Notes under the pieces: generated by a model | What the model was told of the DNA's origin: nothing | The model's input: only the letters and a program-made list of their open reading frames with translations | The model's database searches: none | Assembly: GCF_014062315.1 (NCBI RefSeq) | Contig: NZ_JACGLT010000001.1 | Location: 124,001-188,000, forward strand | DNA length: 64,000 bases | Reading direction: 5' to 3' | Origin: Gelidibacter maritimus | GTDB taxonomy: Bacteria; Bacteroidota; Bacteroidia; Flavobacteriales; Flavobacteriaceae | Program-made: the position numbers and the translations under genes | Shown here: one piece after another, positions 1-64,000 of the stretch | Position numbering within the stretch: position 1 is the stretch's first letter | Layout of the letters: each line of letters opens with the position of its first letter

Positions 1-987
1 ATTGAATATGCTGATGGACGCACTTGGGACGACTTTTTAAAAGAACGCTTATTTGAGCCACTTGAAATGAATTCTGCAAGTACAAGCATCACTCAGATAA
101 AATCTAATGATAATCAAGCCTATCCACATCAAGAGATTAGAGGAAAAGTAGTGCCGATTTCAAGAAGAAATTGGGATAATGCCGGGCCTGCCGGTGGTGT
201 CAACGCATCAATAAACGACCTGAATAAATGGATGTTGATGCAATTGGGAGTTGCTGGCGAGTATAAAGGGAAAACCATTATTAGTGAGAAACAAATGAAT
301 GAGATCCACAAACCACAGATGGCCCGTCCATCAGCAGATGCCATGGCAGCACAGAGCAGCTATGGTTTTGGCTGGACCATTACCGATTATAATGGAAAAC
401 GTGTATTAACCCACGGTGGTGCAACCGATGGTTTCAATACGGCCATGTATCTCATGCCGGAATTGGAATTGGGAATCATTGTGGTAGGTAACAATTTCAA
501 TAGCTTGGGCAATGCTGTTGCTTATCGGGTGATGGATGCCTATTTAGGAAAAAGTGATGTCGATTGGAATGAGCGATATTTACAAGGCTATAAAAGGTCA
601 TTTGCACGAGCTGCAGAAGCCCGAGAAAAAATTCATCAAGCTCAAATATTAAAAACAAAGCCGAGCTTAGACTTGGATGCCTATATAGGCCTATACCAAT
701 CTGAGGGATACGGACAAGTAGAAGTTAAAAAAGAGGGTGAGGAATTGGTATTACATTTTTGGGACACCGATGGTTTGGAAGCTAAACTTGAGCATTGGCA
801 TTACGACACCTTTAGGGCAGTTTGGAAAAACCCTGCGCAACGTGAAGAATTTATGCAATTCCATTTAGGCAAAGATGGCAAGGTAGAAGCTTTGGATTTC
901 GAGTTTTCCTTACGCCCATTATCCTTGCAGGTAGGCGCGTACCCCTCCAATTACACGCATACGGAGCGATTTATTAAGCAGAAATAA
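1..987 (+). CDS. Beta-lactamase-family serine hydrolase (5' end outside window)
   Basis: The reading frame is open to the left edge, so this is the C-terminal part of a longer protein; the ATG at 67 is internal. Upstream codons read DDFLKERLFEPLEM, typical of class C beta-lactamase-like esterases/peptidases. The THGGATDGF segment is the HGG equivalent of the KTG motif. The catalytic SxxK and YxN motifs must lie before the window. The last ~100 residues (from LDAYIGLY) resemble the beta-rich DUF3471 domain that often follows this hydrolase fold. Probably a periplasmic hydrolase; the substrate cannot be told. Confidence 0.85.
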   Translation: MEYADGRTWDDFLKERLFEPLEMNSASTSITQIKSNDNQAYPHQEIRGKVVPISRRNWDNAGPAGGVNASINDLNKWMLMQLGVAGEYKGKTIISEKQMNEIHKPQMARPSADAMAAQSSYGFGWTITDYNGKRVLTHGGATDGFNTAMYLMPELELGIIVVGNNFNSLGNAVAYRVMDAYLGKSDVDWNERYLQGYKRSFARAAEAREKIHQAQILKTKPSLDLDAYIGLYQSEGYGQVEVKKEGEELVLHFWDTDGLEAKLEHWHYDTFRAVWKNPAQREEFMQFHLGKDGKVEALDFEFSLRPLSLQVGAYPSNYTHTERFIKQK

Positions 988-991
988 CGAG

Positions 992-1285
992 TCAGAAGAA
1001 CTTAAACTTGATCTCTTTGGGCATAAAATGAACCCCTTTAAAATCGGTAATGGCTTTAATTTGATGCCTGACTTCGGGTGGTACAATAATCGTATCGCCT
1101 TGTTTTAAAATTTGTTCTTCATTGTGCATTTTAAAGATACATTCGCCTTCACGGACAAACACAATGGATTCGAGATTGGCAAGATGTTCTGGCAATAGTT
1201 GACCGGCGTCGGCCTGCATTTGTTTGGCGACCAATACGCTGCCTTCTGCTAATGTTTTTACCTTTGGTGGCGTTACTTTTTCCAT
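992..1285 (-). CDS. Small cupin-domain protein
   Basis: A 97-residue single-domain cupin. Residues ~35-90 show the conserved barrel pattern: a glycine-rich turn (GECIFKMHNEEQ), then QGDTIIVPPEVRHQIKA, where PPEVRH is the usual second cupin motif with its metal-ligand histidine. There is no signal peptide, so it is likely cytoplasmic. It converges on the serine hydrolase with a 4-nt gap. Such small cupins bind a metal or small ligand; no specific function can be assigned. Confidence 0.75.
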   Translation of the reverse strand: MEKVTPPKVKTLAEGSVLVAKQMQADAGQLLPEHLANLESIVFVREGECIFKMHNEEQILKQGDTIIVPPEVRHQIKAITDFKGVHFMPKEIKFKFF

Positions 1286-1355
1286 GATTTTATAGCTTTA
1301 AAGTTATAGATGTCGGTTGTGATCACCCTAGTGGTTCTCCACTTCTACAATTTAA

Positions 1356-2648
1356 TCAATCATTGTCAGGTTTCAAAATATCTTGCACTATGCTTAATGA
1401 GCCATCAATGTTAGCAGGGATCTCAAAACCTAGAATGTCACAGATTAACGGATAAATATCAATGTTTTGAAATGAAGGTATGGTATGTCCAGTTTTAAAG
1501 GCAGGACCATTGGCGTAAAATATCCCATGCATATCTTTGTCGTTGCTGTCAAAGCCATGCACACCAATAGTTTTAATGTTGTTTTGGTTCAAAAGTGCTA
1601 TATTTTTTGCATTAGAAAAATAATAGCCAACATCTGGTATCAATTGGATGGCACCCCAATCCTTATTTTTTGGTGTATATTCAAATCCTGGAGTGTCTTC
1701 CGTTTTATAGACCTTAAAATGATCTTCTTTTTGCTTTAGGTAGTCGAGTACAACCTCAGTTTCAACGTCTTTTTTCGGATGAATGTTGACCATTGACCCA
1801 TTATCGATGGCAAGAAACAAATCGTTATTTTGAATGCGTTCAATCGGTATCAGTTTATCTGTAGATTGCGCTGCCATTCCATGATCTGAGACAATGATGA
1901 TGTTTATAGGCAAACCGGATGCTTTCAGGCCAGTGAGTAAGACGCCTAAATTCTTATCCAAACTATGGAGTGTTTTTTGAATTTCTGCTTCGTTATTGGG
2001 ACCATATCTATGACCTGTATCATCCATATCCGAAAAATACATGGTTATTAAATGTGGTCTTTCTTTTTTTGGTAAGGCCAACCATTCTAATACTTGTGAG
2101 ATTCGGGTTTCATTTTTTACCTTGCCATCATAATCTTTAGAGTAGCTTGGTCTTATACCTTGTATTTCTACATCAGAACCTACAAAAAAATAGCTTGCGG
2201 TAACCATAGAATTTCGGTCAGCGAGACTCCAGATTGGGGTGCCTCCGTAGAAATCGCCATCGGTCACAACCTCTCGGTTTCGGATGCTATAGATTTTGTC
2301 CTTCTTAGTGCTATAAAAGGAATTGCTTATAATGCCATGATTGTCAGGATACATGCCTGTGGCAATGGAATAGTGGTTGGGAAATGTTTTAGAAGGGAAG
2401 GTTGAGATCAGCGATTTGGCGCTGACACCATTCTCAACAAAATTACTGAGATGCTGAGGTTTGTATTTTTCTACATAATCCCAACGAAAACCATCTAAGG
2501 AAATCAATAGCACATAAGGCTTTTTTTGTGACGCTTTAGAATTGACGGTAGGAGAGGGTGTGCCTAAGTTTGTACTAGATCCACAGGATACTATTGTCAA
2601 TGACAATAGGACAGAAAAAATACTGTAAATAAAAATTCTTTTCAACAT
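1356..2648 (-). CDS. Ectonucleotide pyrophosphatase/phosphodiesterase-type lipoprotein
   Basis: A 430-residue alkaline-phosphatase-superfamily enzyme. The N-terminus has a lipoprotein signal ending at Cys22 (LTIVSC). The catalytic core begins with LLISLDGFRWDY (metal ligand Asp52), followed by SKTFPNHYSIATG with the nucleophile Thr88 and Asn91, as in NPP enzymes. Further metal-site motifs are MDDTGHRYGP, VSDHGMA and a late GVHGFD. The length fits bacterial NPPs, which cleave nucleotide or phospholipid-type phosphodiesters outside the cytoplasm. It seems to be transcribed alone. Confidence 0.85.
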   Translation of the reverse strand: MLKRIFIYSIFSVLLSLTIVSCGSSTNLGTPSPTVNSKASQKKPYVLLISLDGFRWDYVEKYKPQHLSNFVENGVSAKSLISTFPSKTFPNHYSIATGMYPDNHGIISNSFYSTKKDKIYSIRNREVVTDGDFYGGTPIWSLADRNSMVTASYFFVGSDVEIQGIRPSYSKDYDGKVKNETRISQVLEWLALPKKERPHLITMYFSDMDDTGHRYGPNNEAEIQKTLHSLDKNLGVLLTGLKASGLPINIIIVSDHGMAAQSTDKLIPIERIQNNDLFLAIDNGSMVNIHPKKDVETEVVLDYLKQKEDHFKVYKTEDTPGFEYTPKNKDWGAIQLIPDVGYYFSNAKNIALLNQNNIKTIGVHGFDSNDKDMHGIFYANGPAFKTGHTIPSFQNIDIYPLICDILGFEIPANIDGSLSIVQDILKPDND

Positions 2649-2834
2649 AATTCTTTTAATTGAGCAAGGCTTTAGTCATTTACCAAGAAACGCATGGCAA
2701 TGTCAATTGCGAATTTAAAGAAATTAAAAGGTTAATCGAGAGCCTTCCATTTTAAAATTTTGGTAGTATGGATTATAAGCATTTTTCGAGTAGATTGAAA
2801 AAACACTCTGATCGTAATGACATTCTGTAACTAA

Positions 2835-3438
2835 AAGAAGAATAATTTAGAATTTTCCCAAATTTGGTTTTAACTATGTTCTCCTAAATAATAGGATATA
2901 TCGTCTGGCTTTATTAAATTATAATTTCCGTAGCTCATTTCCTAAAGGAAAAACAGCTCTTTAAGTATATTGTTCCTTATCAGCTATCCAATTTATTTTT
3001 TTATGATGAAAATATATGAGGTTATCACATTCAATTGAATTCATCCAGAACCTGATTAACCTTCGCTATTGTATATAGTTTTTTCAGGTAATCTCTCTTC
3101 AAAACATTCCACCTGATCGTGAGGTTGTGGTCTCATCTTTTTGGGATATGCTGTCAAATAGTTAATGGCAATGTTTTGAGTTATGTCAATTTGCTTATTA
3201 CTCAATTCGGTCAGATAGGATTTTAGATTTTTGAAAGATTTTTAATCGAGTTGACCAAATTTTTTCCGTGTAACCAATAAATCGATTTGAGTTGTATCGT
3301 TCTTAAAACATAAGTCTAAAATCTATCTGTAATCCTTGGTCTCAATAAATTGTTGTTTACTTATTTTTCTCCGCCTTCAGTGTAGAAAACTATAGGTTCT
3401 TCTTGCCCAAAGAATGAACAGGTAAATAATAAAAACAT
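2835..3438 (-). pseudogene. Decayed gene for a secreted ~200-residue protein of unknown function
   Basis: Reading the minus strand down from an ATG at 3438 gives MFLLFTCSFFGQEEPIVFYT, a signal-like start. The frame then breaks. Continuing in shifted frames gives coherent coding-like pieces: SKQQFIETKDYR, LDLCFKNDTTQIDLLVTRKK, KSYLTELSNKQIDITQNIAI, NYLTAYPKKMRPQPHDQ, DYLKKLYTIAKVNQ, KINWIADKEQYT and SYGNYNLIKPDDISYYLGEH. They are separated by at least four in-frame stops and several frameshifts. From memory they resemble a family of secreted hypothetical proteins in Flavobacteriaceae; no function is known to me. This relic occupies most of the 2649-3585 gap. The rest of the gap shows nothing else, apart from a short GC-rich palindrome near 3498-3507. 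Confidence 0.75.
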
Positions 3439-3585
3439 CAATCTTATTCTCAAACTTTGTAGTACAGTTTAAAACTCCAAGTTTCTCAATTTTATATCCG
3501 CCAGCGGGTTTTTAAGCTTTTCCATCCCTGTAAAGGTCAATACATATAAGCTTGTGGTACGAAATGTCAAATGCGGTATTTTTGA

Positions 3586-3837
3586 TTATTGCTTATTGTA
3601 TTTTTTATGTTCAATTTTCTTCTCCTTCAAAATGGCGTAAAATTTTCGTGGTGATATTTTTAAGTCTTTTGTTATATCGCTCACTTTTTTCTTACCTTTT
3701 TTATACAACTTTAAATTTTCGTTCACTTTTTTATTGAAATAGTGTTTTTCGAGCTTTTCAACAATTTGTAATCCAGTCAATTTTGAGCTATTGGCATAAT
3801 TATCAATCTCCGATTTAATGGTTTTTAAATTACTCAT
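3586..3837 (-). CDS. Small basic protein with a possible helix-turn-helix
   Basis: An 83-residue, lysine-rich protein without signal peptide. Residues ~50-75 (SDITKDLKISPRKFYAIL) have the helix-turn-helix spacing ITxxLxISxRxFYxxL, so DNA binding is plausible but unproven. The N-terminal half is predicted helical. An AACTAA-N6-TTAGTT inverted repeat at 3883-3900 lies about 45 nt upstream and could be its own operator. No family was recognised. Confidence 0.55.
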   Translation of the reverse strand: MSNLKTIKSEIDNYANSSKLTGLQIVEKLEKHYFNKKVNENLKLYKKGKKKVSDITKDLKISPRKFYAILKEKKIEHKKYNKQ

Positions 3838-3882
3838 AATGGTTGTTTTTTACGGTTCTTATCAACGATTATTAACGGGTTT

Positions 3883-3900
3883 AACTAAAACCGGTTAGTT
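3883..3900. promoter_or_regulatory. AACTAA-N6-TTAGTT inverted repeat
   Basis: Two perfect 6-nt arms separated by 6 nt, 45 nt upstream of the small putative HTH gene on the minus strand. This is suitable for an autoregulatory operator. The function is an inference from position only. Confidence 0.3.
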
Positions 3901-3998
3901 GTAAAGACACTAAAGTAAGTAAATAAAACTGAAATTAAAATCCGATTAGATTTTAAAGAGAGCAATGACAATCCATCGATTATAGGGGAGCGTGGTAC

Positions 3999-4457
3999 TT
4001 ATTTCCAATTTGCAATGTCAGGAATTAACGCCGCGATGACTCCAGGGTCAGCTATGAAAAAAATCTTATGCAATTCAGACTTTTTAATTGTTTTATAAAC
4101 TTTAACGTTGAGTAGTTGATTTTTGGAATCGTAATAAAAGTTTGAGGTTTTCGCCTCGGCGGTAGAAGTCAATTTAAATTTCGGATTGAGCTCTCGTGCC
4201 AGTTTATGGAACCTGTCATTACTTATTGGTTTTGAGCTTTCAATTTCAATTATATCCACTATGTTTTCAAGGTTATAGGTAAACTTTATGGATTCAGTTT
4301 CGTTTAATGCTTTTACCTGAAATAATTTTTCCTCAGCTTTATTTTGAGTAATATTTTCAATGCCATATTTTTTTTGAACTTTTTCATAAGTCCAATTAAG
4401 TTGAGAGAAACTAATTGTTGATATTCCTAATAATATTATTGTAAAAAGGTATTTCAT
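3999..4457 (-). CDS. Secreted protein of unknown function
   Basis: A 152-residue protein with a clear signal peptide (MKYLFTIILLGISTISFSQ; cleavage after about residue 18). The mature part is mixed charged sequence with no cysteines or recognisable catalytic motif. Length and signal peptide suggest a small periplasmic or surface protein. It is transcribed alone, away from the sigma operon. Confidence 0.65.
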   Translation of the reverse strand: MKYLFTIILLGISTISFSQLNWTYEKVQKKYGIENITQNKAEEKLFQVKALNETESIKFTYNLENIVDIIEIESSKPISNDRFHKLARELNPKFKLTSTAEAKTSNFYYDSKNQLLNVKVYKTIKKSELHKIFFIADPGVIAALIPDIANWK

Positions 4458-4580
4458 ATAATCGGTTTTTCATCCTTTTAAACTTAAGATTCCGTAGACA
4501 CAATATATACATAGCTTTCTTAAAATAGTTGTGCCCCTAAATTAATAGGACTTTGCTGATTCTTTCAAAAAAGATTTTCT

Positions 4581-5396
4581 TTATGGCGCTGGCGCGCTCA
4601 CCATACCCAAAGTGTATAATTGATCCATAGTTGGTGTTTCACTACCACCTTCCGGTTCTAATGTAATTCCGAAGGCCTCACTATTGTAGGCATTGGCAAT
4701 GGCAAATATTTTATTGTCATCGGTATTGAAATCATCAATGGTTCCTAAACTTGTTGGCGTTAACGGATCGAGTTTTAAAGACCACACCTGATATACTTTT
4801 CCTGATGGTGCTTCAGGAAGTCCTTGAGCATCTAAGTAAATGCGGTTATCCTCTTGATTCCAGTACACTTTGGCGTAGCTATTTGCAAATTCGCCTTGAC
4901 CGCCCAATGGTACTGAAATGATGTTTTTATCACGCAGGAAATCCAGCAATTCTTTTGAATCAGCAAGCTCAGCTCTGGAAATTGAAATCTGCTCCTCCAA
5001 AAATGTATTTTCTGTTTCGACAGTATTTAAATTGGATTCGAGTGTTTTATTCTGGTTCAGCGTCCAGAATAATCCGGCGCCAATAATTATCGCTGCCGCC
5101 CATCCAGTATAGGTCAACCAATTGTATTTCGGCTTAGTAATTGTAATGATTTTAGTCTGGGTGTCTGATGGAGTAAAGGTTAATTTGTCCTTGATGCTTT
5201 GAAGTATTGCTGTGCTCTTATTATTAGAGGTGGCAGCGGTAAGTTCAATAATGGCAGCTTCTATTTCTAAAACCTCCTGAAGGATTTCGGGATGTTTGCG
5301 CATGAGTTGATAGACGTCTTTGTTGTCGTCCTCGGAGAGTGCTCCGGCTACGTAAAGCTCTAAAATCCCAGATGCTATGTAAGCGTTGATATCCAT
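4581..5396 (-). CDS. Membrane anti-sigma factor, RskA-like
   Basis: About 271 residues from the preferred start MDINAYIASG; an ATG 15 nt earlier (5411) would overlap the sigma gene by 14 nt. The N-terminal ~90 residues form the helical, cytoplasmic sigma-binding part. One transmembrane helix follows (YTGWAAAIIIGAGLFWTL), then a coiled-coil-like stretch and a C-terminal periplasmic beta domain (YAKVYWNQEDNRIYLDAQGL, GKVYQVWSL) typical of the RskA C-terminal domain. It directly follows the ECF sigma gene, so it should hold that sigma at the membrane until an envelope signal arrives. Confidence 0.85.
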   Translation of the reverse strand: MDINAYIASGILELYVAGALSEDDNKDVYQLMRKHPEILQEVLEIEAAIIELTAATSNNKSTAILQSIKDKLTFTPSDTQTKIITITKPKYNWLTYTGWAAAIIIGAGLFWTLNQNKTLESNLNTVETENTFLEEQISISRAELADSKELLDFLRDKNIISVPLGGQGEFANSYAKVYWNQEDNRIYLDAQGLPEAPSGKVYQVWSLKLDPLTPTSLGTIDDFNTDDNKIFAIANAYNSEAFGITLEPEGGSETPTMDQLYTLGMVSAPAP

Positions 5397-5397
5397 A

Positions 5398-5928
5398 TTA
5401 TTTGAGTACAATAGTTCTTAGTTCCTTAATGCAATTCCTGTTTCGTGTTTTGATGGTGCCTATGGGCATGTCAAGAGTTTCTGAGGCTTCTTTTTGGGTA
5501 AATCCCTTGAAGTACAAAAGCTCAATCACTTCAATACATTTTTTGGCAAGTTGGCTCACAAACTTTTTGATGCCAATGGCGTCAGTCTGATTATCTAAAT
5601 TATCACTGTGTTGAAGAATATCTACGAAATATTCAGCATCCAGGTTTTTTCTGGAGTTCTTAAATGCTTTAGACCGCGTTTTGTCAATGGCAGCATTTCT
5701 GGCAATGTTCAAAATCCAGGTAAAAAATCGTCCTTTTTCGGCGGAATAGCTGTTTGCGTTATTCCAGGCTTTTATAAAAACATCCTGCATGACTTCTTCC
5801 GCAATGGTATGGTCTCTCACAATATTATAGATGACGCCATGCATGCTATCACCATACATATGATAGAGCTCTCCAAATGCTTTTTCGTCTTTTTGTTGAA
5901 ATTTTGAAATCAATACGTCTAAGTGCAT
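5398..5928 (-). CDS. ECF RNA polymerase sigma factor
   Basis: 176 residues, the usual ECF length. Region 2 spans roughly residues 10-80 (FGELYHMYGDSM, IAEEVMQDVFIKAW, FTWILNIARNAAID). Region 4 is at residues ~125-172 (IEVIELLYFKGFTQKEASET, PIGTIKTRNRNCIKELR), with the recognition helix in the second piece. It is co-transcribed with the RskA-like anti-sigma immediately downstream. The target promoters are not evident from the window. Confidence 0.92.
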   Translation of the reverse strand: MHLDVLISKFQQKDEKAFGELYHMYGDSMHGVIYNIVRDHTIAEEVMQDVFIKAWNNANSYSAEKGRFFTWILNIARNAAIDKTRSKAFKNSRKNLDAEYFVDILQHSDNLDNQTDAIGIKKFVSQLAKKCIEVIELLYFKGFTQKEASETLDMPIGTIKTRNRNCIKELRTIVLK

Positions 5929-5970
5929 ATAAATTATTTAGATATTCTTATGTAAATTTAAAATTGAGAA

Positions 5971-5998
5971 GAAAAAAGCCACTTAATTAAAGTGGCTT
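5971..5998 (-). terminator. Rho-independent terminator after sodC
   Basis: Arms AAGCCACTT (5976-5984) and AAGTGGCTT (5990-5998) with a short AT loop. On the minus strand they are followed by a T run (complement of 5971-5975). It lies 31 nt past the end of sodC. Confidence 0.8.
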
Positions 5999-6028
5999 AG
6001 GTTTGTCATGATATCTTAACGTGACGGA

Positions 6029-6610
6029 TTATTGAATAATTCCTCCGCAACTTATACGCCCGCCTGCATCACCTGTTGGTTGACTTACAAAATCATCAAC
6101 ACCTTCGTGCACAATTATGGCTTTACCTATAATATCTTTATTGGCATCGCCACATCCAATACACCACTCGTCCGTTGACATTGTAATGGTTGCATTTCCA
6201 TTGGCATCGGCTTGAAGGTTTCCAATATCGCCTTTGTGATAGCCATCCGGACTGCCCCATTTGCCGTGTGGTTGATTGGTTGGATTCCAGTGTCCTCCGG
6301 AAGAGGTGCCGTCATCTGCTGAACAATCAGCTTTTTCATGTAAGTGGATCGCATGTTCACCTTCGGTAAGTCCATCAAGGACTACAACCAGAGTAACCAC
6401 GCCATCTTCTTCAGTAAACACAGCGTTACCTTTTACATCGCTGCCGCTTTTGGCTTCCAATGCCACTTGCAATTTTATAACTTCATTGACAGGAGCCTCT
6501 TTTGATATTTCTTTTGTTTCATCGACCTTAGTTTCCTTTTTGTCATTTTTACAAGAAGTCGTGATGGTCAAAGCACAAACTGCTAAGAGTATCAGTGATA
6601 TTCGTTTCAT
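6029..6610 (-). CDS. sodC: Cu,Zn superoxide dismutase lipoprotein
   Basis: 193 residues. A lipoprotein signal ends at Cys20 (TITTSC). Copper/zinc-site motifs are in order: HAIHLHEKADC (HxH and the disulfide Cys), a GGHWNP histidine, PHGKWG, YHKGDIGN with bridging His and Asp, IIVHEG, and the C-terminal GDAGGRISCGGI with the second disulfide Cys. It converts superoxide to peroxide and oxygen in the periplasm. It is one of several copper enzymes in the window. It is monocistronic, with its own terminator. Confidence 0.95.
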   Translation of the reverse strand: MKRISLILLAVCALTITTSCKNDKKETKVDETKEISKEAPVNEVIKLQVALEAKSGSDVKGNAVFTEEDGVVTLVVVLDGLTEGEHAIHLHEKADCSADDGTSSGGHWNPTNQPHGKWGSPDGYHKGDIGNLQADANGNATITMSTDEWCIGCGDANKDIIGKAIIVHEGVDDFVSQPTGDAGGRISCGGIIQ

Positions 6611-6776
6611 GATTATTGTTTTTAGTGTTTATAAATTAATTATGAAGGATTAAAGTTACAGTAATTTTACGTCTATTTAGCTATAGGGATTGTAAAATAT
6701 TAAGATCCATCTCAAAAAGCTTCCATAGACCTGTGTTGATCTGTGGGCTAAAATTACTTTAAAACGAAGGAGTTTT

Positions 6777-6820
6777 ATGACTTATATCATATTTTTAATA
6801 ACCTATTTAAGATATTTTTG
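6777..6820 (+). promoter_or_regulatory. hemN promoter: FNR-like box plus -7 element
   Basis: ATGACTTATATCAT (6777-6790) fits the core TGAY-N4-RTCA. TATTTTTG (6813-6820) fits the Bacteroidota -7 consensus TAnnTTTG. The start-to-start distance of 36 nt puts the box centre near -40, a class II activator position. The same distance recurs at five other promoters here. Confidence 0.75.
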
Positions 6821-6843
6821 AGGCAGATTTAATCGATACAAAA

Positions 6844-8208
6844 ATGAAAAAGTCATTGATAGATAAGTATAATGTGGCTGGACCAAGATATACAAGTTAT
6901 CCTACGGTTCCGTATTGGATTGATGACACATTTTCTTTGAAAGCATGGAAGGATTCGCTTTTTACATCATTTAACGAAAGCAACGAAGAGGAAGGATTGA
7001 GTCTTTATATCCACCTTCCATTCTGCGAGAGTCTATGCACGTTTTGTGGCTGTCATAAACGAATTACAAAACAGCATAGTGTTGAAATTCCATATATAAA
7101 TGCGTTAGTCAAAGAATGGGACCTCTATTGCGACCTGTTACCGTCGAGACCCATAATAAAAGAAATGCATTTTGGGGGCGGTACACCAACCTTCTTTTCG
7201 CCTACACATTTAAGCATGCTCATTAATTGTATTTTAAGACGTGCTACATTGGCCGACGGTTATGAGTTCAGTTTTGAAGGTCATCCCAATAACACGACAG
7301 CCGAGCATTTGCAAACCTTTTATGACCTAGGGTTCAAACGGGTCAGTTTTGGGGTGCAGGATTATAATGAAACCGTGCAAAAAGCAATTCATAGAATCCA
7401 ACCTTTTGAGAATGTCAAACGAGTGACTGAGCAAGCCAAAGCCATTGGTTATACGTCGGTAGGACATGATCTTATTTTCGGATTACCATTTCAAACCGAA
7501 GCACATGTTCGGGAATCCATAGCCAAAACGAAGCTTCTCAAACCCGACCGGATCGCCTTTTACAGTTATGCGCACGTTCCATGGATAAAGGGCAACGGGC
7601 AACGTGGTTTTGACGAGAGTAATCTGCCCTCTGGATTGGCTAAAAGAAAGCAGTATGAGTTAGGGAAGACCTTACTCTTTGAGGCAGGTTATCATGAAAT
7701 TGGAATGGATCATTTTGCGTTAGAATCAGATTCCTTGTACCAATCTATGATTACTGATCAACTCCACCGAAATTTTATGGGATATACCGCATCAAAAACC
7801 AAGGCGATGATTGGCTTGGGCGTATCGGCAATTAGCGATAGTTGGTACGGATTTGCGCAAAACGTTAAGAACTTGGAAGATTATTACCATTTGGTTAATG
7901 AGGGCATAATTCCTGTAGTGAAGGGTCATATTTTAAATTCAGAAGATCTCATCATCCGAAAACACATTCTTAATTTGATGTGTCGTTTCCAAACCTCATG
8001 GACACCAAATACACTCTATTTTGAGGAGCTGCCAGAGATCTTGGCATATTTAACAGAAATGGAACAAGATGGTTTGCTGGTTCGTAGCGAAGGGCAGTTG
8101 ACTATTACGCCAAAAGGGAAACCATTTGTTAGAAATGTTTGCATGGCCTTTGATTTGCATTTAAAAAGAAAAAAACCTGAAACACAATTGTTTTCAATGA
8201 CTGTGTAA
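6844..8208 (+). CDS. hemN: Oxygen-independent coproporphyrinogen III oxidase
   Basis: 454 residues, full length for HemN. The N-terminal signature GPRYTSYPTVPYW is specific to HemN. The radical-SAM cluster motif CESLCTFCGC places Cys61, Cys65, Cys68 and Cys70. FGGGTPTFF is the SAM-binding GGGTP motif. The C-terminal HemN domain follows at residues ~370-445. It decarboxylates coproporphyrinogen III to protoporphyrinogen IX without oxygen, so it supplies haem for the cbb3 oxidase and c-type cytochromes under low oxygen. An FNR-like promoter precedes it. Confidence 0.96.
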   Translation: MKKSLIDKYNVAGPRYTSYPTVPYWIDDTFSLKAWKDSLFTSFNESNEEEGLSLYIHLPFCESLCTFCGCHKRITKQHSVEIPYINALVKEWDLYCDLLPSRPIIKEMHFGGGTPTFFSPTHLSMLINCILRRATLADGYEFSFEGHPNNTTAEHLQTFYDLGFKRVSFGVQDYNETVQKAIHRIQPFENVKRVTEQAKAIGYTSVGHDLIFGLPFQTEAHVRESIAKTKLLKPDRIAFYSYAHVPWIKGNGQRGFDESNLPSGLAKRKQYELGKTLLFEAGYHEIGMDHFALESDSLYQSMITDQLHRNFMGYTASKTKAMIGLGVSAISDSWYGFAQNVKNLEDYYHLVNEGIIPVVKGHILNSEDLIIRKHILNLMCRFQTSWTPNTLYFEELPEILAYLTEMEQDGLLVRSEGQLTITPKGKPFVRNVCMAFDLHLKRKKPETQLFSMTV

Positions 8209-8313
8209 GAATTTGCGCTTTAAAACATATAGTTGATAGAGATTTTCATTTGTCTCTTTAACTAAATATTAGTACCTTTTATTTTTAATCATTTTAATAC
8301 ATAAAACCTACCT

Positions 8314-9144
8314 ATGAAAAAGATCATTGTTCCCATAGATTTTTCCAAATATTCTGAATATGCTTTAGAAGCTGCTGCAATATTGGCAAAAAAGAATAAT
8401 GCAGAGATTTTTGCTTTGCACATGTTAGAAATGTCCGATGCCATTTTGACCGCTTCAAATGATGGCCCCAAACCAAGAGTGTTGTTTTTCTTGAAAATTG
8501 CACAACAGAAATTTGATGAGTTCTTGAGCAAGGATTATTTGAAAGGTGTCCAAGTGACGCCAATTGTCAAATATTCTAAGGTGTTCAGTGAGGTCAGTGA
8601 GGTGGCAGAAGAACATCAAGCCGATTTGATTGTTATGGGATCGCATGGTGTAAGTGGGTTTACCGAGGTTTTTGTAGGGTCCAATACTGAAAAAGTAGTA
8701 CGTCATTCTAAACTTCCAGTTTTGGTGATTAAGCAAAAACCGAGCAACTTAAATTTTGAAACGGTTATTTTTCCGTCAGACTTTACAGAAAAGAGTGTGG
8801 ACGTTTATAAACGTGTTTTAAATTTGTTGGGAGAAACTTCCAACGTGCATTTATTATATGTGAATGTTCCTGGAGAGAACTTTAAAAGCACGACGGAAAT
8901 GGAGAAAAACGTGGCCAACTTTTTAATGAAGGCAGAAGGAGATATGAACAACTTAAATAAAGTGCATTATGTTTCTGACTATACCATACAACAAGGGATT
9001 ATGAATTTTTCAAATCTCTTTGGCGCTGACTTGATCGTGATGCCAACCCATGGAAGAAAAGGATTGGCTCATTTTTTTGAAGGTAGTATTTCTGAAGATT
9101 TGGCAAATCGAGCCAATCTTCCGGTAATGACATTTAAAATATAG
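8314..9144 (+). CDS. Universal stress protein, tandem UspA domains
   Basis: 276 residues with two UspA domains (about 1-145 and 150-276). The first opens with MKKIIVPIDFSKYSEYALEAA and carries the ATP-site pattern GSHGVSGFTEVFVGSNTEKV. The second ends with MPTHGRKGLAHFFEGSISED, a similar nucleotide loop. Tandem Usp proteins are common among anaerobically induced genes in Bacteroidota. It sits between hemN and nirK but has no full FNR-like box of its own. Confidence 0.9.
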   Translation: MKKIIVPIDFSKYSEYALEAAAILAKKNNAEIFALHMLEMSDAILTASNDGPKPRVLFFLKIAQQKFDEFLSKDYLKGVQVTPIVKYSKVFSEVSEVAEEHQADLIVMGSHGVSGFTEVFVGSNTEKVVRHSKLPVLVIKQKPSNLNFETVIFPSDFTEKSVDVYKRVLNLLGETSNVHLLYVNVPGENFKSTTEMEKNVANFLMKAEGDMNNLNKVHYVSDYTIQQGIMNFSNLFGADLIVMPTHGRKGLAHFFEGSISEDLANRANLPVMTFKI

Positions 9145-9197
9145 AAAAAATATATGATATATATAATGATGGATGATATTTTAGGTCATGTAACATG

Positions 9198-9212
9198 CAG
9201 ACTTTGAGTCTG
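9198..9212 (+). terminator. Weak hairpin after the Usp gene
   Basis: CAGACT (9198-9203) and AGTCTG (9207-9212) form a short hairpin followed by a T-rich stretch up to 9231. It could end the Usp transcript before the nirK promoter, but the stem is only 6 nt. Confidence 0.3.
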
Positions 9213-9236
9213 TTTGTTAGGTGGCTTTTTTAAATA

Positions 9237-9299
9237 GGACAAAAATGTCCGAAATATGACAAAAATCATATTATATATATGTGTATATCGGTAATTTTG
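9237..9299 (+). promoter_or_regulatory. nirK promoter: Rrf2-like box, FNR-like box, -7 element
   Basis: Three elements in order: GGACAAAAATGTCC (9237-9250), spacer GAAAT (9251-9255), ATGACAAAAATCAT (9256-9269), then the -7 element TAATTTTG (9292-9299). The FNR-like box starts 36 nt before the -7 element. No good -33 TTTG is seen, as expected for an activator-dependent promoter. The same two boxes with the same spacer occur in front of the nos operon. Confidence 0.78.
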
Positions 9300-9325
9300 A
9301 ACCATAAACCAATTATAACTAGAAT

Positions 9326-10771
9326 ATGAAATCAAAACTAAAATTTACAGTACTCATTGCAACAGTGTTTTTATTTAGCTGTTTCAATGAAAAAAAAGAA
9401 AAATATACGGCTGCGGAAGATATTCCTGTAAGTCGTGAGATGATTGCAGAATTGACGGCACCGCCTCATGTACCTAAACCAGTTGGGAAACGTAAAGCAA
9501 AAAAGCTTATCGTTAAAATGGAAATTCTCGAAGCTGAAGGTGAAATTTCAAACGGAGTGCGTTACGTTTACTGGACTTTTGGAGGTTCGGTACCGGGGAG
9601 TTTTATTAGAGCTCGTGTAGGTGATGAAATCGAATTTCATTTACAAAACCACCCTGACAATAAACTACCTCATAATATTGATTTACATGCTGTCAATGGT
9701 CCAGGTGGGGGTGCAGAATCATCATTTGTGGCTCCTGGGCACGAAAAGGTGTTTTCATTTAAGGTGTTAGCTCCAGGACTATATGTGTACCACTGTGCTA
9801 CAGCTCCGGTTGGAATGCATATTGCCAACGGAATGTACGGACTTATCTTGATAGAACCAGAAGGTGGTTTGCCACCGGTTGATAAAGAATATTATGTGAT
9901 GCAGGGTGATTTTTATACTGCCGGTCCTAACGGTGAGCGTGGCCTACAACCTTTTGATATGCAAAAAGCTGTTGACGAAAAAGCAGATTATGTGGTCTTT
10001 AACGGTAGTGTTGGTGCATTGACTGGAGATGGCGCATTGACCGCAAAAGTAGGTGAAACCGTAAGACTCTTTATGGGTAATGGTGGGCCCGGTTTAGTGT
10101 CCTCTTTCCATATTATTGGAGAAATATTTGACAAGGTAACCGTTGAGGGCGGTAGTCTAGTTAATGAGAACGTTCAAACCACTTTGATTCCTGCCGGTGG
10201 TGCAGCAATGATAGAATTTAAAGTAGATGTTCCAGGATCTTATGTCTTGGTAGATCACTCCATATTCAGAGCGTTTAATAAAGGTGCTTTAGGCCTGTTG
10301 AACGTTACAGGAGAGGAAAATGAAAAAATATACTCGGGAGAGCTTATGGATAATATTTATCTTCCAGAAGGTCCGGGAATTCAAAAAATGCCAACCACCA
10401 GCGAGGTCAAAGAATCGGATATTCCTGCTAAATCGTTCGATGAGCAAATGAAGTTTGGAAAACAAATTTACGGTCAAACCTGTATTGCTTGTCACCAATC
10501 AGAAGGGCAGGGTATTCCAAATGCATTTCCGCCGTTGGCTGAATCCGATTATCTAAATGCTGATGTTGACAGAGCTATTGAAGCGGTACTCTTCGGGTTG
10601 AGTGGAGAGATTACTGTAAACGGTGAGAAGTACAACAGTATCATGACCGCTCAGATGATTTCACAAGAAGAAGTGGCCAATGTAATGACCTATGTCTATA
10701 ACAGCTGGGGCAACAATAAAACCGTAGTAACACCGGAAATGGTGAAGAAAGTAAAAGAGAGTAGAAAATAG
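9326..10771 (+). CDS. nirK: Copper nitrite reductase with C-terminal cytochrome c domain
   Basis: 481 residues. A lipoprotein signal ends at Cys19 (FLFSC). Two cupredoxin domains follow. The first carries the type 2 copper histidine in PHNIDLHAV and the type 1 copper ligands in [11 protein letters not shown] (around residues 155-162). The second carries [11 protein letters not shown]. Residues ~375-475 are a fused class I cytochrome c with CIACH at residues 385-389. It reduces nitrite to NO at the outer face of the periplasm, and the fused haem probably receives electrons from the respiratory chain. First gene of a nirK, nirV-like, SCO, porin cluster. Confidence 0.95.
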
Positions 10772-10781
10772 TTCAAGTCAA

Positions 10782-10849
10782 TTCCGAGCTATCGGGATAG
10801 ATTTAAAATTGAAATTGAAGTTGAAGTTGCAGTTGAGTCCCGATCGGGA
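10782..10849. repeat. Extragenic palindromes with a GAAGTT-like tandem
   Basis: The 158-nt gap between nirK and the next gene holds TTCCGAGCTATCGGGA (10782-10796), a degenerate TTGAAG/TTGAAA tandem (10809-10837) and the perfect palindrome TCCCGATCGGGA (10838-10849). It looks like a dispersed flavobacterial extragenic repeat. It could also form structure in the nirK transcript. Confidence 0.5.
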
Positions 10850-10929
10850 GAAGTTCAAAATGATGTTTTTGACAACCGACGACGACCAACTGACAGCACA
10901 GATAATTAATTAATAAAAAACAACAAACC

Positions 10930-11715
10930 ATGCGTACCAAATTCTTCAGATTGTCCTTTGTTTTGATTCTTGTTCACATATTTAGTTATGGGCAATCTGA
11001 AGATATGGCGCGTATTGAAGGCGCACGATATATACCTCTATATGGAAGGGATTCTACAGTAGTTGAAGTTAAAGATTTTGATTTGGATAAATATCCAGTC
11101 ACTAATGAGCAGTATATGGAATTTGTCAAGCAATTTCCAGAATGGCAAAAGTCAAACGCTAAAAAAATATTTGCAGATGGCATGTACTTGAAGAATTGGA
11201 AGAATGACTTTGAACTCAGTGAGGGCGCTAAATTAAATAGTCCTGTCACCTATGTCAGTTGGTTTGCAGCTAAGGCCTATTGCGACTGTCAAGGTAAACG
11301 TTTGCCCACTATGGATGAATGGGAATATGCCGCCATGTCAGATGAAACCACTAAAGATGCTCGTATTAAGAAATCTTATAATGAACGGATTTTATCTTGG
11401 TATGAAGCGCCACGATCCAATGAAAATCAAATTGGTCAAAATCCAAAAAACTATTGGGGAGTGTCTGACTTACATGGTTTAGTATGGGAGTGGACCTCAG
11501 ATTTTAATTCGGTCATGCTTTCCGGCGAATCAAGAAAAGATAAAGATGGAGACAATAATCTATTCTGCGGAAGCGCCTCGTTGGGTGCTACTGATTTGAT
11601 GAACTACGCAGCCTTTATGCGCTACGCCTTTAGAGGAAGTATAAAAGCCAATTTCGCGATAAAGAATCTCGGATTTAGATGTGCCAAAGATATTGAAACC
11701 CCAAACCAATTATGA
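10930..11715 (+). CDS. Formylglycine-generating-enzyme-fold protein, NirV-like
   Basis: 261 residues with a signal peptide (ILVHIFSYGQ). The SUMF1/FGE fold is shown by KYPVTNEQYMEFV, VTYVSWFAAKAYC, GKRLPTMDEWEYAA, GVSDLHGLVWEWTSDF and the C-terminal RGSIKANFAIKNLGFRCA. NirV proteins, which neighbour nirK in many denitrifiers, belong to this fold and are of uncertain role. Position after nirK suggests it helps NirK maturation or electron supply. The next gene starts inside its stop region (4-nt overlap), so the two are translationally coupled. Confidence 0.85.
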   Translation: MRTKFFRLSFVLILVHIFSYGQSEDMARIEGARYIPLYGRDSTVVEVKDFDLDKYPVTNEQYMEFVKQFPEWQKSNAKKIFADGMYLKNWKNDFELSEGAKLNSPVTYVSWFAAKAYCDCQGKRLPTMDEWEYAAMSDETTKDARIKKSYNERILSWYEAPRSNENQIGQNPKNYWGVSDLHGLVWEWTSDFNSVMLSGESRKDKDGDNNLFCGSASLGATDLMNYAAFMRYAFRGSIKANFAIKNLGFRCAKDIETPNQL

Positions 11716-12434
11716 AAAAAACACTTTTTATTCTTTGTAGTATTCTTTTTATAGCATTTACTGCATGTAAAAACGACAGTTCCAAATCATCGGATGAAGC
11801 CATAGCATATTACTGCCCAATGGAATGTGAAGGTGATAAAACCTATGATGAACCAGGCAGTTGCCCAGTTTGTAAAATGGATTTGGTGCCCGTTGAAACG
11901 ATAGCGGAATCAGAAAGAAGCGCAGATGAAATTTCAGACCTTTCAATTTTCAATATAAAATCAACATGGACCAATCAAAACGGCGAAGACCTTCAGTTTG
12001 AAGATTTAAAAGGTGATGTGTTGGTTACAGTCATGATTTATACCTCTTGTAAGGCAGCGTGCCCACGATTGGTGGCCGATATGCGGAATATTGAAGAGCG
12101 ATTGTCAAAAAGCACTAAAGAAAATGTCAAGATGGTGTTGGTAAGTATCGACCCTAAGGTTGACACGCCTGAGCGCTTAAAGGCGTTTGCAGAAGAAAAT
12201 TATATGGATAAACACCCATGGTTATTTTTACGTTCTTCAGAAGACAATACCCGTGAGTTTGCAGCCGTTGTGGCAGTCAATTATATGAAAATTTCACCAA
12301 TTGATTTTTCACATTCTAACATTATTACCGTGTTTAATGATCAAGGTGAAATGGTATTTCAACAGGAGGGGCTTGGTGTCAATTCCGATGCCACTGTTCA
12401 AAATATTGAGAAAGCCGTGGCCGCCATACAATAG
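11712..12434 (+). CDS. SCO1/SenC copper chaperone with N-terminal heavy-metal-binding domain
   Basis: 240 residues. A lipoprotein signal ends at about Cys19 (IAFTAC). Residues ~33-62 form a small metal-binding module (YYCPMECEG, GSCPVCKMDLVP). The SCO thioredoxin-like domain then carries the copper-binding TSCKAACP (Cys113, Cys117) and His201 in DFSHSN. SCO proteins deliver copper or reduce cysteines at copper sites in the periplasm. Here the neighbours are NirK and NosZ rather than an aa3 oxidase, so delivery to NirK or to the CuA site of NosZ is likely. It overlaps the FGE-like gene by 4 nt. Confidence 0.92.
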   Translation: MKKTLFILCSILFIAFTACKNDSSKSSDEAIAYYCPMECEGDKTYDEPGSCPVCKMDLVPVETIAESERSADEISDLSIFNIKSTWTNQNGEDLQFEDLKGDVLVTVMIYTSCKAACPRLVADMRNIEERLSKSTKENVKMVLVSIDPKVDTPERLKAFAEENYMDKHPWLFLRSSEDNTREFAAVVAVNYMKISPIDFSHSNIITVFNDQGEMVFQQEGLGVNSDATVQNIEKAVAAIQ

Positions 12435-12494
12435 ACTAAAACTGAAATGGCTACACGATAACGCAATAATAACAGATTCTAATAAACAAAATTC

Positions 12495-13754
12495 ATGAAA
12501 AAACTACTCCTTTTAATGTGCTTTGCCACATTGAGCCAGACATTTTTTGCCCAAGAATTTGGTATTGATCTTCAATTAAGACCACGTGCTGAATACAGGC
12601 ATGGTTTCAAAACCTTAGTTCCTGATGCAGCTGATGCTGCTACGTTTATATCACAACGTTCGCGACTCAATTTTAACTATGCAAGTGACAATCTTAGTGC
12701 TTATGTTTCCTTGCAAAATGTTAGAACTTGGGGAGAGGTCAGCACCTTATCTGCCAGCGATGTGAACGGCACCGTCATCCATGAAGCATGGGCGTCATTC
12801 AAATTGGATTCGGAGTTCTCATTTAAAATGGGACGGCAAGAAATAATTTATGACGATTCAAGAATTTTCGGTAATGTGGATTGGGCACAGACGGGCAGAA
12901 GCCACGATGCTTTTATAGCAAGCTATCAGCCAAATTCTATAAACCGATTGGACGTGGGTCTTGCCTTAAATGAAGAGGATGAAACGCTGTTTAAAACCGA
13001 TTATGACGTCAATAATTACAAAGCTTTTCAATATGTCTGGTACCATACCAGTTTTGATAAGGTAAACTTGAGCCTATTGGCACTCAATACAGGGTTTACA
13101 TTCGATAAGAATGGTAAACAGGAAGTGGATTATAATCAAACGCTTGGTGCTTTTATCACCTTTGGAAAGAATCAATTGAAGGGGAATGCTTCGGCTTATT
13201 ATCAAACCGGAAAAATTGCCGATAGGAATTTGAGTGCTTATAATTTAGCAGGTAACATACATTATCAAATCAATTCAGAATTTACTTTTGGCCTCGGCGC
13301 CGAATTGCTTTCTGGTACCGATATGGACGCAGGCTCCAATAAAATCAACTCCTTTAATCCTTTGTTCGGAACCAATCATAAATTTAATGGATGGATGGAT
13401 TATTTCTACGTTGGAAATCATATCAACTCTGTCGGACTATTGGACATTAGTGTACCATTAAAATATCAAAAGGATAAAGTAACACTACAATTGGTGCCGC
13501 ATCTATTTTCATCTGCTGCCAATGTATTTGATAGTTTTGGAAATGAAAAGGACAATTATTTGGGCACTGAAATAGATTTTTCATTTGGCTATAAAATCGC
13601 CTCAAATATTGATTTCCAATTGGGATATTCCCACATGTTTGCAACAGATACCATGGAAGTTTTAAAAGGTGGCAACAGAAACAATACCACTAATTGGGCT
13701 TGGGCCATGTTTGTATTCAAACCAAAATTATTCACACATACACCAAGCAACTAA
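12495..13754 (+). CDS. Outer-membrane porin, alginate-export/OprP-like barrel
   Basis: 419 residues with a signal peptide (MLKKL-type start MKKLLLLMCFATLSQTFFAQ). The mature chain alternates short beta-strand pairs and turns (IDLQLRPRAEYRHG, FISQRSRLNFNYASDN, AYVSLQNVRTWGE, SFKMGRQEIIYDDSRIFG), as in the alginate-export barrel family. It ends the nirK cluster and is followed by a strong terminator. By context it may admit nitrite or another small anion; the substrate is unproven. Confidence 0.82.
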   Translation: MKKLLLLMCFATLSQTFFAQEFGIDLQLRPRAEYRHGFKTLVPDAADAATFISQRSRLNFNYASDNLSAYVSLQNVRTWGEVSTLSASDVNGTVIHEAWASFKLDSEFSFKMGRQEIIYDDSRIFGNVDWAQTGRSHDAFIASYQPNSINRLDVGLALNEEDETLFKTDYDVNNYKAFQYVWYHTSFDKVNLSLLALNTGFTFDKNGKQEVDYNQTLGAFITFGKNQLKGNASAYYQTGKIADRNLSAYNLAGNIHYQINSEFTFGLGAELLSGTDMDAGSNKINSFNPLFGTNHKFNGWMDYFYVGNHINSVGLLDISVPLKYQKDKVTLQLVPHLFSSAANVFDSFGNEKDNYLGTEIDFSFGYKIASNIDFQLGYSHMFATDTMEVLKGGNRNNTTNWAWAMFVFKPKLFTHTPSN

Positions 13755-13811
13755 TTTCTATTTTTAGTTCAAATTCCAACAAGAGGAATTACGAACATAA
13801 TTCGACAAATT

Positions 13812-13856
13812 ATCCTTCAAGGTATGACCAATAAGGCTCTTGAAGGATTTTTTTTT
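13812..13856 (+). terminator. Rho-independent terminator of the nirK cluster
   Basis: Perfect 10-nt arms ATCCTTCAAG (13812-13821) and CTTGAAGGAT (13839-13848), followed by about nine T residues. It separates the nirK cluster from the nos promoter. Confidence 0.88.
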
Positions 13857-13953
13857 CTTTCATATTCGCTTTATCATAGAGGTTTGTTGTAGAGGGTTTT
13901 ACCATTTAAAATTTGATTAAATCACCTTAAATTCCAAATTTTAACCATAATGA

Positions 13954-14016
13954 GGATAAAATTGTCCGAAATATGATTATTGTCATGTTTTTCTTAAGAT
14001 TATCGACTTAGATTTG
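13954..14016 (+). promoter_or_regulatory. nos operon promoter: Rrf2-like box, FNR-like box, -7 element
   Basis: GGATAAAATTGTCC (13954-13967), spacer GAAAT (13968-13972), ATGATTATTGTCAT (13973-13986), then TAGATTTG (14009-14016). Order, spacer sequence and both distances are identical to the nirK promoter. It leaves an ~80-nt leader before the first start codon. Confidence 0.78.
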
Positions 14017-14097
14017 ATCAATAAATACAACTTAACGAGGACTAGATGCACATACAGATAGTTCTGAAAATGTTATCACAACTTAAATTTTATAAAA

Positions 14098-14586
14098 ATG
14101 AAAAAAACACTAACAATTTTGACTGTATTGAGCGTAATGCTATTTATGGGATGTGGTGATGGAGAGAAAAAGAAAGATGATCCATACGGGAAACCAGCAT
14201 CTACAGAGCAGGCCAAACCTGTATCCACTGTGCCTGCTTCTCAAAGAGTAGACTTGACCAATAAAGGTATCGGACCGATTAAAAACGTTGAGCTTGGCGA
14301 AACAATTGATATGGAAATGGCCGCTAAGGGAGAGGAAGTTTACAATATGAATTGTACTGCTTGTCATAAAGTAGATAAGAAATTTATCGGACCTGCTCCA
14401 AAGGGAATTTTGGAAAGAAGAACACCAGAATGGGTGATGAACATGATCTTGAATCCTGAGGAAATGACTAAAGATGATCCGCTTGCTCATGATCTTTTGC
14501 TAGAGTTTAACGGTTCGCCAATGGCAAACCAGCACATGACAGAAGAACAGGCGAGGCAGATGGTAGAATATTTTAGAACACTATAA
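14098..14586 (+). CDS. Mono-haem cytochrome c lipoprotein of the nos operon
   Basis: 162 residues. A lipoprotein signal ends at Cys19 (LFMGC). A linker rich in Pro/Thr/Lys (residues ~25-60) leads to a class I cytochrome domain with CTACH at residues 86-90 and a late methionine-rich PMANQHM that can supply the axial ligand. It is first in the nos operon and so is the likely electron donor to NosZ, playing the part of NosC-type cytochromes in clade II systems. Confidence 0.88.
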   Translation: MKKTLTILTVLSVMLFMGCGDGEKKKDDPYGKPASTEQAKPVSTVPASQRVDLTNKGIGPIKNVELGETIDMEMAAKGEEVYNMNCTACHKVDKKFIGPAPKGILERRTPEWVMNMILNPEEMTKDDPLAHDLLLEFNGSPMANQHMTEEQARQMVEYFRTL

Positions 14587-14653
14587 TATAGATTCCAACA
14601 ACCAGTCGACTTTTGAAAATTTAAATCACTTCTTGGCTTAAAACTAATCACGT

Positions 14654-15223
14654 ATGAAAACAACTCTTAAAATGCTCTTTATTTCGTTTGCATTACTTGC
14701 GTTTGCCGCTTGCAAAACTGAGACAGACACCGGATCGTCAGTAGAGCTTTCCACTCAACCCGATACCGAAATCAATAATCAGGGGCAAGCTTTTATAGAA
14801 GATGATGAATCGCAGCCAAATATTCTTCAAATAGCAATAGGATCTCCAGACCATACCACATTAGTGGCGGCTGTACAAGCAGCAGGTTTGGAAAACTCAT
14901 TAGTTAATGCTGGACCTCTTATGGTTTTTGCACCGGTCAATGAGGCCTTTGAAGCGCTTCCTGCCGGAACTGTAGACGATCTTTTAAAGCCAGAGAATAA
15001 AGAAAAATTGGCCATGATCCTTAAGAATCATGTCACACCTGGTAACTATACTAAAGACTTTTTGAAAAAATTTAAAAAAGTGGGGCAGGCCAGTGGCGAA
15101 GATGCTGCTGTTGAAGTGCAAGGTGAGGATGTTTATGTGGGTGGTGCCAAAATATTGGCAAGTGTTCCAGCCGGAAATGGGATTGTTCACGTCGTGGATA
15201 AAGTAATATTACCAGTAAACTAA
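14654..15223 (+). CDS. Fasciclin (FAS1) domain lipoprotein
   Basis: 189 residues. A lipoprotein signal ends at Cys20 (FAAC). Residues ~55-189 form one FAS1 domain, with the H1/H2-type pieces HTTLVAAVQAAGLENSL, LMVFAPVNEAFEALP and IVHVVDKVILPVN. FAS1 domains mediate adhesion or protein contact. Its place between the donor cytochrome and nosZ suggests a structural role at the outer face of the periplasm for the N2O reductase system, but no mechanism is known. Confidence 0.88.
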   Translation: MKTTLKMLFISFALLAFAACKTETDTGSSVELSTQPDTEINNQGQAFIEDDESQPNILQIAIGSPDHTTLVAAVQAAGLENSLVNAGPLMVFAPVNEAFEALPAGTVDDLLKPENKEKLAMILKNHVTPGNYTKDFLKKFKKVGQASGEDAAVEVQGEDVYVGGAKILASVPAGNGIVHVVDKVILPVN

Positions 15224-15256
15224 CTATAAATCAATTTAATTTAAAATAATGCGACA

Positions 15257-17224
15257 ATGAAAAAATCAATTAATATTTTATTTTCCTTGGTTATAGCTGC
15301 CGGATTGGTTAGCTGTAACAATGGAAACGACAGAAAGTCGAGCAAGGGTCAAGGTGGCCTGTCAACAAACGCAGCAGAACGTGTGTATGTTGCACCGGGG
15401 GAACTTGACGAATACTACGCTTTTATGTCTGGAGGCTTTAGTGGCCAACTTAGTGTCTATGGTCTGCCATCGGGGCGGATGTTGAAAGTACTTCCAGTAT
15501 TTTCACAAAACCCCGAAAATGGCTATGGTTATACTGAAGAGACCAAACCGATGCTAAACACATCTTATGGGTTTGTGCCTTGGGACGATTCTCACCACCC
15601 TGACATTTCACAAACAAATGGAGAATTGGATGGCCGTTGGATTTTCATCAATGGTAACAACACACCTCGAATTGCCAGAATTGGTTTACAGAATTTTAAA
15701 ACTGAGGAAATTATCGAAATTCCAAACAGTGCGGGTAACCACAGTTCATCGTTTATTACCGAAAACACCGAGTATGTTGTTGCCGGAACACGCTTTTCTG
15801 TGCCAATTCCACAGAAGGATATGCCGATAAATGAATACAAAGGGAATTTTAAAGGCTCTTTAACCTTTATCAGCGTTGATCAAGAAACGGGACGAATGGG
15901 AATTAAATTCCAATTGATCATGCCTGGATTTAACTATGACCTTTCTCACCCTGGACGCGATAAGAGTCACGGTTGGTTCTTCTTTACTACTTATAATACT
16001 GAGGAAGCTCACTCATTATTGGAAGTTAACGCTTCACAAAATGATAAAGATTTCATCGCTGCCATTAACTGGAAAAAAATTGAGGAATATGTTAACAATG
16101 GTGGCGGGAAAATGGTGCCTGCCAACTATGCACATAACGTGATGGATGAACATACACATTCTGCAACGTCTACCATGTTAAAAGAAGTATTGACCGTAAA
16201 CCCAATGGATGTTCCGGGAGCAGTTTATTTCTTGCCTACTCCAAAATCGCCTCACGGTTGTGACGTAGACCCAACAGGAGAATATATTATTGGTAACGGA
16301 AAACTTTCTGCCGACCTAACGGTGCACAGTTTTACCAAAATGCTTGATGCTATTGAAAACAAGAAATTTGATGGTGAGGCTTATGGTATTCCAATCTTGA
16401 ATTTTGAAGATATCCTTGCAGGTGTTGTTAAACAACCAGGTTTAGGACCATTGCATACAGAGTTTGATGAACACGGAAATGCATATACAACTTTCTTTAT
16501 TTCTTCTGAAGTTGTAAAATGGAAAGTCGGAACTTGGGAAGTTTTAGACCGTCAGCCAGTGTTTTACTCTGTAGGTCACGGAATGATCCCTGGAGGGAAT
16601 TCACGCAAACCATTTGGTAAATACTTTGTAGCCCTAAACAAGATTACAAAAGATAGATATCTGCCAACAGGACCAGAGTTGACTCAATCTGCACAATTGT
16701 TTGATATTACAGGTGATAAAATGGAGCTCTTGCTCGATTTTCCAACCATTGGAGAACCACACTATGCCGCTGCCATCCCTGCGGAGATGATTGCAAAAAA
16801 CTCTAGAAAAATCTATAAGCTTGCAGAAAATAAACACCCATACGCCTCTTTTACTAATGCAGATGCAAAAGTTGTGCGCGAAGGCAAAGACGTACACATC
16901 TATATGAATATGATACGAAGCCATTTTAACCCAGATAACATTGAAGGGGTTAAGGTAGGTGACAAAGTGTACTTCCATATTACAAACCTTGAACAAGACT
17001 TTGACGTTCCTCACGGTTTTGCGGTAATTGGTGCTAATAATGCTGAAATGCTTATTATGCCAGGAGCTACTGAAACCTTAGTTTGGGAGCCAAAAGAAGT
17101 AGGTGTGTGGCCGTTCTATTGTACTGATTTCTGTTCTGCGCTTCATCAGGAAATGCAAGGCTATGTCCGTGTATCACCAGCAGATTCCGATATTGAGTTG
17201 TCTTGGTCTTTAGGTGAAGATTAA
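15257..17224 (+). CDS. nosZ: Nitrous oxide reductase, clade II (Sec-type)
   Basis: 655 residues. The N-terminus is a Sec lipoprotein signal ending at Cys20 (AGLVSC), with no twin-arginine motif; this marks clade II. The beta-propeller with the CuZ site starts near DDSHHPDISQTNG and includes NYAHNVMDEHTHSAT, PKSPHGCDVDPTGEY and GPLHTEFDEHG histidines. The C-terminal cupredoxin carries the CuA motif CTDFCSALHQEM (Cys622, Cys626, His630, Met633). It reduces N2O to N2. It is followed by a double hairpin, which may set its level above that of the maturation genes. Confidence 0.97.
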   Translation: MKKSINILFSLVIAAGLVSCNNGNDRKSSKGQGGLSTNAAERVYVAPGELDEYYAFMSGGFSGQLSVYGLPSGRMLKVLPVFSQNPENGYGYTEETKPMLNTSYGFVPWDDSHHPDISQTNGELDGRWIFINGNNTPRIARIGLQNFKTEEIIEIPNSAGNHSSSFITENTEYVVAGTRFSVPIPQKDMPINEYKGNFKGSLTFISVDQETGRMGIKFQLIMPGFNYDLSHPGRDKSHGWFFFTTYNTEEAHSLLEVNASQNDKDFIAAINWKKIEEYVNNGGGKMVPANYAHNVMDEHTHSATSTMLKEVLTVNPMDVPGAVYFLPTPKSPHGCDVDPTGEYIIGNGKLSADLTVHSFTKMLDAIENKKFDGEAYGIPILNFEDILAGVVKQPGLGPLHTEFDEHGNAYTTFFISSEVVKWKVGTWEVLDRQPVFYSVGHGMIPGGNSRKPFGKYFVALNKITKDRYLPTGPELTQSAQLFDITGDKMELLLDFPTIGEPHYAAAIPAEMIAKNSRKIYKLAENKHPYASFTNADAKVVREGKDVHIYMNMIRSHFNPDNIEGVKVGDKVYFHITNLEQDFDVPHGFAVIGANNAEMLIMPGATETLVWEPKEVGVWPFYCTDFCSALHQEMQGYVRVSPADSDIELSWSLGED

Positions 17225-17244
17225 TTATAAAGGACCAAAGTATA

Positions 17245-17285
17245 AGAATAAGGAAATTTTGTTTTAGTGTTTATTTCCTTATTCT
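17245..17285 (+). repeat. 13-nt perfect inverted repeat after nosZ
   Basis: Arms AGAATAAGGAAAT (17245-17257) and ATTTCCTTATTCT (17273-17285). It forms a long AT-rich hairpin just upstream of a second, GC-richer hairpin, so it may protect the nosZ mRNA 3' end. Confidence 0.65.
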
Positions 17286-17286
17286 G

Positions 17287-17322
17287 AGGCGAGAGTTGAA
17301 TTATCGCTCTCGCCTTTCTTTT
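17287..17322 (+). terminator. Terminator or attenuator between nosZ and its maturation genes
   Basis: Perfect 9-nt arms AGGCGAGAG (17287-17295) and CTCTCGCCT (17307-17315), followed by a T-rich tail to 17322. It lies inside what would otherwise be one nos operon. Confidence 0.8.
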
Positions 17323-17365
17323 AAAAATGCTATTAACTGAATGGTTAATTTAATTTGAAATTATT

Positions 17366-17980
17366 ATGAAAAAAGCTGGTATTATAATGATAATAGGATC
17401 GCTTTTGTTGTTAGGACTATTCAAGTTTCCCTTGTGGAATATCATGTTAGGAGCACCACAATATCCAGATCCACTTGGAATGAATATTTATATTCAAGGT
17501 ATAGAAGGTAACGAAGAATTTGATATACAAAACATTGACGGTCTTAACCACTATATTGGGATGAAAACCATTCCTAAAGCTGAAGAGATGTGGGAATTTG
17601 ACGTATTTCCTAAGGTAATTGGGTTTATGGTGGTGCTTGGCGTCATCATAGGCGTGCTTGGTTTTATTGGGAAAGTGAGCTATAAATGGTTCCTTGGGTG
17701 GTTTGTATTAATGTCAGTTTTGGGAGCATTGGGAATGTATGATTTCAATTTATGGTTAATAGATTATGGTACTGATTTAGATCCTAAAGCTATTATGGCA
17801 TATACCCATCCAGATGGTACGCCCATGACCTATAAACCTCCACTGATTGGCTATCAAAAGATGCTTAACTTTGATGTGGACTCTTGGCCAGCAACTGGAG
17901 CTTATATGATATTTGTTGGCATGTTGCTTACTGTAGTAGCTTTCTTTGTTGGGAAAAAGGAGTCTAAACAAGTTGCTTAA
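17366..17980 (+). CDS. Four-helix membrane protein of the nos operon, NosB-like
   Basis: 204 residues with about four transmembrane helices: residues ~5-25 (GIIMIIGSLLLLGLF), 88-108 (VIGFMVVLGVIIGVLGFIG), 112-135 (FLGWFVLMSVLGALGMYDF) and 180-198 (AYMIFVGMLLTVVAFFVG). A large periplasmic loop follows the first helix. Clade II nos clusters usually carry a membrane protein named NosB next to nosZ, and position and size fit this. I rely on context rather than a motif. An ATTAAC-N6-GTTAAT palindrome sits at 17332-17349, just before the start. Confidence 0.8.
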   Translation: MKKAGIIMIIGSLLLLGLFKFPLWNIMLGAPQYPDPLGMNIYIQGIEGNEEFDIQNIDGLNHYIGMKTIPKAEEMWEFDVFPKVIGFMVVLGVIIGVLGFIGKVSYKWFLGWFVLMSVLGALGMYDFNLWLIDYGTDLDPKAIMAYTHPDGTPMTYKPPLIGYQKMLNFDVDSWPATGAYMIFVGMLLTVVAFFVGKKESKQVA

Positions 17981-18088
17981 ATGGCATGAAGTGGACCTTT
18001 TACCAGGTATAATTTCAGACAGAAAATTTGAATGTAGATTTTTCAAACTAATAAAAATATTATTGCTCAATTTTAAAAATATGCACAA

Positions 18089-18529
18089 ATGAAACAATTT
18101 TTGTTCCTAAGTATAGTCAGCTTAATATTAATGTCTTGTAACGTGAGTCCACAGCCTATAAATTACGGTTCAGATGCCTGTCATTTCTGTGATATGACCA
18201 TTGTAGACAAGCAACATGCATCGCAATTGGTGACGACTAAAGGTAAAGTATATAAGTATGATGCCATTGAATGTATGGTACATTCCGTACAAGATGAGTT
18301 TAAGGATACTGAAATGGCCTATTACTTAGTAGCAGACCTAAATGCGCCGGGGGAGCTTATTGATGCTACAAAAGCGACTTATTTGGTCAGTGAACGCTTG
18401 CAAAGTCCCATGGGAGAGAATCTATCCGCATTTATAAATGAAGAAGCGGGGAAGAAAGCCCAAGAAAAATTTACAGGAGACCTCTATTCCTGGAAAGAAA
18501 TTCAGGACCATTTGAAAATCATAAGATAA
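18089..18529 (+). CDS. nosL: NosL copper-delivery lipoprotein
   Basis: 146 residues. A lipoprotein signal ends at Cys17 (LILMSC). The NosL copper motif is present as DACHFCDMTIVDKQHA, followed by GKVYKYDAIECM and an APGELIDATKATYLV segment, all standard for the family. NosL binds Cu(I) in the periplasm and passes it to apo-NosZ for CuZ assembly. It precedes nosDFY, the transporter complex it works with. Confidence 0.95.
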   Translation: MKQFLFLSIVSLILMSCNVSPQPINYGSDACHFCDMTIVDKQHASQLVTTKGKVYKYDAIECMVHSVQDEFKDTEMAYYLVADLNAPGELIDATKATYLVSERLQSPMGENLSAFINEEAGKKAQEKFTGDLYSWKEIQDHLKIIR

Positions 18530-18629
18530 AACTAATTTCAACAGGTTTTGAGTTAATAAACAGATCAGGAATTTGCTGCTGAAACCTTATTAATTTCAAA
18601 TAAATTTCTCCAATGAGAATAACTTTATA

Positions 18630-19904
18630 TTGCTTAACATTTACTTCATTTTGAAATACAGATACTACATAATCTTCTTTTTTGCGGCATTGTTTTCCAT
18701 TACCAACTTATGGGCAGAAACTATAACGGTTTGCGCCACTTGTTCGGTCAAAACAATTCATGAAGCAATTCAACAGGCGTCGGAGGGTGATACTATCCTG
18801 GTGAAAAAAGGTGTTTATAAGGAGGCTAACTTAAAAATAGAGAAGGGCATTACACTGATTGGTGAGGGGCTTCCAACGATAGATGGCCAAGAAAAAGGAG
18901 AAATTATAACCATAGGTGCAAATAATGTCACTCTGGATGGTTTTAAAATTATAAACGTAGGTGTCAGCTATACCACCGATTATGCCGCTGTAAGGGTGGT
19001 TAGGAGTGAAGGATTTACGATTCAGAATTTGGTGTTGGAAAAATTATTTTTTGGCATATATCTTCAGAAATCCAATAATGGAAAAGTGTTGAATAATACG
19101 GTTAAAGGAGAGGCTGTGACCGAATTTAATTCTGGAAATGCCATTCATTTATGGTATTGTAGCAATGTGGAAGTCCGTGGCAATGATGTCCGAAATGTTA
19201 GAGATGGGATTTATCTTGAATTCTCTGATCAAATAACCATTATAGACAACTTTAGCAAGAACAACGTACGCTATGGGCTGCATTTTATGTTCAGTAATAA
19301 CAACAGTGTCATTAATAATAGGTTTGAAACCAATGGTGCCGGAATAGCCCTAATGTTTTCCAAATTGATGGAAGTAGAAAATAATATCATTACCAAAAAT
19401 TGGGGAACTGCTTCTTACGGGTTACTGTTGAAAGAAGTAAACGATGTCAACCTCAAGAATAATATTTTTAAGGAAAACACGGTTGGCATCACGGTAGAAG
19501 GGAGTAACCGTTTGGTATATGCCAACAACGATTTTATAAGTAATGGTTACGCCTTAAGAGTAAAAGGTGCATGTTATGACAATCAAATTGTTAAGAACAA
19601 TTTTCTTTATAATTCATTTGATATTTCCTATAACGGAAGAATTCATGACAATATATTTGATAACAATTTCTGGAGTAATTATACAGGCTATGATTTGGAT
19701 AAGGATGGGATTGGCGATGTCCCGTACCGACCGGTAAAATTGTTTTCATATATAGTGAATAGAACCCCAGAAGCCATAATCCTTTTGCGAAGTCTGTTTA
19801 TTGATTTGATAGATTTCTCAGAAAAGGTATCCCCAGTGTTTACCCCAGACGATTTGATGGATGAAAATCCGAGAATGAAACGCATAGACCATGATAAAAA
19901 TTAA
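18630..19904 (+). CDS. nosD: NosD periplasmic copper-processing protein
   Basis: 424 residues of right-handed beta-helix (NosD/CASH repeats), e.g. NNVTLDGFKIINVG, GNAIHLWYCSNVEVRGNDV and NNSVINNRFETNGAGI. The start is uncertain: the frame opens at TTG 18630, but TTG 18651 gives a better signal peptide (KYRYYIIFFFAALFSITNLWA, cleaved before ETITV). No ATG is available before the signal peptide. NosD works with NosFY and NosL in building the CuZ cluster of NosZ. It overlaps nosF by 14 nt. Confidence 0.94.
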   Translation: MLNIYFILKYRYYIIFFFAALFSITNLWAETITVCATCSVKTIHEAIQQASEGDTILVKKGVYKEANLKIEKGITLIGEGLPTIDGQEKGEIITIGANNVTLDGFKIINVGVSYTTDYAAVRVVRSEGFTIQNLVLEKLFFGIYLQKSNNGKVLNNTVKGEAVTEFNSGNAIHLWYCSNVEVRGNDVRNVRDGIYLEFSDQITIIDNFSKNNVRYGLHFMFSNNNSVINNRFETNGAGIALMFSKLMEVENNIITKNWGTASYGLLLKEVNDVNLKNNIFKENTVGITVEGSNRLVYANNDFISNGYALRVKGACYDNQIVKNNFLYNSFDISYNGRIHDNIFDNNFWSNYTGYDLDKDGIGDVPYRPVKLFSYIVNRTPEAIILLRSLFIDLIDFSEKVSPVFTPDDLMDENPRMKRIDHDKN

Positions 19905-20598
19905 GGATTTATATAAGAGATTTGGTAAAAATGAGGTTTTAAGTGGCCTTAATTTAGACATTGGAGAGGGTGGTATATTTGCCATTTTAGGTCCAAACGG
20001 ATCAGGCAAAACAACGCTTATTAAATGTCTATTGGGCATGGTAATTCCAAATAATGGTGCTATTTCTGTATTAGGTGAGAATATTAAAAGAGGCTCTGAT
20101 TACAGGCATAAAATCGATTATTTACCTCAAATCGCAAATTTCCCCAACAATCTAAGAGTAAAGGAATTAATTACCATGATCAAAGATCTGCGTGGCAAGA
20201 CCAACTTAGATCAAGAACTCATCAGCCTATTTAAATTGGAACCATTTTTAGATAAGAAACTGGGAAACCTCTCCGGAGGTACCAAACAAAAAGTAAATCT
20301 CGTATTGACCTTTATGTTTGACAGCCCTTTGGTCATATTGGACGAGCCAACTTCTGGATTGGATCCCATATCATTATTAAGATTAAAAAAATTGATCCAA
20401 GCAGAAAAGGCTAAGGGTAAGACCATTTTGATCACCTCGCACATCATGAGTTTTGTAGAAGAGATTTCAGATGAAATCGTATTCCTTTTGGAGGGTAAAA
20501 TTTATTTTAAAGGTAGTATTACTGAGCTTAAGGATAAAACCAATCAACCGGATTTCGAACATGCCATCGCATCCATATTAACTGAAAACCATGCTTAA
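19891..20598 (+). CDS. nosF: NosF ATPase of the NosDFY transporter
   Basis: 235 residues, one ABC ATPase domain. Walker A is GPNGSGKTTL (residues ~33-42), the signature is NLSGGTKQKV, Walker B plus D-loop is LVILDEPTSGLDP, and the H-loop histidine is in LITSHIMSF. It powers NosY in the inner membrane, moving a sulfur species or conformational energy to NosD for CuZ assembly. It overlaps nosD by 14 nt and nosY by 8 nt, so the three are translationally coupled. Confidence 0.95.
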   Translation: MIKIKDLYKRFGKNEVLSGLNLDIGEGGIFAILGPNGSGKTTLIKCLLGMVIPNNGAISVLGENIKRGSDYRHKIDYLPQIANFPNNLRVKELITMIKDLRGKTNLDQELISLFKLEPFLDKKLGNLSGGTKQKVNLVLTFMFDSPLVILDEPTSGLDPISLLRLKKLIQAEKAKGKTILITSHIMSFVEEISDEIVFLLEGKIYFKGSITELKDKTNQPDFEHAIASILTENHA

Positions 20599-21373
20599 AA
20601 TATTGAAATATAGTTTTTACGATTTAATGCGCAGCCGTTGGAGTTACGTCTATTTTGCATTTTACTTATTACTTGGTGTGGTACTTTTGTTTTTAAACAA
20701 CGACTTATCCAAAGCAGTCATTACCTTAATGAATGTCATTATTGTTTTGGTACCGTTAATTGGAACCATTTTCGGGGTCATGTATTATTACAATTCCAAA
20801 GAGTTTACAGAACTGCTATTAGCACAACCTTTAAAACGCTCTTCAATTTTCTTGGGCCAATATTTGGGCGTTGCCATTTCGTTGTCCATGAGCTTGATTT
20901 TAGGGCTGGGCATTCCATTTATTTTTTACGGCTTGTTCATGTCCAACGCTATATGGGATTTTTCATTATTACTTATTACAGGAACGTTCCTTACCCTCAT
21001 ATTTACAGCCTTGGCTTTTAATATTGCCTTATCCAATGAAAATAGAATTAAAGGTTTTGGCTATGCCATTTTACTGTGGTTGTTTTTGGCCATTATCTAT
21101 GACGGCATCTTTCTAATGTCACTGATTATATTTGAGGATTATCCTTTAGACAAACTCTCTTTGATTGGGACAATGTTAAACCCTATCGATTTATCGCGTA
21201 CCTTAATCTTGCTTAAGTTGGATATATCTGCACTGTTAGGATATACCGGTGCGGTATTCAAACAGTTCTTCGGCACCAATTTCGGATTGATTATTTCTTT
21301 TTCCGCATTGACCCTATGGGTGGTTTTGCCGGTATTGAGAATTGCCATGAAAGCTAAGAAAAAGGACTTCTAA
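20591..21373 (+). CDS. nosY: NosY permease of the NosDFY transporter
   Basis: 260 residues with six predicted transmembrane helices, including SYVYFAFYLLLGVVLLFL, LMNVIIVLVPLIGTIFGVMY, YLGVAISLSMSLILGLGI and LLLITGTFLTLIFTALAF. This matches the ABC-2 type NosY family, and the upstream overlap with nosF supports the assignment. It ends the nos maturation set. An FNR-like promoter for the next gene begins 17 nt later. Confidence 0.93.
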   Translation: MLKILKYSFYDLMRSRWSYVYFAFYLLLGVVLLFLNNDLSKAVITLMNVIIVLVPLIGTIFGVMYYYNSKEFTELLLAQPLKRSSIFLGQYLGVAISLSMSLILGLGIPFIFYGLFMSNAIWDFSLLLITGTFLTLIFTALAFNIALSNENRIKGFGYAILLWLFLAIIYDGIFLMSLIIFEDYPLDKLSLIGTMLNPIDLSRTLILLKLDISALLGYTGAVFKQFFGTNFGLIISFSALTLWVVLPVLRIAMKAKKKDF

Positions 21374-21389
21374 TAATTAGGATTGGATA

Positions 21390-21433
21390 GTGATAAATAT
21401 CATAGGGAATTCAAAATATCTTGGTTAAATTTG
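21390..21433 (+). promoter_or_regulatory. FNR-like box and -7 element abutting the small Cys gene
   Basis: GTGATAAATATCAT (21390-21403; core TGAT-AAAT-ATCA) and TAAATTTG (21426-21433). The start-to-start distance is 36 nt, as at the other FNR-like promoters. The -7 element ends only 4 nt before the ATG at 21438, so the transcript would start at or next to the start codon. Confidence 0.65.
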
Positions 21434-21437
21434 GACA

Positions 21438-21833
21438 ATGATTGCGACTATTGCACATAAAATCACGGCCTATATTCTGGTGTTTATATTATTTGCACAT
21501 AATATCAATACACTCATGATAATAGGTGATTTTTTGGTAAATCAAGCAGTCATAGCAAAAAACCTATGTATTCAAAAAGACGATCAGCAGGGCTGTAATG
21601 GTAAGTGTCAATTGACAAAACAGATTGTTGAAAGTACCCCAGATTCCAATACCGATATACCAGTGCAAGAAACCAGACGCATGTCATTGGATGCGTTTTG
21701 TTTATTTCAAATAAATGTGACAGAAGCTCAGTCTGAGAATTCTATTGTGTCAGGGCGTTCATTTTTTGGATACACACCCGCCATTCTTCTTCAATATCTG
21801 GATATTGATACACCTCCACCCAATTTTATTTAA
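21438..21833 (+). CDS. Small secreted or membrane protein with CNGKC motif
   Basis: 131 residues. A hydrophobic N-terminal segment (AYILVFILFAHNINTLMII) could be a signal anchor. After it comes NLCIQKDDQQGCNGKC, three cysteines suited to binding copper or another soft metal. The C-terminus is low-complexity and proline-rich at the very end. No named family was recognised, but similar small proteins are familiar from flavobacterial copper loci. It sits between nosY and a copper-type lipoprotein/TonB receptor pair and has its own FNR-like promoter. Confidence 0.7.
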   Translation: MIATIAHKITAYILVFILFAHNINTLMIIGDFLVNQAVIAKNLCIQKDDQQGCNGKCQLTKQIVESTPDSNTDIPVQETRRMSLDAFCLFQINVTEAQSENSIVSGRSFFGYTPAILLQYLDIDTPPPNFI

Positions 21834-22055
21834 CTTTTAGGTATAATAACCTTTTTTTTACCTTTTCTGGCTTGCTTTTGACAAGCGAGCAGGAGTCTTC
21901 AAAACTATTTCAAACTTTATCCTTACTGTCTGATGAGTATGGTAAAACGTTAATATACCCTTGTAAACAAAGAATGTTATGTGTTTTTTTAATTAACATC
22001 TTTGATTTGTAACCTGTTTCTACGGGAACTGATTGGGCAATATTAATAGAACCAC

Positions 22056-22084
22056 CTTGTGATTACAAGTTGCTTGCAATCAAG
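22056..22084. promoter_or_regulatory. Overlapping CTTG...CAAG palindromes upstream of the YtkA-like lipoprotein
   Basis: CTTGTGATTACAAG (22056-22069) is a palindrome with perfect 5-nt arms. CTTGCAATCAAG (22073-22084) is a second, shorter one. Together they also form an imperfect inverted repeat at 22061-22081. They lie 39 nt before the start codon and could be an operator for a metal-responsive regulator. The rest of the 289-nt gap (21834-22122) shows no gene. Confidence 0.4.
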
Positions 22085-22122
22085 TCTTTATCGAGCACTA
22101 ACGGAACTTAATATTCAAAAAA

Positions 22123-22971
22123 ATGAAACTAAAATATATCATCCCTATTCTTTTTGTCACCTTAATTACAATGTCATGTTCTACTGATGACGATAATTCA
22201 GACCTCATCATCAACGAGGTTGAAAATCTTAAAAAAATAAAGGAATTGACCAATGCTACACATACTATAGAATTGTTCAATGCTACTGGTAAATTTGAAA
22301 CTGGATATAATGCCATAACCATCAGAATCAAGGACAATGCCACCGATAATTATGTTGAAAACGCCTCTTTATCTTGGATGCCTGTAATGCAAATGCCTAC
22401 AATGAAACACTCAGCTCCAAAATCTGATATTTCTAAATCGTTGGGTACGAAAACACTTTATGAGGGGTATATTATTTACCAAATGGCAAATCTTGACGGA
22501 TCAGGATGGTCATTAGCAATTGATTATGCCATAGATGGCATTAATTATTCAATTACTTCAGATATAACCGTGTTGCAAAGCGAGTACCAAAACGTGACCA
22601 GTTTTATGGGTGCCGATGATAAACGCTATATCATTGCTATGATAGAGCCAAGATCCCCAAAAATAGCGATTAACAAGTTGCAATTGGCTTTGTTTGAGAT
22701 GGAAACCATGATGTCATTTCCTGTTGTTGCAGATTATAAAATAACCTTGGATCCGCGTATGCCAGGCATGGGCAATCACAGTTCGCCCAACAATACCGAC
22801 TTGACCTATAATTTGGCAACCAAATTATATGAGGGAAATTTATCCTTAACCATGACCGGCTATTGGGTGCTTAATCTCAAGTTATTAAACGATTCTGATG
22901 AGGTTTTGAAAGGTGAAAACGTCACCGAAGAACATCCGAAAAGTTCTCTGTATCTGGAACTTGAATTTTAA
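22123..22971 (+). CDS. YtkA-like, methionine/histidine-rich lipoprotein, likely copper binding
   Basis: 282 residues. A lipoprotein signal ends at about Cys19 (LITMSC). Two similar halves each resemble a YtkA/FixH-type beta sandwich. Each has a Met/His cluster: WMPVMQMPTMKHSAP in the first and PRMPGMGNHSSP in the second, both typical of Cu(I) ligation outside the cytoplasm. It is directly upstream of the TonB receptor, so it may be the surface or periplasmic partner that passes copper on. Function is inferred from motif and context. Confidence 0.75.
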   Translation: MKLKYIIPILFVTLITMSCSTDDDNSDLIINEVENLKKIKELTNATHTIELFNATGKFETGYNAITIRIKDNATDNYVENASLSWMPVMQMPTMKHSAPKSDISKSLGTKTLYEGYIIYQMANLDGSGWSLAIDYAIDGINYSITSDITVLQSEYQNVTSFMGADDKRYIIAMIEPRSPKIAINKLQLALFEMETMMSFPVVADYKITLDPRMPGMGNHSSPNNTDLTYNLATKLYEGNLSLTMTGYWVLNLKLLNDSDEVLKGENVTEEHPKSSLYLELEF

Positions 22972-23015
22972 ATCGTCCTAATTTAATAAATTCTACAAAG
23001 CTATCTATTCACTTC

Positions 23016-23078
23016 TTCTTTCAGATTGAGAATGGTTATAAATTCAATGTGGTTTCGGCTGCGCTCAACCTGAAAGAA
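23016..23078. repeat. 15-nt inverted repeat between the lipoprotein and TonB receptor genes
   Basis: TTCTTTCAGATTGAG (23016-23030) pairs with CTCAACCTGAAAGAA (23064-23078) with one mismatch. The right arm includes a GGCTGCGCTCAACCTGA-like sequence common between flavobacterial genes. It lies 27 nt before the receptor start and could modulate its translation or expression relative to the upstream gene. Confidence 0.5.
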
Positions 23079-23105
23079 AGGATAGTTTTTATAAACTCTA
23101 CTATT

Positions 23106-25103
23106 ATGAAAAAACTCATAGCAGTTGTCATTGGCGTGTTCTGTGGCGGATTGATGTTCGCTCAGGAACCGCACGACACTAAAAAAGATACCACCAAATT
23201 AGATGAAATCACCTTGGTTGGTAGACGTAAATTAAGCCATCATCGTCAAGAAAAAACCTTATCGAGTATTGATGATTATTTAGAAAAATCAAATAAAATT
23301 ACCATGATCAAGCGCGGCAATTACGCTTGGGAACCTGCTATGAACAATATGAATAGCGAGCGGTTAAATGTCACGATTGATGGCATGCAAATTTTTGGGG
23401 CGTGTACCGATAAAATGGACCCCATAACGTCTTACGTTGACGTTTCCAATTTGCAGAAAGTAAGTATTGGCTCAGGCCAATCAGGATCTGAAAACGGGCA
23501 TACTATTGGTGGCGGAATCGATTTGAAATTACCAAATTCTAAATTTCACGAGTCAGGTTTAAAATCAAGTGTTGATTTAGGTTACGAAACCAATGGCAGT
23601 TATAGAACGGGTGGTGTAGATCTTGAATATTCCGGTAAGAAGTTCTACCTAAACGCTGATGGCATCTATCGTAGGTCAGACAATTACGATGCAGGCAATA
23701 GTGAGGAAGTTTTGTATTCGCAATTTCAAAAATATAATGTGTCGCTGCAAAGTGGCTTTCAATTAAATGAGAATCACACATTAGAGACCGCTATTATTTA
23801 TGACAAAGCCACGGATGTTGGTTATCCTGCATTGACTATGGACGTTTCGCTTGCCGAGGCACTGATTACTTCGGTCACGCATAAGTTCGAAAATGATTCT
23901 ACCTTTATTCAGTCTTTGGAGTCTAAACTGTATTATAACACCATCACGCATATTATGGACGATTCCAAACGTCCTGTTGTGCCTATTCGAATGGATATGC
24001 CGGGATGGAGTGATACTTATGGCTTTTATAGTAAAGCCAAGACAAATATAGATAAACATGCCCTTGAGGTCAACCTTAATGGGTTCTATAACCGCTCCTT
24101 GGCAGAAATGACTATGTATCCCAATGACCCTAACCAATCGGCAATGTTTATGTACACATGGCCAGATATTAGAACCTTATATTCAGGCATTTACGTTAAG
24201 GATACGTATGCAATAAATGATCATAATTCGCTATCAGCCGCCTTAAGAATCGGATTTCATCAAAATGAAATTGCCAAAAAAACTGGCTTGGAAAGTCTTC
24301 AGATATTTTATCCAGAAATTGAGGCTACCAAAAATAGAGTGCTCACCAGTTTTTCCACGAATTACCAAGTTAAAAGAAAGCATTATGATATGTCTTTTGG
24401 TGCTGGTTATGGTGAAAGAGCGCCATCAGTAAGTGAAGGCTACGGATTTTTCCTATTCAATAGTTTTGATAATTATGATTATATAGGCAATCCGACCTTA
24501 AAAAATGAAAAGTCGATTGAAGCCAATTTTTCGACGAATTACCATGAGAATAATTTTCATTTAGGATTGGACGCTTCTTATTTTTATGTCATGGATTATA
24601 TCATTGGCCGTATTGATGGAAGCTTGAGTCCAATGACCATTGGAGCTGATGGGGTCAGAATATACGACGCACTTTCAAATGCTAAAATATTTAATGTGTA
24701 CTTGAATTCATCTTACAAGTTTTCAAATTCATTTTCAGTAAACGGAACCGTGGGTTACAATTATGGAAGTGGTAGTAATGGTGAGAACTTACCTTTGATA
24801 AAACCTTTCTCATATTTGGCGGAAGTAAACTACTCCATTCCAAAATTTAACGCTGCCCTACAATTGGAAGGTAATGGAAACCAAACCCGATATAGCAGTT
24901 TTTATGGCGAAGATGAAACACCAGCGTACGCTATTTTAAACTTAAATTTAGGTCATGAATTTAATCTTAATGACAATAAGATGGTCTTGAAATACGGTAT
25001 CGAAAATATTATGGATACTAATTATTCAACTTATGCCGACTGGAACAGTATTCCACGACAAGGCCGAAACTTTTATATAAATTTATCTTATATCATCTAT
25101 TAG
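23106..25103 (+). CDS. TonB-dependent outer-membrane copper receptor, OprC/NosA-like
   Basis: 665 residues from MKKLIAVVIGVF; an ATG 57 nt earlier is not preferred because it precedes no signal peptide. After the signal (FAQ) comes a plug domain, then a 22-strand-type barrel ending in aromatic NFYINLSYIIY. The plug contains RLNVTIDGMQIFGACTDKMD. Its CxxxM (Cys-Thr-Asp-Lys-Met) matches the copper-binding motif known in OprC, and NosA is the homologue needed for N2O reductase copper loading. With nosL/nosDFY and a Met-rich lipoprotein upstream, copper import is the best reading. Confidence 0.85.
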   Translation: MKKLIAVVIGVFCGGLMFAQEPHDTKKDTTKLDEITLVGRRKLSHHRQEKTLSSIDDYLEKSNKITMIKRGNYAWEPAMNNMNSERLNVTIDGMQIFGACTDKMDPITSYVDVSNLQKVSIGSGQSGSENGHTIGGGIDLKLPNSKFHESGLKSSVDLGYETNGSYRTGGVDLEYSGKKFYLNADGIYRRSDNYDAGNSEEVLYSQFQKYNVSLQSGFQLNENHTLETAIIYDKATDVGYPALTMDVSLAEALITSVTHKFENDSTFIQSLESKLYYNTITHIMDDSKRPVVPIRMDMPGWSDTYGFYSKAKTNIDKHALEVNLNGFYNRSLAEMTMYPNDPNQSAMFMYTWPDIRTLYSGIYVKDTYAINDHNSLSAALRIGFHQNEIAKKTGLESLQIFYPEIEATKNRVLTSFSTNYQVKRKHYDMSFGAGYGERAPSVSEGYGFFLFNSFDNYDYIGNPTLKNEKSIEANFSTNYHENNFHLGLDASYFYVMDYIIGRIDGSLSPMTIGADGVRIYDALSNAKIFNVYLNSSYKFSNSFSVNGTVGYNYGSGSNGENLPLIKPFSYLAEVNYSIPKFNAALQLEGNGNQTRYSSFYGEDETPAYAILNLNLGHEFNLNDNKMVLKYGIENIMDTNYSTYADWNSIPRQGRNFYINLSYIIY

Positions 25104-25104
25104 C

Positions 25105-25566
25105 TTAAATCCAAAATTCATCCGACACATTATCCACAAAGCCTTCATCATGATGCACTTCTGCAATGAGGGCTAACTGGGCTTCAGTAGCGGTTTTTTG
25201 TATCTCAGGGAAAAGAATGCGTTCTTCAAAGCGGATGTGCTGTTCAAGTTCTTCTTCAATTTTGTGTAAGGATTTTTCAATATCCTTTTCGTCGTTGAAA
25301 AGACGTTTTAGTCGCCGGTGCTCAGCTAAGGCCCGTTTGATCAACTCATGGTCAGCGTCTAAAAGCGGAAAGATATGAGCTTCTTCAAGCTCAAAATGTG
25401 GAATTAATTCATTCTCGAAAAACCAATCGGCGTAGGTTTTAATACGCTCTATTTCGATGTTCTTACTGAATCCAGTTCTAATCTTCCATGACAGCAATAA
25501 TCCATGATGGTGTTCTCTACTAAAAGGTTGAAGTGCTTTATGTCGTTTTAATGGTTTTGGTTTCAT
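25105..25566 (-). CDS. Hemerythrin (HHE) domain protein
   Basis: 153 residues forming one four-helix hemerythrin-like domain. Di-iron ligand motifs are SREHHHGLLLSW, FELEEAHIFPLL, AEHRRLKRLF and HIRFEERILFPEI. Such proteins bind O2 or NO or handle iron. Its start overlaps the end of the upstream membrane-protein gene by 29 nt, so the two are coupled and part of the NO-response block. It converges with the TonB receptor gene with a 1-nt gap. Confidence 0.88.
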   Translation of the reverse strand: MKPKPLKRHKALQPFSREHHHGLLLSWKIRTGFSKNIEIERIKTYADWFFENELIPHFELEEAHIFPLLDADHELIKRALAEHRRLKRLFNDEKDIEKSLHKIEEELEQHIRFEERILFPEIQKTATEAQLALIAEVHHDEGFVDNVSDEFWI

Positions 25567-26764
25567 TTTTTAAAATATTTAAGGTGAAAATTAAAATGCC
25601 CAAAGGCAAGAATATACTGCTCACAAAAAGCAGTAAATAATAATTAGGAATCATCCCAAGGGCAAAATAGTAAAAAAGACCCTGAATAAGTAATAAAACC
25701 TCTGTAGTGATGAATCCGATGATAAAACAATAGACCCCAAAAGTCAGGGTCTTCCGTTTAATCGAAACTATTGAAGAATTCAAAAGGAATGCAAACAAAA
25801 ATCCGGAAATGACCCCTAACATCATCAAATGGATAAAACCAATGACGAAATTATGATATTGATAGGCCATTTTAGAAATTGTAGGAACGATGGAGCTTGT
25901 TTGCAAAGCAATTTTAATAATAAATGAGATGAGTGCCAGAACATACATCCATTTGGCCAATTTCGGGGTTTTGGTCCAGAATTCTGACCAGTATGGACGA
26001 AGTAATAAGATAAAATAATACCCGGTTACTAACTGTAATAAGACCCCAAGACCATTAATCCATAAGAGCAGGGGGTGGAAGGCATACCAACTTACGGGTA
26101 AAGCAAATGTCAAAACAGTAGCGGCAACCAATGTTTTAAAAAAACGCTGAAAGACTTTGCTGTTTTTCAGATGAAATTGATGTAGAAAAAGCGCTAAAAC
26201 AGCAAACATGAACCAACCATTGAATTGAAAGTGCAAGAAAAACTGAATGGCTATTTGAAAAAATGCCGATTCAATCCCCAGTTTTGCAGCAGCTGGTCCT
26301 AAGCACCAAATACCCATGGTGGAAATAAACATAAATATTAATGAGCCTTTCAGTAGTAACTGTATGGGTTTTGACTGTATTTTATGGTTTTTCCAGATCA
26401 ATCGGATAAATAAATAGCTACAGATAATATGCAAGGTTGAAAAACTAATGGAAATTGCAGCGTAGCCTTGAAACGGGAAACTGACCATCATACCAATCAC
26501 GGCAATCTCGGTGAGCCAAAATAAGCGATTATAAACCGGCTTTTTATCTGGAATAAAATGATGGACTATCAGCACGTATAACATGAGATAGACCCAACCC
26601 AACATAGCGCCATGCGAATGAGCGTGCATGAGGCTCCTAAATTCAAAAGGTAGCGGTTTTACGATGTCATGAAGTGGAAGTACAAAAACATACCGTAACA
26701 TCAATCCCATTATGGCAGCTACCAAGAAGTTGATGAGACATACAATAACAAGTTTTTTTTGCAT
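25538..26764 (-). CDS. 12-TM membrane protein with haem-copper-oxidase-like histidines
   Basis: 408 residues, almost all hydrophobic, about 12 transmembrane helices. Conserved-looking intramembrane histidines occur in SLMHAHSHGAMLGWVYLMLY, STLHIICSYLF, FFLHFQFNGWFMF and FVIGFIHLMMLG. This pattern recalls the haem-copper oxidase subunit I or NnrS superfamily, but the canonical catalytic motifs of NorB or CcoN are not complete. It lies between a hemerythrin and RIC, under an NsrR-like regulator, so NO metabolism is the likely theme. Flavobacterial relatives are usually called hypothetical. Confidence 0.7.
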   Translation of the reverse strand: MQKKLVIVCLINFLVAAIMGLMLRYVFVLPLHDIVKPLPFEFRSLMHAHSHGAMLGWVYLMLYVLIVHHFIPDKKPVYNRLFWLTEIAVIGMMVSFPFQGYAAISISFSTLHIICSYLFIRLIWKNHKIQSKPIQLLLKGSLIFMFISTMGIWCLGPAAAKLGIESAFFQIAIQFFLHFQFNGWFMFAVLALFLHQFHLKNSKVFQRFFKTLVAATVLTFALPVSWYAFHPLLLWINGLGVLLQLVTGYYFILLLRPYWSEFWTKTPKLAKWMYVLALISFIIKIALQTSSIVPTISKMAYQYHNFVIGFIHLMMLGVISGFLFAFLLNSSIVSIKRKTLTFGVYCFIIGFITTEVLLLIQGLFYYFALGMIPNYYLLLFVSSIFLPLGILIFTLNILKNETKTIKTT

Positions 26765-26895
26765 TTAAGAGGTTTTCATTATTGAATAAATGAATCCACT
26801 ATAATAGGATTTTTTGTGACCAATAAAGAATTTGCAAAGTAGAATTCTTTGGTTATTTCTCAAAATGTTTTGTAAATAAAGGAAGCTCTAAAAAA

Positions 26896-26993
26896 AAACA
26901 CTTCCTATCGTTTCTTTTATAATGGCATTTGGTTTTCCCTCAAAGAAACGTGCAAATACCCTCTACAGGTCAAGAAACGAAACGGAAGTGTTT
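26896..26993. repeat. Long inverted repeat downstream of ric
   Basis: Left arm 26896-26916 and right arm 26972-26993 pair as AAACACTTCC with GGAAGTGTTT, and TCGTTTCTT with AAGAAACGA, with a small internal bulge. The loop is about 55 nt. It lies between ric and the membrane-protein gene. It could be a transcriptional attenuator, a small structured RNA or a miniature element. No other feature is seen in the 250-nt gap. Confidence 0.5.
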
Positions 26994-27014
26994 CATCAAC
27001 AATTAAAACCAAAA

Positions 27015-27746
27015 CTAATTGAGAGTTTGCTCCAGCGCGATTGCTTTAGGGAACAAAATATTATTTTCTAAATGGATGTGCAGGTGTAAATCTTTTTCAA
27101 ATTCATCCAGCATGGCAAAAGTGACTCTATAGGTGTTACAGGCATCAGCTGGTGGCGTATAATTATTTGTAAGTTCTACGATTTTTCTGAAGCGGTCACC
27201 TTCAAGCTCATGATCATGTTTCATCAAGGCAATTGGATTCTCTACGGTAGTAAATTGTGGAGAATCAATTTTGGTACCTTCCATTTGGGCCTTCACCATG
27301 CGTTTTATAAATGGAAAGAGGATGAGCTCTTCTTTTTTCATATGTGAAGCCATTTCTTTGGCGCAGCCAATAAAAAGTGTCGTAATTTCTAATAATTCTG
27401 GATGTCTCCTACCGTGTACTTTACAAAGCTTATCTAAGAATTGACGTAATACAGGTGTTTTTTCTTCAACATACCTATGGTGCTTCTTTTCAATATATTC
27501 TGCCAATAAATCTAGTGGCCATGATTGATAATCAATTGATTGTTGATTGTTTGAGATTTGAATTTCCAAAAGTTTACCCAGTAGTTCTTCAACCTCGATA
27601 TTGTTTTTTTTACAAACTTCTTCAACCGTTCTATCGCCTTTACAGCAAAAGTCAATGCCATAGTTTGAAAATACTGCGGCGGTTCTGAAATCGTCAGCTA
27701 CAAACTGACCGATCTGTTTCTGTGCGTCTCTATGTAATGTTTCCAT
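27015..27746 (-). CDS. ric: Iron-sulfur cluster repair di-iron protein RIC/ScdA/YtfE
   Basis: 243 residues from METLHRDAQK; an upstream ATG at 27773 adds nine unlikely residues. The N-terminal ScdA_N (DUF542) domain has NYGIDFCCKGDRTVEEVC with Cys34-Cys35. The hemerythrin-like domain follows with EKKHHRYVEE, HGRRHPELLEI, HMKKEELILFPFI, LMKHDHELEGD and HLHIHLENNILFPKA di-iron ligands. RIC repairs Fe-S centres damaged by NO or peroxide, so it fits beside NirK, which makes NO. An NsrR-like operator precedes it. Confidence 0.95.
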   Translation of the reverse strand: METLHRDAQKQIGQFVADDFRTAAVFSNYGIDFCCKGDRTVEEVCKKNNIEVEELLGKLLEIQISNNQQSIDYQSWPLDLLAEYIEKKHHRYVEEKTPVLRQFLDKLCKVHGRRHPELLEITTLFIGCAKEMASHMKKEELILFPFIKRMVKAQMEGTKIDSPQFTTVENPIALMKHDHELEGDRFRKIVELTNNYTPPADACNTYRVTFAMLDEFEKDLHLHIHLENNILFPKAIALEQTLN

Positions 27747-27814
27747 AAATTTTTTCCCATCCTCTAAACACAAGGATATCTTTGGGGTTTTTTTGATTAG
27801 ACAATTATTATTTC

Positions 27815-27828
27815 GGATAAATTTATCC
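27815..27828. promoter_or_regulatory. Rrf2/NsrR-like operator upstream of ric
   Basis: GGATAAATTTATCC is a perfect 14-nt palindrome, 68 nt upstream of the ric start and just after the Rrf2 gene. It fits the consensus GGAYAAAWWTRTCC shared with nirK, nos and the Rrf2 gene itself. Confidence 0.7.
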
Positions 27829-27848
27829 TATTTAGATGTAAATTTTTT

Positions 27849-28283
27849 TTAAATTTTTAAAAATGATGCTCCAGACTTGATGTCTAAAGCCATTTGCTCA
27901 AGATTGGTGCTTTCTAACATAATCTTTAATTCGTTGCGTATGGTTTTAAATTGATCATGCACCGGACAAGGATGGTTTTCATCACAAACGTTAAGTCCCA
28001 AGCCACAGCCATGATAGATACTGTCGCCGTCAATGGAGTTTACAATTTGAGAAAGTTTAATGGAAGCAATGGCTTCCTTCGGAATTTCAAATCCCCCATA
28101 AGCACCTTTTACTGAATTGATTATTTTATCCCTTACTAAGGCTTGGAGAATTTTAGCTGTAAATGCCTCAGGAGAATCAATTTCCTTCGCAATTTCCTTT
28201 AAACTGACCCGATTGCCATCATAAGAATTCAAGGCTATATAAATAGACGCTTTGATACCGTATTCGCAAGCTTTTGAAAACAT
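27849..28283 (-). CDS. Rrf2-family regulator, NsrR-like NO sensor
   Basis: 144 residues from MFSKACEYGIKASIYIALNS; an ATG at 28313 adds ten residues that do not fit the family. The N-terminal winged helix includes VSLKEIAKEIDSPEAFTAKI and VKGAYGGFEI. Three cysteines, Cys93, Cys100 and Cys106 in HGCGLGLNVCDENHPCPVH, match the Fe-S cluster ligands of NsrR/IscR. It is most likely an NO-responsive repressor of ric, nirK and nos. A matching operator overlaps its own promoter, so it should autorepress. Confidence 0.88.
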   Translation of the reverse strand: MFSKACEYGIKASIYIALNSYDGNRVSLKEIAKEIDSPEAFTAKILQALVRDKIINSVKGAYGGFEIPKEAIASIKLSQIVNSIDGDSIYHGCGLGLNVCDENHPCPVHDQFKTIRNELKIMLESTNLEQMALDIKSGASFLKI

Positions 28284-28302
28284 ATAAGGTTTTTTATTAA
28301 GA

Positions 28303-28340
28303 CAAATATACATTAAATTTTAATTCGGACAAAAATATCC
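28303..28340 (-). promoter_or_regulatory. Promoter and operator of the Rrf2 gene
   Basis: On the minus strand, a -7 element TATATTTG (complement of 28303-28310) is preceded after 19 nt by TTTG (complement of 28330-28333). That TTTG lies inside the operator GGACAAAAATATCC (28327-28340). The overlap of operator and -33 element indicates repression. Confidence 0.7.
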
Positions 28341-28363
28341 GTATTAAAATGTTACTATTAATT

Positions 28364-29065
28364 TTAATCACAGTCAATCGTGCCTTGGACCATGTCTACA
28401 ACTGGAGCAGGGGAGATGTAAGGAATACCTAATCCCATGCCTCGCAGAATAAATAAAAGCCCTATAATGACCACAAATACTGGAATTGCTTTTTGAATGC
28501 GCTGTTTCACTTTGGTATTTAAAAATTTACCGAGATAAATAGCTGTAGTCATTAATGGGATGGTGCCTATGCCAAACAATGCCATATATAAACTCCCTCT
28601 CAGAGCGCCTTCCATTGCCAAAGAAGCAAACACTGCCATATAGACGAGTCCGCAAGGGAGAAATCCATTGAGAAATCCGATTGTCAGAAACGTGTCTGCT
28701 GTTTTTTTCTTAAATGCTTGACCTAAAGCTGATTTTACTTTAGAAATGAGCTTATAGATAGGTTTTGAAAAATTGTACTTATTGAAAACTCTGGTGGGTA
28801 GGAGGACTACAATGATCATTAAAATTCCGATAAATATGGAAAGTTGCTGTTGTAAGCCAAAAATATAAAGACTTTTACCAACCAACCCAAAAAAGAGGCC
28901 TATGATGCTATAGGCTAATATTCGTCCAAAGTGATAGGTAAATATCTGGAAGACTTTTTTTCCGGTATTTTCACGATCAACGGGTAGCATAAAAGCGATT
29001 GGACCGCACATACCCACGCAATGAAAACTTCCTAAAAGGCCAAGTATGACAGCAGACCAGAGCAT
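28364..29065 (-). CDS. SafE/TauE-like membrane protein of the cbb3 oxidase cluster
   Basis: 233 residues, about six transmembrane helices, of the DsbD/UreH-like SafE family. It opens with GLLGSFHCVGMCGPIAFML, whose HCVGMCGP motif can bind copper, and has a second GFLNGFLPCGLVYMA repeat-half signature. In Bacteroidota this gene regularly ends the cco operon and is thought to help copper handling or oxidase assembly. It starts immediately after ccoH with no gap. Confidence 0.85.
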   Translation of the reverse strand: MLWSAVILGLLGSFHCVGMCGPIAFMLPVDRENTGKKVFQIFTYHFGRILAYSIIGLFFGLVGKSLYIFGLQQQLSIFIGILMIIVVLLPTRVFNKYNFSKPIYKLISKVKSALGQAFKKKTADTFLTIGFLNGFLPCGLVYMAVFASLAMEGALRGSLYMALFGIGTIPLMTTAIYLGKFLNTKVKQRIQKAIPVFVVIIGLLFILRGMGLGIPYISPAPVVDMVQGTIDCD

Positions 29066-29512
29066 TTAATAGACAATATCCTTTTTATATAAATAAAGAT
29101 CGTCGTTATATGCCCAATCCACTTTGATGTTCCAACGACCACCTAATAAACTTTTGTCAGGTATGAGCAAATTATGTTCAGACAATGAAATTTCTTTTTC
29201 AAAGTCCAGCTGTTTATTAGATGGTCTATATAGAAACACTCTTCCGGTTATTTTCGACGGTTCCATATCTTTTGGAAAACTTAAAAGAAGGCCTTCAGGA
29301 ATGCGCTTCCAAGAAATATCTTCTGAAAGAAGTTGCGCATTTTTCTGTTTGCTCATGTCATTTTCAAACTCCAATTCTTGGTTGTAGTAGTTTTCAACGA
29401 CCAAGTCATGTTCATATTTTTTGTTGACGGTCATGGAAATGACAAAATATAATATAAAGCTTATAAAAAATATAAACGCCAACACAATTCCTGTACCCCA
29501 ATTTATTTTCAT
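29066..29512 (-). CDS. ccoH: FixH/CcoH-type cbb3 oxidase assembly protein
   Basis: 148 residues. One N-terminal transmembrane helix (GIVLAFIFFISFILYFVISM) is followed by a periplasmic FixH domain with VVENYYNQELEFENDMSKQ and GGRWNIKVDWAYNDDLYLYK. FixH/CcoH stays bound to cbb3 oxidase during assembly. It is separated from ccoG by an unusual 128-nt spacer but abuts the SafE-like gene. Confidence 0.9.
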   Translation of the reverse strand: MKINWGTGIVLAFIFFISFILYFVISMTVNKKYEHDLVVENYYNQELEFENDMSKQKNAQLLSEDISWKRIPEGLLLSFPKDMEPSKITGRVFLYRPSNKQLDFEKEISLSEHNLLIPDKSLLGGRWNIKVDWAYNDDLYLYKKDIVY

Positions 29513-29640
29513 AGTCTCTACACGCCTGCAAAAGCAGGAATCTTCATTTTTAACTTGTTAATATGTTTTGGAAACCTACAGGCGCTACCATTTTTTGTGG
29601 GCAAACCTTGCAGACTACCGCATTATTCTTTTTCGGAAAT
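29513..29640. repeat. 128-nt spacer with extragenic palindrome inside the cco operon
   Basis: The hairpin CCTGC-AAAA-GCAGG (29525-29538) is of a type common between flavobacterial genes. The minus strand just after the ccoG stop can encode NNAVVCKVCPQKMVAP, a short two-cysteine peptide without a proper start codon. All other gaps between cco genes downstream of ccoS are short, so an inserted repeat is likely. Confidence 0.45.
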
Positions 29641-31065
29641 CTAATTATAACTTCGCGGTCCTAAGAAGTTAACCGATGTTGTTTCAATCAATTCATCGCC
29701 ACTGTACACCTCGATCATTACTTTGTTCTTATCCGAATTTAATTCACTTTGGTCAATTTCAATAAACATCGTGCCCTCGGCCAAACCTTGTTCTGGAACG
29801 CTAAAACCATCCTTAGCAGAAACGAGCTTGACAACACCATTATAACCTCTCAATTTGAAATTAACCTCTGGGATTTCCTTGGTAGTCTTATTGATCAGTT
29901 TATAGGTAAATACATTACTAATGATGTTATTATCCTTTTGCTCGTACAATTGACCAGGAAGCCTCAAGACACGCGCTTGTAAATCATTTCTTAAAAGCAA
30001 CATCCCTAAAAGAAGGCCTGTTAAAATTACCAAAACAGCAGAATAGCCTTTTAAACGTGGCGTAAATTCAAATTTCTTTTTCTTTTCGATATTTTCTTCA
30101 CTGGCATATCTAATAAGGCCTTTTGGCAGATTGATACTCTCCATAATATGATCACACTCGTCAATACATGCCGTACAATTGATACATTCTAATTGTGTAC
30201 CGTTTCTAATGTCAATACCCGTTGGACAAACATTAACACATTGAAAACAATCAATGCAGTCTCCAAAACCAAGCGCTTCCCGATCTTCGTTTTTTCTGAA
30301 TTTCTTTCTGCCATTTTCACCTTCACCCCGTTTGTGATCATAGGCCACAACGATGGATTTATTATCCAATAGAACCCCTTGTAACCTGCCGTAAGGACAG
30401 GCGATAATACAAACTTGCTCTCTGAACCAGGCAAACACAAAATAAAAGACACCCGTAAAGATAAGCAAAGGAACTAAAGTGCTGGCGTGCGCTACAGGAC
30501 CTTCAGCTATATAAACCAACAATTTGTCACTGCCAATTAAAAAAGCCAAAAACACATTGGCAATGATGAAGGATATGGTTAAGAAGAGAAACCACTTGAA
30601 TCCTTTTTTTCTAATCTTTTCCGCATTCCATGCTTGTCGGTCCAGACGCATCTGTGCACCCCTATCACCCTCAATGGCATATTCAATTCTTCTAAATACC
30701 ATTTCCATAAAAATGGTCTGTGGGCAAATCCATCCACAGAATATACGACCAAATGCCACGGTAAATAGGGCGATAAAAATCACTCCAATTAACATTGAAA
30801 TGACAAAAAGATGAAAGTCTTGTGGCCAAAAAGGAAATCCGAAAATATTAAAACGGCGTTCTAATATGTTGAACATTAAGAACTGGTTACCGTTGATTTT
30901 AATAAATGGTGCTGATAAAAAGAAAGCTAACAGTATATAGCTCACCCACTTCCGGTAATCGTAAAATTTTCCGCTTGGTTTTTTGGGAAATACCCATTTT
31001 CGATTACCTTCTTCAGTAAGTGTGCCTATTGAATCTCTAAAACTTTCGTTCCCTGGTGTTTCCAC
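29641..31065 (-). CDS. ccoG: CcoG, polyferredoxin-like cbb3 oxidase assembly factor
   Basis: 474 residues. Four to five N-terminal transmembrane helices contain RIFCGWICPQTIFMEMVFRR and IIACPYGRLQGV, with cytoplasmic-side cysteines. Two [4Fe-4S] ferredoxin motifs follow: DCIDCFQCVNVCPTG and CINCTACIDECDH. A C-terminal immunoglobulin-like periplasmic domain completes it. CcoG is thought to reduce Cu(II) to Cu(I) for cbb3 oxidase assembly. It follows ccoP in the same operon. Confidence 0.95.
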   Translation of the reverse strand: METPGNESFRDSIGTLTEEGNRKWVFPKKPSGKFYDYRKWVSYILLAFFLSAPFIKINGNQFLMFNILERRFNIFGFPFWPQDFHLFVISMLIGVIFIALFTVAFGRIFCGWICPQTIFMEMVFRRIEYAIEGDRGAQMRLDRQAWNAEKIRKKGFKWFLFLTISFIIANVFLAFLIGSDKLLVYIAEGPVAHASTLVPLLIFTGVFYFVFAWFREQVCIIACPYGRLQGVLLDNKSIVVAYDHKRGEGENGRKKFRKNEDREALGFGDCIDCFQCVNVCPTGIDIRNGTQLECINCTACIDECDHIMESINLPKGLIRYASEENIEKKKKFEFTPRLKGYSAVLVILTGLLLGMLLLRNDLQARVLRLPGQLYEQKDNNIISNVFTYKLINKTTKEIPEVNFKLRGYNGVVKLVSAKDGFSVPEQGLAEGTMFIEIDQSELNSDKNKVMIEVYSGDELIETTSVNFLGPRSYN

Positions 31066-31132
31066 AATATTTTATATTTTATCCCTTAGGATATGATCAG
31101 CATTTCAAAACAAAAAGCCGAATACTTTTAAT

Positions 31133-32011
31133 CTATTCTTCTACCCAAAGCTCACCCTCTGGCTCTTTTGGATTGGCAGGTGTTGTACCTTGGAAGGTCA
31201 GAATATAACTTGATACCTGAGCCATTTCAACGGGTTTTAGAGTGGATTTCCATGGTACCATTCCTTTTCCACTACGTCCACCTTCACTTACGGTGTGGAA
31301 AATATTCTTAATGCCACCACCCAATATCCAATATTCGTCGGTGAGGTTTGGACCAATTCCACCACCGCCATCTGGCATGTGGCAGGCCACGCAATAAGCG
31401 TCATATACGACTTTTCCATTAGCTAAATCAGCAGGATCTGTCATGACGGTTACCGACTCAGCATCAATCAGGTCTGGTGCGTTTTTCTTATATTCCTCCA
31501 ACTCCATTTTAGCAAGTTCTAAAGTAGAATGTAACTCGTCATATTGAGTGGGACCGTTGAATACATGGTAACGCAACATATAGATTGCAGCGAATACAAT
31601 TGAGGCGTAAAAACCATAGCGCCACCATGGCGGAAGATCGTTGTCCAACTCCCTAATGCCATCATAGTCGTGGTCGAGAATAATTTCACCTTCCTTTTCA
31701 ATAGGCTTGGATCCCAACATTTTTTTGTAGGTTTTTTTGACCCATTCCACAATCTTTGGTGTGGAGGTTTTAGTTGTCAGATACCTGGCTTTAGCAGCTT
31801 CATCCAAACTTTGAAACATTACATTCTCCAAAGCCGCAATTATCGCTTCAATACCTATTATGAGAAGTAATATCAGTACCAAGAACAATACAACCATGGG
31901 ATTGTTCATAAATGCAGGTTCGTGCGGTGTCCCAACAAATAGTTCTATGATACCCCAAATAATAAAGAATATTACGGGTACCCTAACATAAGACGGAATT
32001 AAATTTCTCAT
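31133..32011 (-). CDS. ccoP: cbb3 oxidase subunit CcoP, single-haem form
   Basis: 292 residues. Transmembrane helices lie at residues ~8-28, 35-60 and 130-147. The conserved DGIRELDNDLPPWW motif of CcoP precedes the last helix. Only one haem motif is seen, CVACH in VYDAYCVACHMPDGGGG, whereas proteobacterial CcoP has two. It passes electrons toward CcoO/CcoN. Its start overlaps the ccoQ end by 4 nt. Confidence 0.93.
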   Translation of the reverse strand: MRNLIPSYVRVPVIFFIIWGIIELFVGTPHEPAFMNNPMVVLFLVLILLLIIGIEAIIAALENVMFQSLDEAAKARYLTTKTSTPKIVEWVKKTYKKMLGSKPIEKEGEIILDHDYDGIRELDNDLPPWWRYGFYASIVFAAIYMLRYHVFNGPTQYDELHSTLELAKMELEEYKKNAPDLIDAESVTVMTDPADLANGKVVYDAYCVACHMPDGGGGIGPNLTDEYWILGGGIKNIFHTVSEGGRSGKGMVPWKSTLKPVEMAQVSSYILTFQGTTPANPKEPEGELWVEE

Positions 32012-32193
32012 AATTGTGTATCGTTTTGGTTGTCTAAAGGAATGTCGCTCATTCTATCGATATATTCTTTTTTGGCGGTGAATACCCACCAAAAAAGAGC
32101 AACGAAGAAAATGAAAAATATGAGCAAGGAAATCATTGGGTATATTTCAATACCAGAAATGCTATCCATGTGATTTTTTATATATTTCAACAT
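32008..32193 (-). CDS. ccoQ: cbb3 oxidase small subunit CcoQ
   Basis: 61 residues. One transmembrane helix (ISLLIFFIFFVALFWWVF) is followed by TAKKEYIDRMSDIPLD, typical of CcoQ. It stabilises the cbb3 complex. It lies between ccoNO (5-nt gap) and ccoP (4-nt overlap). Confidence 0.88.
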   Translation of the reverse strand: MLKYIKNHMDSISGIEIYPMISLLIFFIFFVALFWWVFTAKKEYIDRMSDIPLDNQNDTQL

Positions 32194-32198
32194 AATGG

Positions 32199-34382
32199 TT
32201 AGTTTAGTGTTGTTTCTACATCTTTAACTTTAATATCAGTGCCGAGACGCTGTAAGTAGGCGATAATGGCCACAATTTCACGGTCACGCATTTCAACAAA
32301 ATCAGCACCACCATTTTCTTTGTCTTTTTCGTAAGCCTCTGCAAACGCCGGATCACCGTATAGGTTCTCCTCAATTTCAATTCCTTGTTCGGTCATGCTT
32401 TGCTGTGCATTTGCCACGTCTTCTTCAGTATATGGCACGCCCAAGGTCATCATCGTTCTCATTTTTCGCTCCGTAACCGACTTATCCAACTTATCAGTGA
32501 TCAGCCATTTATAACCTGGCATAATAGAACCGGATGAGGTACTCTGTGGGTCATACATATGATTGAAGTGCCAACTGTCAGAGTATTTGCCGCCAATTCT
32601 GTGTAAGTCTGGCCCTGTACGCTTACTTCCCCATAAGAATGGATGGTCGTACACGTATTCACCAGCCTTGGAGAATTCACCATAACGCTCTACTTCGTCT
32701 CTAAATGGTCTAATCATTTGAGAGTGACAGCCTACACAACCTTCTCTAATATAAAGGTCTCTACCTTCAAGTTCGAGCGGGGTATATGGTTTTACACTCG
32801 TAATGGTTGGAATGTTGGAATCTATCATAATGGTTGGAATAATTTGCACAATCCCACCAATAAGTATAGCTATTGTTGCTCCAATAGTTAATTGTACAGG
32901 TCTACGCTCTAACCAACTGTGCCAGTGTTCGCCAGCAACCATGCCTTTAGAAACGCGTTGTAGTGCTGGGGCCTCTGCAAGCTCGTCAGTAACTGTGCTA
33001 CCCTTTCTAACCGTTTGAACAATATTATAAATCATGACAATCATTCCCGTCAAGTATAAGGTACCACCGATTGCTCGCATCCAATACATTGGCATAATTT
33101 CAGTAACGGTTTCCAAGAAGTTACCGTAAACCAAAGTACCATCAGGATTGAATTGTTTCCACATACTGGCTTGCGTAAAACCGGCAACGTATAATGGCAA
33201 GGCATACATGATGATTCCCAATGTTCCTATCCAGAAATGCAGATTGGCCATGCCAGTAGAATAGAGCTTTGATTTGGTCAAACGAGGAATCAACCAATAC
33301 ACCATTCCAAAAGCTAAGAATCCGTTCCACGCCAAAGCTCCTACGTGAACGTGGGCAATAATCCAGTCTGTATAATGCGCAATGGCATTTACGTTTTTGA
33401 GCGATAACATCGGACCTTCAAACGTGGCCATTCCATAACCGGTAATAGCAACTACCATAAATTTAAGAACAGGATCTGTTCTTACCTTGTCCCAAGCACC
33501 ACGAAGGGTTAAGAGTCCGTTGATCATCCCTCCCCAAGAAGGCATTAATAACATGACTGAGAATGCCACACCTAAATTTTGTGCCCATTCTGGTAGGGCA
33601 GTATATAATAAGTGATGCGGCCCTGCCCAAATATAAATAAAGATCAACGACCAGAAGTGAACTATGGAAAGCCTATAGGAATATACAGGTCGGTTAGCTG
33701 CTTTAGGTACAAAATAGTACATCAGACCTAAAAACGGCGTGGTCAGGAAAAACGCCACGGCATTATGTCCATACCACCATTGTACTAAAGCATCTTGAAC
33801 CCCTGCATAAACCGAATAACTTTTAAATGCGCTAACAGGAAGTTCTAAACTGTTAAAAATATGAAGTACGGCAACCGTAACAAAAGTGGCAATATAAAAC
33901 CAAATGGCTACATATAAATGGCGTTGTCTTCTTCTTAAAATTGTACCGATAAGGTTCCACCCAAAAACAACCCAAACAAATGCAATAGCAATATCAATAG
34001 GCCACTCTAATTCAGCATATTCCTTGGAGGTTGAAAAACCCAACGGTAGTGTAATTGCCGCAGCAGCAATGATTAATTGCCAGCCCCAAAAGTTAATATT
34101 ACTTAAGGCATCACTGAACATTCTGGCTTTTAGCAATCGTTGCGAGGAATAATATACCCCAGCAAAAATGGCATTACCCACAAATGCAAATATAACCGCA
34201 TTGGTATGTAAAGGTCTCAACCTTCCAAAACTTAACCATGATATGCCATCGGTAAGATTAGGGAATAGGAATAGAAAAGCTAATAAGAGCCCCACGATCA
34301 TACCAATAAGCCCCCAAAACAGGGTGGCATAAAGGAATTTCTTAACGACTTTGTTATCGTAATAGAATTGTTGCATTTCCAT
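32199..34382 (-). CDS. ccoN: Fused cbb3 oxidase catalytic subunit and mono-haem cytochrome, CcoNO
   Basis: 727 residues. Residues ~1-480 are CcoN, with twelve helices and haem/copper ligand motifs (LRPLHTNAVIFAFVG, WWYGHNAVAFFLT, GPHHLLYTALP, WIIAHVHVGALAWNG). Residues ~500-727 are CcoO, with one helix (IGATIAILIGGIVQIIPTI) and the haem c motif EGCVGCHSQMIRPF near residue 548. The fusion is normal for Bacteroidota. It reduces O2 to water at very low oxygen. The ccoS promoter drives it. Confidence 0.96.
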   Translation of the reverse strand: MEMQQFYYDNKVVKKFLYATLFWGLIGMIVGLLLAFLFLFPNLTDGISWLSFGRLRPLHTNAVIFAFVGNAIFAGVYYSSQRLLKARMFSDALSNINFWGWQLIIAAAAITLPLGFSTSKEYAELEWPIDIAIAFVWVVFGWNLIGTILRRRQRHLYVAIWFYIATFVTVAVLHIFNSLELPVSAFKSYSVYAGVQDALVQWWYGHNAVAFFLTTPFLGLMYYFVPKAANRPVYSYRLSIVHFWSLIFIYIWAGPHHLLYTALPEWAQNLGVAFSVMLLMPSWGGMINGLLTLRGAWDKVRTDPVLKFMVVAITGYGMATFEGPMLSLKNVNAIAHYTDWIIAHVHVGALAWNGFLAFGMVYWLIPRLTKSKLYSTGMANLHFWIGTLGIIMYALPLYVAGFTQASMWKQFNPDGTLVYGNFLETVTEIMPMYWMRAIGGTLYLTGMIVMIYNIVQTVRKGSTVTDELAEAPALQRVSKGMVAGEHWHSWLERRPVQLTIGATIAILIGGIVQIIPTIMIDSNIPTITSVKPYTPLELEGRDLYIREGCVGCHSQMIRPFRDEVERYGEFSKAGEYVYDHPFLWGSKRTGPDLHRIGGKYSDSWHFNHMYDPQSTSSGSIMPGYKWLITDKLDKSVTERKMRTMMTLGVPYTEEDVANAQQSMTEQGIEIEENLYGDPAFAEAYEKDKENGGADFVEMRDREIVAIIAYLQRLGTDIKVKDVETTLN

Positions 34383-34391
34383 AGTAAAAAA

Positions 34392-34586
34392 TTATTCTTG
34401 GTTAGTTAGTTTTGATTTTTTTAATGTTTTTGGTTTTTCTTTTACTAATTCGTCTTCAAAAAGCATACGTACAGAAGGCGTGTAACTATCATCATACTGT
34501 CCGTTTTTTACGGCGAAAATGAAGGCAACAAAAAAGATGACGGCTACTAAAATACTAAGACTCAGTAATAAATATATAACACTCAT
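34392..34586 (-). CDS. ccoS: cbb3 oxidase maturation protein CcoS
   Basis: 64 residues. One N-terminal helix (VIYLLLSLSILVAVIFFVAF) is followed by KNGQYDD, the usual CcoS hallmark. CcoS is needed for insertion of haem and copper cofactors into CcoN. It is the first gene after the FNR-like promoter at 34607-34650. Confidence 0.92.
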   Translation of the reverse strand: MSVIYLLLSLSILVAVIFFVAFIFAVKNGQYDDSYTPSVRMLFEDELVKEKPKTLKKSKLTNQE

Positions 34587-34606
34587 ACCTAATAGAAGTT
34601 ATGGCT

Positions 34607-34650
34607 CAAAATTACATTTGACGGTTTTATTATTTTATGATATTTATCAT
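34607..34650 (-). promoter_or_regulatory. ccoS-NO-Q-P promoter: FNR-like box plus -7 element
   Basis: On the minus strand, ATGATAAATATCAT (complement of 34637-34650) starts 36 nt before TAATTTTG (complement of 34607-34614). The -7 element lies about 21 nt upstream of the ccoS start codon. It has the same geometry as the other FNR-like promoters. Confidence 0.75.
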
Positions 34651-34802
34651 GTTTTAAATATTCGAATTACGAATATCGGAATATTTTTATAAACTTTCTC
34701 TTTTTAATGCTGCGTTAATTCCTACGTTTTAATCGAGTAGGTTTTTGGATTTTGATTATCTAATATCTTAAATTTCCATGAAGCACGATCAGAGAATTCA
34801 AT

Positions 34803-37202
34803 CTATTTTTCATTTTTTTTTAATTTACGCGCCGCCAAATTTGTTGTAATGGTTGTAAAAACAACGATACTGATTGAGCTTAAAGGCATCAAGATGGCTG
34901 CTACAACAGGTTCCAATCGTCCGGTGATGGCAAAAGAGAGACCCACAACATTGTACATAAATGAAAGTACAAAAGCCCATTTTACAATTTTAATGGCCGA
35001 TTTTGACAAGTTAATAAAATCGCTGAGACTATTAAATCTTTCGGCGTCCAAAATAGCATCACAGGCAGGAGAAAACACATTTACGTTTTCTGAAAGCGCA
35101 ATTCCAACGTTGCTTTGCGCAAGCGCCCCTGCATCATTCAGTCCATCTCCAATCATCAGTACCTTAGCGCCTTCGCTTTGATGGTGTTTGATATATTCCA
35201 ACTTATCATCCGGCTTCTGATTGAAAAGTAATTTGGTTCTGGCAGGAAGCAATTTTTTTAAATTTTCCATTTCGCCTTCATTGTCTCCAGATAGGATAGC
35301 CAAATCATAATTCTTTTTAAGTTGATTAAACAATTGCGACAAGCCTTTGCGATAACTATTATAGAATGTGTATTTTCCTTTGTACGCATCGTTACTGCTA
35401 ATATGGACAGAAGTATTCAAAGCAGCAGTTTCGTTTGTTTTTCCAACAAAATTTGCCGATCCAATTTTAATGCTGTCTTTTAAGTGCACCCCTTGAATAC
35501 CTTGACCTACATGCTCTTCAAATTGATCGAGCATGATAATGTCATTTTCTTCCAATAAGTCATAAAGCGTTCGACTTAAGGGATGGTTGGAACCTCTCAG
35601 CGTGTTTTTCAATAACAGCGCTTCAGATGGAGAAAGGACATCGCCTTCATAAGTGGCAGTACTTTGTTTGTTGGAGGTAATGGTTCCGGTTTTATCGAAT
35701 ATAATTGTATTTATAGCTGCCAATTGTTCTATAACTGTAGCGTTTTTTAAATAGAATTTATGTTTGCCAAAAATACGAAGGATATTACCGAGTGTGAATG
35801 GTGCTGCGAGGGCAATGGCACACGGACAGGCAATAATCAAAACCGAAGTAAAAACGTTCAATGCCTTGCTGGAGTCAACAAATAACCAAAATGCTGTAGA
35901 AATAAAGGCGATACTCAGAATAACAATGGTAAACCGTTTACTGATCAGGTTGGTCAAGGTTGTAAATCCGTCTTCCTTAACATTGTTGAACACATCATTG
36001 CCCCATAATTGAGTCAAATAACTTTGCTCCACACTTTTCAAAGCCTCCATTTCAATACTTCCTGAAGTCTGTCTGCCACCGGCAAAAATTTTGTCTCCAG
36101 AAACCTTAGTAACTGGATCCGATTCTCCCGTTACAAAACTGTAATCGATTTTTGCCCTTCCTTTGATAAGGACCCCATCTACCGGAATCAATTCTTCATT
36201 TCTAATAAGCAGACGATCTCCTTTTTTAATATCATAAACTTGGATGGGTTGCTCCTGACCAGCTTTGGAAATTTTGGTTATAGCAATTGGAAAATAGGAT
36301 TTATAGTCGCGTTCAAACGATAGAAACGAATAGGTTCTTTGTTGAAAGAATTTGCCCAGTAATAAAAAGAACAATAAGCCGGTTAAACTATCAAAAAAGC
36401 CTGACCCCAAATCAAACACAATATCCCACGTGCTTCGTAAAAATAGTACAATGATTCCTAAGGCAATCGGCACGTCAATATTTAGAACTTTGGCCCGAAG
36501 ACCTTTGTAGGCAGAAATAAAATAATCTTGTGATGAATAGAAGACCACTGGAAGTGAAAACGCAAACATTAGCCATCTAAAAAATGGTTTGTACTGTTCC
36601 AACCAAAACTCTTTTACTTCAAAATACTCAGGAAACGATAGGAACATCACATTTCCAAATGCAAAACCGGCAATTCCAAGTTTGTAAATCAATGAGCGAT
36701 TGACTTGACTTTTACCTGTGGAAAAATCCTCTAAACTGATATAAGGCTCATAGCCAATGGAGCTTAGTAAAATAACGGCTTCCTTTAAACTGTAATTTTG
36801 GGAGTTGAATTGGAGTCGCACCGTTTTTTTGCCAAAGTCAACCTGCGACGATGAAATATTTTTATTAAGCTTGTTAAGGTTTTCAAGAATCCAAATACAC
36901 GAGCTACAATGGATTTGTGGAATATAAAGAGTGGCTATTTGCGATTTGCCGTCATCAAACTCTACCAGCTTGTCTATAATATTTTGCTGGGTTAGGAAAT
37001 CGTATTTTCCTTGAATGTCTTTAGGTGTAGATCCTGGAGCAGATTGAAGATCATAATAGCAGGTGAGATCGTTTTCTGAAAAAATTTCATAAACCGTTTT
37101 ACAGCCTTGGCAACAGAAAGTTTTATCGTCATAGAAAATAGTGGACGAATCAGAGAGATCTCCACAGTGGAAACAAGTTGAAGATTCCATAATTATGCTC
37201 AT
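34803..37202 (-). CDS. ccoI: Copper-translocating P-type ATPase CcoI
   Basis: About 799 residues. The start is ambiguous among 37202 (MSIIMESST) and 37190 (MESSTCFHC). The longest ATG at 37217 is unlikely because it falls inside the predicted -7 element. The N-terminus has a zinc-ribbon-like TCFHCGDLSD...CCQGC and an HMA domain with HCSSCIW. The P-type core shows ACPCAIALAAPF, FDKTGTITSN and GDGLNDAGALAQS. CcoI exports copper to the periplasm for cbb3 oxidase. It has its own FNR-like promoter, divergent from the fnr gene. Confidence 0.94.
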   Translation of the reverse strand: MSIIMESSTCFHCGDLSDSSTIFYDDKTFCCQGCKTVYEIFSENDLTCYYDLQSAPGSTPKDIQGKYDFLTQQNIIDKLVEFDDGKSQIATLYIPQIHCSSCIWILENLNKLNKNISSSQVDFGKKTVRLQFNSQNYSLKEAVILLSSIGYEPYISLEDFSTGKSQVNRSLIYKLGIAGFAFGNVMFLSFPEYFEVKEFWLEQYKPFFRWLMFAFSLPVVFYSSQDYFISAYKGLRAKVLNIDVPIALGIIVLFLRSTWDIVFDLGSGFFDSLTGLLFFLLLGKFFQQRTYSFLSFERDYKSYFPIAITKISKAGQEQPIQVYDIKKGDRLLIRNEELIPVDGVLIKGRAKIDYSFVTGESDPVTKVSGDKIFAGGRQTSGSIEMEALKSVEQSYLTQLWGNDVFNNVKEDGFTTLTNLISKRFTIVILSIAFISTAFWLFVDSSKALNVFTSVLIIACPCAIALAAPFTLGNILRIFGKHKFYLKNATVIEQLAAINTIIFDKTGTITSNKQSTATYEGDVLSPSEALLLKNTLRGSNHPLSRTLYDLLEENDIIMLDQFEEHVGQGIQGVHLKDSIKIGSANFVGKTNETAALNTSVHISSNDAYKGKYTFYNSYRKGLSQLFNQLKKNYDLAILSGDNEGEMENLKKLLPARTKLLFNQKPDDKLEYIKHHQSEGAKVLMIGDGLNDAGALAQSNVGIALSENVNVFSPACDAILDAERFNSLSDFINLSKSAIKIVKWAFVLSFMYNVVGLSFAITGRLEPVVAAILMPLSSISIVVFTTITTNLAARKLKKNEK

Positions 37203-37214
37203 TTTTACCTTGTG

Positions 37215-37274
37215 CAAAGGTCGGAAATGATTATCATTTAAACTATGATAATTGTCATGATTTTCTTAATTTTG
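37215..37274. promoter_or_regulatory. Divergent ccoI/fnr control region
   Basis: ATGATAATTGTCAT (37245-37258) is an FNR-like box. For ccoI (minus) it starts 36 nt before GACCTTTG (complement of 37215-37222), a near match to TAnnTTTG. For the fnr gene (plus), TAATTTTG (37267-37274) lies only 8 nt beyond the box, so the box would cover its -33 region. A shorter palindrome ATGATTATCAT is at 37227-37237. Confidence 0.65.
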
Positions 37275-37292
37275 GGGGTCAATAAATAAGGC

Positions 37293-37970
37293 ATGAGTAG
37301 ATGTGAACAATGCATTGCACGTCAATTGAATTCGATGAAAACTTTAACTAAAGAAGAGCTTAAAGAGGTCGCTGCATGTAAGAGAACAATTTTTTATAAG
37401 AAAGGGGAGGTCATATTTGGAGAGAATGAAATGCTTTCTGGCGTTTATTGCGTTAGAGAAGGTATTTGTAAAATGACCAAATTGAGCGCTAATGGCAAGG
37501 ATCATACAGTAAAATTGATGGGGAAGGGGAAGCTCATTGGACAGCGTTCGGTAATTAGTGATGAACGTACCCATTTAAGTGCCGTTGCTCTCAACGATGT
37601 GGAGTTGTGCTATGTGCCCAAAGATCAAATTTTGGGAAATATTAAATCTAATCAAGAATTTTCTTTTCATGTGTTGCAGAATTTGGCCCAAGATTTAAGG
37701 GAAGCCGAAGGGGATTTGATTAATATGGCCCAGAAATCTGTGAGACAGCGACTGTCAGAAGCTTTGACCTATGTGCGAGATAATTTTGGTGAAACTGCAG
37801 ATGGTTATTTAAATGTTAACCTTTCCCGCGAGGACTACGCCAGTATCGTTGGGACTGCAACTGAATCAGCAATTAGAATTTTATCACAATTCAAAAAAGA
37901 GGGTCTAATCTCTACTGCCGGGAAACAAATTAAAATTGAGAAACTTCACGAATTGAAGCGTGTAGAGTAA
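37293..37970 (+). CDS. Crp/Fnr-family transcription regulator, FNR-like
   Basis: 225 residues. The cyclic-nucleotide-binding-type sensor domain spans ~15-130 (KKGEVIFGENEMLSGVYCV). The helix-turn-helix is at ~170-200 (SREDYASIVGTATESAIRIL). Its recognition helix keeps the E--SxxR-like contacts of FNR, matching the TGAY half-site found in the window. Cys4, Cys7, Cys29 and Cys106 could ligate an oxygen-sensitive Fe-S cluster, as in FNR; Cys53 and Cys59 are extra. It is the best candidate to control hemN, nirK, nos and cco. It ends in a strong terminator. Confidence 0.9.
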   Translation: MSRCEQCIARQLNSMKTLTKEELKEVAACKRTIFYKKGEVIFGENEMLSGVYCVREGICKMTKLSANGKDHTVKLMGKGKLIGQRSVISDERTHLSAVALNDVELCYVPKDQILGNIKSNQEFSFHVLQNLAQDLREAEGDLINMAQKSVRQRLSEALTYVRDNFGETADGYLNVNLSREDYASIVGTATESAIRILSQFKKEGLISTAGKQIKIEKLHELKRVE

Positions 37971-38028
37971 TACGGTTTCTTAAGTTTTTATACATAATAG
38001 CACAGTGGTGCATTCTCTTTCAAAAGGA

Positions 38029-38063
38029 AACCCTAAAGCTTTTAATGCTTTAGGGTTTTTTTT
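38029..38063. terminator. Terminator between the fnr gene and the S9 peptidase
   Basis: Arms AACCCTAAAGC (38029-38039) and GCTTTAGGGTT (38047-38057) with a 7-nt loop, followed by eight T residues on the plus strand. The minus side is also T-rich, so it may serve both convergent genes. Confidence 0.88.
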
Positions 38064-38101
38064 CAAAGTGTTATTCAAAGTTTGCTCAATGTTTCAAATC
38101 G

Positions 38102-40048
38102 CTAAGACTCGTCTTTAGCTTTAATCTCAGTAGCTTTCATTTCGCCATCGAGAGGTGCATTGGCATTTTTCAAATATTTATCTAAAAACTGCAGCACTCT
38201 GCTGTAGGCTTCAATCTGATTTTCTTTTTTGATAAATCCGTGTCCTTCATCCTCAAAGAGAACGTATTCTACTGGAACCCCATTTTCGCGGACTCCTGCT
38301 ACAATTTCATCAGATTCTACCTGTAATACCCGTGGATCTTGAGCGCCCTGTAACACAATCAACGGCTTGGTTACTTTGTCTGTATGGAATAATGGCGAGA
38401 TACGTTTGAGCCGCACAGAATCTTCTGTAAATGGATCGCCTAACTCTAAGTACAGTGATTTTCTCATGGATTCCCAATAAGGCGGAATACTCTTTAAAGT
38501 CCTGATCCAATTGGTCACCCCAAATAAATTGACGCCTACATCAAATTCTTCAGGAGCGTAGGTCAATGCTGCCATGGTCATATAGCCACCATAAGAACCG
38601 CCGATAATTCCAATTTTATCACCATCAATTTCCGGCTGGGTGGCCAGCCAGTTTTTGCCTTCCACACAATCCTGTAAATCCTTTTCACCGTGATTCAAAT
38701 CGTCCATTTGATAAAAAGTTTTGCCGTACCCGCTGCTGCCGCGATTATTAACGGCCAAAACCGCATAACCATGGTTGACCATATATTGAATAAACGAATT
38801 AAAGCCTTGGCGTGACTGCCCTCCAGGTCCACCGTGTACCCAAACCATTGCAGGAACCTTGTTGTCCTTTGATGCTTGATGAGGGAGGTAGTAAATGGCC
38901 GGGATCTCCAAGCCATCAAAAGATTTATAACGAATAACCTTGGCGGTCACCAAATCTTCTGGATGAATCTCATCGTTGAGGACATTGGTCAGTTGATATT
39001 GTTCTTGTGTTTTAAAATTATAGGTATAGAGATTGGATGGCATATTAGAGCCTCCAACATACAAGCGCATCCATTGTTCATCATCACTAAATCCAACGCT
39101 GGAAATGCTTTGTACTCCGAAATCAGGTAAATCGATTGGCGTGTTGGTAGCGACATCTATAACTTCAATGACATTTTTCCCATCTTCGTTCACATAAACG
39201 ACCATATAGGTGCCGTTTTTGGTGAAACCTGCACCCGCAATATCCCACGATTTTTCAAGAACCTTAGATTTCTCTTCGGTTTTGAGATCATATTTCATCA
39301 AATAAGAAAATTCCCCTCCATCATCGGTAGTATAATAAAGATTATCATTTAGAAAATCCTGTGCAGAGTTGCCGCTTTGACTGCTGTTGACTTTGGTTTT
39401 TTGTCTTGTTTTTACATTATAAACATATAAATCGCTGTCATTGGTGTTTAAGGATTGCGCTAAGGCAATATAATTTTTGTCCTTTGAGATCCCGCTGAAA
39501 TTTAAGCCATCATTGTTTTGATATATCATTTTGGCCTTAAAGTTGGAAATGTCCATCTCATACACATCGAAAAATTTTGGATTCATTTTATTGGATCCAT
39601 AGTAAAAGGATTTACCGTCATCCGCCCAACCATAAAATTGCGATTTTGCACTTTTTTCTGGGGTCAGATCTTTAATGGTTCCTGTAGTGTCGCGTAAATA
39701 AATATGGTCTATTTCATCGCCATTGCCGTCTGCAGACAGTAACATGCGATCATCATGGGGGAAAAATGATTCTGCAAAATAGGACGTGCTGTCGGAAGCA
39801 GTGATTGGCGTGTAGTTACCTCCAGTGATAGGCACCGTGTAAACATTGAAAATTCCTGATCGGTTACTTGAAATCAGGAGCTTGGAATTGTCAAAAGAAA
39901 AACTGCCACCAGTTACGGCTTCGTTATCCATAAATTGTTCAATAGTGTACTGCTCAACTTTGATGGCAGTATCTTCCTTTTTCTCCGCTTTTTGGTCTTT
40001 GCATGAAATGTAGAGAAGAAGGGTAATTGCAATAATGAAATGTTTCAT
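38102..40048 (-). CDS. S9-family prolyl oligopeptidase-type lipoprotein
   Basis: 648 residues. A lipoprotein signal ends at about Cys16 (LLLYISC). An N-terminal beta-propeller (residues ~40-370) is followed by an alpha/beta-hydrolase domain. The serine nucleophile is in GIIGGSYGGYMTMAA, the acid in VLQGAQDPRV and the histidine in EDEGHGF. The oxyanion motif WVHGGPGG is also seen. It is a dipeptidyl- or acylaminoacyl-peptidase type enzyme of the periplasm. It is transcribed alone. Confidence 0.93.
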   Translation of the reverse strand: MKHFIIAITLLLYISCKDQKAEKKEDTAIKVEQYTIEQFMDNEAVTGGSFSFDNSKLLISSNRSGIFNVYTVPITGGNYTPITASDSTSYFAESFFPHDDRMLLSADGNGDEIDHIYLRDTTGTIKDLTPEKSAKSQFYGWADDGKSFYYGSNKMNPKFFDVYEMDISNFKAKMIYQNNDGLNFSGISKDKNYIALAQSLNTNDSDLYVYNVKTRQKTKVNSSQSGNSAQDFLNDNLYYTTDDGGEFSYLMKYDLKTEEKSKVLEKSWDIAGAGFTKNGTYMVVYVNEDGKNVIEVIDVATNTPIDLPDFGVQSISSVGFSDDEQWMRLYVGGSNMPSNLYTYNFKTQEQYQLTNVLNDEIHPEDLVTAKVIRYKSFDGLEIPAIYYLPHQASKDNKVPAMVWVHGGPGGQSRQGFNSFIQYMVNHGYAVLAVNNRGSSGYGKTFYQMDDLNHGEKDLQDCVEGKNWLATQPEIDGDKIGIIGGSYGGYMTMAALTYAPEEFDVGVNLFGVTNWIRTLKSIPPYWESMRKSLYLELGDPFTEDSVRLKRISPLFHTDKVTKPLIVLQGAQDPRVLQVESDEIVAGVRENGVPVEYVLFEDEGHGFIKKENQIEAYSRVLQFLDKYLKNANAPLDGEMKATEIKAKDES

Positions 40049-40211
40049 GATTTTAGTGTTTTAGTTGGCTGTATGCGAATATAACTGATATCAGAATAAT
40101 ATCGCTCTATCAACGCGTTGATTTAAAGATAATAAAAAGGCATAAGTTGATTCATAAAATAGATGTTAATAGATTTATCAGTCGAGTAAAATATCGTATT
40201 TTTATCATGCT

Positions 40212-41339
40212 ATGACAAATACAAACCCAATACGCAAAGGTTTCGTCTTCAAGACCTATGAAGCGCCTTTTCAATCACCTTTTGACAAGCTTTTCGAAAT
40301 TTTCAAGGAATTGATTACCCATACTTCAGGAGATTTTGATGAGGCCATTGATTGGTTGAGAGAACTGGATAAAGAATATAAGTTGACCACCTCGGAATAT
40401 ACCATTGATGATTTCATTGAAGACCTCAAGAAAAAAGGTTATATAAGAGAAGAAATCGATCCGGACGGCAATGGTGGAATGGCCATTACTTCAAAAACAG
40501 AACGTGCCATCAGACAGCAAGCACTCGATCATATTTTTGGACAGATCAAACGGAGCGGACAGGGCAACCACAAAAGTAAAAGCCCTGGAATAGGCGATGA
40601 GCATACGGGCGATTTTAGAAATTATCAATTTGGTGATGCCTTGGATAAGGTATCGATAACCGAAAGTTTAAAAAATGCACAGATCAATCACGGTATTGGC
40701 GATTTTAGGCTCTCTGAAGAAGATTTGGTCGTGGAGGAAACCTTGCACAAATCGCAAATGAGTACGGTCTTGATGATTGATATCAGTCACAGTATGATTT
40801 TATACGGTGAAGATCGGATCACTCCTGCAAAAAAGGTTGCAATGGCTTTGGCCGAATTGATTACTACCCGATATCCAAAAGACACTTTGGATATTTTGGT
40901 GTTTGGAAATGATGCCTGGCAAATTGAAATCAAGGATTTACCGTATTTAAAAGTGGGCCCCTACCATACCAACACCGTTGCGGGATTACAATTGGCCATG
41001 GATTTACTCCGAAGAAAACGAAATACCAACAAACAAATCTTTATGATTACCGATGGAAAACCAAGTTGTTTACGACTTCCAGATGGTCAGTATTATAAAG
41101 ACAGTGCGGGATTAAACCCGTATATCATGAATAAATGTTATGCCATGGCGCAGCAGGCCAGAAGATTGCACATTCCAATTACCACCTTTATGATTGCGCA
41201 AGATCCGTACTTAATGCGTTTTGTAACGGAATTTACAAAAGCCAATCAGGGGAAGGCGTTTTACACCGGGCTGAAAGGATTGGGTGAGATGATTTTTGAG
41301 GATTATGAAACCAACAGGAAAAAGCGGATTAGAGGATAG
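40212..41339 (+). CDS. VWA-domain protein
   Basis: 375 residues. A helical N-terminal region of ~170 residues is followed by a von Willebrand A domain. Its metal-ion-dependent adhesion site starts at MIDISHSM (DxSxS, around residues 188-196), with a later threonine and the MITDGKPS loop. The partner gene downstream encodes a MoxR/Mg-chelatase-like AAA+ ATPase, so the two probably form a MoxR-VWA chaperone-like pair. Confidence 0.88.
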   Translation: MTNTNPIRKGFVFKTYEAPFQSPFDKLFEIFKELITHTSGDFDEAIDWLRELDKEYKLTTSEYTIDDFIEDLKKKGYIREEIDPDGNGGMAITSKTERAIRQQALDHIFGQIKRSGQGNHKSKSPGIGDEHTGDFRNYQFGDALDKVSITESLKNAQINHGIGDFRLSEEDLVVEETLHKSQMSTVLMIDISHSMILYGEDRITPAKKVAMALAELITTRYPKDTLDILVFGNDAWQIEIKDLPYLKVGPYHTNTVAGLQLAMDLLRRKRNTNKQIFMITDGKPSCLRLPDGQYYKDSAGLNPYIMNKCYAMAQQARRLHIPITTFMIAQDPYLMRFVTEFTKANQGKAFYTGLKGLGEMIFEDYETNRKKRIRG

Positions 41340-41351
41340 AAAGTTGGAAGA

Positions 41352-41410
41352 ACGAAGCACGAAGCACGAAGCACACTCAACCTGCAAGGTTTCTAAAACC
41401 TTGTAGGTTT
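41352..41410. repeat. ACGAAGC triple tandem followed by an extragenic palindrome
   Basis: ACGAAGC is repeated three times in tandem (41352-41372). Next, AACCTGCAAGGTTT (41379-41392) pairs with AAACCTTGTAGGTTT (41396-41410). This palindrome is a recurrent flavobacterial extragenic repeat. It splits the VWA and AAA+ genes by 141 nt. Confidence 0.6.
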
Positions 41411-41480
41411 GAAGGAAATAACGATGATATAACAGTTCTAAAATAGTAAAACAAGAACTTTTTAAGCACAAGAATAATTT

Positions 41481-42947
41481 ATGAAAATAGAAACTATAAA
41501 AACATTAGGCGAATTAAAAAAAGCCAATTATCAAAGCAAATCGATTAAAGACGAATTGCGAGATAATCTAATTCAGAAAATCAAAAATAAAGAAACCACA
41601 TTTGAAGGCGTCCATGGCTATGAGAATACGGTGATTCCGGAATTGGAACGTGCCATACTTTCACGGCATAATATAAATTTATTGGGATTACGCGGACAAG
41701 CTAAAACAAGGTTGGCGCGTTTGATGCTCAACCTCTTGGATGACTATATTCCGGTGGTAGCAGGTTCTGAAATTAATGACGACCCTTTAAACCCCATTTC
41801 TCGATATGCCAAGGAATTGATCAAGGAAAAAGGCGATGAGACACCTATTGAATGGCTGCACAGAAGTGAACGATTTGCTGAGAAATTGGCAACGCCTGAC
41901 GTAACGGTCGCTGATCTTATTGGTGATGTGGATCCAATCAAAGCAGCGAATTTGAAATTGAGCTACGCCGATGATCGCGTGATCCACTACGGGATGATTC
42001 CGCGCGCCAACCGCTGTATTTTTGTGATTAACGAATTACCGGATTTACAGGCAAGGATACAGGTGGCACTATTCAATATTTTGCAGGAAGGCGATATCCA
42101 AATCAGAGGCTTTAAGTTGAGATTGCCCTTGGATATTCAGTTTCTGTTTACTGCAAACCCTGAAGACTACACCAATAGAGGAAGTATTGTGACACCATTA
42201 AAAGATAGAATTGGCTCTCAAATCTTGACCCATTACCCAATTGATATTGAAACTGCCCGATTAATTACTGAACAAGAGGCGAGGGTAGTAGAAGAGCAGA
42301 ATGACAAGGTTGCAGTTCCTGATTTGGCTCGGGATTTATTGGAGCAGATTGTTTTTGAAGCTCGCGAAAGTGATTTTATTGATTCTAAAAGTGGGGTGAG
42401 TGCCCGTTTGAGTATTACCGCTTTAGAGAACTTAATGAGTACGGCAGAACGTCGGGCTTTATTAGCTGGCGATGGGAAAACAATGGTGCGGTTAAGCGAT
42501 TTTGTAGGGATAATTCCGTCCATAACCGGTAAAGTAGAATTGGTTTACGAAGGTGAACAGGAAGGTGCTGCCGTTGTCGCTTATAATTTAATTGGCGAGG
42601 GCGTTAGAAGTTTGTTCGAGGAATTTTTTCCAAAAATTGAAAAACTTAAGAAAGAGGATGCTGAAACCCCTTATGACGAGATTGTCTCTTGGTTTTTCAA
42701 TCAAAAGGACGGCTTTGAACTTTTGGATGATTTGAACGATACAGACTATAAAATTCTTTTGGATACCATTTCACCATTAGATAAGCTGTTGGGTGAGTAT
42801 CAACCCAATTTAGCCAAGGAGGAAAGTTACTTTGTCAAGGAGTTTGTGCTTTGGGCTCTGGTGGAATTCAAGCAATTGAACAAATTCCGATTTTCAGAAG
42901 GGATGCAATTTAAAGATCCTTATGGTAGTTTTATAAGTGGGATTTAA
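41481..42947 (+). CDS. AAA+ ATPase, Mg-chelatase/MoxR-like
   Basis: 488 residues. The P-loop is GLRGQAKT (residues 69-76), a variant of GxxGxGKT. The Walker B-like CIFVINELPDL and the sensor region LFTANPEDYTNRGSI follow. The helical lid is at ~270-350 and a C-terminal extension makes up the rest. The family resembles the ChlI/MoxR group. It is paired with the upstream VWA gene, the usual partner of such ATPases. The substrate is unknown. Confidence 0.9.
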   Translation: MKIETIKTLGELKKANYQSKSIKDELRDNLIQKIKNKETTFEGVHGYENTVIPELERAILSRHNINLLGLRGQAKTRLARLMLNLLDDYIPVVAGSEINDDPLNPISRYAKELIKEKGDETPIEWLHRSERFAEKLATPDVTVADLIGDVDPIKAANLKLSYADDRVIHYGMIPRANRCIFVINELPDLQARIQVALFNILQEGDIQIRGFKLRLPLDIQFLFTANPEDYTNRGSIVTPLKDRIGSQILTHYPIDIETARLITEQEARVVEEQNDKVAVPDLARDLLEQIVFEARESDFIDSKSGVSARLSITALENLMSTAERRALLAGDGKTMVRLSDFVGIIPSITGKVELVYEGEQEGAAVVAYNLIGEGVRSLFEEFFPKIEKLKKEDAETPYDEIVSWFFNQKDGFELLDDLNDTDYKILLDTISPLDKLLGEYQPNLAKEESYFVKEFVLWALVEFKQLNKFRFSEGMQFKDPYGSFISGI

Positions 42948-43104
42948 ATTTTTGAAGAAATTTTGATGGTCTTAATTTGCTATGCAATTTTTATAAGTGT
43001 ACTGATTTAGGTCAATTAAATGCTTCGTTGGGATAAATAGACTAATTGAATTACATTAACTTCATGCAGGTAGTTAAAAAATTATAACCTAAAAAAAGCA
43101 AATC

Positions 43105-43254
43105 ATGAAAAACGACAAAGAGGAAGAAAATAAAAATAAGCAAAGTAAAAAAGATCACGCGATCAATATAAAAGGAGATGTTTCAGATGGTAACGAAACT
43201 AATCCGCAGGTTGAACAAAAAAAGGATATTCATCAACCAAGAGATCATGCGTAA
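43105..43254 (+). CDS. 49-residue highly charged protein
   Basis: The ATG at 43105 opens 49 codons and ends at TAA 43252-43254. The product starts MKNDKEEENKNKQSKKDHAI and is almost entirely Lys, Asp, Glu, Asn and Gln, so probably disordered. It is supported as a gene by the purine-rich leader (AAAAAAAGCAAATC) and by a strong terminator 56 nt downstream, with no other gene in the 42948-43387 gap to use it. No family was recognised. Confidence 0.6.
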   Translation: MKNDKEEENKNKQSKKDHAINIKGDVSDGNETNPQVEQKKDIHQPRDHA

Positions 43255-43309
43255 TTGTTTAAAGCTGTGCATTTAATAAGGTAAACAGCGAACATAAATC
43301 CAAATAAGG

Positions 43310-43343
43310 CATTCCGCTTGATAAAGCGGAATGTTTTGTTTTT
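43310..43343 (+). terminator. Terminator after the 49-residue gene
   Basis: Arms CATTCCGCTT (43310-43319) and AAGCGGAATG (43324-43333) with a 4-nt loop, followed by a T-rich tail on the plus strand only. Confidence 0.85.
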
Positions 43344-43387
43344 GATTAGTTTATGAATCTAATTTTCTATTGCCAGAATTAATTTTG

Positions 43388-45010
43388 TTAGAGCTTATTT
43401 ACGGTTATGTAAAAATCACTACTTACGCTAAGATCATCTGTCTTTATCAGGGTCAGGGACCAATCTGCTTTCGGATACAACCATTTTTCCGCACCATTAA
43501 TAGAAACTTTCACCGGCATTTCAAAACCGTCTACAATATTGGTCCATCGGTATTTCAATTGTTGGTCTTTTATCTCATACTCCAATGTTGGAATTCTGAC
43601 ATCTCTCAAATATTGATTAAAAAAAGCAGACAAGTCAATTCCAGAAGTTTTAGAGATATAATTTTCAATCTGTTCTGTAGTGACTGTTTGATGATAAAAT
43701 GTTTTATTCAGACCTCTTAAAATCTGTCGCCATTGCTCATCATTGTTAATCCATTGTCTTAGCGTATGCAACATATTCGCACCTTTGTAATACATGTCTC
43801 CAGATCCTGATTGGTTGACATTATACGGGCCTATAATGGGTACATCGTTTTGAATCCCCTGTCGTGTGCCGATAACATATTCTGCCCCGGCTTTTTTCCC
43901 ATAAAAATACTCTACAAAAATACTTTCGGCATAGGCCGTAAAACTCTCGTGGATCCACATATCGGCAATATCCTTATAGGTAATGTTGTTGGCAAACCAT
44001 TCGTGAGCTGATTCGTGGATGATGATAAAATCGAATTTTAAACCCCATCCCGTACCGGAGAGATCCCGACCTAAATAGCCGTTTTCATAGCCGTTGCCAT
44101 AAGTAACGGAGCTTTGATGCTCCATACCCAAATAAGGAACTTCCACCAACTTATACCCATCTTCATAAAACGGATAAGGCCCAAACCAATGTTCAAAGGC
44201 TTCCATCATTCTTGGCGCATCTTTAAATTGTTTTTTGGCCTTTTCGAGATTATATTTTAGTACATAGTAATCCATTTTCAAGATGCCCTTTTCACCATTA
44301 TAATCTTCAGAAAAATGGGCATAATCACCAATATTGACATTGACGCCGTAATTGTTGATGGGATTATTGACAAACCAATGATAGGTGCTTGTGCCATCTT
44401 TATGATCTTCAACGCCGCGCAATTGTCCGTTGGAAACCTCCATTAAAGCTTTTGGAACCCGAACGCTAATGAGCATGCTATCTACTTCATCATACATATG
44501 GTCTTTGTTGGGCCACCAAACGCTTGCGCCAAGCCCTTGACATGAAGTAGCAATAAAATCATTGCCATTGTCATCCTTTTTCCAAGAAAAACCACCATCC
44601 CAAGGAGCTCTTATGGCTTCTTTGGGTTGGCCTTCATAATAAACATCTAAACTTTGGAGGCTACCCTTTTTCTGATCACTCTTTAGCGTGATAAAGTGGG
44701 CGTTGCCTTGATGATCTACGCTTAACTCTTCTCCGTTTTGAGTGACTTTGGTGATGTTTAATGGGGCCTGTAAGTCGATTTGAAGTACAGAATTAGGTTC
44801 TAATACTTTATAATGCACGGAGTTTTTTCCTTTTATGGATTTTGTACTCGGATCAACAGAAATATCCAAATGATAATAGGTCAAATCCCACCAGACTCGT
44901 TCAGACGTAATGGAGCCTCTTAGACTATCTTGTTTTGTAAAGCTATTGTTCTGGCCGCTGAGGGTTTGAAATGATACTAAAATTAAAAGGAAAAAAATAG
45001 ATTTGTTCAT
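43388..45010 (-). CDS. M1-family metallopeptidase
   Basis: 540 residues with a signal peptide (ILVSFQTLSGQ). The zinc site is IIHESAHEWFANN (HExxH, around residues 329-333) with the third ligand glutamate in MWIHESFTAYAE. The aminopeptidase recognition motif appears as YLGMEHQS rather than classic GAMEN, as in many secreted Bacteroidota M1 enzymes. The family cleaves N-terminal residues. It lies 3 nt from the M28 peptidase gene, so they share an operon. Confidence 0.92.
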   Translation of the reverse strand: MNKSIFFLLILVSFQTLSGQNNSFTKQDSLRGSITSERVWWDLTYYHLDISVDPSTKSIKGKNSVHYKVLEPNSVLQIDLQAPLNITKVTQNGEELSVDHQGNAHFITLKSDQKKGSLQSLDVYYEGQPKEAIRAPWDGGFSWKKDDNGNDFIATSCQGLGASVWWPNKDHMYDEVDSMLISVRVPKALMEVSNGQLRGVEDHKDGTSTYHWFVNNPINNYGVNVNIGDYAHFSEDYNGEKGILKMDYYVLKYNLEKAKKQFKDAPRMMEAFEHWFGPYPFYEDGYKLVEVPYLGMEHQSSVTYGNGYENGYLGRDLSGTGWGLKFDFIIIHESAHEWFANNITYKDIADMWIHESFTAYAESIFVEYFYGKKAGAEYVIGTRQGIQNDVPIIGPYNVNQSGSGDMYYKGANMLHTLRQWINNDEQWRQILRGLNKTFYHQTVTTEQIENYISKTSGIDLSAFFNQYLRDVRIPTLEYEIKDQQLKYRWTNIVDGFEMPVKVSINGAEKWLYPKADWSLTLIKTDDLSVSSDFYITVNKL

Positions 45011-45013
45011 TGA

Positions 45014-46351
45014 CTAATTTCTTAAGATTGAATTTGGAAAAACGACCACGCTTTCATAGCCATCTTTTCCTACGGAAGCAACGCCAAAATACGAATTGTC
45101 AATGACAATACCTTTCAGTGTAAATTCGTCAATATCTCCAACATATCTGGAATGGTCCCAAGTAGGTGAGGTTGTATCTCTCCAGTAAATTTTATAGCCC
45201 TTGGCGCCTTGCACTTTGTCCCATTTTAATTTCGCCGAAGCTTCTACAATCCCACCAATGGCAACGGATTTAGGTGGAGGTGGAGCAGAGGCTAGACTGG
45301 CCATGTTGATGGCATTGACTGCGGTCAATTTTGCGGCATACGGGAAATTAACATGTTCAAAAGTGTCGCCATAATTGATGCCATTTTCTGTGCGGATATC
45401 TTGATGTTGCTGCGTATAATTCTCATGCGCTTCCATGATACGGATGCCAGGATATCCTAAATCGTTGAACGGACGATGATGGCCGCCACGACCAAAACGG
45501 TCGAGTCTGTAAACCATCATCGGATTCATTTCGGGCATATAAGTTTGAGTCGTTTTATGAACGTAACGCGCCAATTGACGTGATATTCCATCCACTTCAC
45601 CACCGTAAAAACGACGCATTTGACGTTCCCGATCGGTTTCTGTTGGAGGCACAGGCTCTGAAAATATTCTAAACGTTCGGTTGTCGATGACACCATCAAC
45701 GCCTTCAATATTTCCAATCATATCATTATTTAGCACACCAATGATATCCCAGCCCTTTTCCTTGGCATAGGCAGCCAATCCTGCACCACCAAAAAGACCT
45801 TGTTCTTCACCGGAAAGCCCAACATAAACGATGCTGCTTTCAAACTTATATTTAGATAATACTCGGGCGGCTTCAATAGTTCCGGCCATTCCCGAGGCGT
45901 TGTCGTTGGCCCCTGGAGCATCTACGGTAAAATCCATGGTGTCGCTGCCGCGTGAATCGATATCACCACTCATTATTATGTATCGGTTTGGATATTTGGT
46001 GCCTCTTTGAATGGCTACCACATTAACGATCCAAGCATCATGAGGCACGCGATTATTGCCTTCTTTGGTGACAAAATCTTTTTGATAAAAAACGTCTAAA
46101 CAATTCTGACACTCTTTAGAAATGGTTTCAAACTCTCGTTTAATCCAACGTCTGGCGGCTCCAATTCCACGAGTCTCAGAAACAGTGTCGCTAAACGTAT
46201 TTCTAGTACCAAAATCGACAAGTGTTTGGACATCGTTTTTAATCCGGTCGGCAGATACGGCATCAATAATATCGTAAATTTTTTGATCTGTTTGAGCATT
46301 GAGATTTAAACAAAGAAAAAATACAATGCTGGATGTAATGAAATGGTTCAT
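45014..46351 (-). CDS. M28-family metallopeptidase with C-terminal Fn3-like domain
   Basis: 445 residues with a signal peptide (FLCLNLNAQ). The M28 metal site is visible as MSGDIDSRG, APGANDNASG and LSGEEQGLFGG, with a late MEAHENY histidine. The first site normally reads GHxDS; here an Asp replaces that histidine. The last ~90 residues (from PPPPKSVAIGG) form a fibronectin III-like domain with GAKGYKIYWRDT. It is probably a periplasmic aminopeptidase. It is co-transcribed with the M1 gene. Confidence 0.88.
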   Translation of the reverse strand: MNHFITSSIVFFLCLNLNAQTDQKIYDIIDAVSADRIKNDVQTLVDFGTRNTFSDTVSETRGIGAARRWIKREFETISKECQNCLDVFYQKDFVTKEGNNRVPHDAWIVNVVAIQRGTKYPNRYIIMSGDIDSRGSDTMDFTVDAPGANDNASGMAGTIEAARVLSKYKFESSIVYVGLSGEEQGLFGGAGLAAYAKEKGWDIIGVLNNDMIGNIEGVDGVIDNRTFRIFSEPVPPTETDRERQMRRFYGGEVDGISRQLARYVHKTTQTYMPEMNPMMVYRLDRFGRGGHHRPFNDLGYPGIRIMEAHENYTQQHQDIRTENGINYGDTFEHVNFPYAAKLTAVNAINMASLASAPPPPKSVAIGGIVEASAKLKWDKVQGAKGYKIYWRDTTSPTWDHSRYVGDIDEFTLKGIVIDNSYFGVASVGKDGYESVVVFPNSILRN

Positions 46352-46397
46352 AGCATGAGTTATTTAGGTGTTGGAATGTTAACTTATAGATTCTGTT

Positions 46398-47699
46398 TTA
46401 TTTTTTATAATCAAACTTGACGGTTTCAACACTGCCATCGTCTTGCCTGATATCAACATAAATGGTCATTTCGTTGGCACTGATTTTTTCAAAGGTCATG
46501 CCTTCAAAAACGACTTTATTTTCGGTGATTTCCTTTAGTGGGAAATCGATGGTTTTATCCTTTTCTTCCCAACCTTTAAGATCGTTTCCAAAATGTTTGA
46601 GCTGTAGGATGAGTGTGTTCTCCAATTCACGAATGATTTCAATTTCATAAAAAACCACTTTGCCGTTGTCAATCAACTTAAAAGTGGCCATCATCGAACC
46701 ACCCGACGGTTCGCTCCAGTTTTCTTCCGTTTGTCCACCAAAAGCTTCACCTTTCCAATTGCCCGCTATCCATTTGATGTTTTCGAGCTTGGGCTCAAGT
46801 ATCGCAGATGTATTTTCTAATGGGTTTGTGGCTGAGGTTGTCAACTCTCCAACAATGGCTAATTTTTTTCCGTCAGGACTCACTGCCATACGGCTAAGGT
46901 TTTGAATACCGTATGATTTCAAAGAAACTATTTCTATCCAGCCTAATTTGTTTTTGGGATTTAATTTGAAAAGTGCATCGTTTTTGGCCATCAGGATGCT
47001 CCCATCGGCCAGCCAACACATATCTTCAACTCCAAAAAGGGTGGGAGCTATGGTTTTTATGGATCCAGTTTTGGGATTTAAAGATTTTATTTCTGAAGTA
47101 CCATCCATGTTTTTAGAAATAAAACTGATCAAGTTTGAATTTGGGATATGATGTAAGGACCTGCCAACACGTGGTGTTATTCTTTTATTTTTACCTGTTT
47201 TTAAATCAGAGCTATAAAGAGACAGAAAATCTGATTCTAAAACAGAAGAAATAATAGTGTTTTTGTCAAACCAAAGGTGGTATCCAACCACTAAAGTATC
47301 TAACAAAACAGTATTCGTACTGTTTTTTAAGTCATATCTATAAAGGCGTTGTTTCCCGTCAGGATCCAATCGGATGGCTGAAACAGCATTTTGGTTTGGA
47401 ATTTTTAATGGGGAATATTCACCACCTTCTGTAAAGCAAATCCAGGTTTTTGTATCGTAATTGAGGTCGTATTTAACGATATCGGTTTGGCCATTGCGGG
47501 TACCGGCGTATAAAAGGGTTTTATCATCTAAAAATGAAGGCTGATTATCATAGCCCTCATTGTCTGAAATATTTTTGAAATTAGAGAGTTCGATGCCTCC
47601 ATTTTCAATGTTTAAATCGAATAAGAAGACCTCAGTATTGGGTTGAGTGAATCCTATTAGGGATCCAAAAGCAAACAGAATTAGGAAATTTAATTTCAT
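46398..47699 (-). CDS. Secreted beta-propeller protein with DUF6265-like C-terminus
   Basis: 433 residues with a signal peptide (ILFAFGSLIGFTQ). Residues ~20-290 show TolB-like propeller repeats (DNQPSFLDDKTLLYAGTRNG, GVEDMCWLADGSILMAKND, MAVSPDGKKLAIVGEL). Residues ~310-433 (WIAGNWKGEAFGGQTEENW and following) resemble the DUF6265 calycin-like domain. No enzyme motif was found. It precedes the M28/M1 peptidase genes on the same strand. Confidence 0.72.
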   Translation of the reverse strand: MKLNFLILFAFGSLIGFTQPNTEVFLFDLNIENGGIELSNFKNISDNEGYDNQPSFLDDKTLLYAGTRNGQTDIVKYDLNYDTKTWICFTEGGEYSPLKIPNQNAVSAIRLDPDGKQRLYRYDLKNSTNTVLLDTLVVGYHLWFDKNTIISSVLESDFLSLYSSDLKTGKNKRITPRVGRSLHHIPNSNLISFISKNMDGTSEIKSLNPKTGSIKTIAPTLFGVEDMCWLADGSILMAKNDALFKLNPKNKLGWIEIVSLKSYGIQNLSRMAVSPDGKKLAIVGELTTSATNPLENTSAILEPKLENIKWIAGNWKGEAFGGQTEENWSEPSGGSMMATFKLIDNGKVVFYEIEIIRELENTLILQLKHFGNDLKGWEEKDKTIDFPLKEITENKVVFEGMTFEKISANEMTIYVDIRQDDGSVETVKFDYKK

Positions 47700-47867
47700 A
47701 GAGGCTTATTTTTATAAAGATATAATTTTTGGATGTAAATTGGGTATTAAATTTTCAGGGCCATTAGTGTTCTCTACAAGTTTAATGAGGAAAAGGAAGA
47801 GAAGTTAAAATGAGATTTTATCAATCAAGAACATTGAGGTATTAAAACCATTGGTGGGTGGAAATCA

Positions 47868-47899
47868 AAAAGCCAATTCAAATTAATGAATTGGCTTTT
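47868..47899 (-). terminator. Terminator of the beta-oxidation operon
   Basis: Arms AAAAGCCAATTC (47868-47879) and GAATTGGCTTTT (47888-47899). On the minus strand a T-rich tail follows. It lies 90 nt past the acyl-CoA dehydrogenase stop. Confidence 0.85.
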
Positions 47900-47988
47900 C
47901 TTTGTTAATCAAATTTGAGTTAGTCAAAATTTCAGAAACAATTTATGTATCGGATTGTTTCGCACTGAAGTTTCAGGTTGAAAATTAA

Positions 47989-49794
47989 TTATAAATTATA
48001 CATATTATCCGCTTTAACTTTTTCTGCAATAGTGTTGCGCAAATCTACAATATCTGGGTAGTTGGTGTATTTCACATAACGTCTCAAGCCCATCAATAAC
48101 ATGCGTTGCTCATCGCCTTCTGCAAATGAAATAATACTTTCTTTTCCATTTTTCTCAACAATAGAAACCGCATTGTACAAATACAATTTCGCCATGGCGA
48201 TTTGAATTTCCTGCTCTTTCTCACCAAAACGCTTTGCGTTTTTCTCTGCTCTTAAAATGGTAGATTCCGCCATGTAAATCTCAATAAGGATGTCTGACGC
48301 CGCCAACAATAATTGTTGGTGACCTTCTAATTCTGGACCAAATTTTTGAACTGCGGCTCCAGCTACCATTAAGAAAACCTTCTTAAGTTTGGCAATCATT
48401 TCCTTTTCTTCAGCAAACAACTCAGAGTAGTCTGGAGTTTCAAAAGATGGGATACCCAATAATTCGTCAGCGACAGCTTGAGCTGGACCCAATAAATCCA
48501 CGTGCCCTTTCATGGCTTTTTTGACCAACATACCCACAGAAAGCATTCTGTTGATTTCGTTGGTTCCTTCATAGATTCTTGCAATACGTGCATCTCTCCA
48601 AGCCGCTTCCATCGGCGTGTCTTTAGAGAAGCCCATCCCACCAAAAATTTGGATGCCTTCGTCAGCACAGTTCTGAAGATCTTCAGAAACAGCAACTTTC
48701 AAAATGGAACACTCAATGGCATATTCTTCAACACCTTTAAGTTCCGCTTCCTGATGCGAGTTGCCAGCTGCTTGACGCATGGCAATGCGGTCTTCTATGT
48801 TTTTGGCAGCTCGGTAGGAGGCTGATTCACCAGCGTAAGTACTGGTAGCCATTTCGGCTAACTTCATTTTAATGGCACCAAAATCTGAGATTCGCGTATT
48901 GAACTGCTTACGCTCATTAGCGTATTCAACGGCAGTTGTTGTGATTCTTCTTTGCGAATCCAAACAGGCTGCAGCCAATTTAATACGCCCAATATTCAAG
49001 GCATTCATGGCTATTTTAAAACCTTCACCACGACCGGCCAACATGTTTTCTACAGGAACAACGGTGTCACTAAAAAAGACTTGTCTTGTTGAAGACGCGT
49101 GGATTCCCAATTTATTTTCTTCCTCGCCTAAGGTAATTCCATTGGAAGGATCTTGCTCAACTATAAAACCAGTGATATTTTTATCATTCTCTATACGTGC
49201 AAATACAATGAACAAGTTACAGAAGCCCGCGTTAGAGATCCACATTTTCTGTCCGTTGATTTTGTAAGACTTTCCATCTTCAGATAACGTAGCCGTAGTT
49301 TTTCCAGAATTGGCATCAGAACCAGCGCCTGGTTCAGTTAGTGCATACGCACCAAACCATTCTCCGCTCGCTAATTTAGGAACGTATTTCTGTTTTTGTT
49401 CCTCAGTTCCATAGAGGGTGATTGGCATAGTTCCAATTCCTGTATGTGCTCCAAAAGCCGTACTGAATGATCCAGTTCCACTGGAAATGTATTCACAAAC
49501 AATCATGGTTGAGACAAAGCTCATGCCCATTCCGCCATAAGCTTCAGGAACAGAGACGCTCAAAAAGCCCATGTCGCCTGCTTTACGCATGACTTCCTCA
49601 GTCAATGCATAATCCTTGGCTTCAAAACGATCTTTATGCGGAATAATCTCACGATCATTAAACTCCTTGACGGAGTCGCGCATCATTTTTTGCTCTTCAT
49701 TAAAATCTTCTGGTGTGAAGACATCTTCGCATTTGGTTTCCTTGACGATGAACTGGCCACCTCTTAGTATTTCTTTTTCTTGTTGTGTTTCCAT
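47989..49794 (-). CDS. Acyl-CoA dehydrogenase
   Basis: 601 residues, longer than the ~380 of classic enzymes because of a C-terminal extension of ~150 residues, as in the VLCAD-like type. FAD-binding and catalytic motifs are [22 protein letters not shown] and the C-terminal [20 protein letters not shown] followed by [10 protein letters not shown]. It carries out the first step of fatty-acid beta-oxidation. It is last in the marR-fad operon. Confidence 0.93.
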
Positions 49795-49820
49795 AGTAGT
49801 TAGATTATAAGTATCAAGAG

Positions 49821-50202
49821 CCAGGAGCCAAGACTAAAGATTTAGTCCCGATTGAAATCTTGAAATCATTTTTTGAATATGTGTTATTTTTTGTTCTAAT
49901 TCTTTAAATTTTTCTTCTGATAAATAGTTTTCATTGAATGCTACTATCAATTGTGTTTCCCACTCGAACGCTGAGCCTAAACTGTCTTCAAGATATTTAT
50001 TGAAATGCTTATCAGTGCTTTTGCTTGAACCTTCAGATATATTTGAAGGAATTGATATAGCACATCTATTCATTTGTGACACCAAAACGAATCTTTCAAA
50101 ATCAGGAAACGTCCGGGTTAATTTGTAATTATCTTTAACCAAACTAATACCTTCCTGCCAAATTTTTAACTTTTTGAAGTTGTGCATAGTCTTGCCTCTT
50201 GG
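49821..50202. mobile_element. Putative cassette: S23-like gene framed by inverted repeats
   Basis: CCAGGAGCCAAGAC (49821-49834) touches the gene's stop codon. GTCTTGCCTCTTGG (50189-50202) lies 1 nt from its start codon. They are inverted copies matching at 12 of 14 positions. The gene thus fills the space between the repeats exactly, inside the beta-oxidation operon. No transposase is present. Confidence 0.5.
49834..50187 (-). CDS. Four-helix-bundle protein, S23/IVP-like (copy 1)
   Basis: 117 residues. The family signature is MHNFKKLKIWQEGISLVKD at the start and RCAISIPSNISEGSSK in the middle, with four predicted helices. This is the family of proteins encoded in 23S rRNA intervening sequences, also related to Avd of diversity-generating retroelements. 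The function is unknown and it has no role in beta-oxidation that I know of. It lies between the acyl-CoA dehydrogenase and thiolase genes and is paralogous to the copy at 51444-51800. Confidence 0.9.
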   Translation of the reverse strand: MHNFKKLKIWQEGISLVKDNYKLTRTFPDFERFVLVSQMNRCAISIPSNISEGSSKSTDKHFNKYLEDSLGSAFEWETQLIVAFNENYLSEEKFKELEQKITHIQKMISRFQSGLNL

Positions 50203-50219
50203 TTCTAAAAGTCCTGATT

Positions 50220-51413
50220 CTATTTTAGAAATTCAAATACCCCACAAGCCCCTTGTCCTGTACCAACGCACATCGTGACAGCCCCATATTTTCCTTGCAT
50301 ATTGCGTTTGCGCATCTCATCAAATAGCTGCACCGATAATTTTGCACCAGTACACCCTAGTGGATGGCCCAACGCAATGGCGCCTCCGTTGACATTGACG
50401 ATGTCTGGATTCAAATTGAGTTCTCTGATTACTGCTATGGATTGCGATGCAAATGCCTCGTTTAATTCAATTAATTCCAAATCCTTCTGTTCCAAACCTG
50501 CCAGTTTTAATGCTTTTGGAATGGCTTTTACTGGACCGATACCCATAATGCGAGGTTCGACACCCACAGCGGCATAATTGACTAAGCGCGCAATTGGCTC
50601 AAGATTCAATTCCTTGACCATAGCTTCACTCATAACCATTACAAAGGCCGCACCGTCACTCATTTGTGATGAATTTCCAGCCGTAACACTGCCGTTTGCA
50701 GCAAATACCGGACGTAATTTTGCCAGCACTTCTATGCTTGTACCAGCTCTTGGACCTTCATCTTTGGTAACTGTATAGGATTTGGTCGCTTTTTTACCTT
50801 TTGCATCTACATAAGTTTGATCGACCGTGATAGGTACAATCTGATCTTGAAAACGATTTTCGGCTTGTGCTCTTAAAGCCTTCATGTGAGAATTGTAGGC
50901 AAATTCATCTTGGTCTTCACGAGATACTTTAAACTGGTTGGCAACAGCTTCTGCCGTATTTCCCATGCCCCAGTAATAGCTTTCGTGACCAGATTTAACG
51001 ATGTCATAGTTCAATTCTGGCTTGAATCCGGTCATTGGTACCGAACTCATGCTTTCGGCACCTCCTGCAATGATACATTCGGCCATACCAGATTGAATTT
51101 TTGCAGTCGCCATGGCAATGGTCTCTAATCCTGAAGAACAAAAACGATTGACCGTCACTCCTGGCACATCAACACTGTCCAAACCAATCAACGAAATAAA
51201 TCGTGCCATGTTCAAGCCTTGCGAGCCTTCTGGCATGGCGTTGCCCACCATCACATCATCAATTCGTTTCACATCAAGATTTGGTAAATCTTTCATCATG
51301 TGCTGGATGGTTTCAGCACCCAATTCATCGGCTCTTTTAAATCGGAACACACCTTTTGGTGCTTTCCCAACTGCGGTTCTGTATGCTTTTACTATGTAAG
51401 CTTGTTTGCTCAT
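50220..51413 (-). CDS. fadA: Acetyl-CoA acyltransferase (thiolase)
   Basis: 397 residues, standard thiolase length. The acylated cysteine is Cys92 in NRFCSSGLETIA. The histidine site is GGAIALGHPLGCTGA, and the second cysteine is in CVGTGQGACGV near the C-terminus. It cleaves 3-ketoacyl-CoA with CoA in the last step of beta-oxidation. It lies downstream of the multifunctional FadB-type gene, with an S23-like gene on each side. Confidence 0.94.
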   Translation of the reverse strand: MSKQAYIVKAYRTAVGKAPKGVFRFKRADELGAETIQHMMKDLPNLDVKRIDDVMVGNAMPEGSQGLNMARFISLIGLDSVDVPGVTVNRFCSSGLETIAMATAKIQSGMAECIIAGGAESMSSVPMTGFKPELNYDIVKSGHESYYWGMGNTAEAVANQFKVSREDQDEFAYNSHMKALRAQAENRFQDQIVPITVDQTYVDAKGKKATKSYTVTKDEGPRAGTSIEVLAKLRPVFAANGSVTAGNSSQMSDGAAFVMVMSEAMVKELNLEPIARLVNYAAVGVEPRIMGIGPVKAIPKALKLAGLEQKDLELIELNEAFASQSIAVIRELNLNPDIVNVNGGAIALGHPLGCTGAKLSVQLFDEMRKRNMQGKYGAVTMCVGTGQGACGVFEFLK

Positions 51414-51419
51414 AATTTG

Positions 51420-51830
51420 TATTAAGATTTTGAGTATTAAGTATTAAGACTTTTTGAGTGTTCTTTGAAGAGAATAATTCATTTTACTAACTTCAAGTAC
51501 CTCATTAATAATTGGTCTTACTTTATCTTCGGTTATTAAATCTAATCTTTTAGACAAGTATAATTGTGTTAGTAATTCAAATGATGATCCATTAGCAATT
51601 CCTAAGAACTGCGTAAATTCTCCATTTGTGTTTCTTCCTGCTCCTTCAGCGATATTTGAAGGAATAGAAATTGCACTTCTTCTAAGCTGAGAAGTCAATC
51701 CATATTTCTCTTCTTCAGGGAAATTCTCAGTGGCTCGATAGCAGTTTTCAGTAATATCCATTGCTTTTTGCCATATTTTTAACTCTTCGAATCTGTGCAT
51801 GTTACTGGTATTAAGATATTAGTATTAAGT
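51420..51830. mobile_element. Putative cassette: S23-like gene framed by direct repeats
   Basis: The segment 51420-51442 (23 nt) and the segment 51809-51830 (22 nt) are direct repeats, both built from TATTAAGAT and AGTATTAAGT, differing by one mismatch and one 1-nt indel. They enclose the second S23-like gene. Further TATTAAG-type fragments occur near 51900. No transposase is present. Confidence 0.5.
51444..51800 (-). CDS. Four-helix-bundle protein, S23/IVP-like (copy 2)
   Basis: 118 residues. It has the same family signature as copy 1 (MHRFEELKIWQKAMDITEN, RSAISIPSNIAEGAGR) but is clearly diverged, so the two are not a recent duplication. Four helices are predicted. It lies between the thiolase gene and the multifunctional enzyme gene, in the same orientation as the operon, so it must be co-transcribed. 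Confidence 0.9.
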   Translation of the reverse strand: MHRFEELKIWQKAMDITENCYRATENFPEEEKYGLTSQLRRSAISIPSNIAEGAGRNTNGEFTQFLGIANGSSFELLTQLYLSKRLDLITEDKVRPIINEVLEVSKMNYSLQRTLKKS

Positions 51831-51914
51831 GAATTTTGTTCTATTTAAATGCATTATGAATTCCATAATCGATGTGTTTTATGATTAACCGTCTTTGTTC
51901 TTAATACTTTGTAC

Positions 51915-54308
51915 TTAGTTCCGTAAAGGCTTGCCCGTTTTCAACATATGCTGAATTCTTTCCAAAGTTTTTCTTTCTGTACAAAGTGACAAAAATGCTT
52001 CACGTTCCAAATCCAATAAATACTGCTCATTGACCAACGTTGGTTCTGATAAGTCACCTCCAGCCATGACATAAGCTAATTTATTTGCGATTTTTCGATC
52101 GTGTTCACTGATGTAATTGCTGTCTTCCATGGAGTCTGTTCCAACCATAAACATCCCGAGGGCTTGTTTTCCAAGCACTTTAATATCATTGCGTTTAACC
52201 GGTTGAGTATACCCAGCATCGGCCAAGAGTTGAGCGTGTGCTTTGGCAGTTGCCAATTGTCTGTCTTTATTGACAACGACAATATCTTTTCCTTTCTGAA
52301 GAATTCCTAAGTCGAAAGCTTCATAAGCAGAAGTGGATACTTTAGCCATCGCAACAGTCAAGAAATACTCTTGCAACGTATTCAACTCAACATCACCTTT
52401 TCTAAAAGTATCTTGGGCCCGGAGCGCCATTTCTTTAGAGCCGCCTCCACCAGGAATTACACCAACACCAAACTCTACCAGTCCGATATAGGTTTCTGCA
52501 GCAGCAACTACTTTATCAGCGTGCATGGATAATTCACAACCTCCACCAAGAGCCATACCGTGAGGTGCAGCAACAGTTGGGATTGCCGAGTAACGCATGC
52601 GCATCATCGTGTCTTGGAAATATTTGATGGCCGTATTGAGCTCATCGTACTCTTGCTCGGCTGCCATCATGAATATCATTCCGATATTGGCACCTACCGA
52701 GAAGTTGGCTGCTTGGTTGCCAACCACCAAACCTGCGAAATCTTTTTCAGCAAGGTCGATTGCTTTGTTCAACCCAGAAAGCACATCGCCGCCAATCGTA
52801 TTCATTTTAGATTGGAATTCCACATTTAAGATGCCGTCTCCTAAATCTTCAACAACGACGCCTGAGTTCTTGTAAACTTCTTTTGACTTACGTATGTTAT
52901 CCAAGATGATAAACGCATCCTGTCCGGGTACTTTTTCTTGTTTTTTGGATGGAATGTCGTAAAAGAACGTATTTCCCTCTTTAACAGTGTAAAATGATTT
53001 GTTCCCAGATTCCAGCATCTCATTGACCCAAGCGGCTGGTTCAAGATTTTCTGCTTTCATCAATTCAATACCTTTCTCAACACCAACAGCATCCCAAATT
53101 TGGAAAGGACCATGTTCCCAGCCAAAACCGGCTTTCATGGCATCATCTATTTTATAAAGTTCATCGGTGATTTCCGGAATTCTGTTAGAAACATAAGCAA
53201 ACATCGCTGCAAAATTCTTTCTGTAAAACTCTCCGGCTTTATCTTTTCCTGAAATTAAAATCGGAAAACGATCAATGACTTTGTCAACGGTTTTAGTCAG
53301 TTCTAAGGTGGCAAATCGTGCTGATTTTCGATCTCTATATTCAAGTGTATTTAAATCCAAGGTTCTAATATCCTTGCCTTCCTTTTTATAAAAGCCTTGA
53401 CCGGTTTTACTTCCAAACCATTTGTTTTCCACCATTTTATTGATGAAATCTGGAAGTTTAAAAAGCTCGTGCGCTTCATCCTCCGGGCAATTTTCATAAA
53501 TGCCATTGGCAACATGCACCAAAGTATCTAGACCAACAACGTCAACGGTTCTGAAGGTGGCCGATTTAGGACGACCAATAACTGGCCCAGTCAACTTATC
53601 AACTTCTTCAACAGTCAAGTCCATTTCCTTAACTTGGTGGAAAAGGCTTTGAATTCCGAATATTCCAATACGATTTCCGATAAAGGCCGGGGTATCTTTT
53701 GCAATAACTGAAGTTTTTCCAAGGAATTTTTCGCCATAATTGTTCAGGAAATCCAATACATCCTGAGATGTTTTTGGTCCAGGAATAATTTCAAATAATT
53801 TCAAGTAACGCGCAGGGTTGAAAAAGTGAGTTCCGCAGAAATGCTTTTGGAAATCTTCACTTCGACCTTCACTCATAAAATGGATCGGAATCCCTGATGT
53901 GTTTGAGGTAATCAAAGTACCTGGAGTTCTGTGTTTTTCAAGTTTTTCAAAAACTTGTTTCTTAATGTCCAAGCGCTCTACAACAACCTCCATGATCCAG
54001 TCGACATCTTTTACTTTGGCAATGTCATCTTCAAGGTTACCAGTGGTGATCCGGCTGGCGAACGATTGGTGATAAATAGGTGAGGGCTTCGATTTTAGGG
54101 AGGCAGTCAAAGAATCGTTAACAATTCTGTTTCTAACAGCTTTGTCCTCTAAGGTCAGACCTTTAGCTTTTTCAGCATCATTCAATTCTCTTGGAACAAT
54201 ATCAAGAAGTAATACGTCAACACCGATATTGGCAAAGTGACATGCAATACCGCTTCCCATAATCCCAGAGCCTATAATGGCTACTTTTTTTATTCTACGT
54301 TTGCTCAT
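51915..54308 (-). CDS. Multifunctional 3-hydroxyacyl-CoA dehydrogenase/enoyl-CoA hydratase
   Basis: 797 residues. The order is dehydrogenase first, hydratase last, the reverse of E. coli FadB. The Rossmann motif is VAIIGSGIMGSGIACHFANI (residues 9-28), with FGTHFFNPARYLK-like substrate site and GFGWEHGPFQIWD. The crotonase domain (from about residue 490) has NFSVGANIGMIF and GMALGGGCELSMHADKV, and GVIPGGGGS. It performs the hydration and oxidation steps of beta-oxidation. It starts 4 nt after the MarR gene. Confidence 0.93.
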   Translation of the reverse strand: MSKRRIKKVAIIGSGIMGSGIACHFANIGVDVLLLDIVPRELNDAEKAKGLTLEDKAVRNRIVNDSLTASLKSKPSPIYHQSFASRITTGNLEDDIAKVKDVDWIMEVVVERLDIKKQVFEKLEKHRTPGTLITSNTSGIPIHFMSEGRSEDFQKHFCGTHFFNPARYLKLFEIIPGPKTSQDVLDFLNNYGEKFLGKTSVIAKDTPAFIGNRIGIFGIQSLFHQVKEMDLTVEEVDKLTGPVIGRPKSATFRTVDVVGLDTLVHVANGIYENCPEDEAHELFKLPDFINKMVENKWFGSKTGQGFYKKEGKDIRTLDLNTLEYRDRKSARFATLELTKTVDKVIDRFPILISGKDKAGEFYRKNFAAMFAYVSNRIPEITDELYKIDDAMKAGFGWEHGPFQIWDAVGVEKGIELMKAENLEPAAWVNEMLESGNKSFYTVKEGNTFFYDIPSKKQEKVPGQDAFIILDNIRKSKEVYKNSGVVVEDLGDGILNVEFQSKMNTIGGDVLSGLNKAIDLAEKDFAGLVVGNQAANFSVGANIGMIFMMAAEQEYDELNTAIKYFQDTMMRMRYSAIPTVAAPHGMALGGGCELSMHADKVVAAAETYIGLVEFGVGVIPGGGGSKEMALRAQDTFRKGDVELNTLQEYFLTVAMAKVSTSAYEAFDLGILQKGKDIVVVNKDRQLATAKAHAQLLADAGYTQPVKRNDIKVLGKQALGMFMVGTDSMEDSNYISEHDRKIANKLAYVMAGGDLSEPTLVNEQYLLDLEREAFLSLCTERKTLERIQHMLKTGKPLRN

Positions 54309-54312
54309 ATTA

Positions 54313-54765
54313 TTATAAACTATTTTCTTTTTGGTTGTATATATTTTTATTGGAGATCATATTATTGATGATTTCGGCTACCTCATAAAAATGCTGTAAC
54401 TGTTCCTCTGATGTATTTTTACGTATGGCCTCATTAAAAGTCAGTACTTTTTCTTTAGAGTAAGCTCGTTTTTTCTTTCCAAAATCGGTTAAAAAAATCA
54501 AAACGCCACGTCCGTCTTCAGGATTGGGACGCCGCTCAATCAAACCACGTGCTTCCATCGACTTTAAGGTTCTGGATAGACTTGTGGCTTCCATGCCCAT
54601 TTTAGGACCCATTGCGGTTGAAGGTGTGCCTTTTTCGGGATCAATGCTTAGTAGTGCGAAGCCTGTCGCCATTGTACTGTCAAACTTTGAAGCTTCTTCG
54701 TTGTACATTTTAGTAACCGCTAACCAAGTGGTTCTAAGAACATAATCAATGGTTTTATCTTTCAT
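54313..54765 (-). CDS. MarR-family regulator of the beta-oxidation operon
   Basis: 150 residues. The winged helix-turn-helix includes STAMGPKMGMEATSLSRTLK (recognition region) and the wing IERRPNPEDGRGVLIFLTDF. MarR proteins bind palindromes as dimers and respond to small ligands, here perhaps acyl-CoA. It is the first gene of the operon (4-nt gap to the next), so it likely represses itself and the fad genes through the palindrome at 54803-54814. Confidence 0.9.
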   Translation of the reverse strand: MKDKTIDYVLRTTWLAVTKMYNEEASKFDSTMATGFALLSIDPEKGTPSTAMGPKMGMEATSLSRTLKSMEARGLIERRPNPEDGRGVLIFLTDFGKKKRAYSKEKVLTFNEAIRKNTSEEQLQHFYEVAEIINNMISNKNIYNQKENSL

Positions 54766-54783
54766 TGTATTTCATAAGGATTC

Positions 54784-54814
54784 CAAATATACAAAAATTT
54801 ACTATGCACGCATA
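54784..54814 (-). promoter_or_regulatory. marR-fad promoter with candidate operator
   Basis: On the minus strand, a -7 element TATATTTG (complement of 54784-54791) follows the palindrome TATGCACGCATA (54803-54814), which overlaps the expected -33 position. This fits MarR autorepression. Confidence 0.5.
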
Positions 54815-54894
54815 ATAAATTAAAAATATTTTTTATGAATTATATTTCAGATTCCAATTCATTTATGAAGACTTTTAAATCTTCCTTATCGAAA

Positions 54895-54921
54895 TTGGTT
54901 AAACAGTTATTTGTACTTTTG
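54895..54921 (+). promoter_or_regulatory. Promoter of the membrane sulfatase gene
   Basis: TTGG (54895-54898) and TACTTTTG (54914-54921), with starts 19 nt apart, fit the Bacteroidota -33/-7 pattern. The -7 element lies 29 nt before the ATG at 54951. Confidence 0.55.
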
Positions 54922-54950
54922 CGCAATTATTAACATTACATTTGTTTTGC

Positions 54951-56885
54951 ATGAAGTTGTTCTTTAGGAAACAGGAATATTTAATTCTACTTTACCGTCT
55001 GTTTTTAGCATATGTCTTTTATTTTATTGCAAGGGTTTTGTTCTTCTTCTATAACTATGATGTTTTGGAAGTCCATTCTGTTGGCGAGTTTTTTAAACTG
55101 TCTTATTATGGCTTGGCATTTGATACGGCGGCTATATTGTATGTCAATAGTCTGTTTATTGTACTGTCCCTTTTGCCACTTCGTTTGACCGTTTCTTCCT
55201 GGTATCAAAAATTAGTGTTCTACGTTTATTTTGTGACCAATTTGATCGGTTATGCCTTCAATTATGTGGATTTTATTTACTACAAATTTAATTTCGCGAG
55301 AACAACGCTATCGGTTTTGGAAGTCGTAGAAAATGAAGCCAATAAAACAGCCATGTTTTTTAGATTTATGGTGACTTATTGGCACGTGTATCTGCTTTTT
55401 GTTTTAGTAAGCATGCTATGGATCTTTCTATATAAACGCGTCAAACTGAAACCATCGGCCCACCGATTGTCAACCGTTACTTATTATATGTCTTCTTTGA
55501 TTGGTTTTGTGGTCATTGCTACCTTGATAGTGGGCGGTATTAGAGGAGGCGATTTCAAAAAAAGCACGCGTCCCATCAATTTGGTAGATGCCAGTAAGCA
55601 TGTCAAAAAAATGGAACAGGCAGATTTGGTACTTAATACCACATTTGCATTTATCAGGACCTTTGGAAATAATAGCTTTAAGAAAGTAAATTATGATATT
55701 TCCGATGAAGAAATTCAATTCTACATCAAACCCATTAAACAGTACGCTAATTATGAGTCAACAAAACCGAATATTATCGTCATCATTACCGAAAGTATGG
55801 GTAGGGAATATTTGGGGGCTTTTAATAAGGACATTGGAGTGGAAAACTATGTAAGCTACACGCCATTTTTAGACTCCTTGGCACAACACAGTCTTATTTT
55901 TCCAAATGCTTTTGCCAACGGCGCGAAGTCTATTCATGGGATGTCTTCTGTTTTGGCAGGGATCCCATCCTTTGTGGACGCCTTTACATCTTCAAGCTAT
56001 TCCAATCAGAAGATCCAGAGTTTGGTTTCTGTTTTGAACGATTTGGATTATGATACGTCCTTTTTTCATGGTGCACCCAACGGCTCGATGGGTTTTTTGG
56101 GCTTTAGTAATATTTTGGGATTCGATCATTATTATGGGATGGAAGAGTATGGTAACGACGATGATTTTGATGGCAGTTGGGGCATTTGGGACGAGCCCTT
56201 TTTACAGTACATGAAATCTACTTTAGATCAAAAACAGCAACCATTTTTTGGCACTGTTTTTACAGTATCATCACATGAACCCTTCAAAATACCTAAAGAA
56301 TACGACGGTAAATTTCCAAAGGGACATGTTAAAATGCACGAACCTGTTGGCTATACAGATTATGCGTTTAAAGAATTCTTTAATGCTGCTAAGAAGGAGC
56401 CGTGGTTTGACAATACCATATTTGTCCTTACTGCCGATCATCCTAACCAGGTGTATTATGATGAGTATAACAAGGTCATCAATAGGCGTGCGGTACCGAT
56501 CCTGTTTTATAAGCCGGATGGAAGTTTAATAGGTGTAGATAATGAATTGGCACAACAAATAGATATTTATCCTACTTTAATGGACCTCATAGGATACGAT
56601 AAGCCTTTTAGGAGTTGGGGTAGGAGTCTGGTTTCAGATGATGGTGTTGTGCCGTTTGCAATCAACCATAACGCAGCTCAATACCACATGTTAAGAGGGA
56701 ACTATATCTGTACTTTTGATGGCAAGCGCGCTACTGGCTTTTACGATATCAACGATAAAAGTCTTGAGAACAATTTGATTGCCAATAGAACGCCTGAAAT
56801 GGATGAAACCGAAAAAGCCTGCAAAGCATTTTTGGAGGATTATTTTGAGCGGATTGTTGATAAGAAGTTGAGCTTGGATAAATAA
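54951..56885 (+). CDS. LTA-synthase/sulfatase-family membrane protein
   Basis: 644 residues from the ATG at 54951 (MKLFFRKQEYL); the frame also has a TTG 9 nt earlier. Five transmembrane helices lie within residues 1-200. A periplasmic sulfatase-fold domain follows, with NIIVIITESMGREYLG (metal site), the threonine/serine-type region NGAKSIHGMSSVLAGIPSF, FHGAPNGSMGF and LTADHPNQ. The family includes lipoteichoic acid synthases and phosphoethanolamine/phosphoglycerol transferases. In a Gram-negative it probably modifies lipids or glycans. It is transcribed alone. Confidence 0.88.
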   Translation: MKLFFRKQEYLILLYRLFLAYVFYFIARVLFFFYNYDVLEVHSVGEFFKLSYYGLAFDTAAILYVNSLFIVLSLLPLRLTVSSWYQKLVFYVYFVTNLIGYAFNYVDFIYYKFNFARTTLSVLEVVENEANKTAMFFRFMVTYWHVYLLFVLVSMLWIFLYKRVKLKPSAHRLSTVTYYMSSLIGFVVIATLIVGGIRGGDFKKSTRPINLVDASKHVKKMEQADLVLNTTFAFIRTFGNNSFKKVNYDISDEEIQFYIKPIKQYANYESTKPNIIVIITESMGREYLGAFNKDIGVENYVSYTPFLDSLAQHSLIFPNAFANGAKSIHGMSSVLAGIPSFVDAFTSSSYSNQKIQSLVSVLNDLDYDTSFFHGAPNGSMGFLGFSNILGFDHYYGMEEYGNDDDFDGSWGIWDEPFLQYMKSTLDQKQQPFFGTVFTVSSHEPFKIPKEYDGKFPKGHVKMHEPVGYTDYAFKEFFNAAKKEPWFDNTIFVLTADHPNQVYYDEYNKVINRRAVPILFYKPDGSLIGVDNELAQQIDIYPTLMDLIGYDKPFRSWGRSLVSDDGVVPFAINHNAAQYHMLRGNYICTFDGKRATGFYDINDKSLENNLIANRTPEMDETEKACKAFLEDYFERIVDKKLSLDK

Positions 56886-56889
56886 AAAA

Positions 56890-56915
56890 AGCTTCGGTTT
56901 AGGAAGCTCTTTTGT
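56890..56915. terminator. Shared terminator between convergent genes
   Basis: Arms AGCTTC (56890-56895) and GAAGCT (56903-56908), with A-rich sequence on the left and TTTTG on the right, so it can act in both directions. It lies in the 30-nt gap between the sulfatase and acyl-CoA ligase genes. Confidence 0.65.
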
Positions 56916-58688
56916 TTACGGTCGATATATCTTTTCAATAAGATCTTTGTACATGTTTTTAATGATTTTCCGTTTCATTTTCATGGTTGGCGTTAGTTGA
57001 CCCCCTTCAATGGACCAAATATCGGGCGTTAATTCAAATTTCTTTATTTGTTCCCATTTTCCAAAATGCTCATTGGTATTATCAATTTCCTTTTGAATTC
57101 GCGCCAATACGACATCTGATTTTATAATGGACTTATTATCCAATGCAACGTCTTTGTCTTTATGTTTGATCCACTCTTTAATAAATTCAAAATTTGGCTG
57201 AATCAGCGCAGCAGGCATTTTTTCACCTTCCCCGATGATCATGATTTGTTCTATAAATCGGGACTGCTTTAATTCATTTTCCAATAGCGCTGGAGCTACA
57301 TATTTTCCTCCCGAGGTTTTGAACATTTCTTTCTTACGATCAGTGATTATTAAAAAGCCATCGTCATCTATTTCCCCAATGTCGCCAGTATGAAAATAAT
57401 CGCCGGTCATGACGGACTTTGTTTGTTCAGGTTCGTTAAAATAGCCCAGCATGATATTAGGGCCTTTTACCAAAATTTCCCCGTCCTCAGCAATTTTCAC
57501 CTCCACATTATCAATGATTTTTCCAACAGTGCCCACTTTGAATCCTCTGTTTCTCATGTCGTTTACTGAAATTACCGGAGAAGTTTCTGTTAATCCATAA
57601 CCTTCCATGATTGGCATTTCGGCAGCGGCAAAAGTTCGTGTCAATCGCGGTTGCAAAGCTGCACTTCCAGAAACCATCATATCCAATTGACCTCCAAGAC
57701 CCTCTTTCCATTTGCTGAAAATAAGTTTTCTTGCAAGTTTGAGCTGCACTTCATACCACCATCCGTTGGCGCCATAAGGCTCATATTTGAGTCCGAGATC
57801 AATGGCCCAGAAAAATAATTTCTTTTTGATGCCGGTCAATTCACCTCCTTTGGCAACAATTTTATCATATACCTTCTCATAAAGTCGCGGTACCGCTGTC
57901 ATCACATTCGGTTTGACTTCCTGAAGGTTTTCACTCATTTTCTCAATGGATTCAGCAAAATATATTTCCACGCCACAATATTGGTACAGGTATAAAATCA
58001 TACGTTCAAAAACATGGCAAACAGGCAGAAAACTTAAAGCCTTAGATTTTCCGTATTCAAAAGGGACGCGTTTCTTGCTGTCCAAAACATTGGACACCAG
58101 GTTGTTGTGCGAAAGCATAACGCCTTTTGGCTTTCCTGTAGTTCCAGAAGTATAGATTAAAGTGGCTAAATCGTGCGGTTTCACTGCCGTCATACAAGCG
58201 TCTACTTCATGTTGATTGCTCTCGTCTTTACCTAATTCTAAAATGTCATTCCAACTTTTCTCACCCTTGATATCATCAAAAGTATAGACAGCTTTCAGTT
58301 TGGTGTTTGCTTTGATGGCATTTATTTTTGCCAACACCTCTTCATCCGAAACAAAACAGATTATTGAACCGGAATGGTTGAGGATATATTCGTAATCAGA
58401 TTCAGAAATTGTAGGATAAATAGGTGTGTTTTGCGCCCCTATTTGCAAAATACCAATATCCATTACGTTCCATTCAGTTCTATTATTGGATGAGATAACC
58501 GCTATTTTATCGTTAGGTTTAACCCCTAGGCGCAACAAACCTCTGCTAATGGCATTGGCTTGATCAATATATTCTTGAGTGGAAATTGAGGTCCATTTCC
58601 CGTCATATTTTGTTGTTAATGCTTTCTCAAGGCTGTAATGTTTTAATTGATACCTTGGAAAATCAAAAATTCTGGTAACGTCAGTCAT
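56916..58688 (-). CDS. Long-chain fatty acid-CoA ligase
   Basis: 590 residues, AMP-binding superfamily. The P-loop motif is LIYTSGTTGKPKGVMLSHNN, followed by MEGYGLTETSPVISVN, GDYFHTGDIGEIDDDGFLII and ITDRKKEMFKTSGGKYVAP. The length and motifs fit the FACL/AMP-forming group. It activates fatty acids to acyl-CoA at the membrane and so feeds the beta-oxidation operon, although it is transcribed separately. Confidence 0.93.
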   Translation of the reverse strand: MTDVTRIFDFPRYQLKHYSLEKALTTKYDGKWTSISTQEYIDQANAISRGLLRLGVKPNDKIAVISSNNRTEWNVMDIGILQIGAQNTPIYPTISESDYEYILNHSGSIICFVSDEEVLAKINAIKANTKLKAVYTFDDIKGEKSWNDILELGKDESNQHEVDACMTAVKPHDLATLIYTSGTTGKPKGVMLSHNNLVSNVLDSKKRVPFEYGKSKALSFLPVCHVFERMILYLYQYCGVEIYFAESIEKMSENLQEVKPNVMTAVPRLYEKVYDKIVAKGGELTGIKKKLFFWAIDLGLKYEPYGANGWWYEVQLKLARKLIFSKWKEGLGGQLDMMVSGSAALQPRLTRTFAAAEMPIMEGYGLTETSPVISVNDMRNRGFKVGTVGKIIDNVEVKIAEDGEILVKGPNIMLGYFNEPEQTKSVMTGDYFHTGDIGEIDDDGFLIITDRKKEMFKTSGGKYVAPALLENELKQSRFIEQIMIIGEGEKMPAALIQPNFEFIKEWIKHKDKDVALDNKSIIKSDVVLARIQKEIDNTNEHFGKWEQIKKFELTPDIWSIEGGQLTPTMKMKRKIIKNMYKDLIEKIYRP

Positions 58689-58751
58689 TAGTTATATGAA
58701 GTTTAGGTTATGCAAAGTATGAAAATAAATAGGATATTCAAATGAGGACAT

Positions 58752-58785
58752 AAAAAAAGGGGCTTTTAATAATAAAAACCCCTTT
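58752..58785 (-). terminator. Terminator of purL
   Basis: Arms AAAGGGG (58756-58762) and CCCCTTT (58779-58785), extended by AT pairs. On the minus strand a run of seven T residues follows (complement of 58752-58758). Confidence 0.85.
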
Positions 58786-58810
58786 ATATTCCTAATGTGG
58801 CAACTGATCT

Positions 58811-61800
58811 CTATTGGTTTTCAATCCATTTGCGAGCATTGACAAAAGCTTCCAACCAAGGCGAGATTTCATCCTTTCTGCCATCTGGATAATACGGCCA
58901 GTTCCATTGGAAGATTGATCGCTCAATATGCGGCATGGTCACTAAATGTCTACCAGTTTTATCGCACATCATTGCCGTGTTAAAATCGGAACCATTTGGA
59001 TTTGCTGGATAGGCGTCATAACCATATTTGGCCACGATATTATAGTGTTCCTGAGAGAGCGGAAGTTTAAATTTACCTTCGCCGTGCGAAATCCAAACAC
59101 CAAGGGTGCTCCCAGCCAAACTTGATAACATCACCGAATTGTTTTCCTGTATTTTTACAGAACTAAAACCACTTTCGTGCTTATTGGACGTATTATACGT
59201 CAATTTACCATGAGTTTCATGTTCCGGATTTACCAAGCCCAATTCCATCCATAACTGTGCGCCATTGCAAATGCCAACAGACAGGGTATCTTCTCTTTTG
59301 AAGAAATTCTTTAAGGCGAGATTGGCTTTTTCGTTGTATAAAAATGCACCGGCCCATCCTTTTGCAGACCCTAAAACATCCGAGTTTGAAAACCCTCCAA
59401 CGGCACCAATAAATTGAATGTCTTCCAAAGTTTCACGACCTGAAATCAAATCGGTCATGTGCACGTCTTTGACATCAAATCCTGCCAGGAACATGGCGTT
59501 TGCCATCTCGCGCTCAGAGTTGGAGCCTTTCTCTCTTAAAATAGCTGCTTTAGGGCGTGCTTTATGGTCAAGTCGCGACTTGACCATACCTTCCAATTTT
59601 CCTGTGAAATGCTCTGGAAATTTATACTGTAATGGCTGATTTTTATAGTTTTCAAAGCGAGCCTTTGCCAAGCCGTTTGCGGTTTGCTTTTGATCGAGTA
59701 GGAAAGAGGTTTTATACCACATGTCACGCAACTTCGAAACGGTCATGCTAAACACATCGCTTCCATTGAGGATATTTAGGAAAGCGCCTTCAACCACCTT
59801 TCCGATCTTGAAAAACTCAATATGGGCATCGGTTAGTATTTTTTCTGCTGAAGTGTCCTTGGTTTGAAAAACGATTCCTGCATTTTCAGCAAAAAGTAAT
59901 TTGAAAGAATCCTTTTCTCCGATGTCGGTCAGGTCAAATTCTGCACCCAAATTGTTATCGGCAAAACACATTTCCAATAAGGTGGTAATGAGTCCCCCAG
60001 AAGCCACATCATGTCCTGCAACTATTTGCTCATCTTTAATTAAGCCTTGAATCGTATTAAATACATTTTTCACATAGTTTGCATTCTGTACCGTTGGCGT
60101 TTCGTTACCTATTTTATTCAAGATTTGTGCAAAAGAGCTACCGCCCAATTTAAATCCATCCTGAGAAAGGTTGATATAATAGATGTTTCCTGCATTTTTA
60201 TTTAAGACAGGTTCGACAACCTTAGTAATGTCGCTACAGTGTGCTGCTGCCGAAATAATGACGGTGCCAGGAGAAATAACCTCTTCTTTTGGATATTTCT
60301 GCTTCATGGAAAGTGAATCCTTTCCTGTTGGAACGTTGATGCCCAGATCAATGGAAAATTCAGAAACGGCTTTTACAGCGCTATAAAGTCGGGCATCCTC
60401 ACCTTCGTTTTTACAAGGCCACATCCAGTTGGCTGAAAGTGAAACACTTTGTAAACCGTCTTTTAAAGGTGCCCAGATCATGTTTGTAAGTGCTTCTGTA
60501 ATTCCATTTCTACTGCCTGCAATTGGATCTATCAAGCCCGAAATAGGAGAGTGACCTACCGAAGTGGCAACACCTTCTTTTCCTTGATAATCTAAGGCCA
60601 TAACGGCAACATTATTAAGTGGTAATTGAAGCGGTCCGGCACACTGTTGTTTCGCAACCTTACCGCCCACGCAACGGTCCACTTTATTGGTCAGCCAATC
60701 TTTACAGGCAACAGCCTCCAATTGCAATAATTGGTCTAAATAATCGTAAAACTTATCCTTTTGATAGGAGACAGCGTCGTAATTTCTGCTGATGGTTTTA
60801 TCTGTCATGATCGTTTTTGGAGAGCTTCCAAACATATCATTGATTTCCAAGTCCATTGGTTTTTTACCTGTGGTCATGGATTCAAAAGTAAATCGGTGGT
60901 TTCCGGTAACGTCTCCAACGGTGTATATTGGCGAACGCTCGCGGTCTGCTATCTTTTGTAGTGTTTCTAAATGTTTCTCTGCAATGACCAAGCCCATACG
61001 CTCCTGAGATTCATTGCCGATAATTTCTTTTGCAGAAAGTGTTGGATCGCCGACTGGTAATTTGTCCAAATCGATCAACCCACCGGTATCTTCAACCAGT
61101 TCACTTAAACAATTCAAATGGCCACCGGCACCGTGATCATGAATGGAAACAATATGGTTTTCTTCACTTTCAACCATACCTCGAACCGCATTGGCGGCAC
61201 GTTTTTGCATTTCCGGATTGGAACGTTGAACGGCATTCAGTTCGATACCCGTTGAGAATTCACCAGTATCAGCGGATGATACGGCGGCGCCACCCATCCC
61301 AATTCGGTAGTTTTCACCCCCAAGGATGACCACTTTATCACCAACCTTAGGTGTGTCTTTTAAGGCTTGATCAGCTTTTCCGTAACCAATACCTCCAGCT
61401 TGCATGATGACTTTGTCGTAACCAAGTTTACGTGGTGATCCTTCAGTTGTAGACATTGTGACATCTGAACTTTCATCATGTTCAAAAGTCAAAACGGAAC
61501 CACAAATTAGCGGTTGGCCAAATTTGTTACCAAAGTCTGAGGCACCATTACTGGCCTTAATTAAAATATCCATTGGGGTTTGATACAACCACGGACGGGC
61601 TTTCATCTTCTGTTCCCAAGAACGGTCAGCCTCCAATCGTGAATAAGCCGTCATATAAACTGCTGTTCCCGCTAATGGCAAAGAGCCTTTCCCGCCAGCC
61701 AATCGATCTCTGATTTCTCCTCCTGAACCTGTAGCAGCACCGTTAAAAGGCTCTACCGTAGTTGGGAAATTATGCGTTTCTGCTTTTAAAGAAATAACGG

Positions 61801-62518
61801 ATTCAAAGTCTGAGGTTTTATAAAAATCAGGTTTGTCGGCTGTTTTTGGTGCAAATTGTTCAACGACCGGACCTTTTACAAAAGCGACGTTGTCTTTGTA
61901 TGCCGAAACAATAGTATTTGGGTTTTTATTCGAAGTTTCACGAATCATCTTGAAAAGAGAGTGCTCCTTTTCATCACCATCAATCACAAAAGGACCATTG
62001 AAAATCTTATGGCGACAATGTTCGCTATTGACTTGCGAGAATCCGAAGACTTCTGAGTCGGTCAGCTTTCTGCCGATCTTTTTGGAAATCCCTTCTAGAT
62101 AGTCGATTTCCTCCTCATTCAAAGCCAAACCTTCTTGTTGGTTGTACGCCGAAATATCATCGATATTGACGATAGGCTCCGGTTGGATATGAATGGTGAA
62201 TGACTCTTGATTGATCCCCTTATATTTTTCAGAGATCATTGGGTCAAAGTCTTTAAAATCTTCAGTTACAGACTGAAATTCTTCTATACGGATGATATCG
62301 GAAATGCCCATGTTCTGCGTAATTTCAACAGCATTCGTACTCCAGGGCGTAATCATGGCAGCACGGGGGCCAACAAAAAAAGCATCGAGAGATGCTTGTT
62401 CAATTTTAGGTTGGTTGCCAAATAACCATACCAATTTATCAATGGTTTCTGTTGTTAATTCTTTTGTGGCTTGAACAGCAAATACCTTGCTATTTTGGTT
62501 TCCGAAGAAATGAATCAT
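58811..62518 (-). CDS. purL: Phosphoribosylformylglycinamidine synthase, large single-chain PurL
   Basis: 1235 residues, the large single-chain form. The N-terminal and linker part is followed by the synthetase domains with SEVFGFSQVNSEHCRHKIF, LKAETHNFPTTVEPFNGAAT and HDHGAGGHLNCLSELVED. The C-terminal glutaminase has GICNGAQLWMELG, with the nucleophile cysteine, and late GVWISHGEGKF histidine/glutamate. It converts FGAR to FGAM in purine synthesis. It is monocistronic. A TAATTTTG-like -7 element (complement of 62573-62580) lies about 55 nt before the start. Confidence 0.97.
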   Translation of the reverse strand: MIHFFGNQNSKVFAVQATKELTTETIDKLVWLFGNQPKIEQASLDAFFVGPRAAMITPWSTNAVEITQNMGISDIIRIEEFQSVTEDFKDFDPMISEKYKGINQESFTIHIQPEPIVNIDDISAYNQQEGLALNEEEIDYLEGISKKIGRKLTDSEVFGFSQVNSEHCRHKIFNGPFVIDGDEKEHSLFKMIRETSNKNPNTIVSAYKDNVAFVKGPVVEQFAPKTADKPDFYKTSDFESVISLKAETHNFPTTVEPFNGAATGSGGEIRDRLAGGKGSLPLAGTAVYMTAYSRLEADRSWEQKMKARPWLYQTPMDILIKASNGASDFGNKFGQPLICGSVLTFEHDESSDVTMSTTEGSPRKLGYDKVIMQAGGIGYGKADQALKDTPKVGDKVVILGGENYRIGMGGAAVSSADTGEFSTGIELNAVQRSNPEMQKRAANAVRGMVESEENHIVSIHDHGAGGHLNCLSELVEDTGGLIDLDKLPVGDPTLSAKEIIGNESQERMGLVIAEKHLETLQKIADRERSPIYTVGDVTGNHRFTFESMTTGKKPMDLEINDMFGSSPKTIMTDKTISRNYDAVSYQKDKFYDYLDQLLQLEAVACKDWLTNKVDRCVGGKVAKQQCAGPLQLPLNNVAVMALDYQGKEGVATSVGHSPISGLIDPIAGSRNGITEALTNMIWAPLKDGLQSVSLSANWMWPCKNEGEDARLYSAVKAVSEFSIDLGINVPTGKDSLSMKQKYPKEEVISPGTVIISAAAHCSDITKVVEPVLNKNAGNIYYINLSQDGFKLGGSSFAQILNKIGNETPTVQNANYVKNVFNTIQGLIKDEQIVAGHDVASGGLITTLLEMCFADNNLGAEFDLTDIGEKDSFKLLFAENAGIVFQTKDTSAEKILTDAHIEFFKIGKVVEGAFLNILNGSDVFSMTVSKLRDMWYKTSFLLDQKQTANGLAKARFENYKNQPLQYKFPEHFTGKLEGMVKSRLDHKARPKAAILREKGSNSEREMANAMFLAGFDVKDVHMTDLISGRETLEDIQFIGAVGGFSNSDVLGSAKGWAGAFLYNEKANLALKNFFKREDTLSVGICNGAQLWMELGLVNPEHETHGKLTYNTSNKHESGFSSVKIQENNSVMLSSLAGSTLGVWISHGEGKFKLPLSQEHYNIVAKYGYDAYPANPNGSDFNTAMMCDKTGRHLVTMPHIERSIFQWNWPYYPDGRKDEISPWLEAFVNARKWIENQ

Positions 62519-62835
62519 TATGTCTTAGTTTATGCCTGACTTTTTGGACAGACAGTTTGTATTTTGAAAGAGCAAAATTAGTCTTTTTTAAGGATATTAT
62601 TTAGAAACTATTCATAAATAAATGTGGCTTCCACTTCAATAAGATTAGTCACCAAAGTGAAACCAGCATTAAAAATCTATTGACCAAAATCAATAGAACT
62701 ATTAGATAATTTTTGATACCTATGTTTTAGACTAATAAGAGCATGATTACGTGCTAAATTACTCCGATTGTAATTAGAGAATTTATATTAAAACTGCCTA
62801 CTGATAACATAGTTTATGCTTCACCACTCAATGCC
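62519..62835. other. 317-nt intergenic region between purL and rsmB
   Basis: It contains the rsmB terminator (62671-62697) and a candidate purL -7 element (62573-62580). No open frame or other structure is evident. Confidence 0.6.
62671..62697 (-). terminator. Terminator of rsmB
   Basis: Perfect 8-nt arms TCTATTGA (62676-62683) and TCAATAGA (62690-62697) with a 6-nt loop. On the minus strand a run of five T residues follows (complement of 62671-62675). Confidence 0.75.
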
Positions 62836-64000
62836 TTACTTTTTCTGTAAGAGTGCCATATAAAACCCATCAAAACCAGAGGTGTGAGCCAATATCTTGT
62901 TATCTTTTACAAACTTAAAACCCTGTCCCGCTTCTGAATCTAAAAACGCTTTTACTTGATCTTGGTTTTCAGATGGCAATATCGAGCAAGTTGCATAAAC
63001 CATCTGCCCGCCTGATTTGACCATTCTTGAATATTGTTGGAGGATCTCCTGTTGGGTTATCTTTATTTGCTCAATGAACTCAGGTTGCAGTTTCCATTTG
63101 GCATCCGGATTTCTACGCAATACGCCCAAACCAGAACACGGTGCGTCTATTAAAACGCGATCGGCCGTGTCATAGAGTTTTTTGATGACCTTGGTCGAGT
63201 CGATAGCTCTTGTTTCTACATTGAAAACACCGTTGCGTTTGGCGCGTCGTTTAAGTTCGTTGAGCTTGTTTCCATAGATATCCAAAGCAATAACCTGGCC
63301 TTTATTTTCCATTAATGCGGCAAGATGCAAGGCTTTTCCACCGGCACCGGCACAGGCATCCACCACACGCATTCCTGGCTCAACATTTAAAAACTGTCCT
63401 ACCAATTGTGATGAGGCATCCTGAACTTCAAAATGTCCATCTTTAAAAGCCTCCGTTTGAAACACGTTGGCGCGCTCTTTTAATTTTAAGGCATCGGGAT
63501 AGTTTGGAATAAAATCGGTTTCAATATCCAGGTCGAATAACACGGCTTGCAACTTCTCTTTGGTCGTTTTTAAGGTATTCACCCTCAAAATCACATCAGC
63601 TTGTTCATTTAATGCGCTGATTTCCTTGGTCCATACGTCATTGCCCAATTCTTTTTCACCCAATTCGTCCAGCCAATCAGGAATGGATTCCTTGAACTTT
63701 CTGATTTTGGAAAGTTCATCAAACCGTCCTTTTATTTTTCTGGTAGGCGTGTTCTCAAAATACGGCCAATCAGGAAGTTTAATTCCTCTTAGGGTTGCCC
63801 AAACGGCAAACAATCTCCAAATATTATCTCTATCAAATGGCTCCTTTACTTCTGCTATTTCGGCATATAAGCGCTTCCACCTCACAATGTCATAAGTGGT
63901 TTCTGCAACAAAAGCGCGATCCCGGGCACCCCAGCGTTTGTCGCGTTTTAAAAGTTGCTGGATGACCTTATCCGCATATTGGCCCTCATTAAAAATCAAC
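62836..64000 (-). CDS. RsmB/NOP-family RNA (cytosine-5) methyltransferase (5' end outside window)
   Basis: 388 codons are visible and the frame runs off the right edge; the first possible start (TTG at 63999) is probably an internal leucine codon. The N-terminal RNA-binding part contains KRDKRWGARDRAFVAETTYD. The SAM-binding core has MRVVDACAGAGGKALHLAAL and VIALDIYGNKL. The catalytic cysteines are in IDAPCSGLG and YATCSILPSENQ. It methylates cytosine-5 in rRNA or tRNA. Confidence 0.92.
   Translation of the reverse strand, partial: LIFNEGQYADKVIQQLLKRDKRWGARDRAFVAETTYDIVRWKRLYAEIAEVKEPFDRDNIWRLFAVWATLRGIKLPDWPYFENTPTRKIKGRFDELSKIRKFKESIPDWLDELGEKELGNDVWTKEISALNEQADVILRVNTLKTTKEKLQAVLFDLDIETDFIPNYPDALKLKERANVFQTEAFKDGHFEVQDASSQLVGQFLNVEPGMRVVDACAGAGGKALHLAALMENKGQVIALDIYGNKLNELKRRAKRNGVFNVETRAIDSTKVIKKLYDTADRVLIDAPCSGLGVLRRNPDAKWKLQPEFIEQIKITQQEILQQYSRMVKSGGQMVYATCSILPSENQDQVKAFLDSEAGQGFKFVKDNKILAHTSGFDGFYMALLQKK

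Follow-up and report, generated by a model that had tools for sequence, protein, structure and literature searches.

Class II promoters of E. coli such as dmsA, narG and nirB carry a palindromic Crp/Fnr site at -41.5 together with a weak -35 element and TATAAT, and they serve respiratory targets. The E. coli FNR box is TTGAT-N4-ATCAA, and the cluster cysteines of FNR are C20, C23, C29 and C122. According to PMC3688515, the FNR site lies at -41.5 +/- 4 in 19 of 23 activated E. coli promoters with a known start. The Bacteroidota promoter is of another kind: mapped starts of F. psychrophilum have TAnnTTTG at -12..-5 (PMC9723704). Among described Crp-family systems, BT4338 (Crp/Cur) of Bacteroides works on TAnnTTTG promoters (PMC6989115), and its box is TATGTTnTAnAACATA (PMC3878776), while the HcpR2 regulons use GTAACnnnnGTTAC (PMC1274295). 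Few activator-promoter geometries were found described for the family and class; no title or abstract in open-licence PMC was found for the box or spacing reported below in Flavobacteriaceae, which does not prove their absence from print.

Here we describe a set of promoters in a 64-kb stretch of DNA, analysed as a whole and called the window. Six FNR-like boxes, all starting RTGAY and together described by RTGAY-N4-RTCAY (mostly ATGAY-N4-RTCAT, in contrast to the E. coli box), are present with their -7 elements at every position given by an earlier, sequence-only reading (Table 1). From first base to first base the distance from box to -7 element is 36 nt, which is exactly 22 nt between them, at all six sites. 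Five of the -7 elements are TAnnTTTG, where E. coli has TATAAT; the ccoI element, as had been read before, is GACCTTTG. The site that had been named nos stands, but it precedes a cytochrome c/fasciclin/nosZ group with its first start codon at 14098 and not nosZ directly.

Table 1. Predicted promoters and genes of the window (positions in the window; box and -7 element separated by the gap given)
Feature	Position	Strand	Details
hemN promoter	6777..6820	+	box ATGACTTATATCAT 6777-6790, 22 nt, -7 TATTTTTG 6813-6820; predicted +1 6825
hemN, oxygen-independent coproporphyrinogen III oxidase	6844..8208	+	TIGR00538 above cut-off
nirK promoter	9256..9299	+	box ATGACAAAAATCAT, 22 nt, -7 TAATTTTG 9292-9299; predicted +1 9304
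nirK, copper nitrite reductase, C-terminal cytochrome c domain	9326..10771	+	TIGR02376 above cut-off; Cytochrom_C
nos promoter	13973..14016	+	box ATGATTATTGTCAT, 22 nt, -7 TAGATTTG 14009-14016; predicted +1 14021
nos group: cytochrome c, fasciclin, nosZ, unknown, nosL, nosD, nosF-like ATPase, nosY-like permease	14098..21373	+	Pfam; nosF and nosY names assigned from position
small Cys-containing gene promoter	21390..21433	+	box GTGATAAATATCAT, 22 nt, -7 TAAATTTG 21426-21433
small gene with CxGKCxL stretch	21438..21833	+	no Pfam or NCBIfam match
ccoS promoter	34607..34650	-	box ATGATAAATATCAT 34650-34637, 22 nt, -7 TAATTTTG 34614-34607; predicted +1 34602
ccoS, ccoNO fusion, ccoQ-like (below Pfam cut-off), ccoP, ccoG, ccoH, DsbD_2-type gene	28364..34586	-	Pfam
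ccoI promoter	37215..37258	-	box ATGACAATTATCAT 37258-37245, 22 nt, -7 GACCTTTG 37222-37215; predicted +1 37210
ccoI, copper P-type ATPase	34803..37202	-	Pfam; ATG at 37202
fnr side of shared box	37245..37274	+	box 37245-37258, 8 nt, -7 TAATTTTG 37267-37274
Crp/Fnr regulator (P0001)	37293..37970	+	C4, C7, C29, C53, C59, C106; N13; helix ATESAIR

The box alone occurs seven times in the window against 1.16 expected, the seventh (2010-2023) lying within a gene (1356-2648) with no -7 element at gap 22. Box plus 26 N plus TTTG matches exactly the six noted sites, against 0.02 expected, and six were reached in none of 100 shuffles, which bears out the suggestion that the spacing is hard to ascribe to chance. 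In related genomes the hemN, nos and ccoS promoters are kept in G013, G244 and G107, and the nirK promoter in G013 and G244. At the small Cys-containing gene the predicted +1, 21438, is the first base of the ATG (leaderless), and the distance from -7 element to ATG is identical in G013 and G107; the strict box is absent at the G244 locus.

With TAnnTTTG at -12..-5, a gap of 22 puts the box centre at -41.5. The sequence-only reading had placed it at about -40; the computed value takes its starts from F. psychrophilum. The box ends at -35, so that a bound protein would replace or overlap the -33 element, and a -33 TTG (TTG starting at -36..-31) is found in only 6 of the 99 gap-22 family matches listed, which suggests that these promoters probably need help. 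From the arrangement of the DNA we consider it likely that Crp/Fnr-family activators use the six sites as operators in class II placement. A dimer at -41.5 would sit over the place where sigma would otherwise read the -33 element and would help sigma to use TAnnTTTG; the fixed spacing would reflect its contacts with sigma and alpha. We infer binding, activation and low-oxygen control of the six promoters. This suggests that Bacteroidota, for all their different promoters, share the textbook activation geometry of E. coli, and it makes Crp/Fnr action with the Bacteroidota sigma factor testable. N2O reduction, nitrite reduction, cbb3 oxidase and haem synthesis would thereby be tied to one kind of switch.

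A scan of the whole genome, as the sequence-only reading had proposed, found 14 strict composites at gaps 8-38, eight of them at gap 22, and the reversed-pattern control gave 0. Outside the window three of eight strict composites are at gap 22, each directly upstream of a start codon; among the five matches at other gaps, all but one, at gap 27, fall inside open frames (321 to 879 codons). Among 15 of the 116 genome box sites that were examined, a TTTG or TTTC stands at gap 22 in seven, namely the six window sites and one upstream of a cytochrome c peroxidase gene (L003); of the eight lacking it, seven lie in open frames (157 to 542 codons).

The proposed extension to related Flavobacteriaceae held as well, with gap 22 in 99 of 150 matches listed (16 of the 299 genomes searched). 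Over all 299 genomes and any gap from 8 to 38, composites number 2082 versus 580 for the reversed control. Gaps of 21 or 23 account for 15 of the 150 family matches listed and occur also at ccoI in G107 and G013, so the spacing rule is 22 +/- 1. A scatter at gaps 33-38 comprises 16 of the 150. Of 150 matches listed for the class, 64 come from the window's own family and were left out; gap 22 is found in 29 of the 86 from other families (21 genomes). For genomes of the phylum outside the class the data are counts, without matches listed. Probability values for this gap peak presuppose evenly spread gaps and independence of the matches, and matches from related genomes are not independent. The data support a putative Crp/Fnr-type site that keeps its place on TAnnTTTG promoters well beyond this one genome, and across the family and in part of the class the rule of box plus 22 nt plus TAnnTTTG predicts promoters that depend on an activator.

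Other Crp-family boxes behave partly alike. The GTAAC box GTAACnnnnGTTAC, a different Crp/Fnr box, also peaks at gap 22 in the class (73 of 140 matches listed, after 10 of 150 were dropped as repeated copies in G632 and G757 at gap 15), and 7 of these 73 have a -33 TTG (starting at -36..-31). Its total over all gaps, 150 among the matches listed versus about 130 for the reversed control by hand count, is so close that only the gap peak and not the number argues for function. The HcpR2 regulons thus share with the present sites the Crp/Fnr family, the 14-nt format and, in Bacteroidia, the gap of 22 found here; they differ in the box, and in the own-genome sites read GTAACnnnnGTTAC precedes sulphur-related genes and not hcp. 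The Cur box TATGTTnTAnAACATA, in contrast to the FNR-like box, has its centre peak at about -52.5: of 121 matches listed (119 stretches read), 42 are at gaps 32-33, 26 at gaps 8-9, five at gaps 20 or 22 and none at gap 21. Promoters with the Cur box at -52.5/-53.5 have a -33 TTG in 20 of the 42. A single -41.5 rule for all Crp-family proteins of the phylum is therefore rejected.

The ccoI box is shared with the regulator gene at 37293. In the 30 best orthologous loci, window included, ccoI adjoins the regulator gene in 27, of which 24 have the strict box; the three loci without ccoI have none. Among the 24, the ccoI side shows nnnnTTTG at gap 22 in 20 (TTTG at this gap is absent in L048), and the regulator side shows TAnnTTTR at gap 8 or 9 in all 24. 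The ccoI -7 element lacks T at -12 and reads nAnnTTTG in the orthologous loci. That GACCTTTG is a random miss is rejected, since all 20 orthologous loci with gap 22 retain -11 A and TTTG, and one retains -12 T. Orthologues of ccoI begin at the ATG at 37202, and the TTG that the open reading frame list gives at 37217 falls inside the -7 element. On the fnr side the computed box centre is -27.5, which suggests that the regulator probably represses its own gene: the one box would act from -41.5 as an activating site for ccoI and from -27.5 as a repressing site for the regulator gene.

The Crp/Fnr fold of the 37293 protein is supported by Pfam and by a structure model (mean pLDDT 75.8) whose best structural match is 2gau, with FNR 5e44 at E 3.0e-12; against the curated Fnr subfamily it scores 59.6 bits, below the cut-off of 228. 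Like FNR of E. coli and A. fischeri it has an N-terminal CxxC, and C4, C7 and C106 fall on C20, C23 and C122, assuming that the PRK11161-match offset of 16 holds to residue 106. Three of the four cluster cysteines thus have a counterpart. In place of the third N-terminal cysteine, C29 in E. coli, stands presumably N13, which is invariant in 30 of 30 sequences. Unlike FNR, the protein also has C29, C53 and C59, and each of these three, like each of the three FNR-position cysteines, is conserved in 29 or 30 of the 30 sequences. The locus therefore indicates an FNR-like sensor whose set of cysteines is unusual. As for the box, the classical FNR form TTGAY-N4-RTCAA is rejected here, since it occurs 0 times in the genome with TAnnTTTG at gap 21-23.

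To this protein the sequence-only reading had ascribed the activation of all six promoters. It is a plausible activator and, in this genome, the likeliest candidate binder at the cco, nos, nirK and hemN promoters; as sole activator it is rejected, since G244, of the same genus, has no orthologue, yet its hemN, nirK, nos, ccoS and ccoI promoters retain both the box and the spacing. Presence of the regulator thus does not predict the sites. Composites per Mb in family genomes are 2.47 with the orthologue, 2.05 with a weaker match only and 0.81 with neither, a comparison that ignores the relatedness of the genomes. As a joint reading, possible though short of probable, Bacteroidota might use a strict position code, in which FNR-like and GTAAC-box regulators stand at exactly -41.5 and replace the -33 element while Cur stands at about -52.5 and leaves the -33 element in place, and Flavobacteriaceae might have a low-oxygen arm run by a new FNR-like sensor with rearranged cluster ligands (the third Cys replaced by Asn, and three further Cys conserved) and an asymmetric shared box activating ccoI and repressing the sensor.

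Response-regulator-Crp fusions could instead be the main activators at some or all of the six sites, which we judge rather unlikely. Two fusions of the own genome have the recognition-helix pattern ATE[ST]xIR in common with the 37293 protein, and receiver, cNMP-binding and Crp helix-turn-helix domains were confirmed in one fusion of G244 and two of G000. The Crp-type proteins read from G244, G056 and G069 include a fusion and no 37293 orthologue, and these genomes have 6, 9 and 13 gap-22 composites; the two weakest matches, L119 (G244) and L120 (G013), were left out of this comparison, and the fusion was checked as the source of the weaker match in these three genomes only. Two of the eight strict gap-22 composites of the own genome precede usp genes, one of which lies directly downstream of a fusion gene; at these two genes, if not more widely, fusions with this helix pattern probably recognise the same boxes. 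Against a main role for the fusions stand the position of the 37293 gene within the cluster and the box and neighbourhood that it shares with ccoI.

It is less likely still that the signal for the 37293 protein is not oxygen but nitric oxide or something else, in the manner of DNR or NnrR. One of the four FNR cysteines is missing from its canonical place and nirK and nos are typical DNR targets, but cco genes are classic low-oxygen targets and the six cysteines are conserved. The FNR-type cysteine motif is absent from DNR, NnrR and HcpR (PMC1274295).

That the boxes are repressor sites blocking the -33 region is very improbable. The box does cover the place of the -33 element and the fnr-side geometry fits repression, but simple repression needs no single fixed distance, the -33 TTG is scarce, so that these promoters probably need help, and FNR bound at -41.5 in E. 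coli mostly activates. Chance, base composition or copied promoters can practically be dismissed: TTTG is common in AT-rich promoters, but the shuffles, the reversed-pattern controls and the sharp single-gap peak contradict chance, and the spacers of the 99 gap-22 family matches listed show little beyond a T-rich stretch at -33..-30, so the promoters are not copies of one another. An A stands at -50 in 68% of 38 promoters, and in view of this frequency the T-rich stretch may belong to the box.

The fixed spacing between the FNR-like box and the -7 element is real and general, and is best explained by class II activation, a mechanism that we infer from promoter geometry. In the window, the positions given by the sequence-only reading for six boxes (14 nt, core TGAY-N4-RTCA) and six -7 elements, upstream of hemN, nirK, nos, the small Cys gene, ccoS and ccoI, are exact, with a gap of 22 nt in all six. 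A box followed by 26 free bases and TTTG matches these six sites only in the whole window, with 0.02 expected from shuffles. Six of the seven window boxes have a -7 element at gap 22, the exception lying inside a gene.

The genome scan proposed by the same reading, run here from box to TAnnTTTG with gaps of 8-38 allowed, returned 14 composites in the 4.7 Mb Gelidibacter maritimus genome (G000), eight of them at gap 22, and none in the reversed control. The three gap-22 composites outside the window stand upstream of two universal stress protein genes (Pfam) and of a small His/Cys gene that precedes a CusA-like gene; a further five matches outside the window have other gaps, four of them inside open frames 321 to 879 codons long and one not. 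Dropping the TA of the -7 element gives 15 matches. From translations read by eye, the genes behind the added matches are Pta-like (210 nt away), thioredoxin-reductase-like, YceI-like and one without assigned function; two TA-less matches inside open frames (L252, L253) are probably due to chance. The proposed extension to related Flavobacteriaceae yielded 2082 composites in 299 genomes at the same gaps versus 580 in the reversed control, with at least one composite in 275 genomes. Counted without regard to the relatedness of genomes, gap 22 occurs in 99 of the 150 family matches listed (16 genomes), gap 23 in 10 and gap 21 in 5, and in other families of the Bacteroidia gap 22 accounts for 29 of the 86 matches listed (21 genomes).

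Mapped transcription starts in F. psychrophilum (PMC9723704) place TAnnTTTG at -12 to -5, so a gap of 22 puts the box at -48 to -35, centred at -41.5. According to PMC3688515, 19 of 23 E. coli FNR-activated promoters with known starts have the site at -41.5 +/- 4. Few of the listed gap-22 family promoters (6/99) show TTG at the -33 position; the set carries a T-rich stretch at -33 to -30. Both the box centre and the scarcity of TTG match the prediction for class II activation.

Two other Crp/Fnr boxes were scanned. For GTAACnnnnGTTAC, a motif taken from PMC1274295, gap 22 is found in 73 of the 140 matches counted in 295 Bacteroidia genomes, gap 23 in 15 and gap 21 in 4; because the total over all gaps (150) is barely above that of the reversed pattern (about 130 by hand count), only the gap peak counts as evidence. 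The Bacteroides Cur/BT4338 motif, from PMC3878776, was searched in 119 stretches (L121-L239) of named genomes, mostly Bacteroidales. Among the 121 matches listed, 42 have gap 32-33 (centre -52.5/-53.5), 20 of these keeping TTG at -36 to -31, while 26 have gap 8-9 (about -28.5) and none gap 21. This placement is not known to be typical for E. coli CRP. A centre of -41.5 is thus common to the FNR-like box and GTAACnnnnGTTAC without holding for every Crp-like protein, the Cur box having its peaks at gaps 32-33 and 8-9.

In G000, six of seven GTAACnnnnGTTAC boxes are at gap 22. Genes identified downstream of five of the six sites outside the window encode metallo-beta-lactamase/rhodanese, TauE permease, DsrE and thioredoxin (Pfam) and a TolC-like protein (translation read), and a Crp/Fnr gene (L034) ends 4 nt upstream of one box. 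This set looks like a sulphide/persulphide response.

Locations of individual features
Feature	Location	Observation
Box upstream of di-haem cytochrome c peroxidase gene	L003 1501-1514 (G000 C1:117204)	TAATTTTC at gap 22; 6.8 kb before window
Window box without gap-22 element	2010	inside gene 1356-2648
Small Cys gene promoter	21426-21438	computed start is the A of its ATG; predicted leaderless
ScdA/Ric-type di-iron protein gene and Rrf2 regulator gene	27015-28313	adjoining, in denitrification cluster; no strict box
Interval between ccoI and peptidase gene, G244	L098 12938-13145	no regulator gene
Second Crp/Fnr-type set, GTAACnnnnGTTAC at gap 22, outside window (n = 6; L240-L244)	G000 C1:280957, C1:294477, C1:320267, C1:321145, C7:82531, C12:82590	

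The protein encoded at 37293 belongs to the Crp/Fnr proteins and has a match at E 1e-20 or better in 233 of the 299 family genomes. Splitting these at E 1e-40 (182 and 51, with 66 remaining) gives 2.47, 2.05 and 0.81 composites per Mb, against controls of 0.61, 0.54 and 0.57. The sequence-only reading had this one protein activating all six promoters, which goes too far: G244, of the same genus, lacks the gene beside ccoI and keeps gap-22 boxes in the syntenic cluster at hemN, nirK, nos, ccoS and ccoI; at its Cys gene the strict box is missing. The best G244 match has E 4.4e-23, and no orthologue is found among the four of its five Crp-type proteins that were read; the fifth does not reach the family cut-off. 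The four include a response-regulator-Crp fusion whose helix reads ATETLIR, and two fusions of this type are encoded in G000. We read this as one box common to several regulators; a recent loss of the regulator gene in G244 would also fit.

A single box in the interval that separates ccoI from the regulator gene faces both ways. Among the top 30 orthologous loci, one of which is the window's, ccoI adjoins the regulator gene in 27; a strict box is present in 24 of these and absent from all three loci without ccoI. On the ccoI side of the 24, nnnnTTTG occurs at gap 22 in 20 (A at -11 in 20/20, T at -12 in 1/20), at gap 21 in two, at gap 23 in one and not at all in one. On the regulator side, 23 have TAnnTTTR at gap 8 and one has it at gap 9. 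With its centre at -27.5 in the promoter of the regulator gene, the box would repress the regulator.

C4, C7, C53, C106 and N13 are invariant in the protein and 29 orthologues, and 29 of these 30 sequences retain C29 and C59. The Fnr model PRK11161 aligns from an offset of 16; if this holds to residue 106, C4, C7 and C106 fall on E. coli FNR C20, C23 and C122, and N13 on C29. A rearranged iron-sulphur site is possible; the predicted structure model (pLDDT 75.8) speaks neither for nor against it. In the recognition helix, E and R are kept at contact positions, with Ile at the place of Ser212 of E. coli FNR; this replacement would fit A or G, not T, at the outer box position.

The -7-to-ATG distance at the small Cys gene is identical in two other genomes, G013 and G107. 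The box before the peroxidase gene is identical to that of hemN, and this gene is likely a further target. The ScdA/Ric and Rrf2 pair may be a distinct switch that responds to nitric oxide or to iron-sulphur stress.
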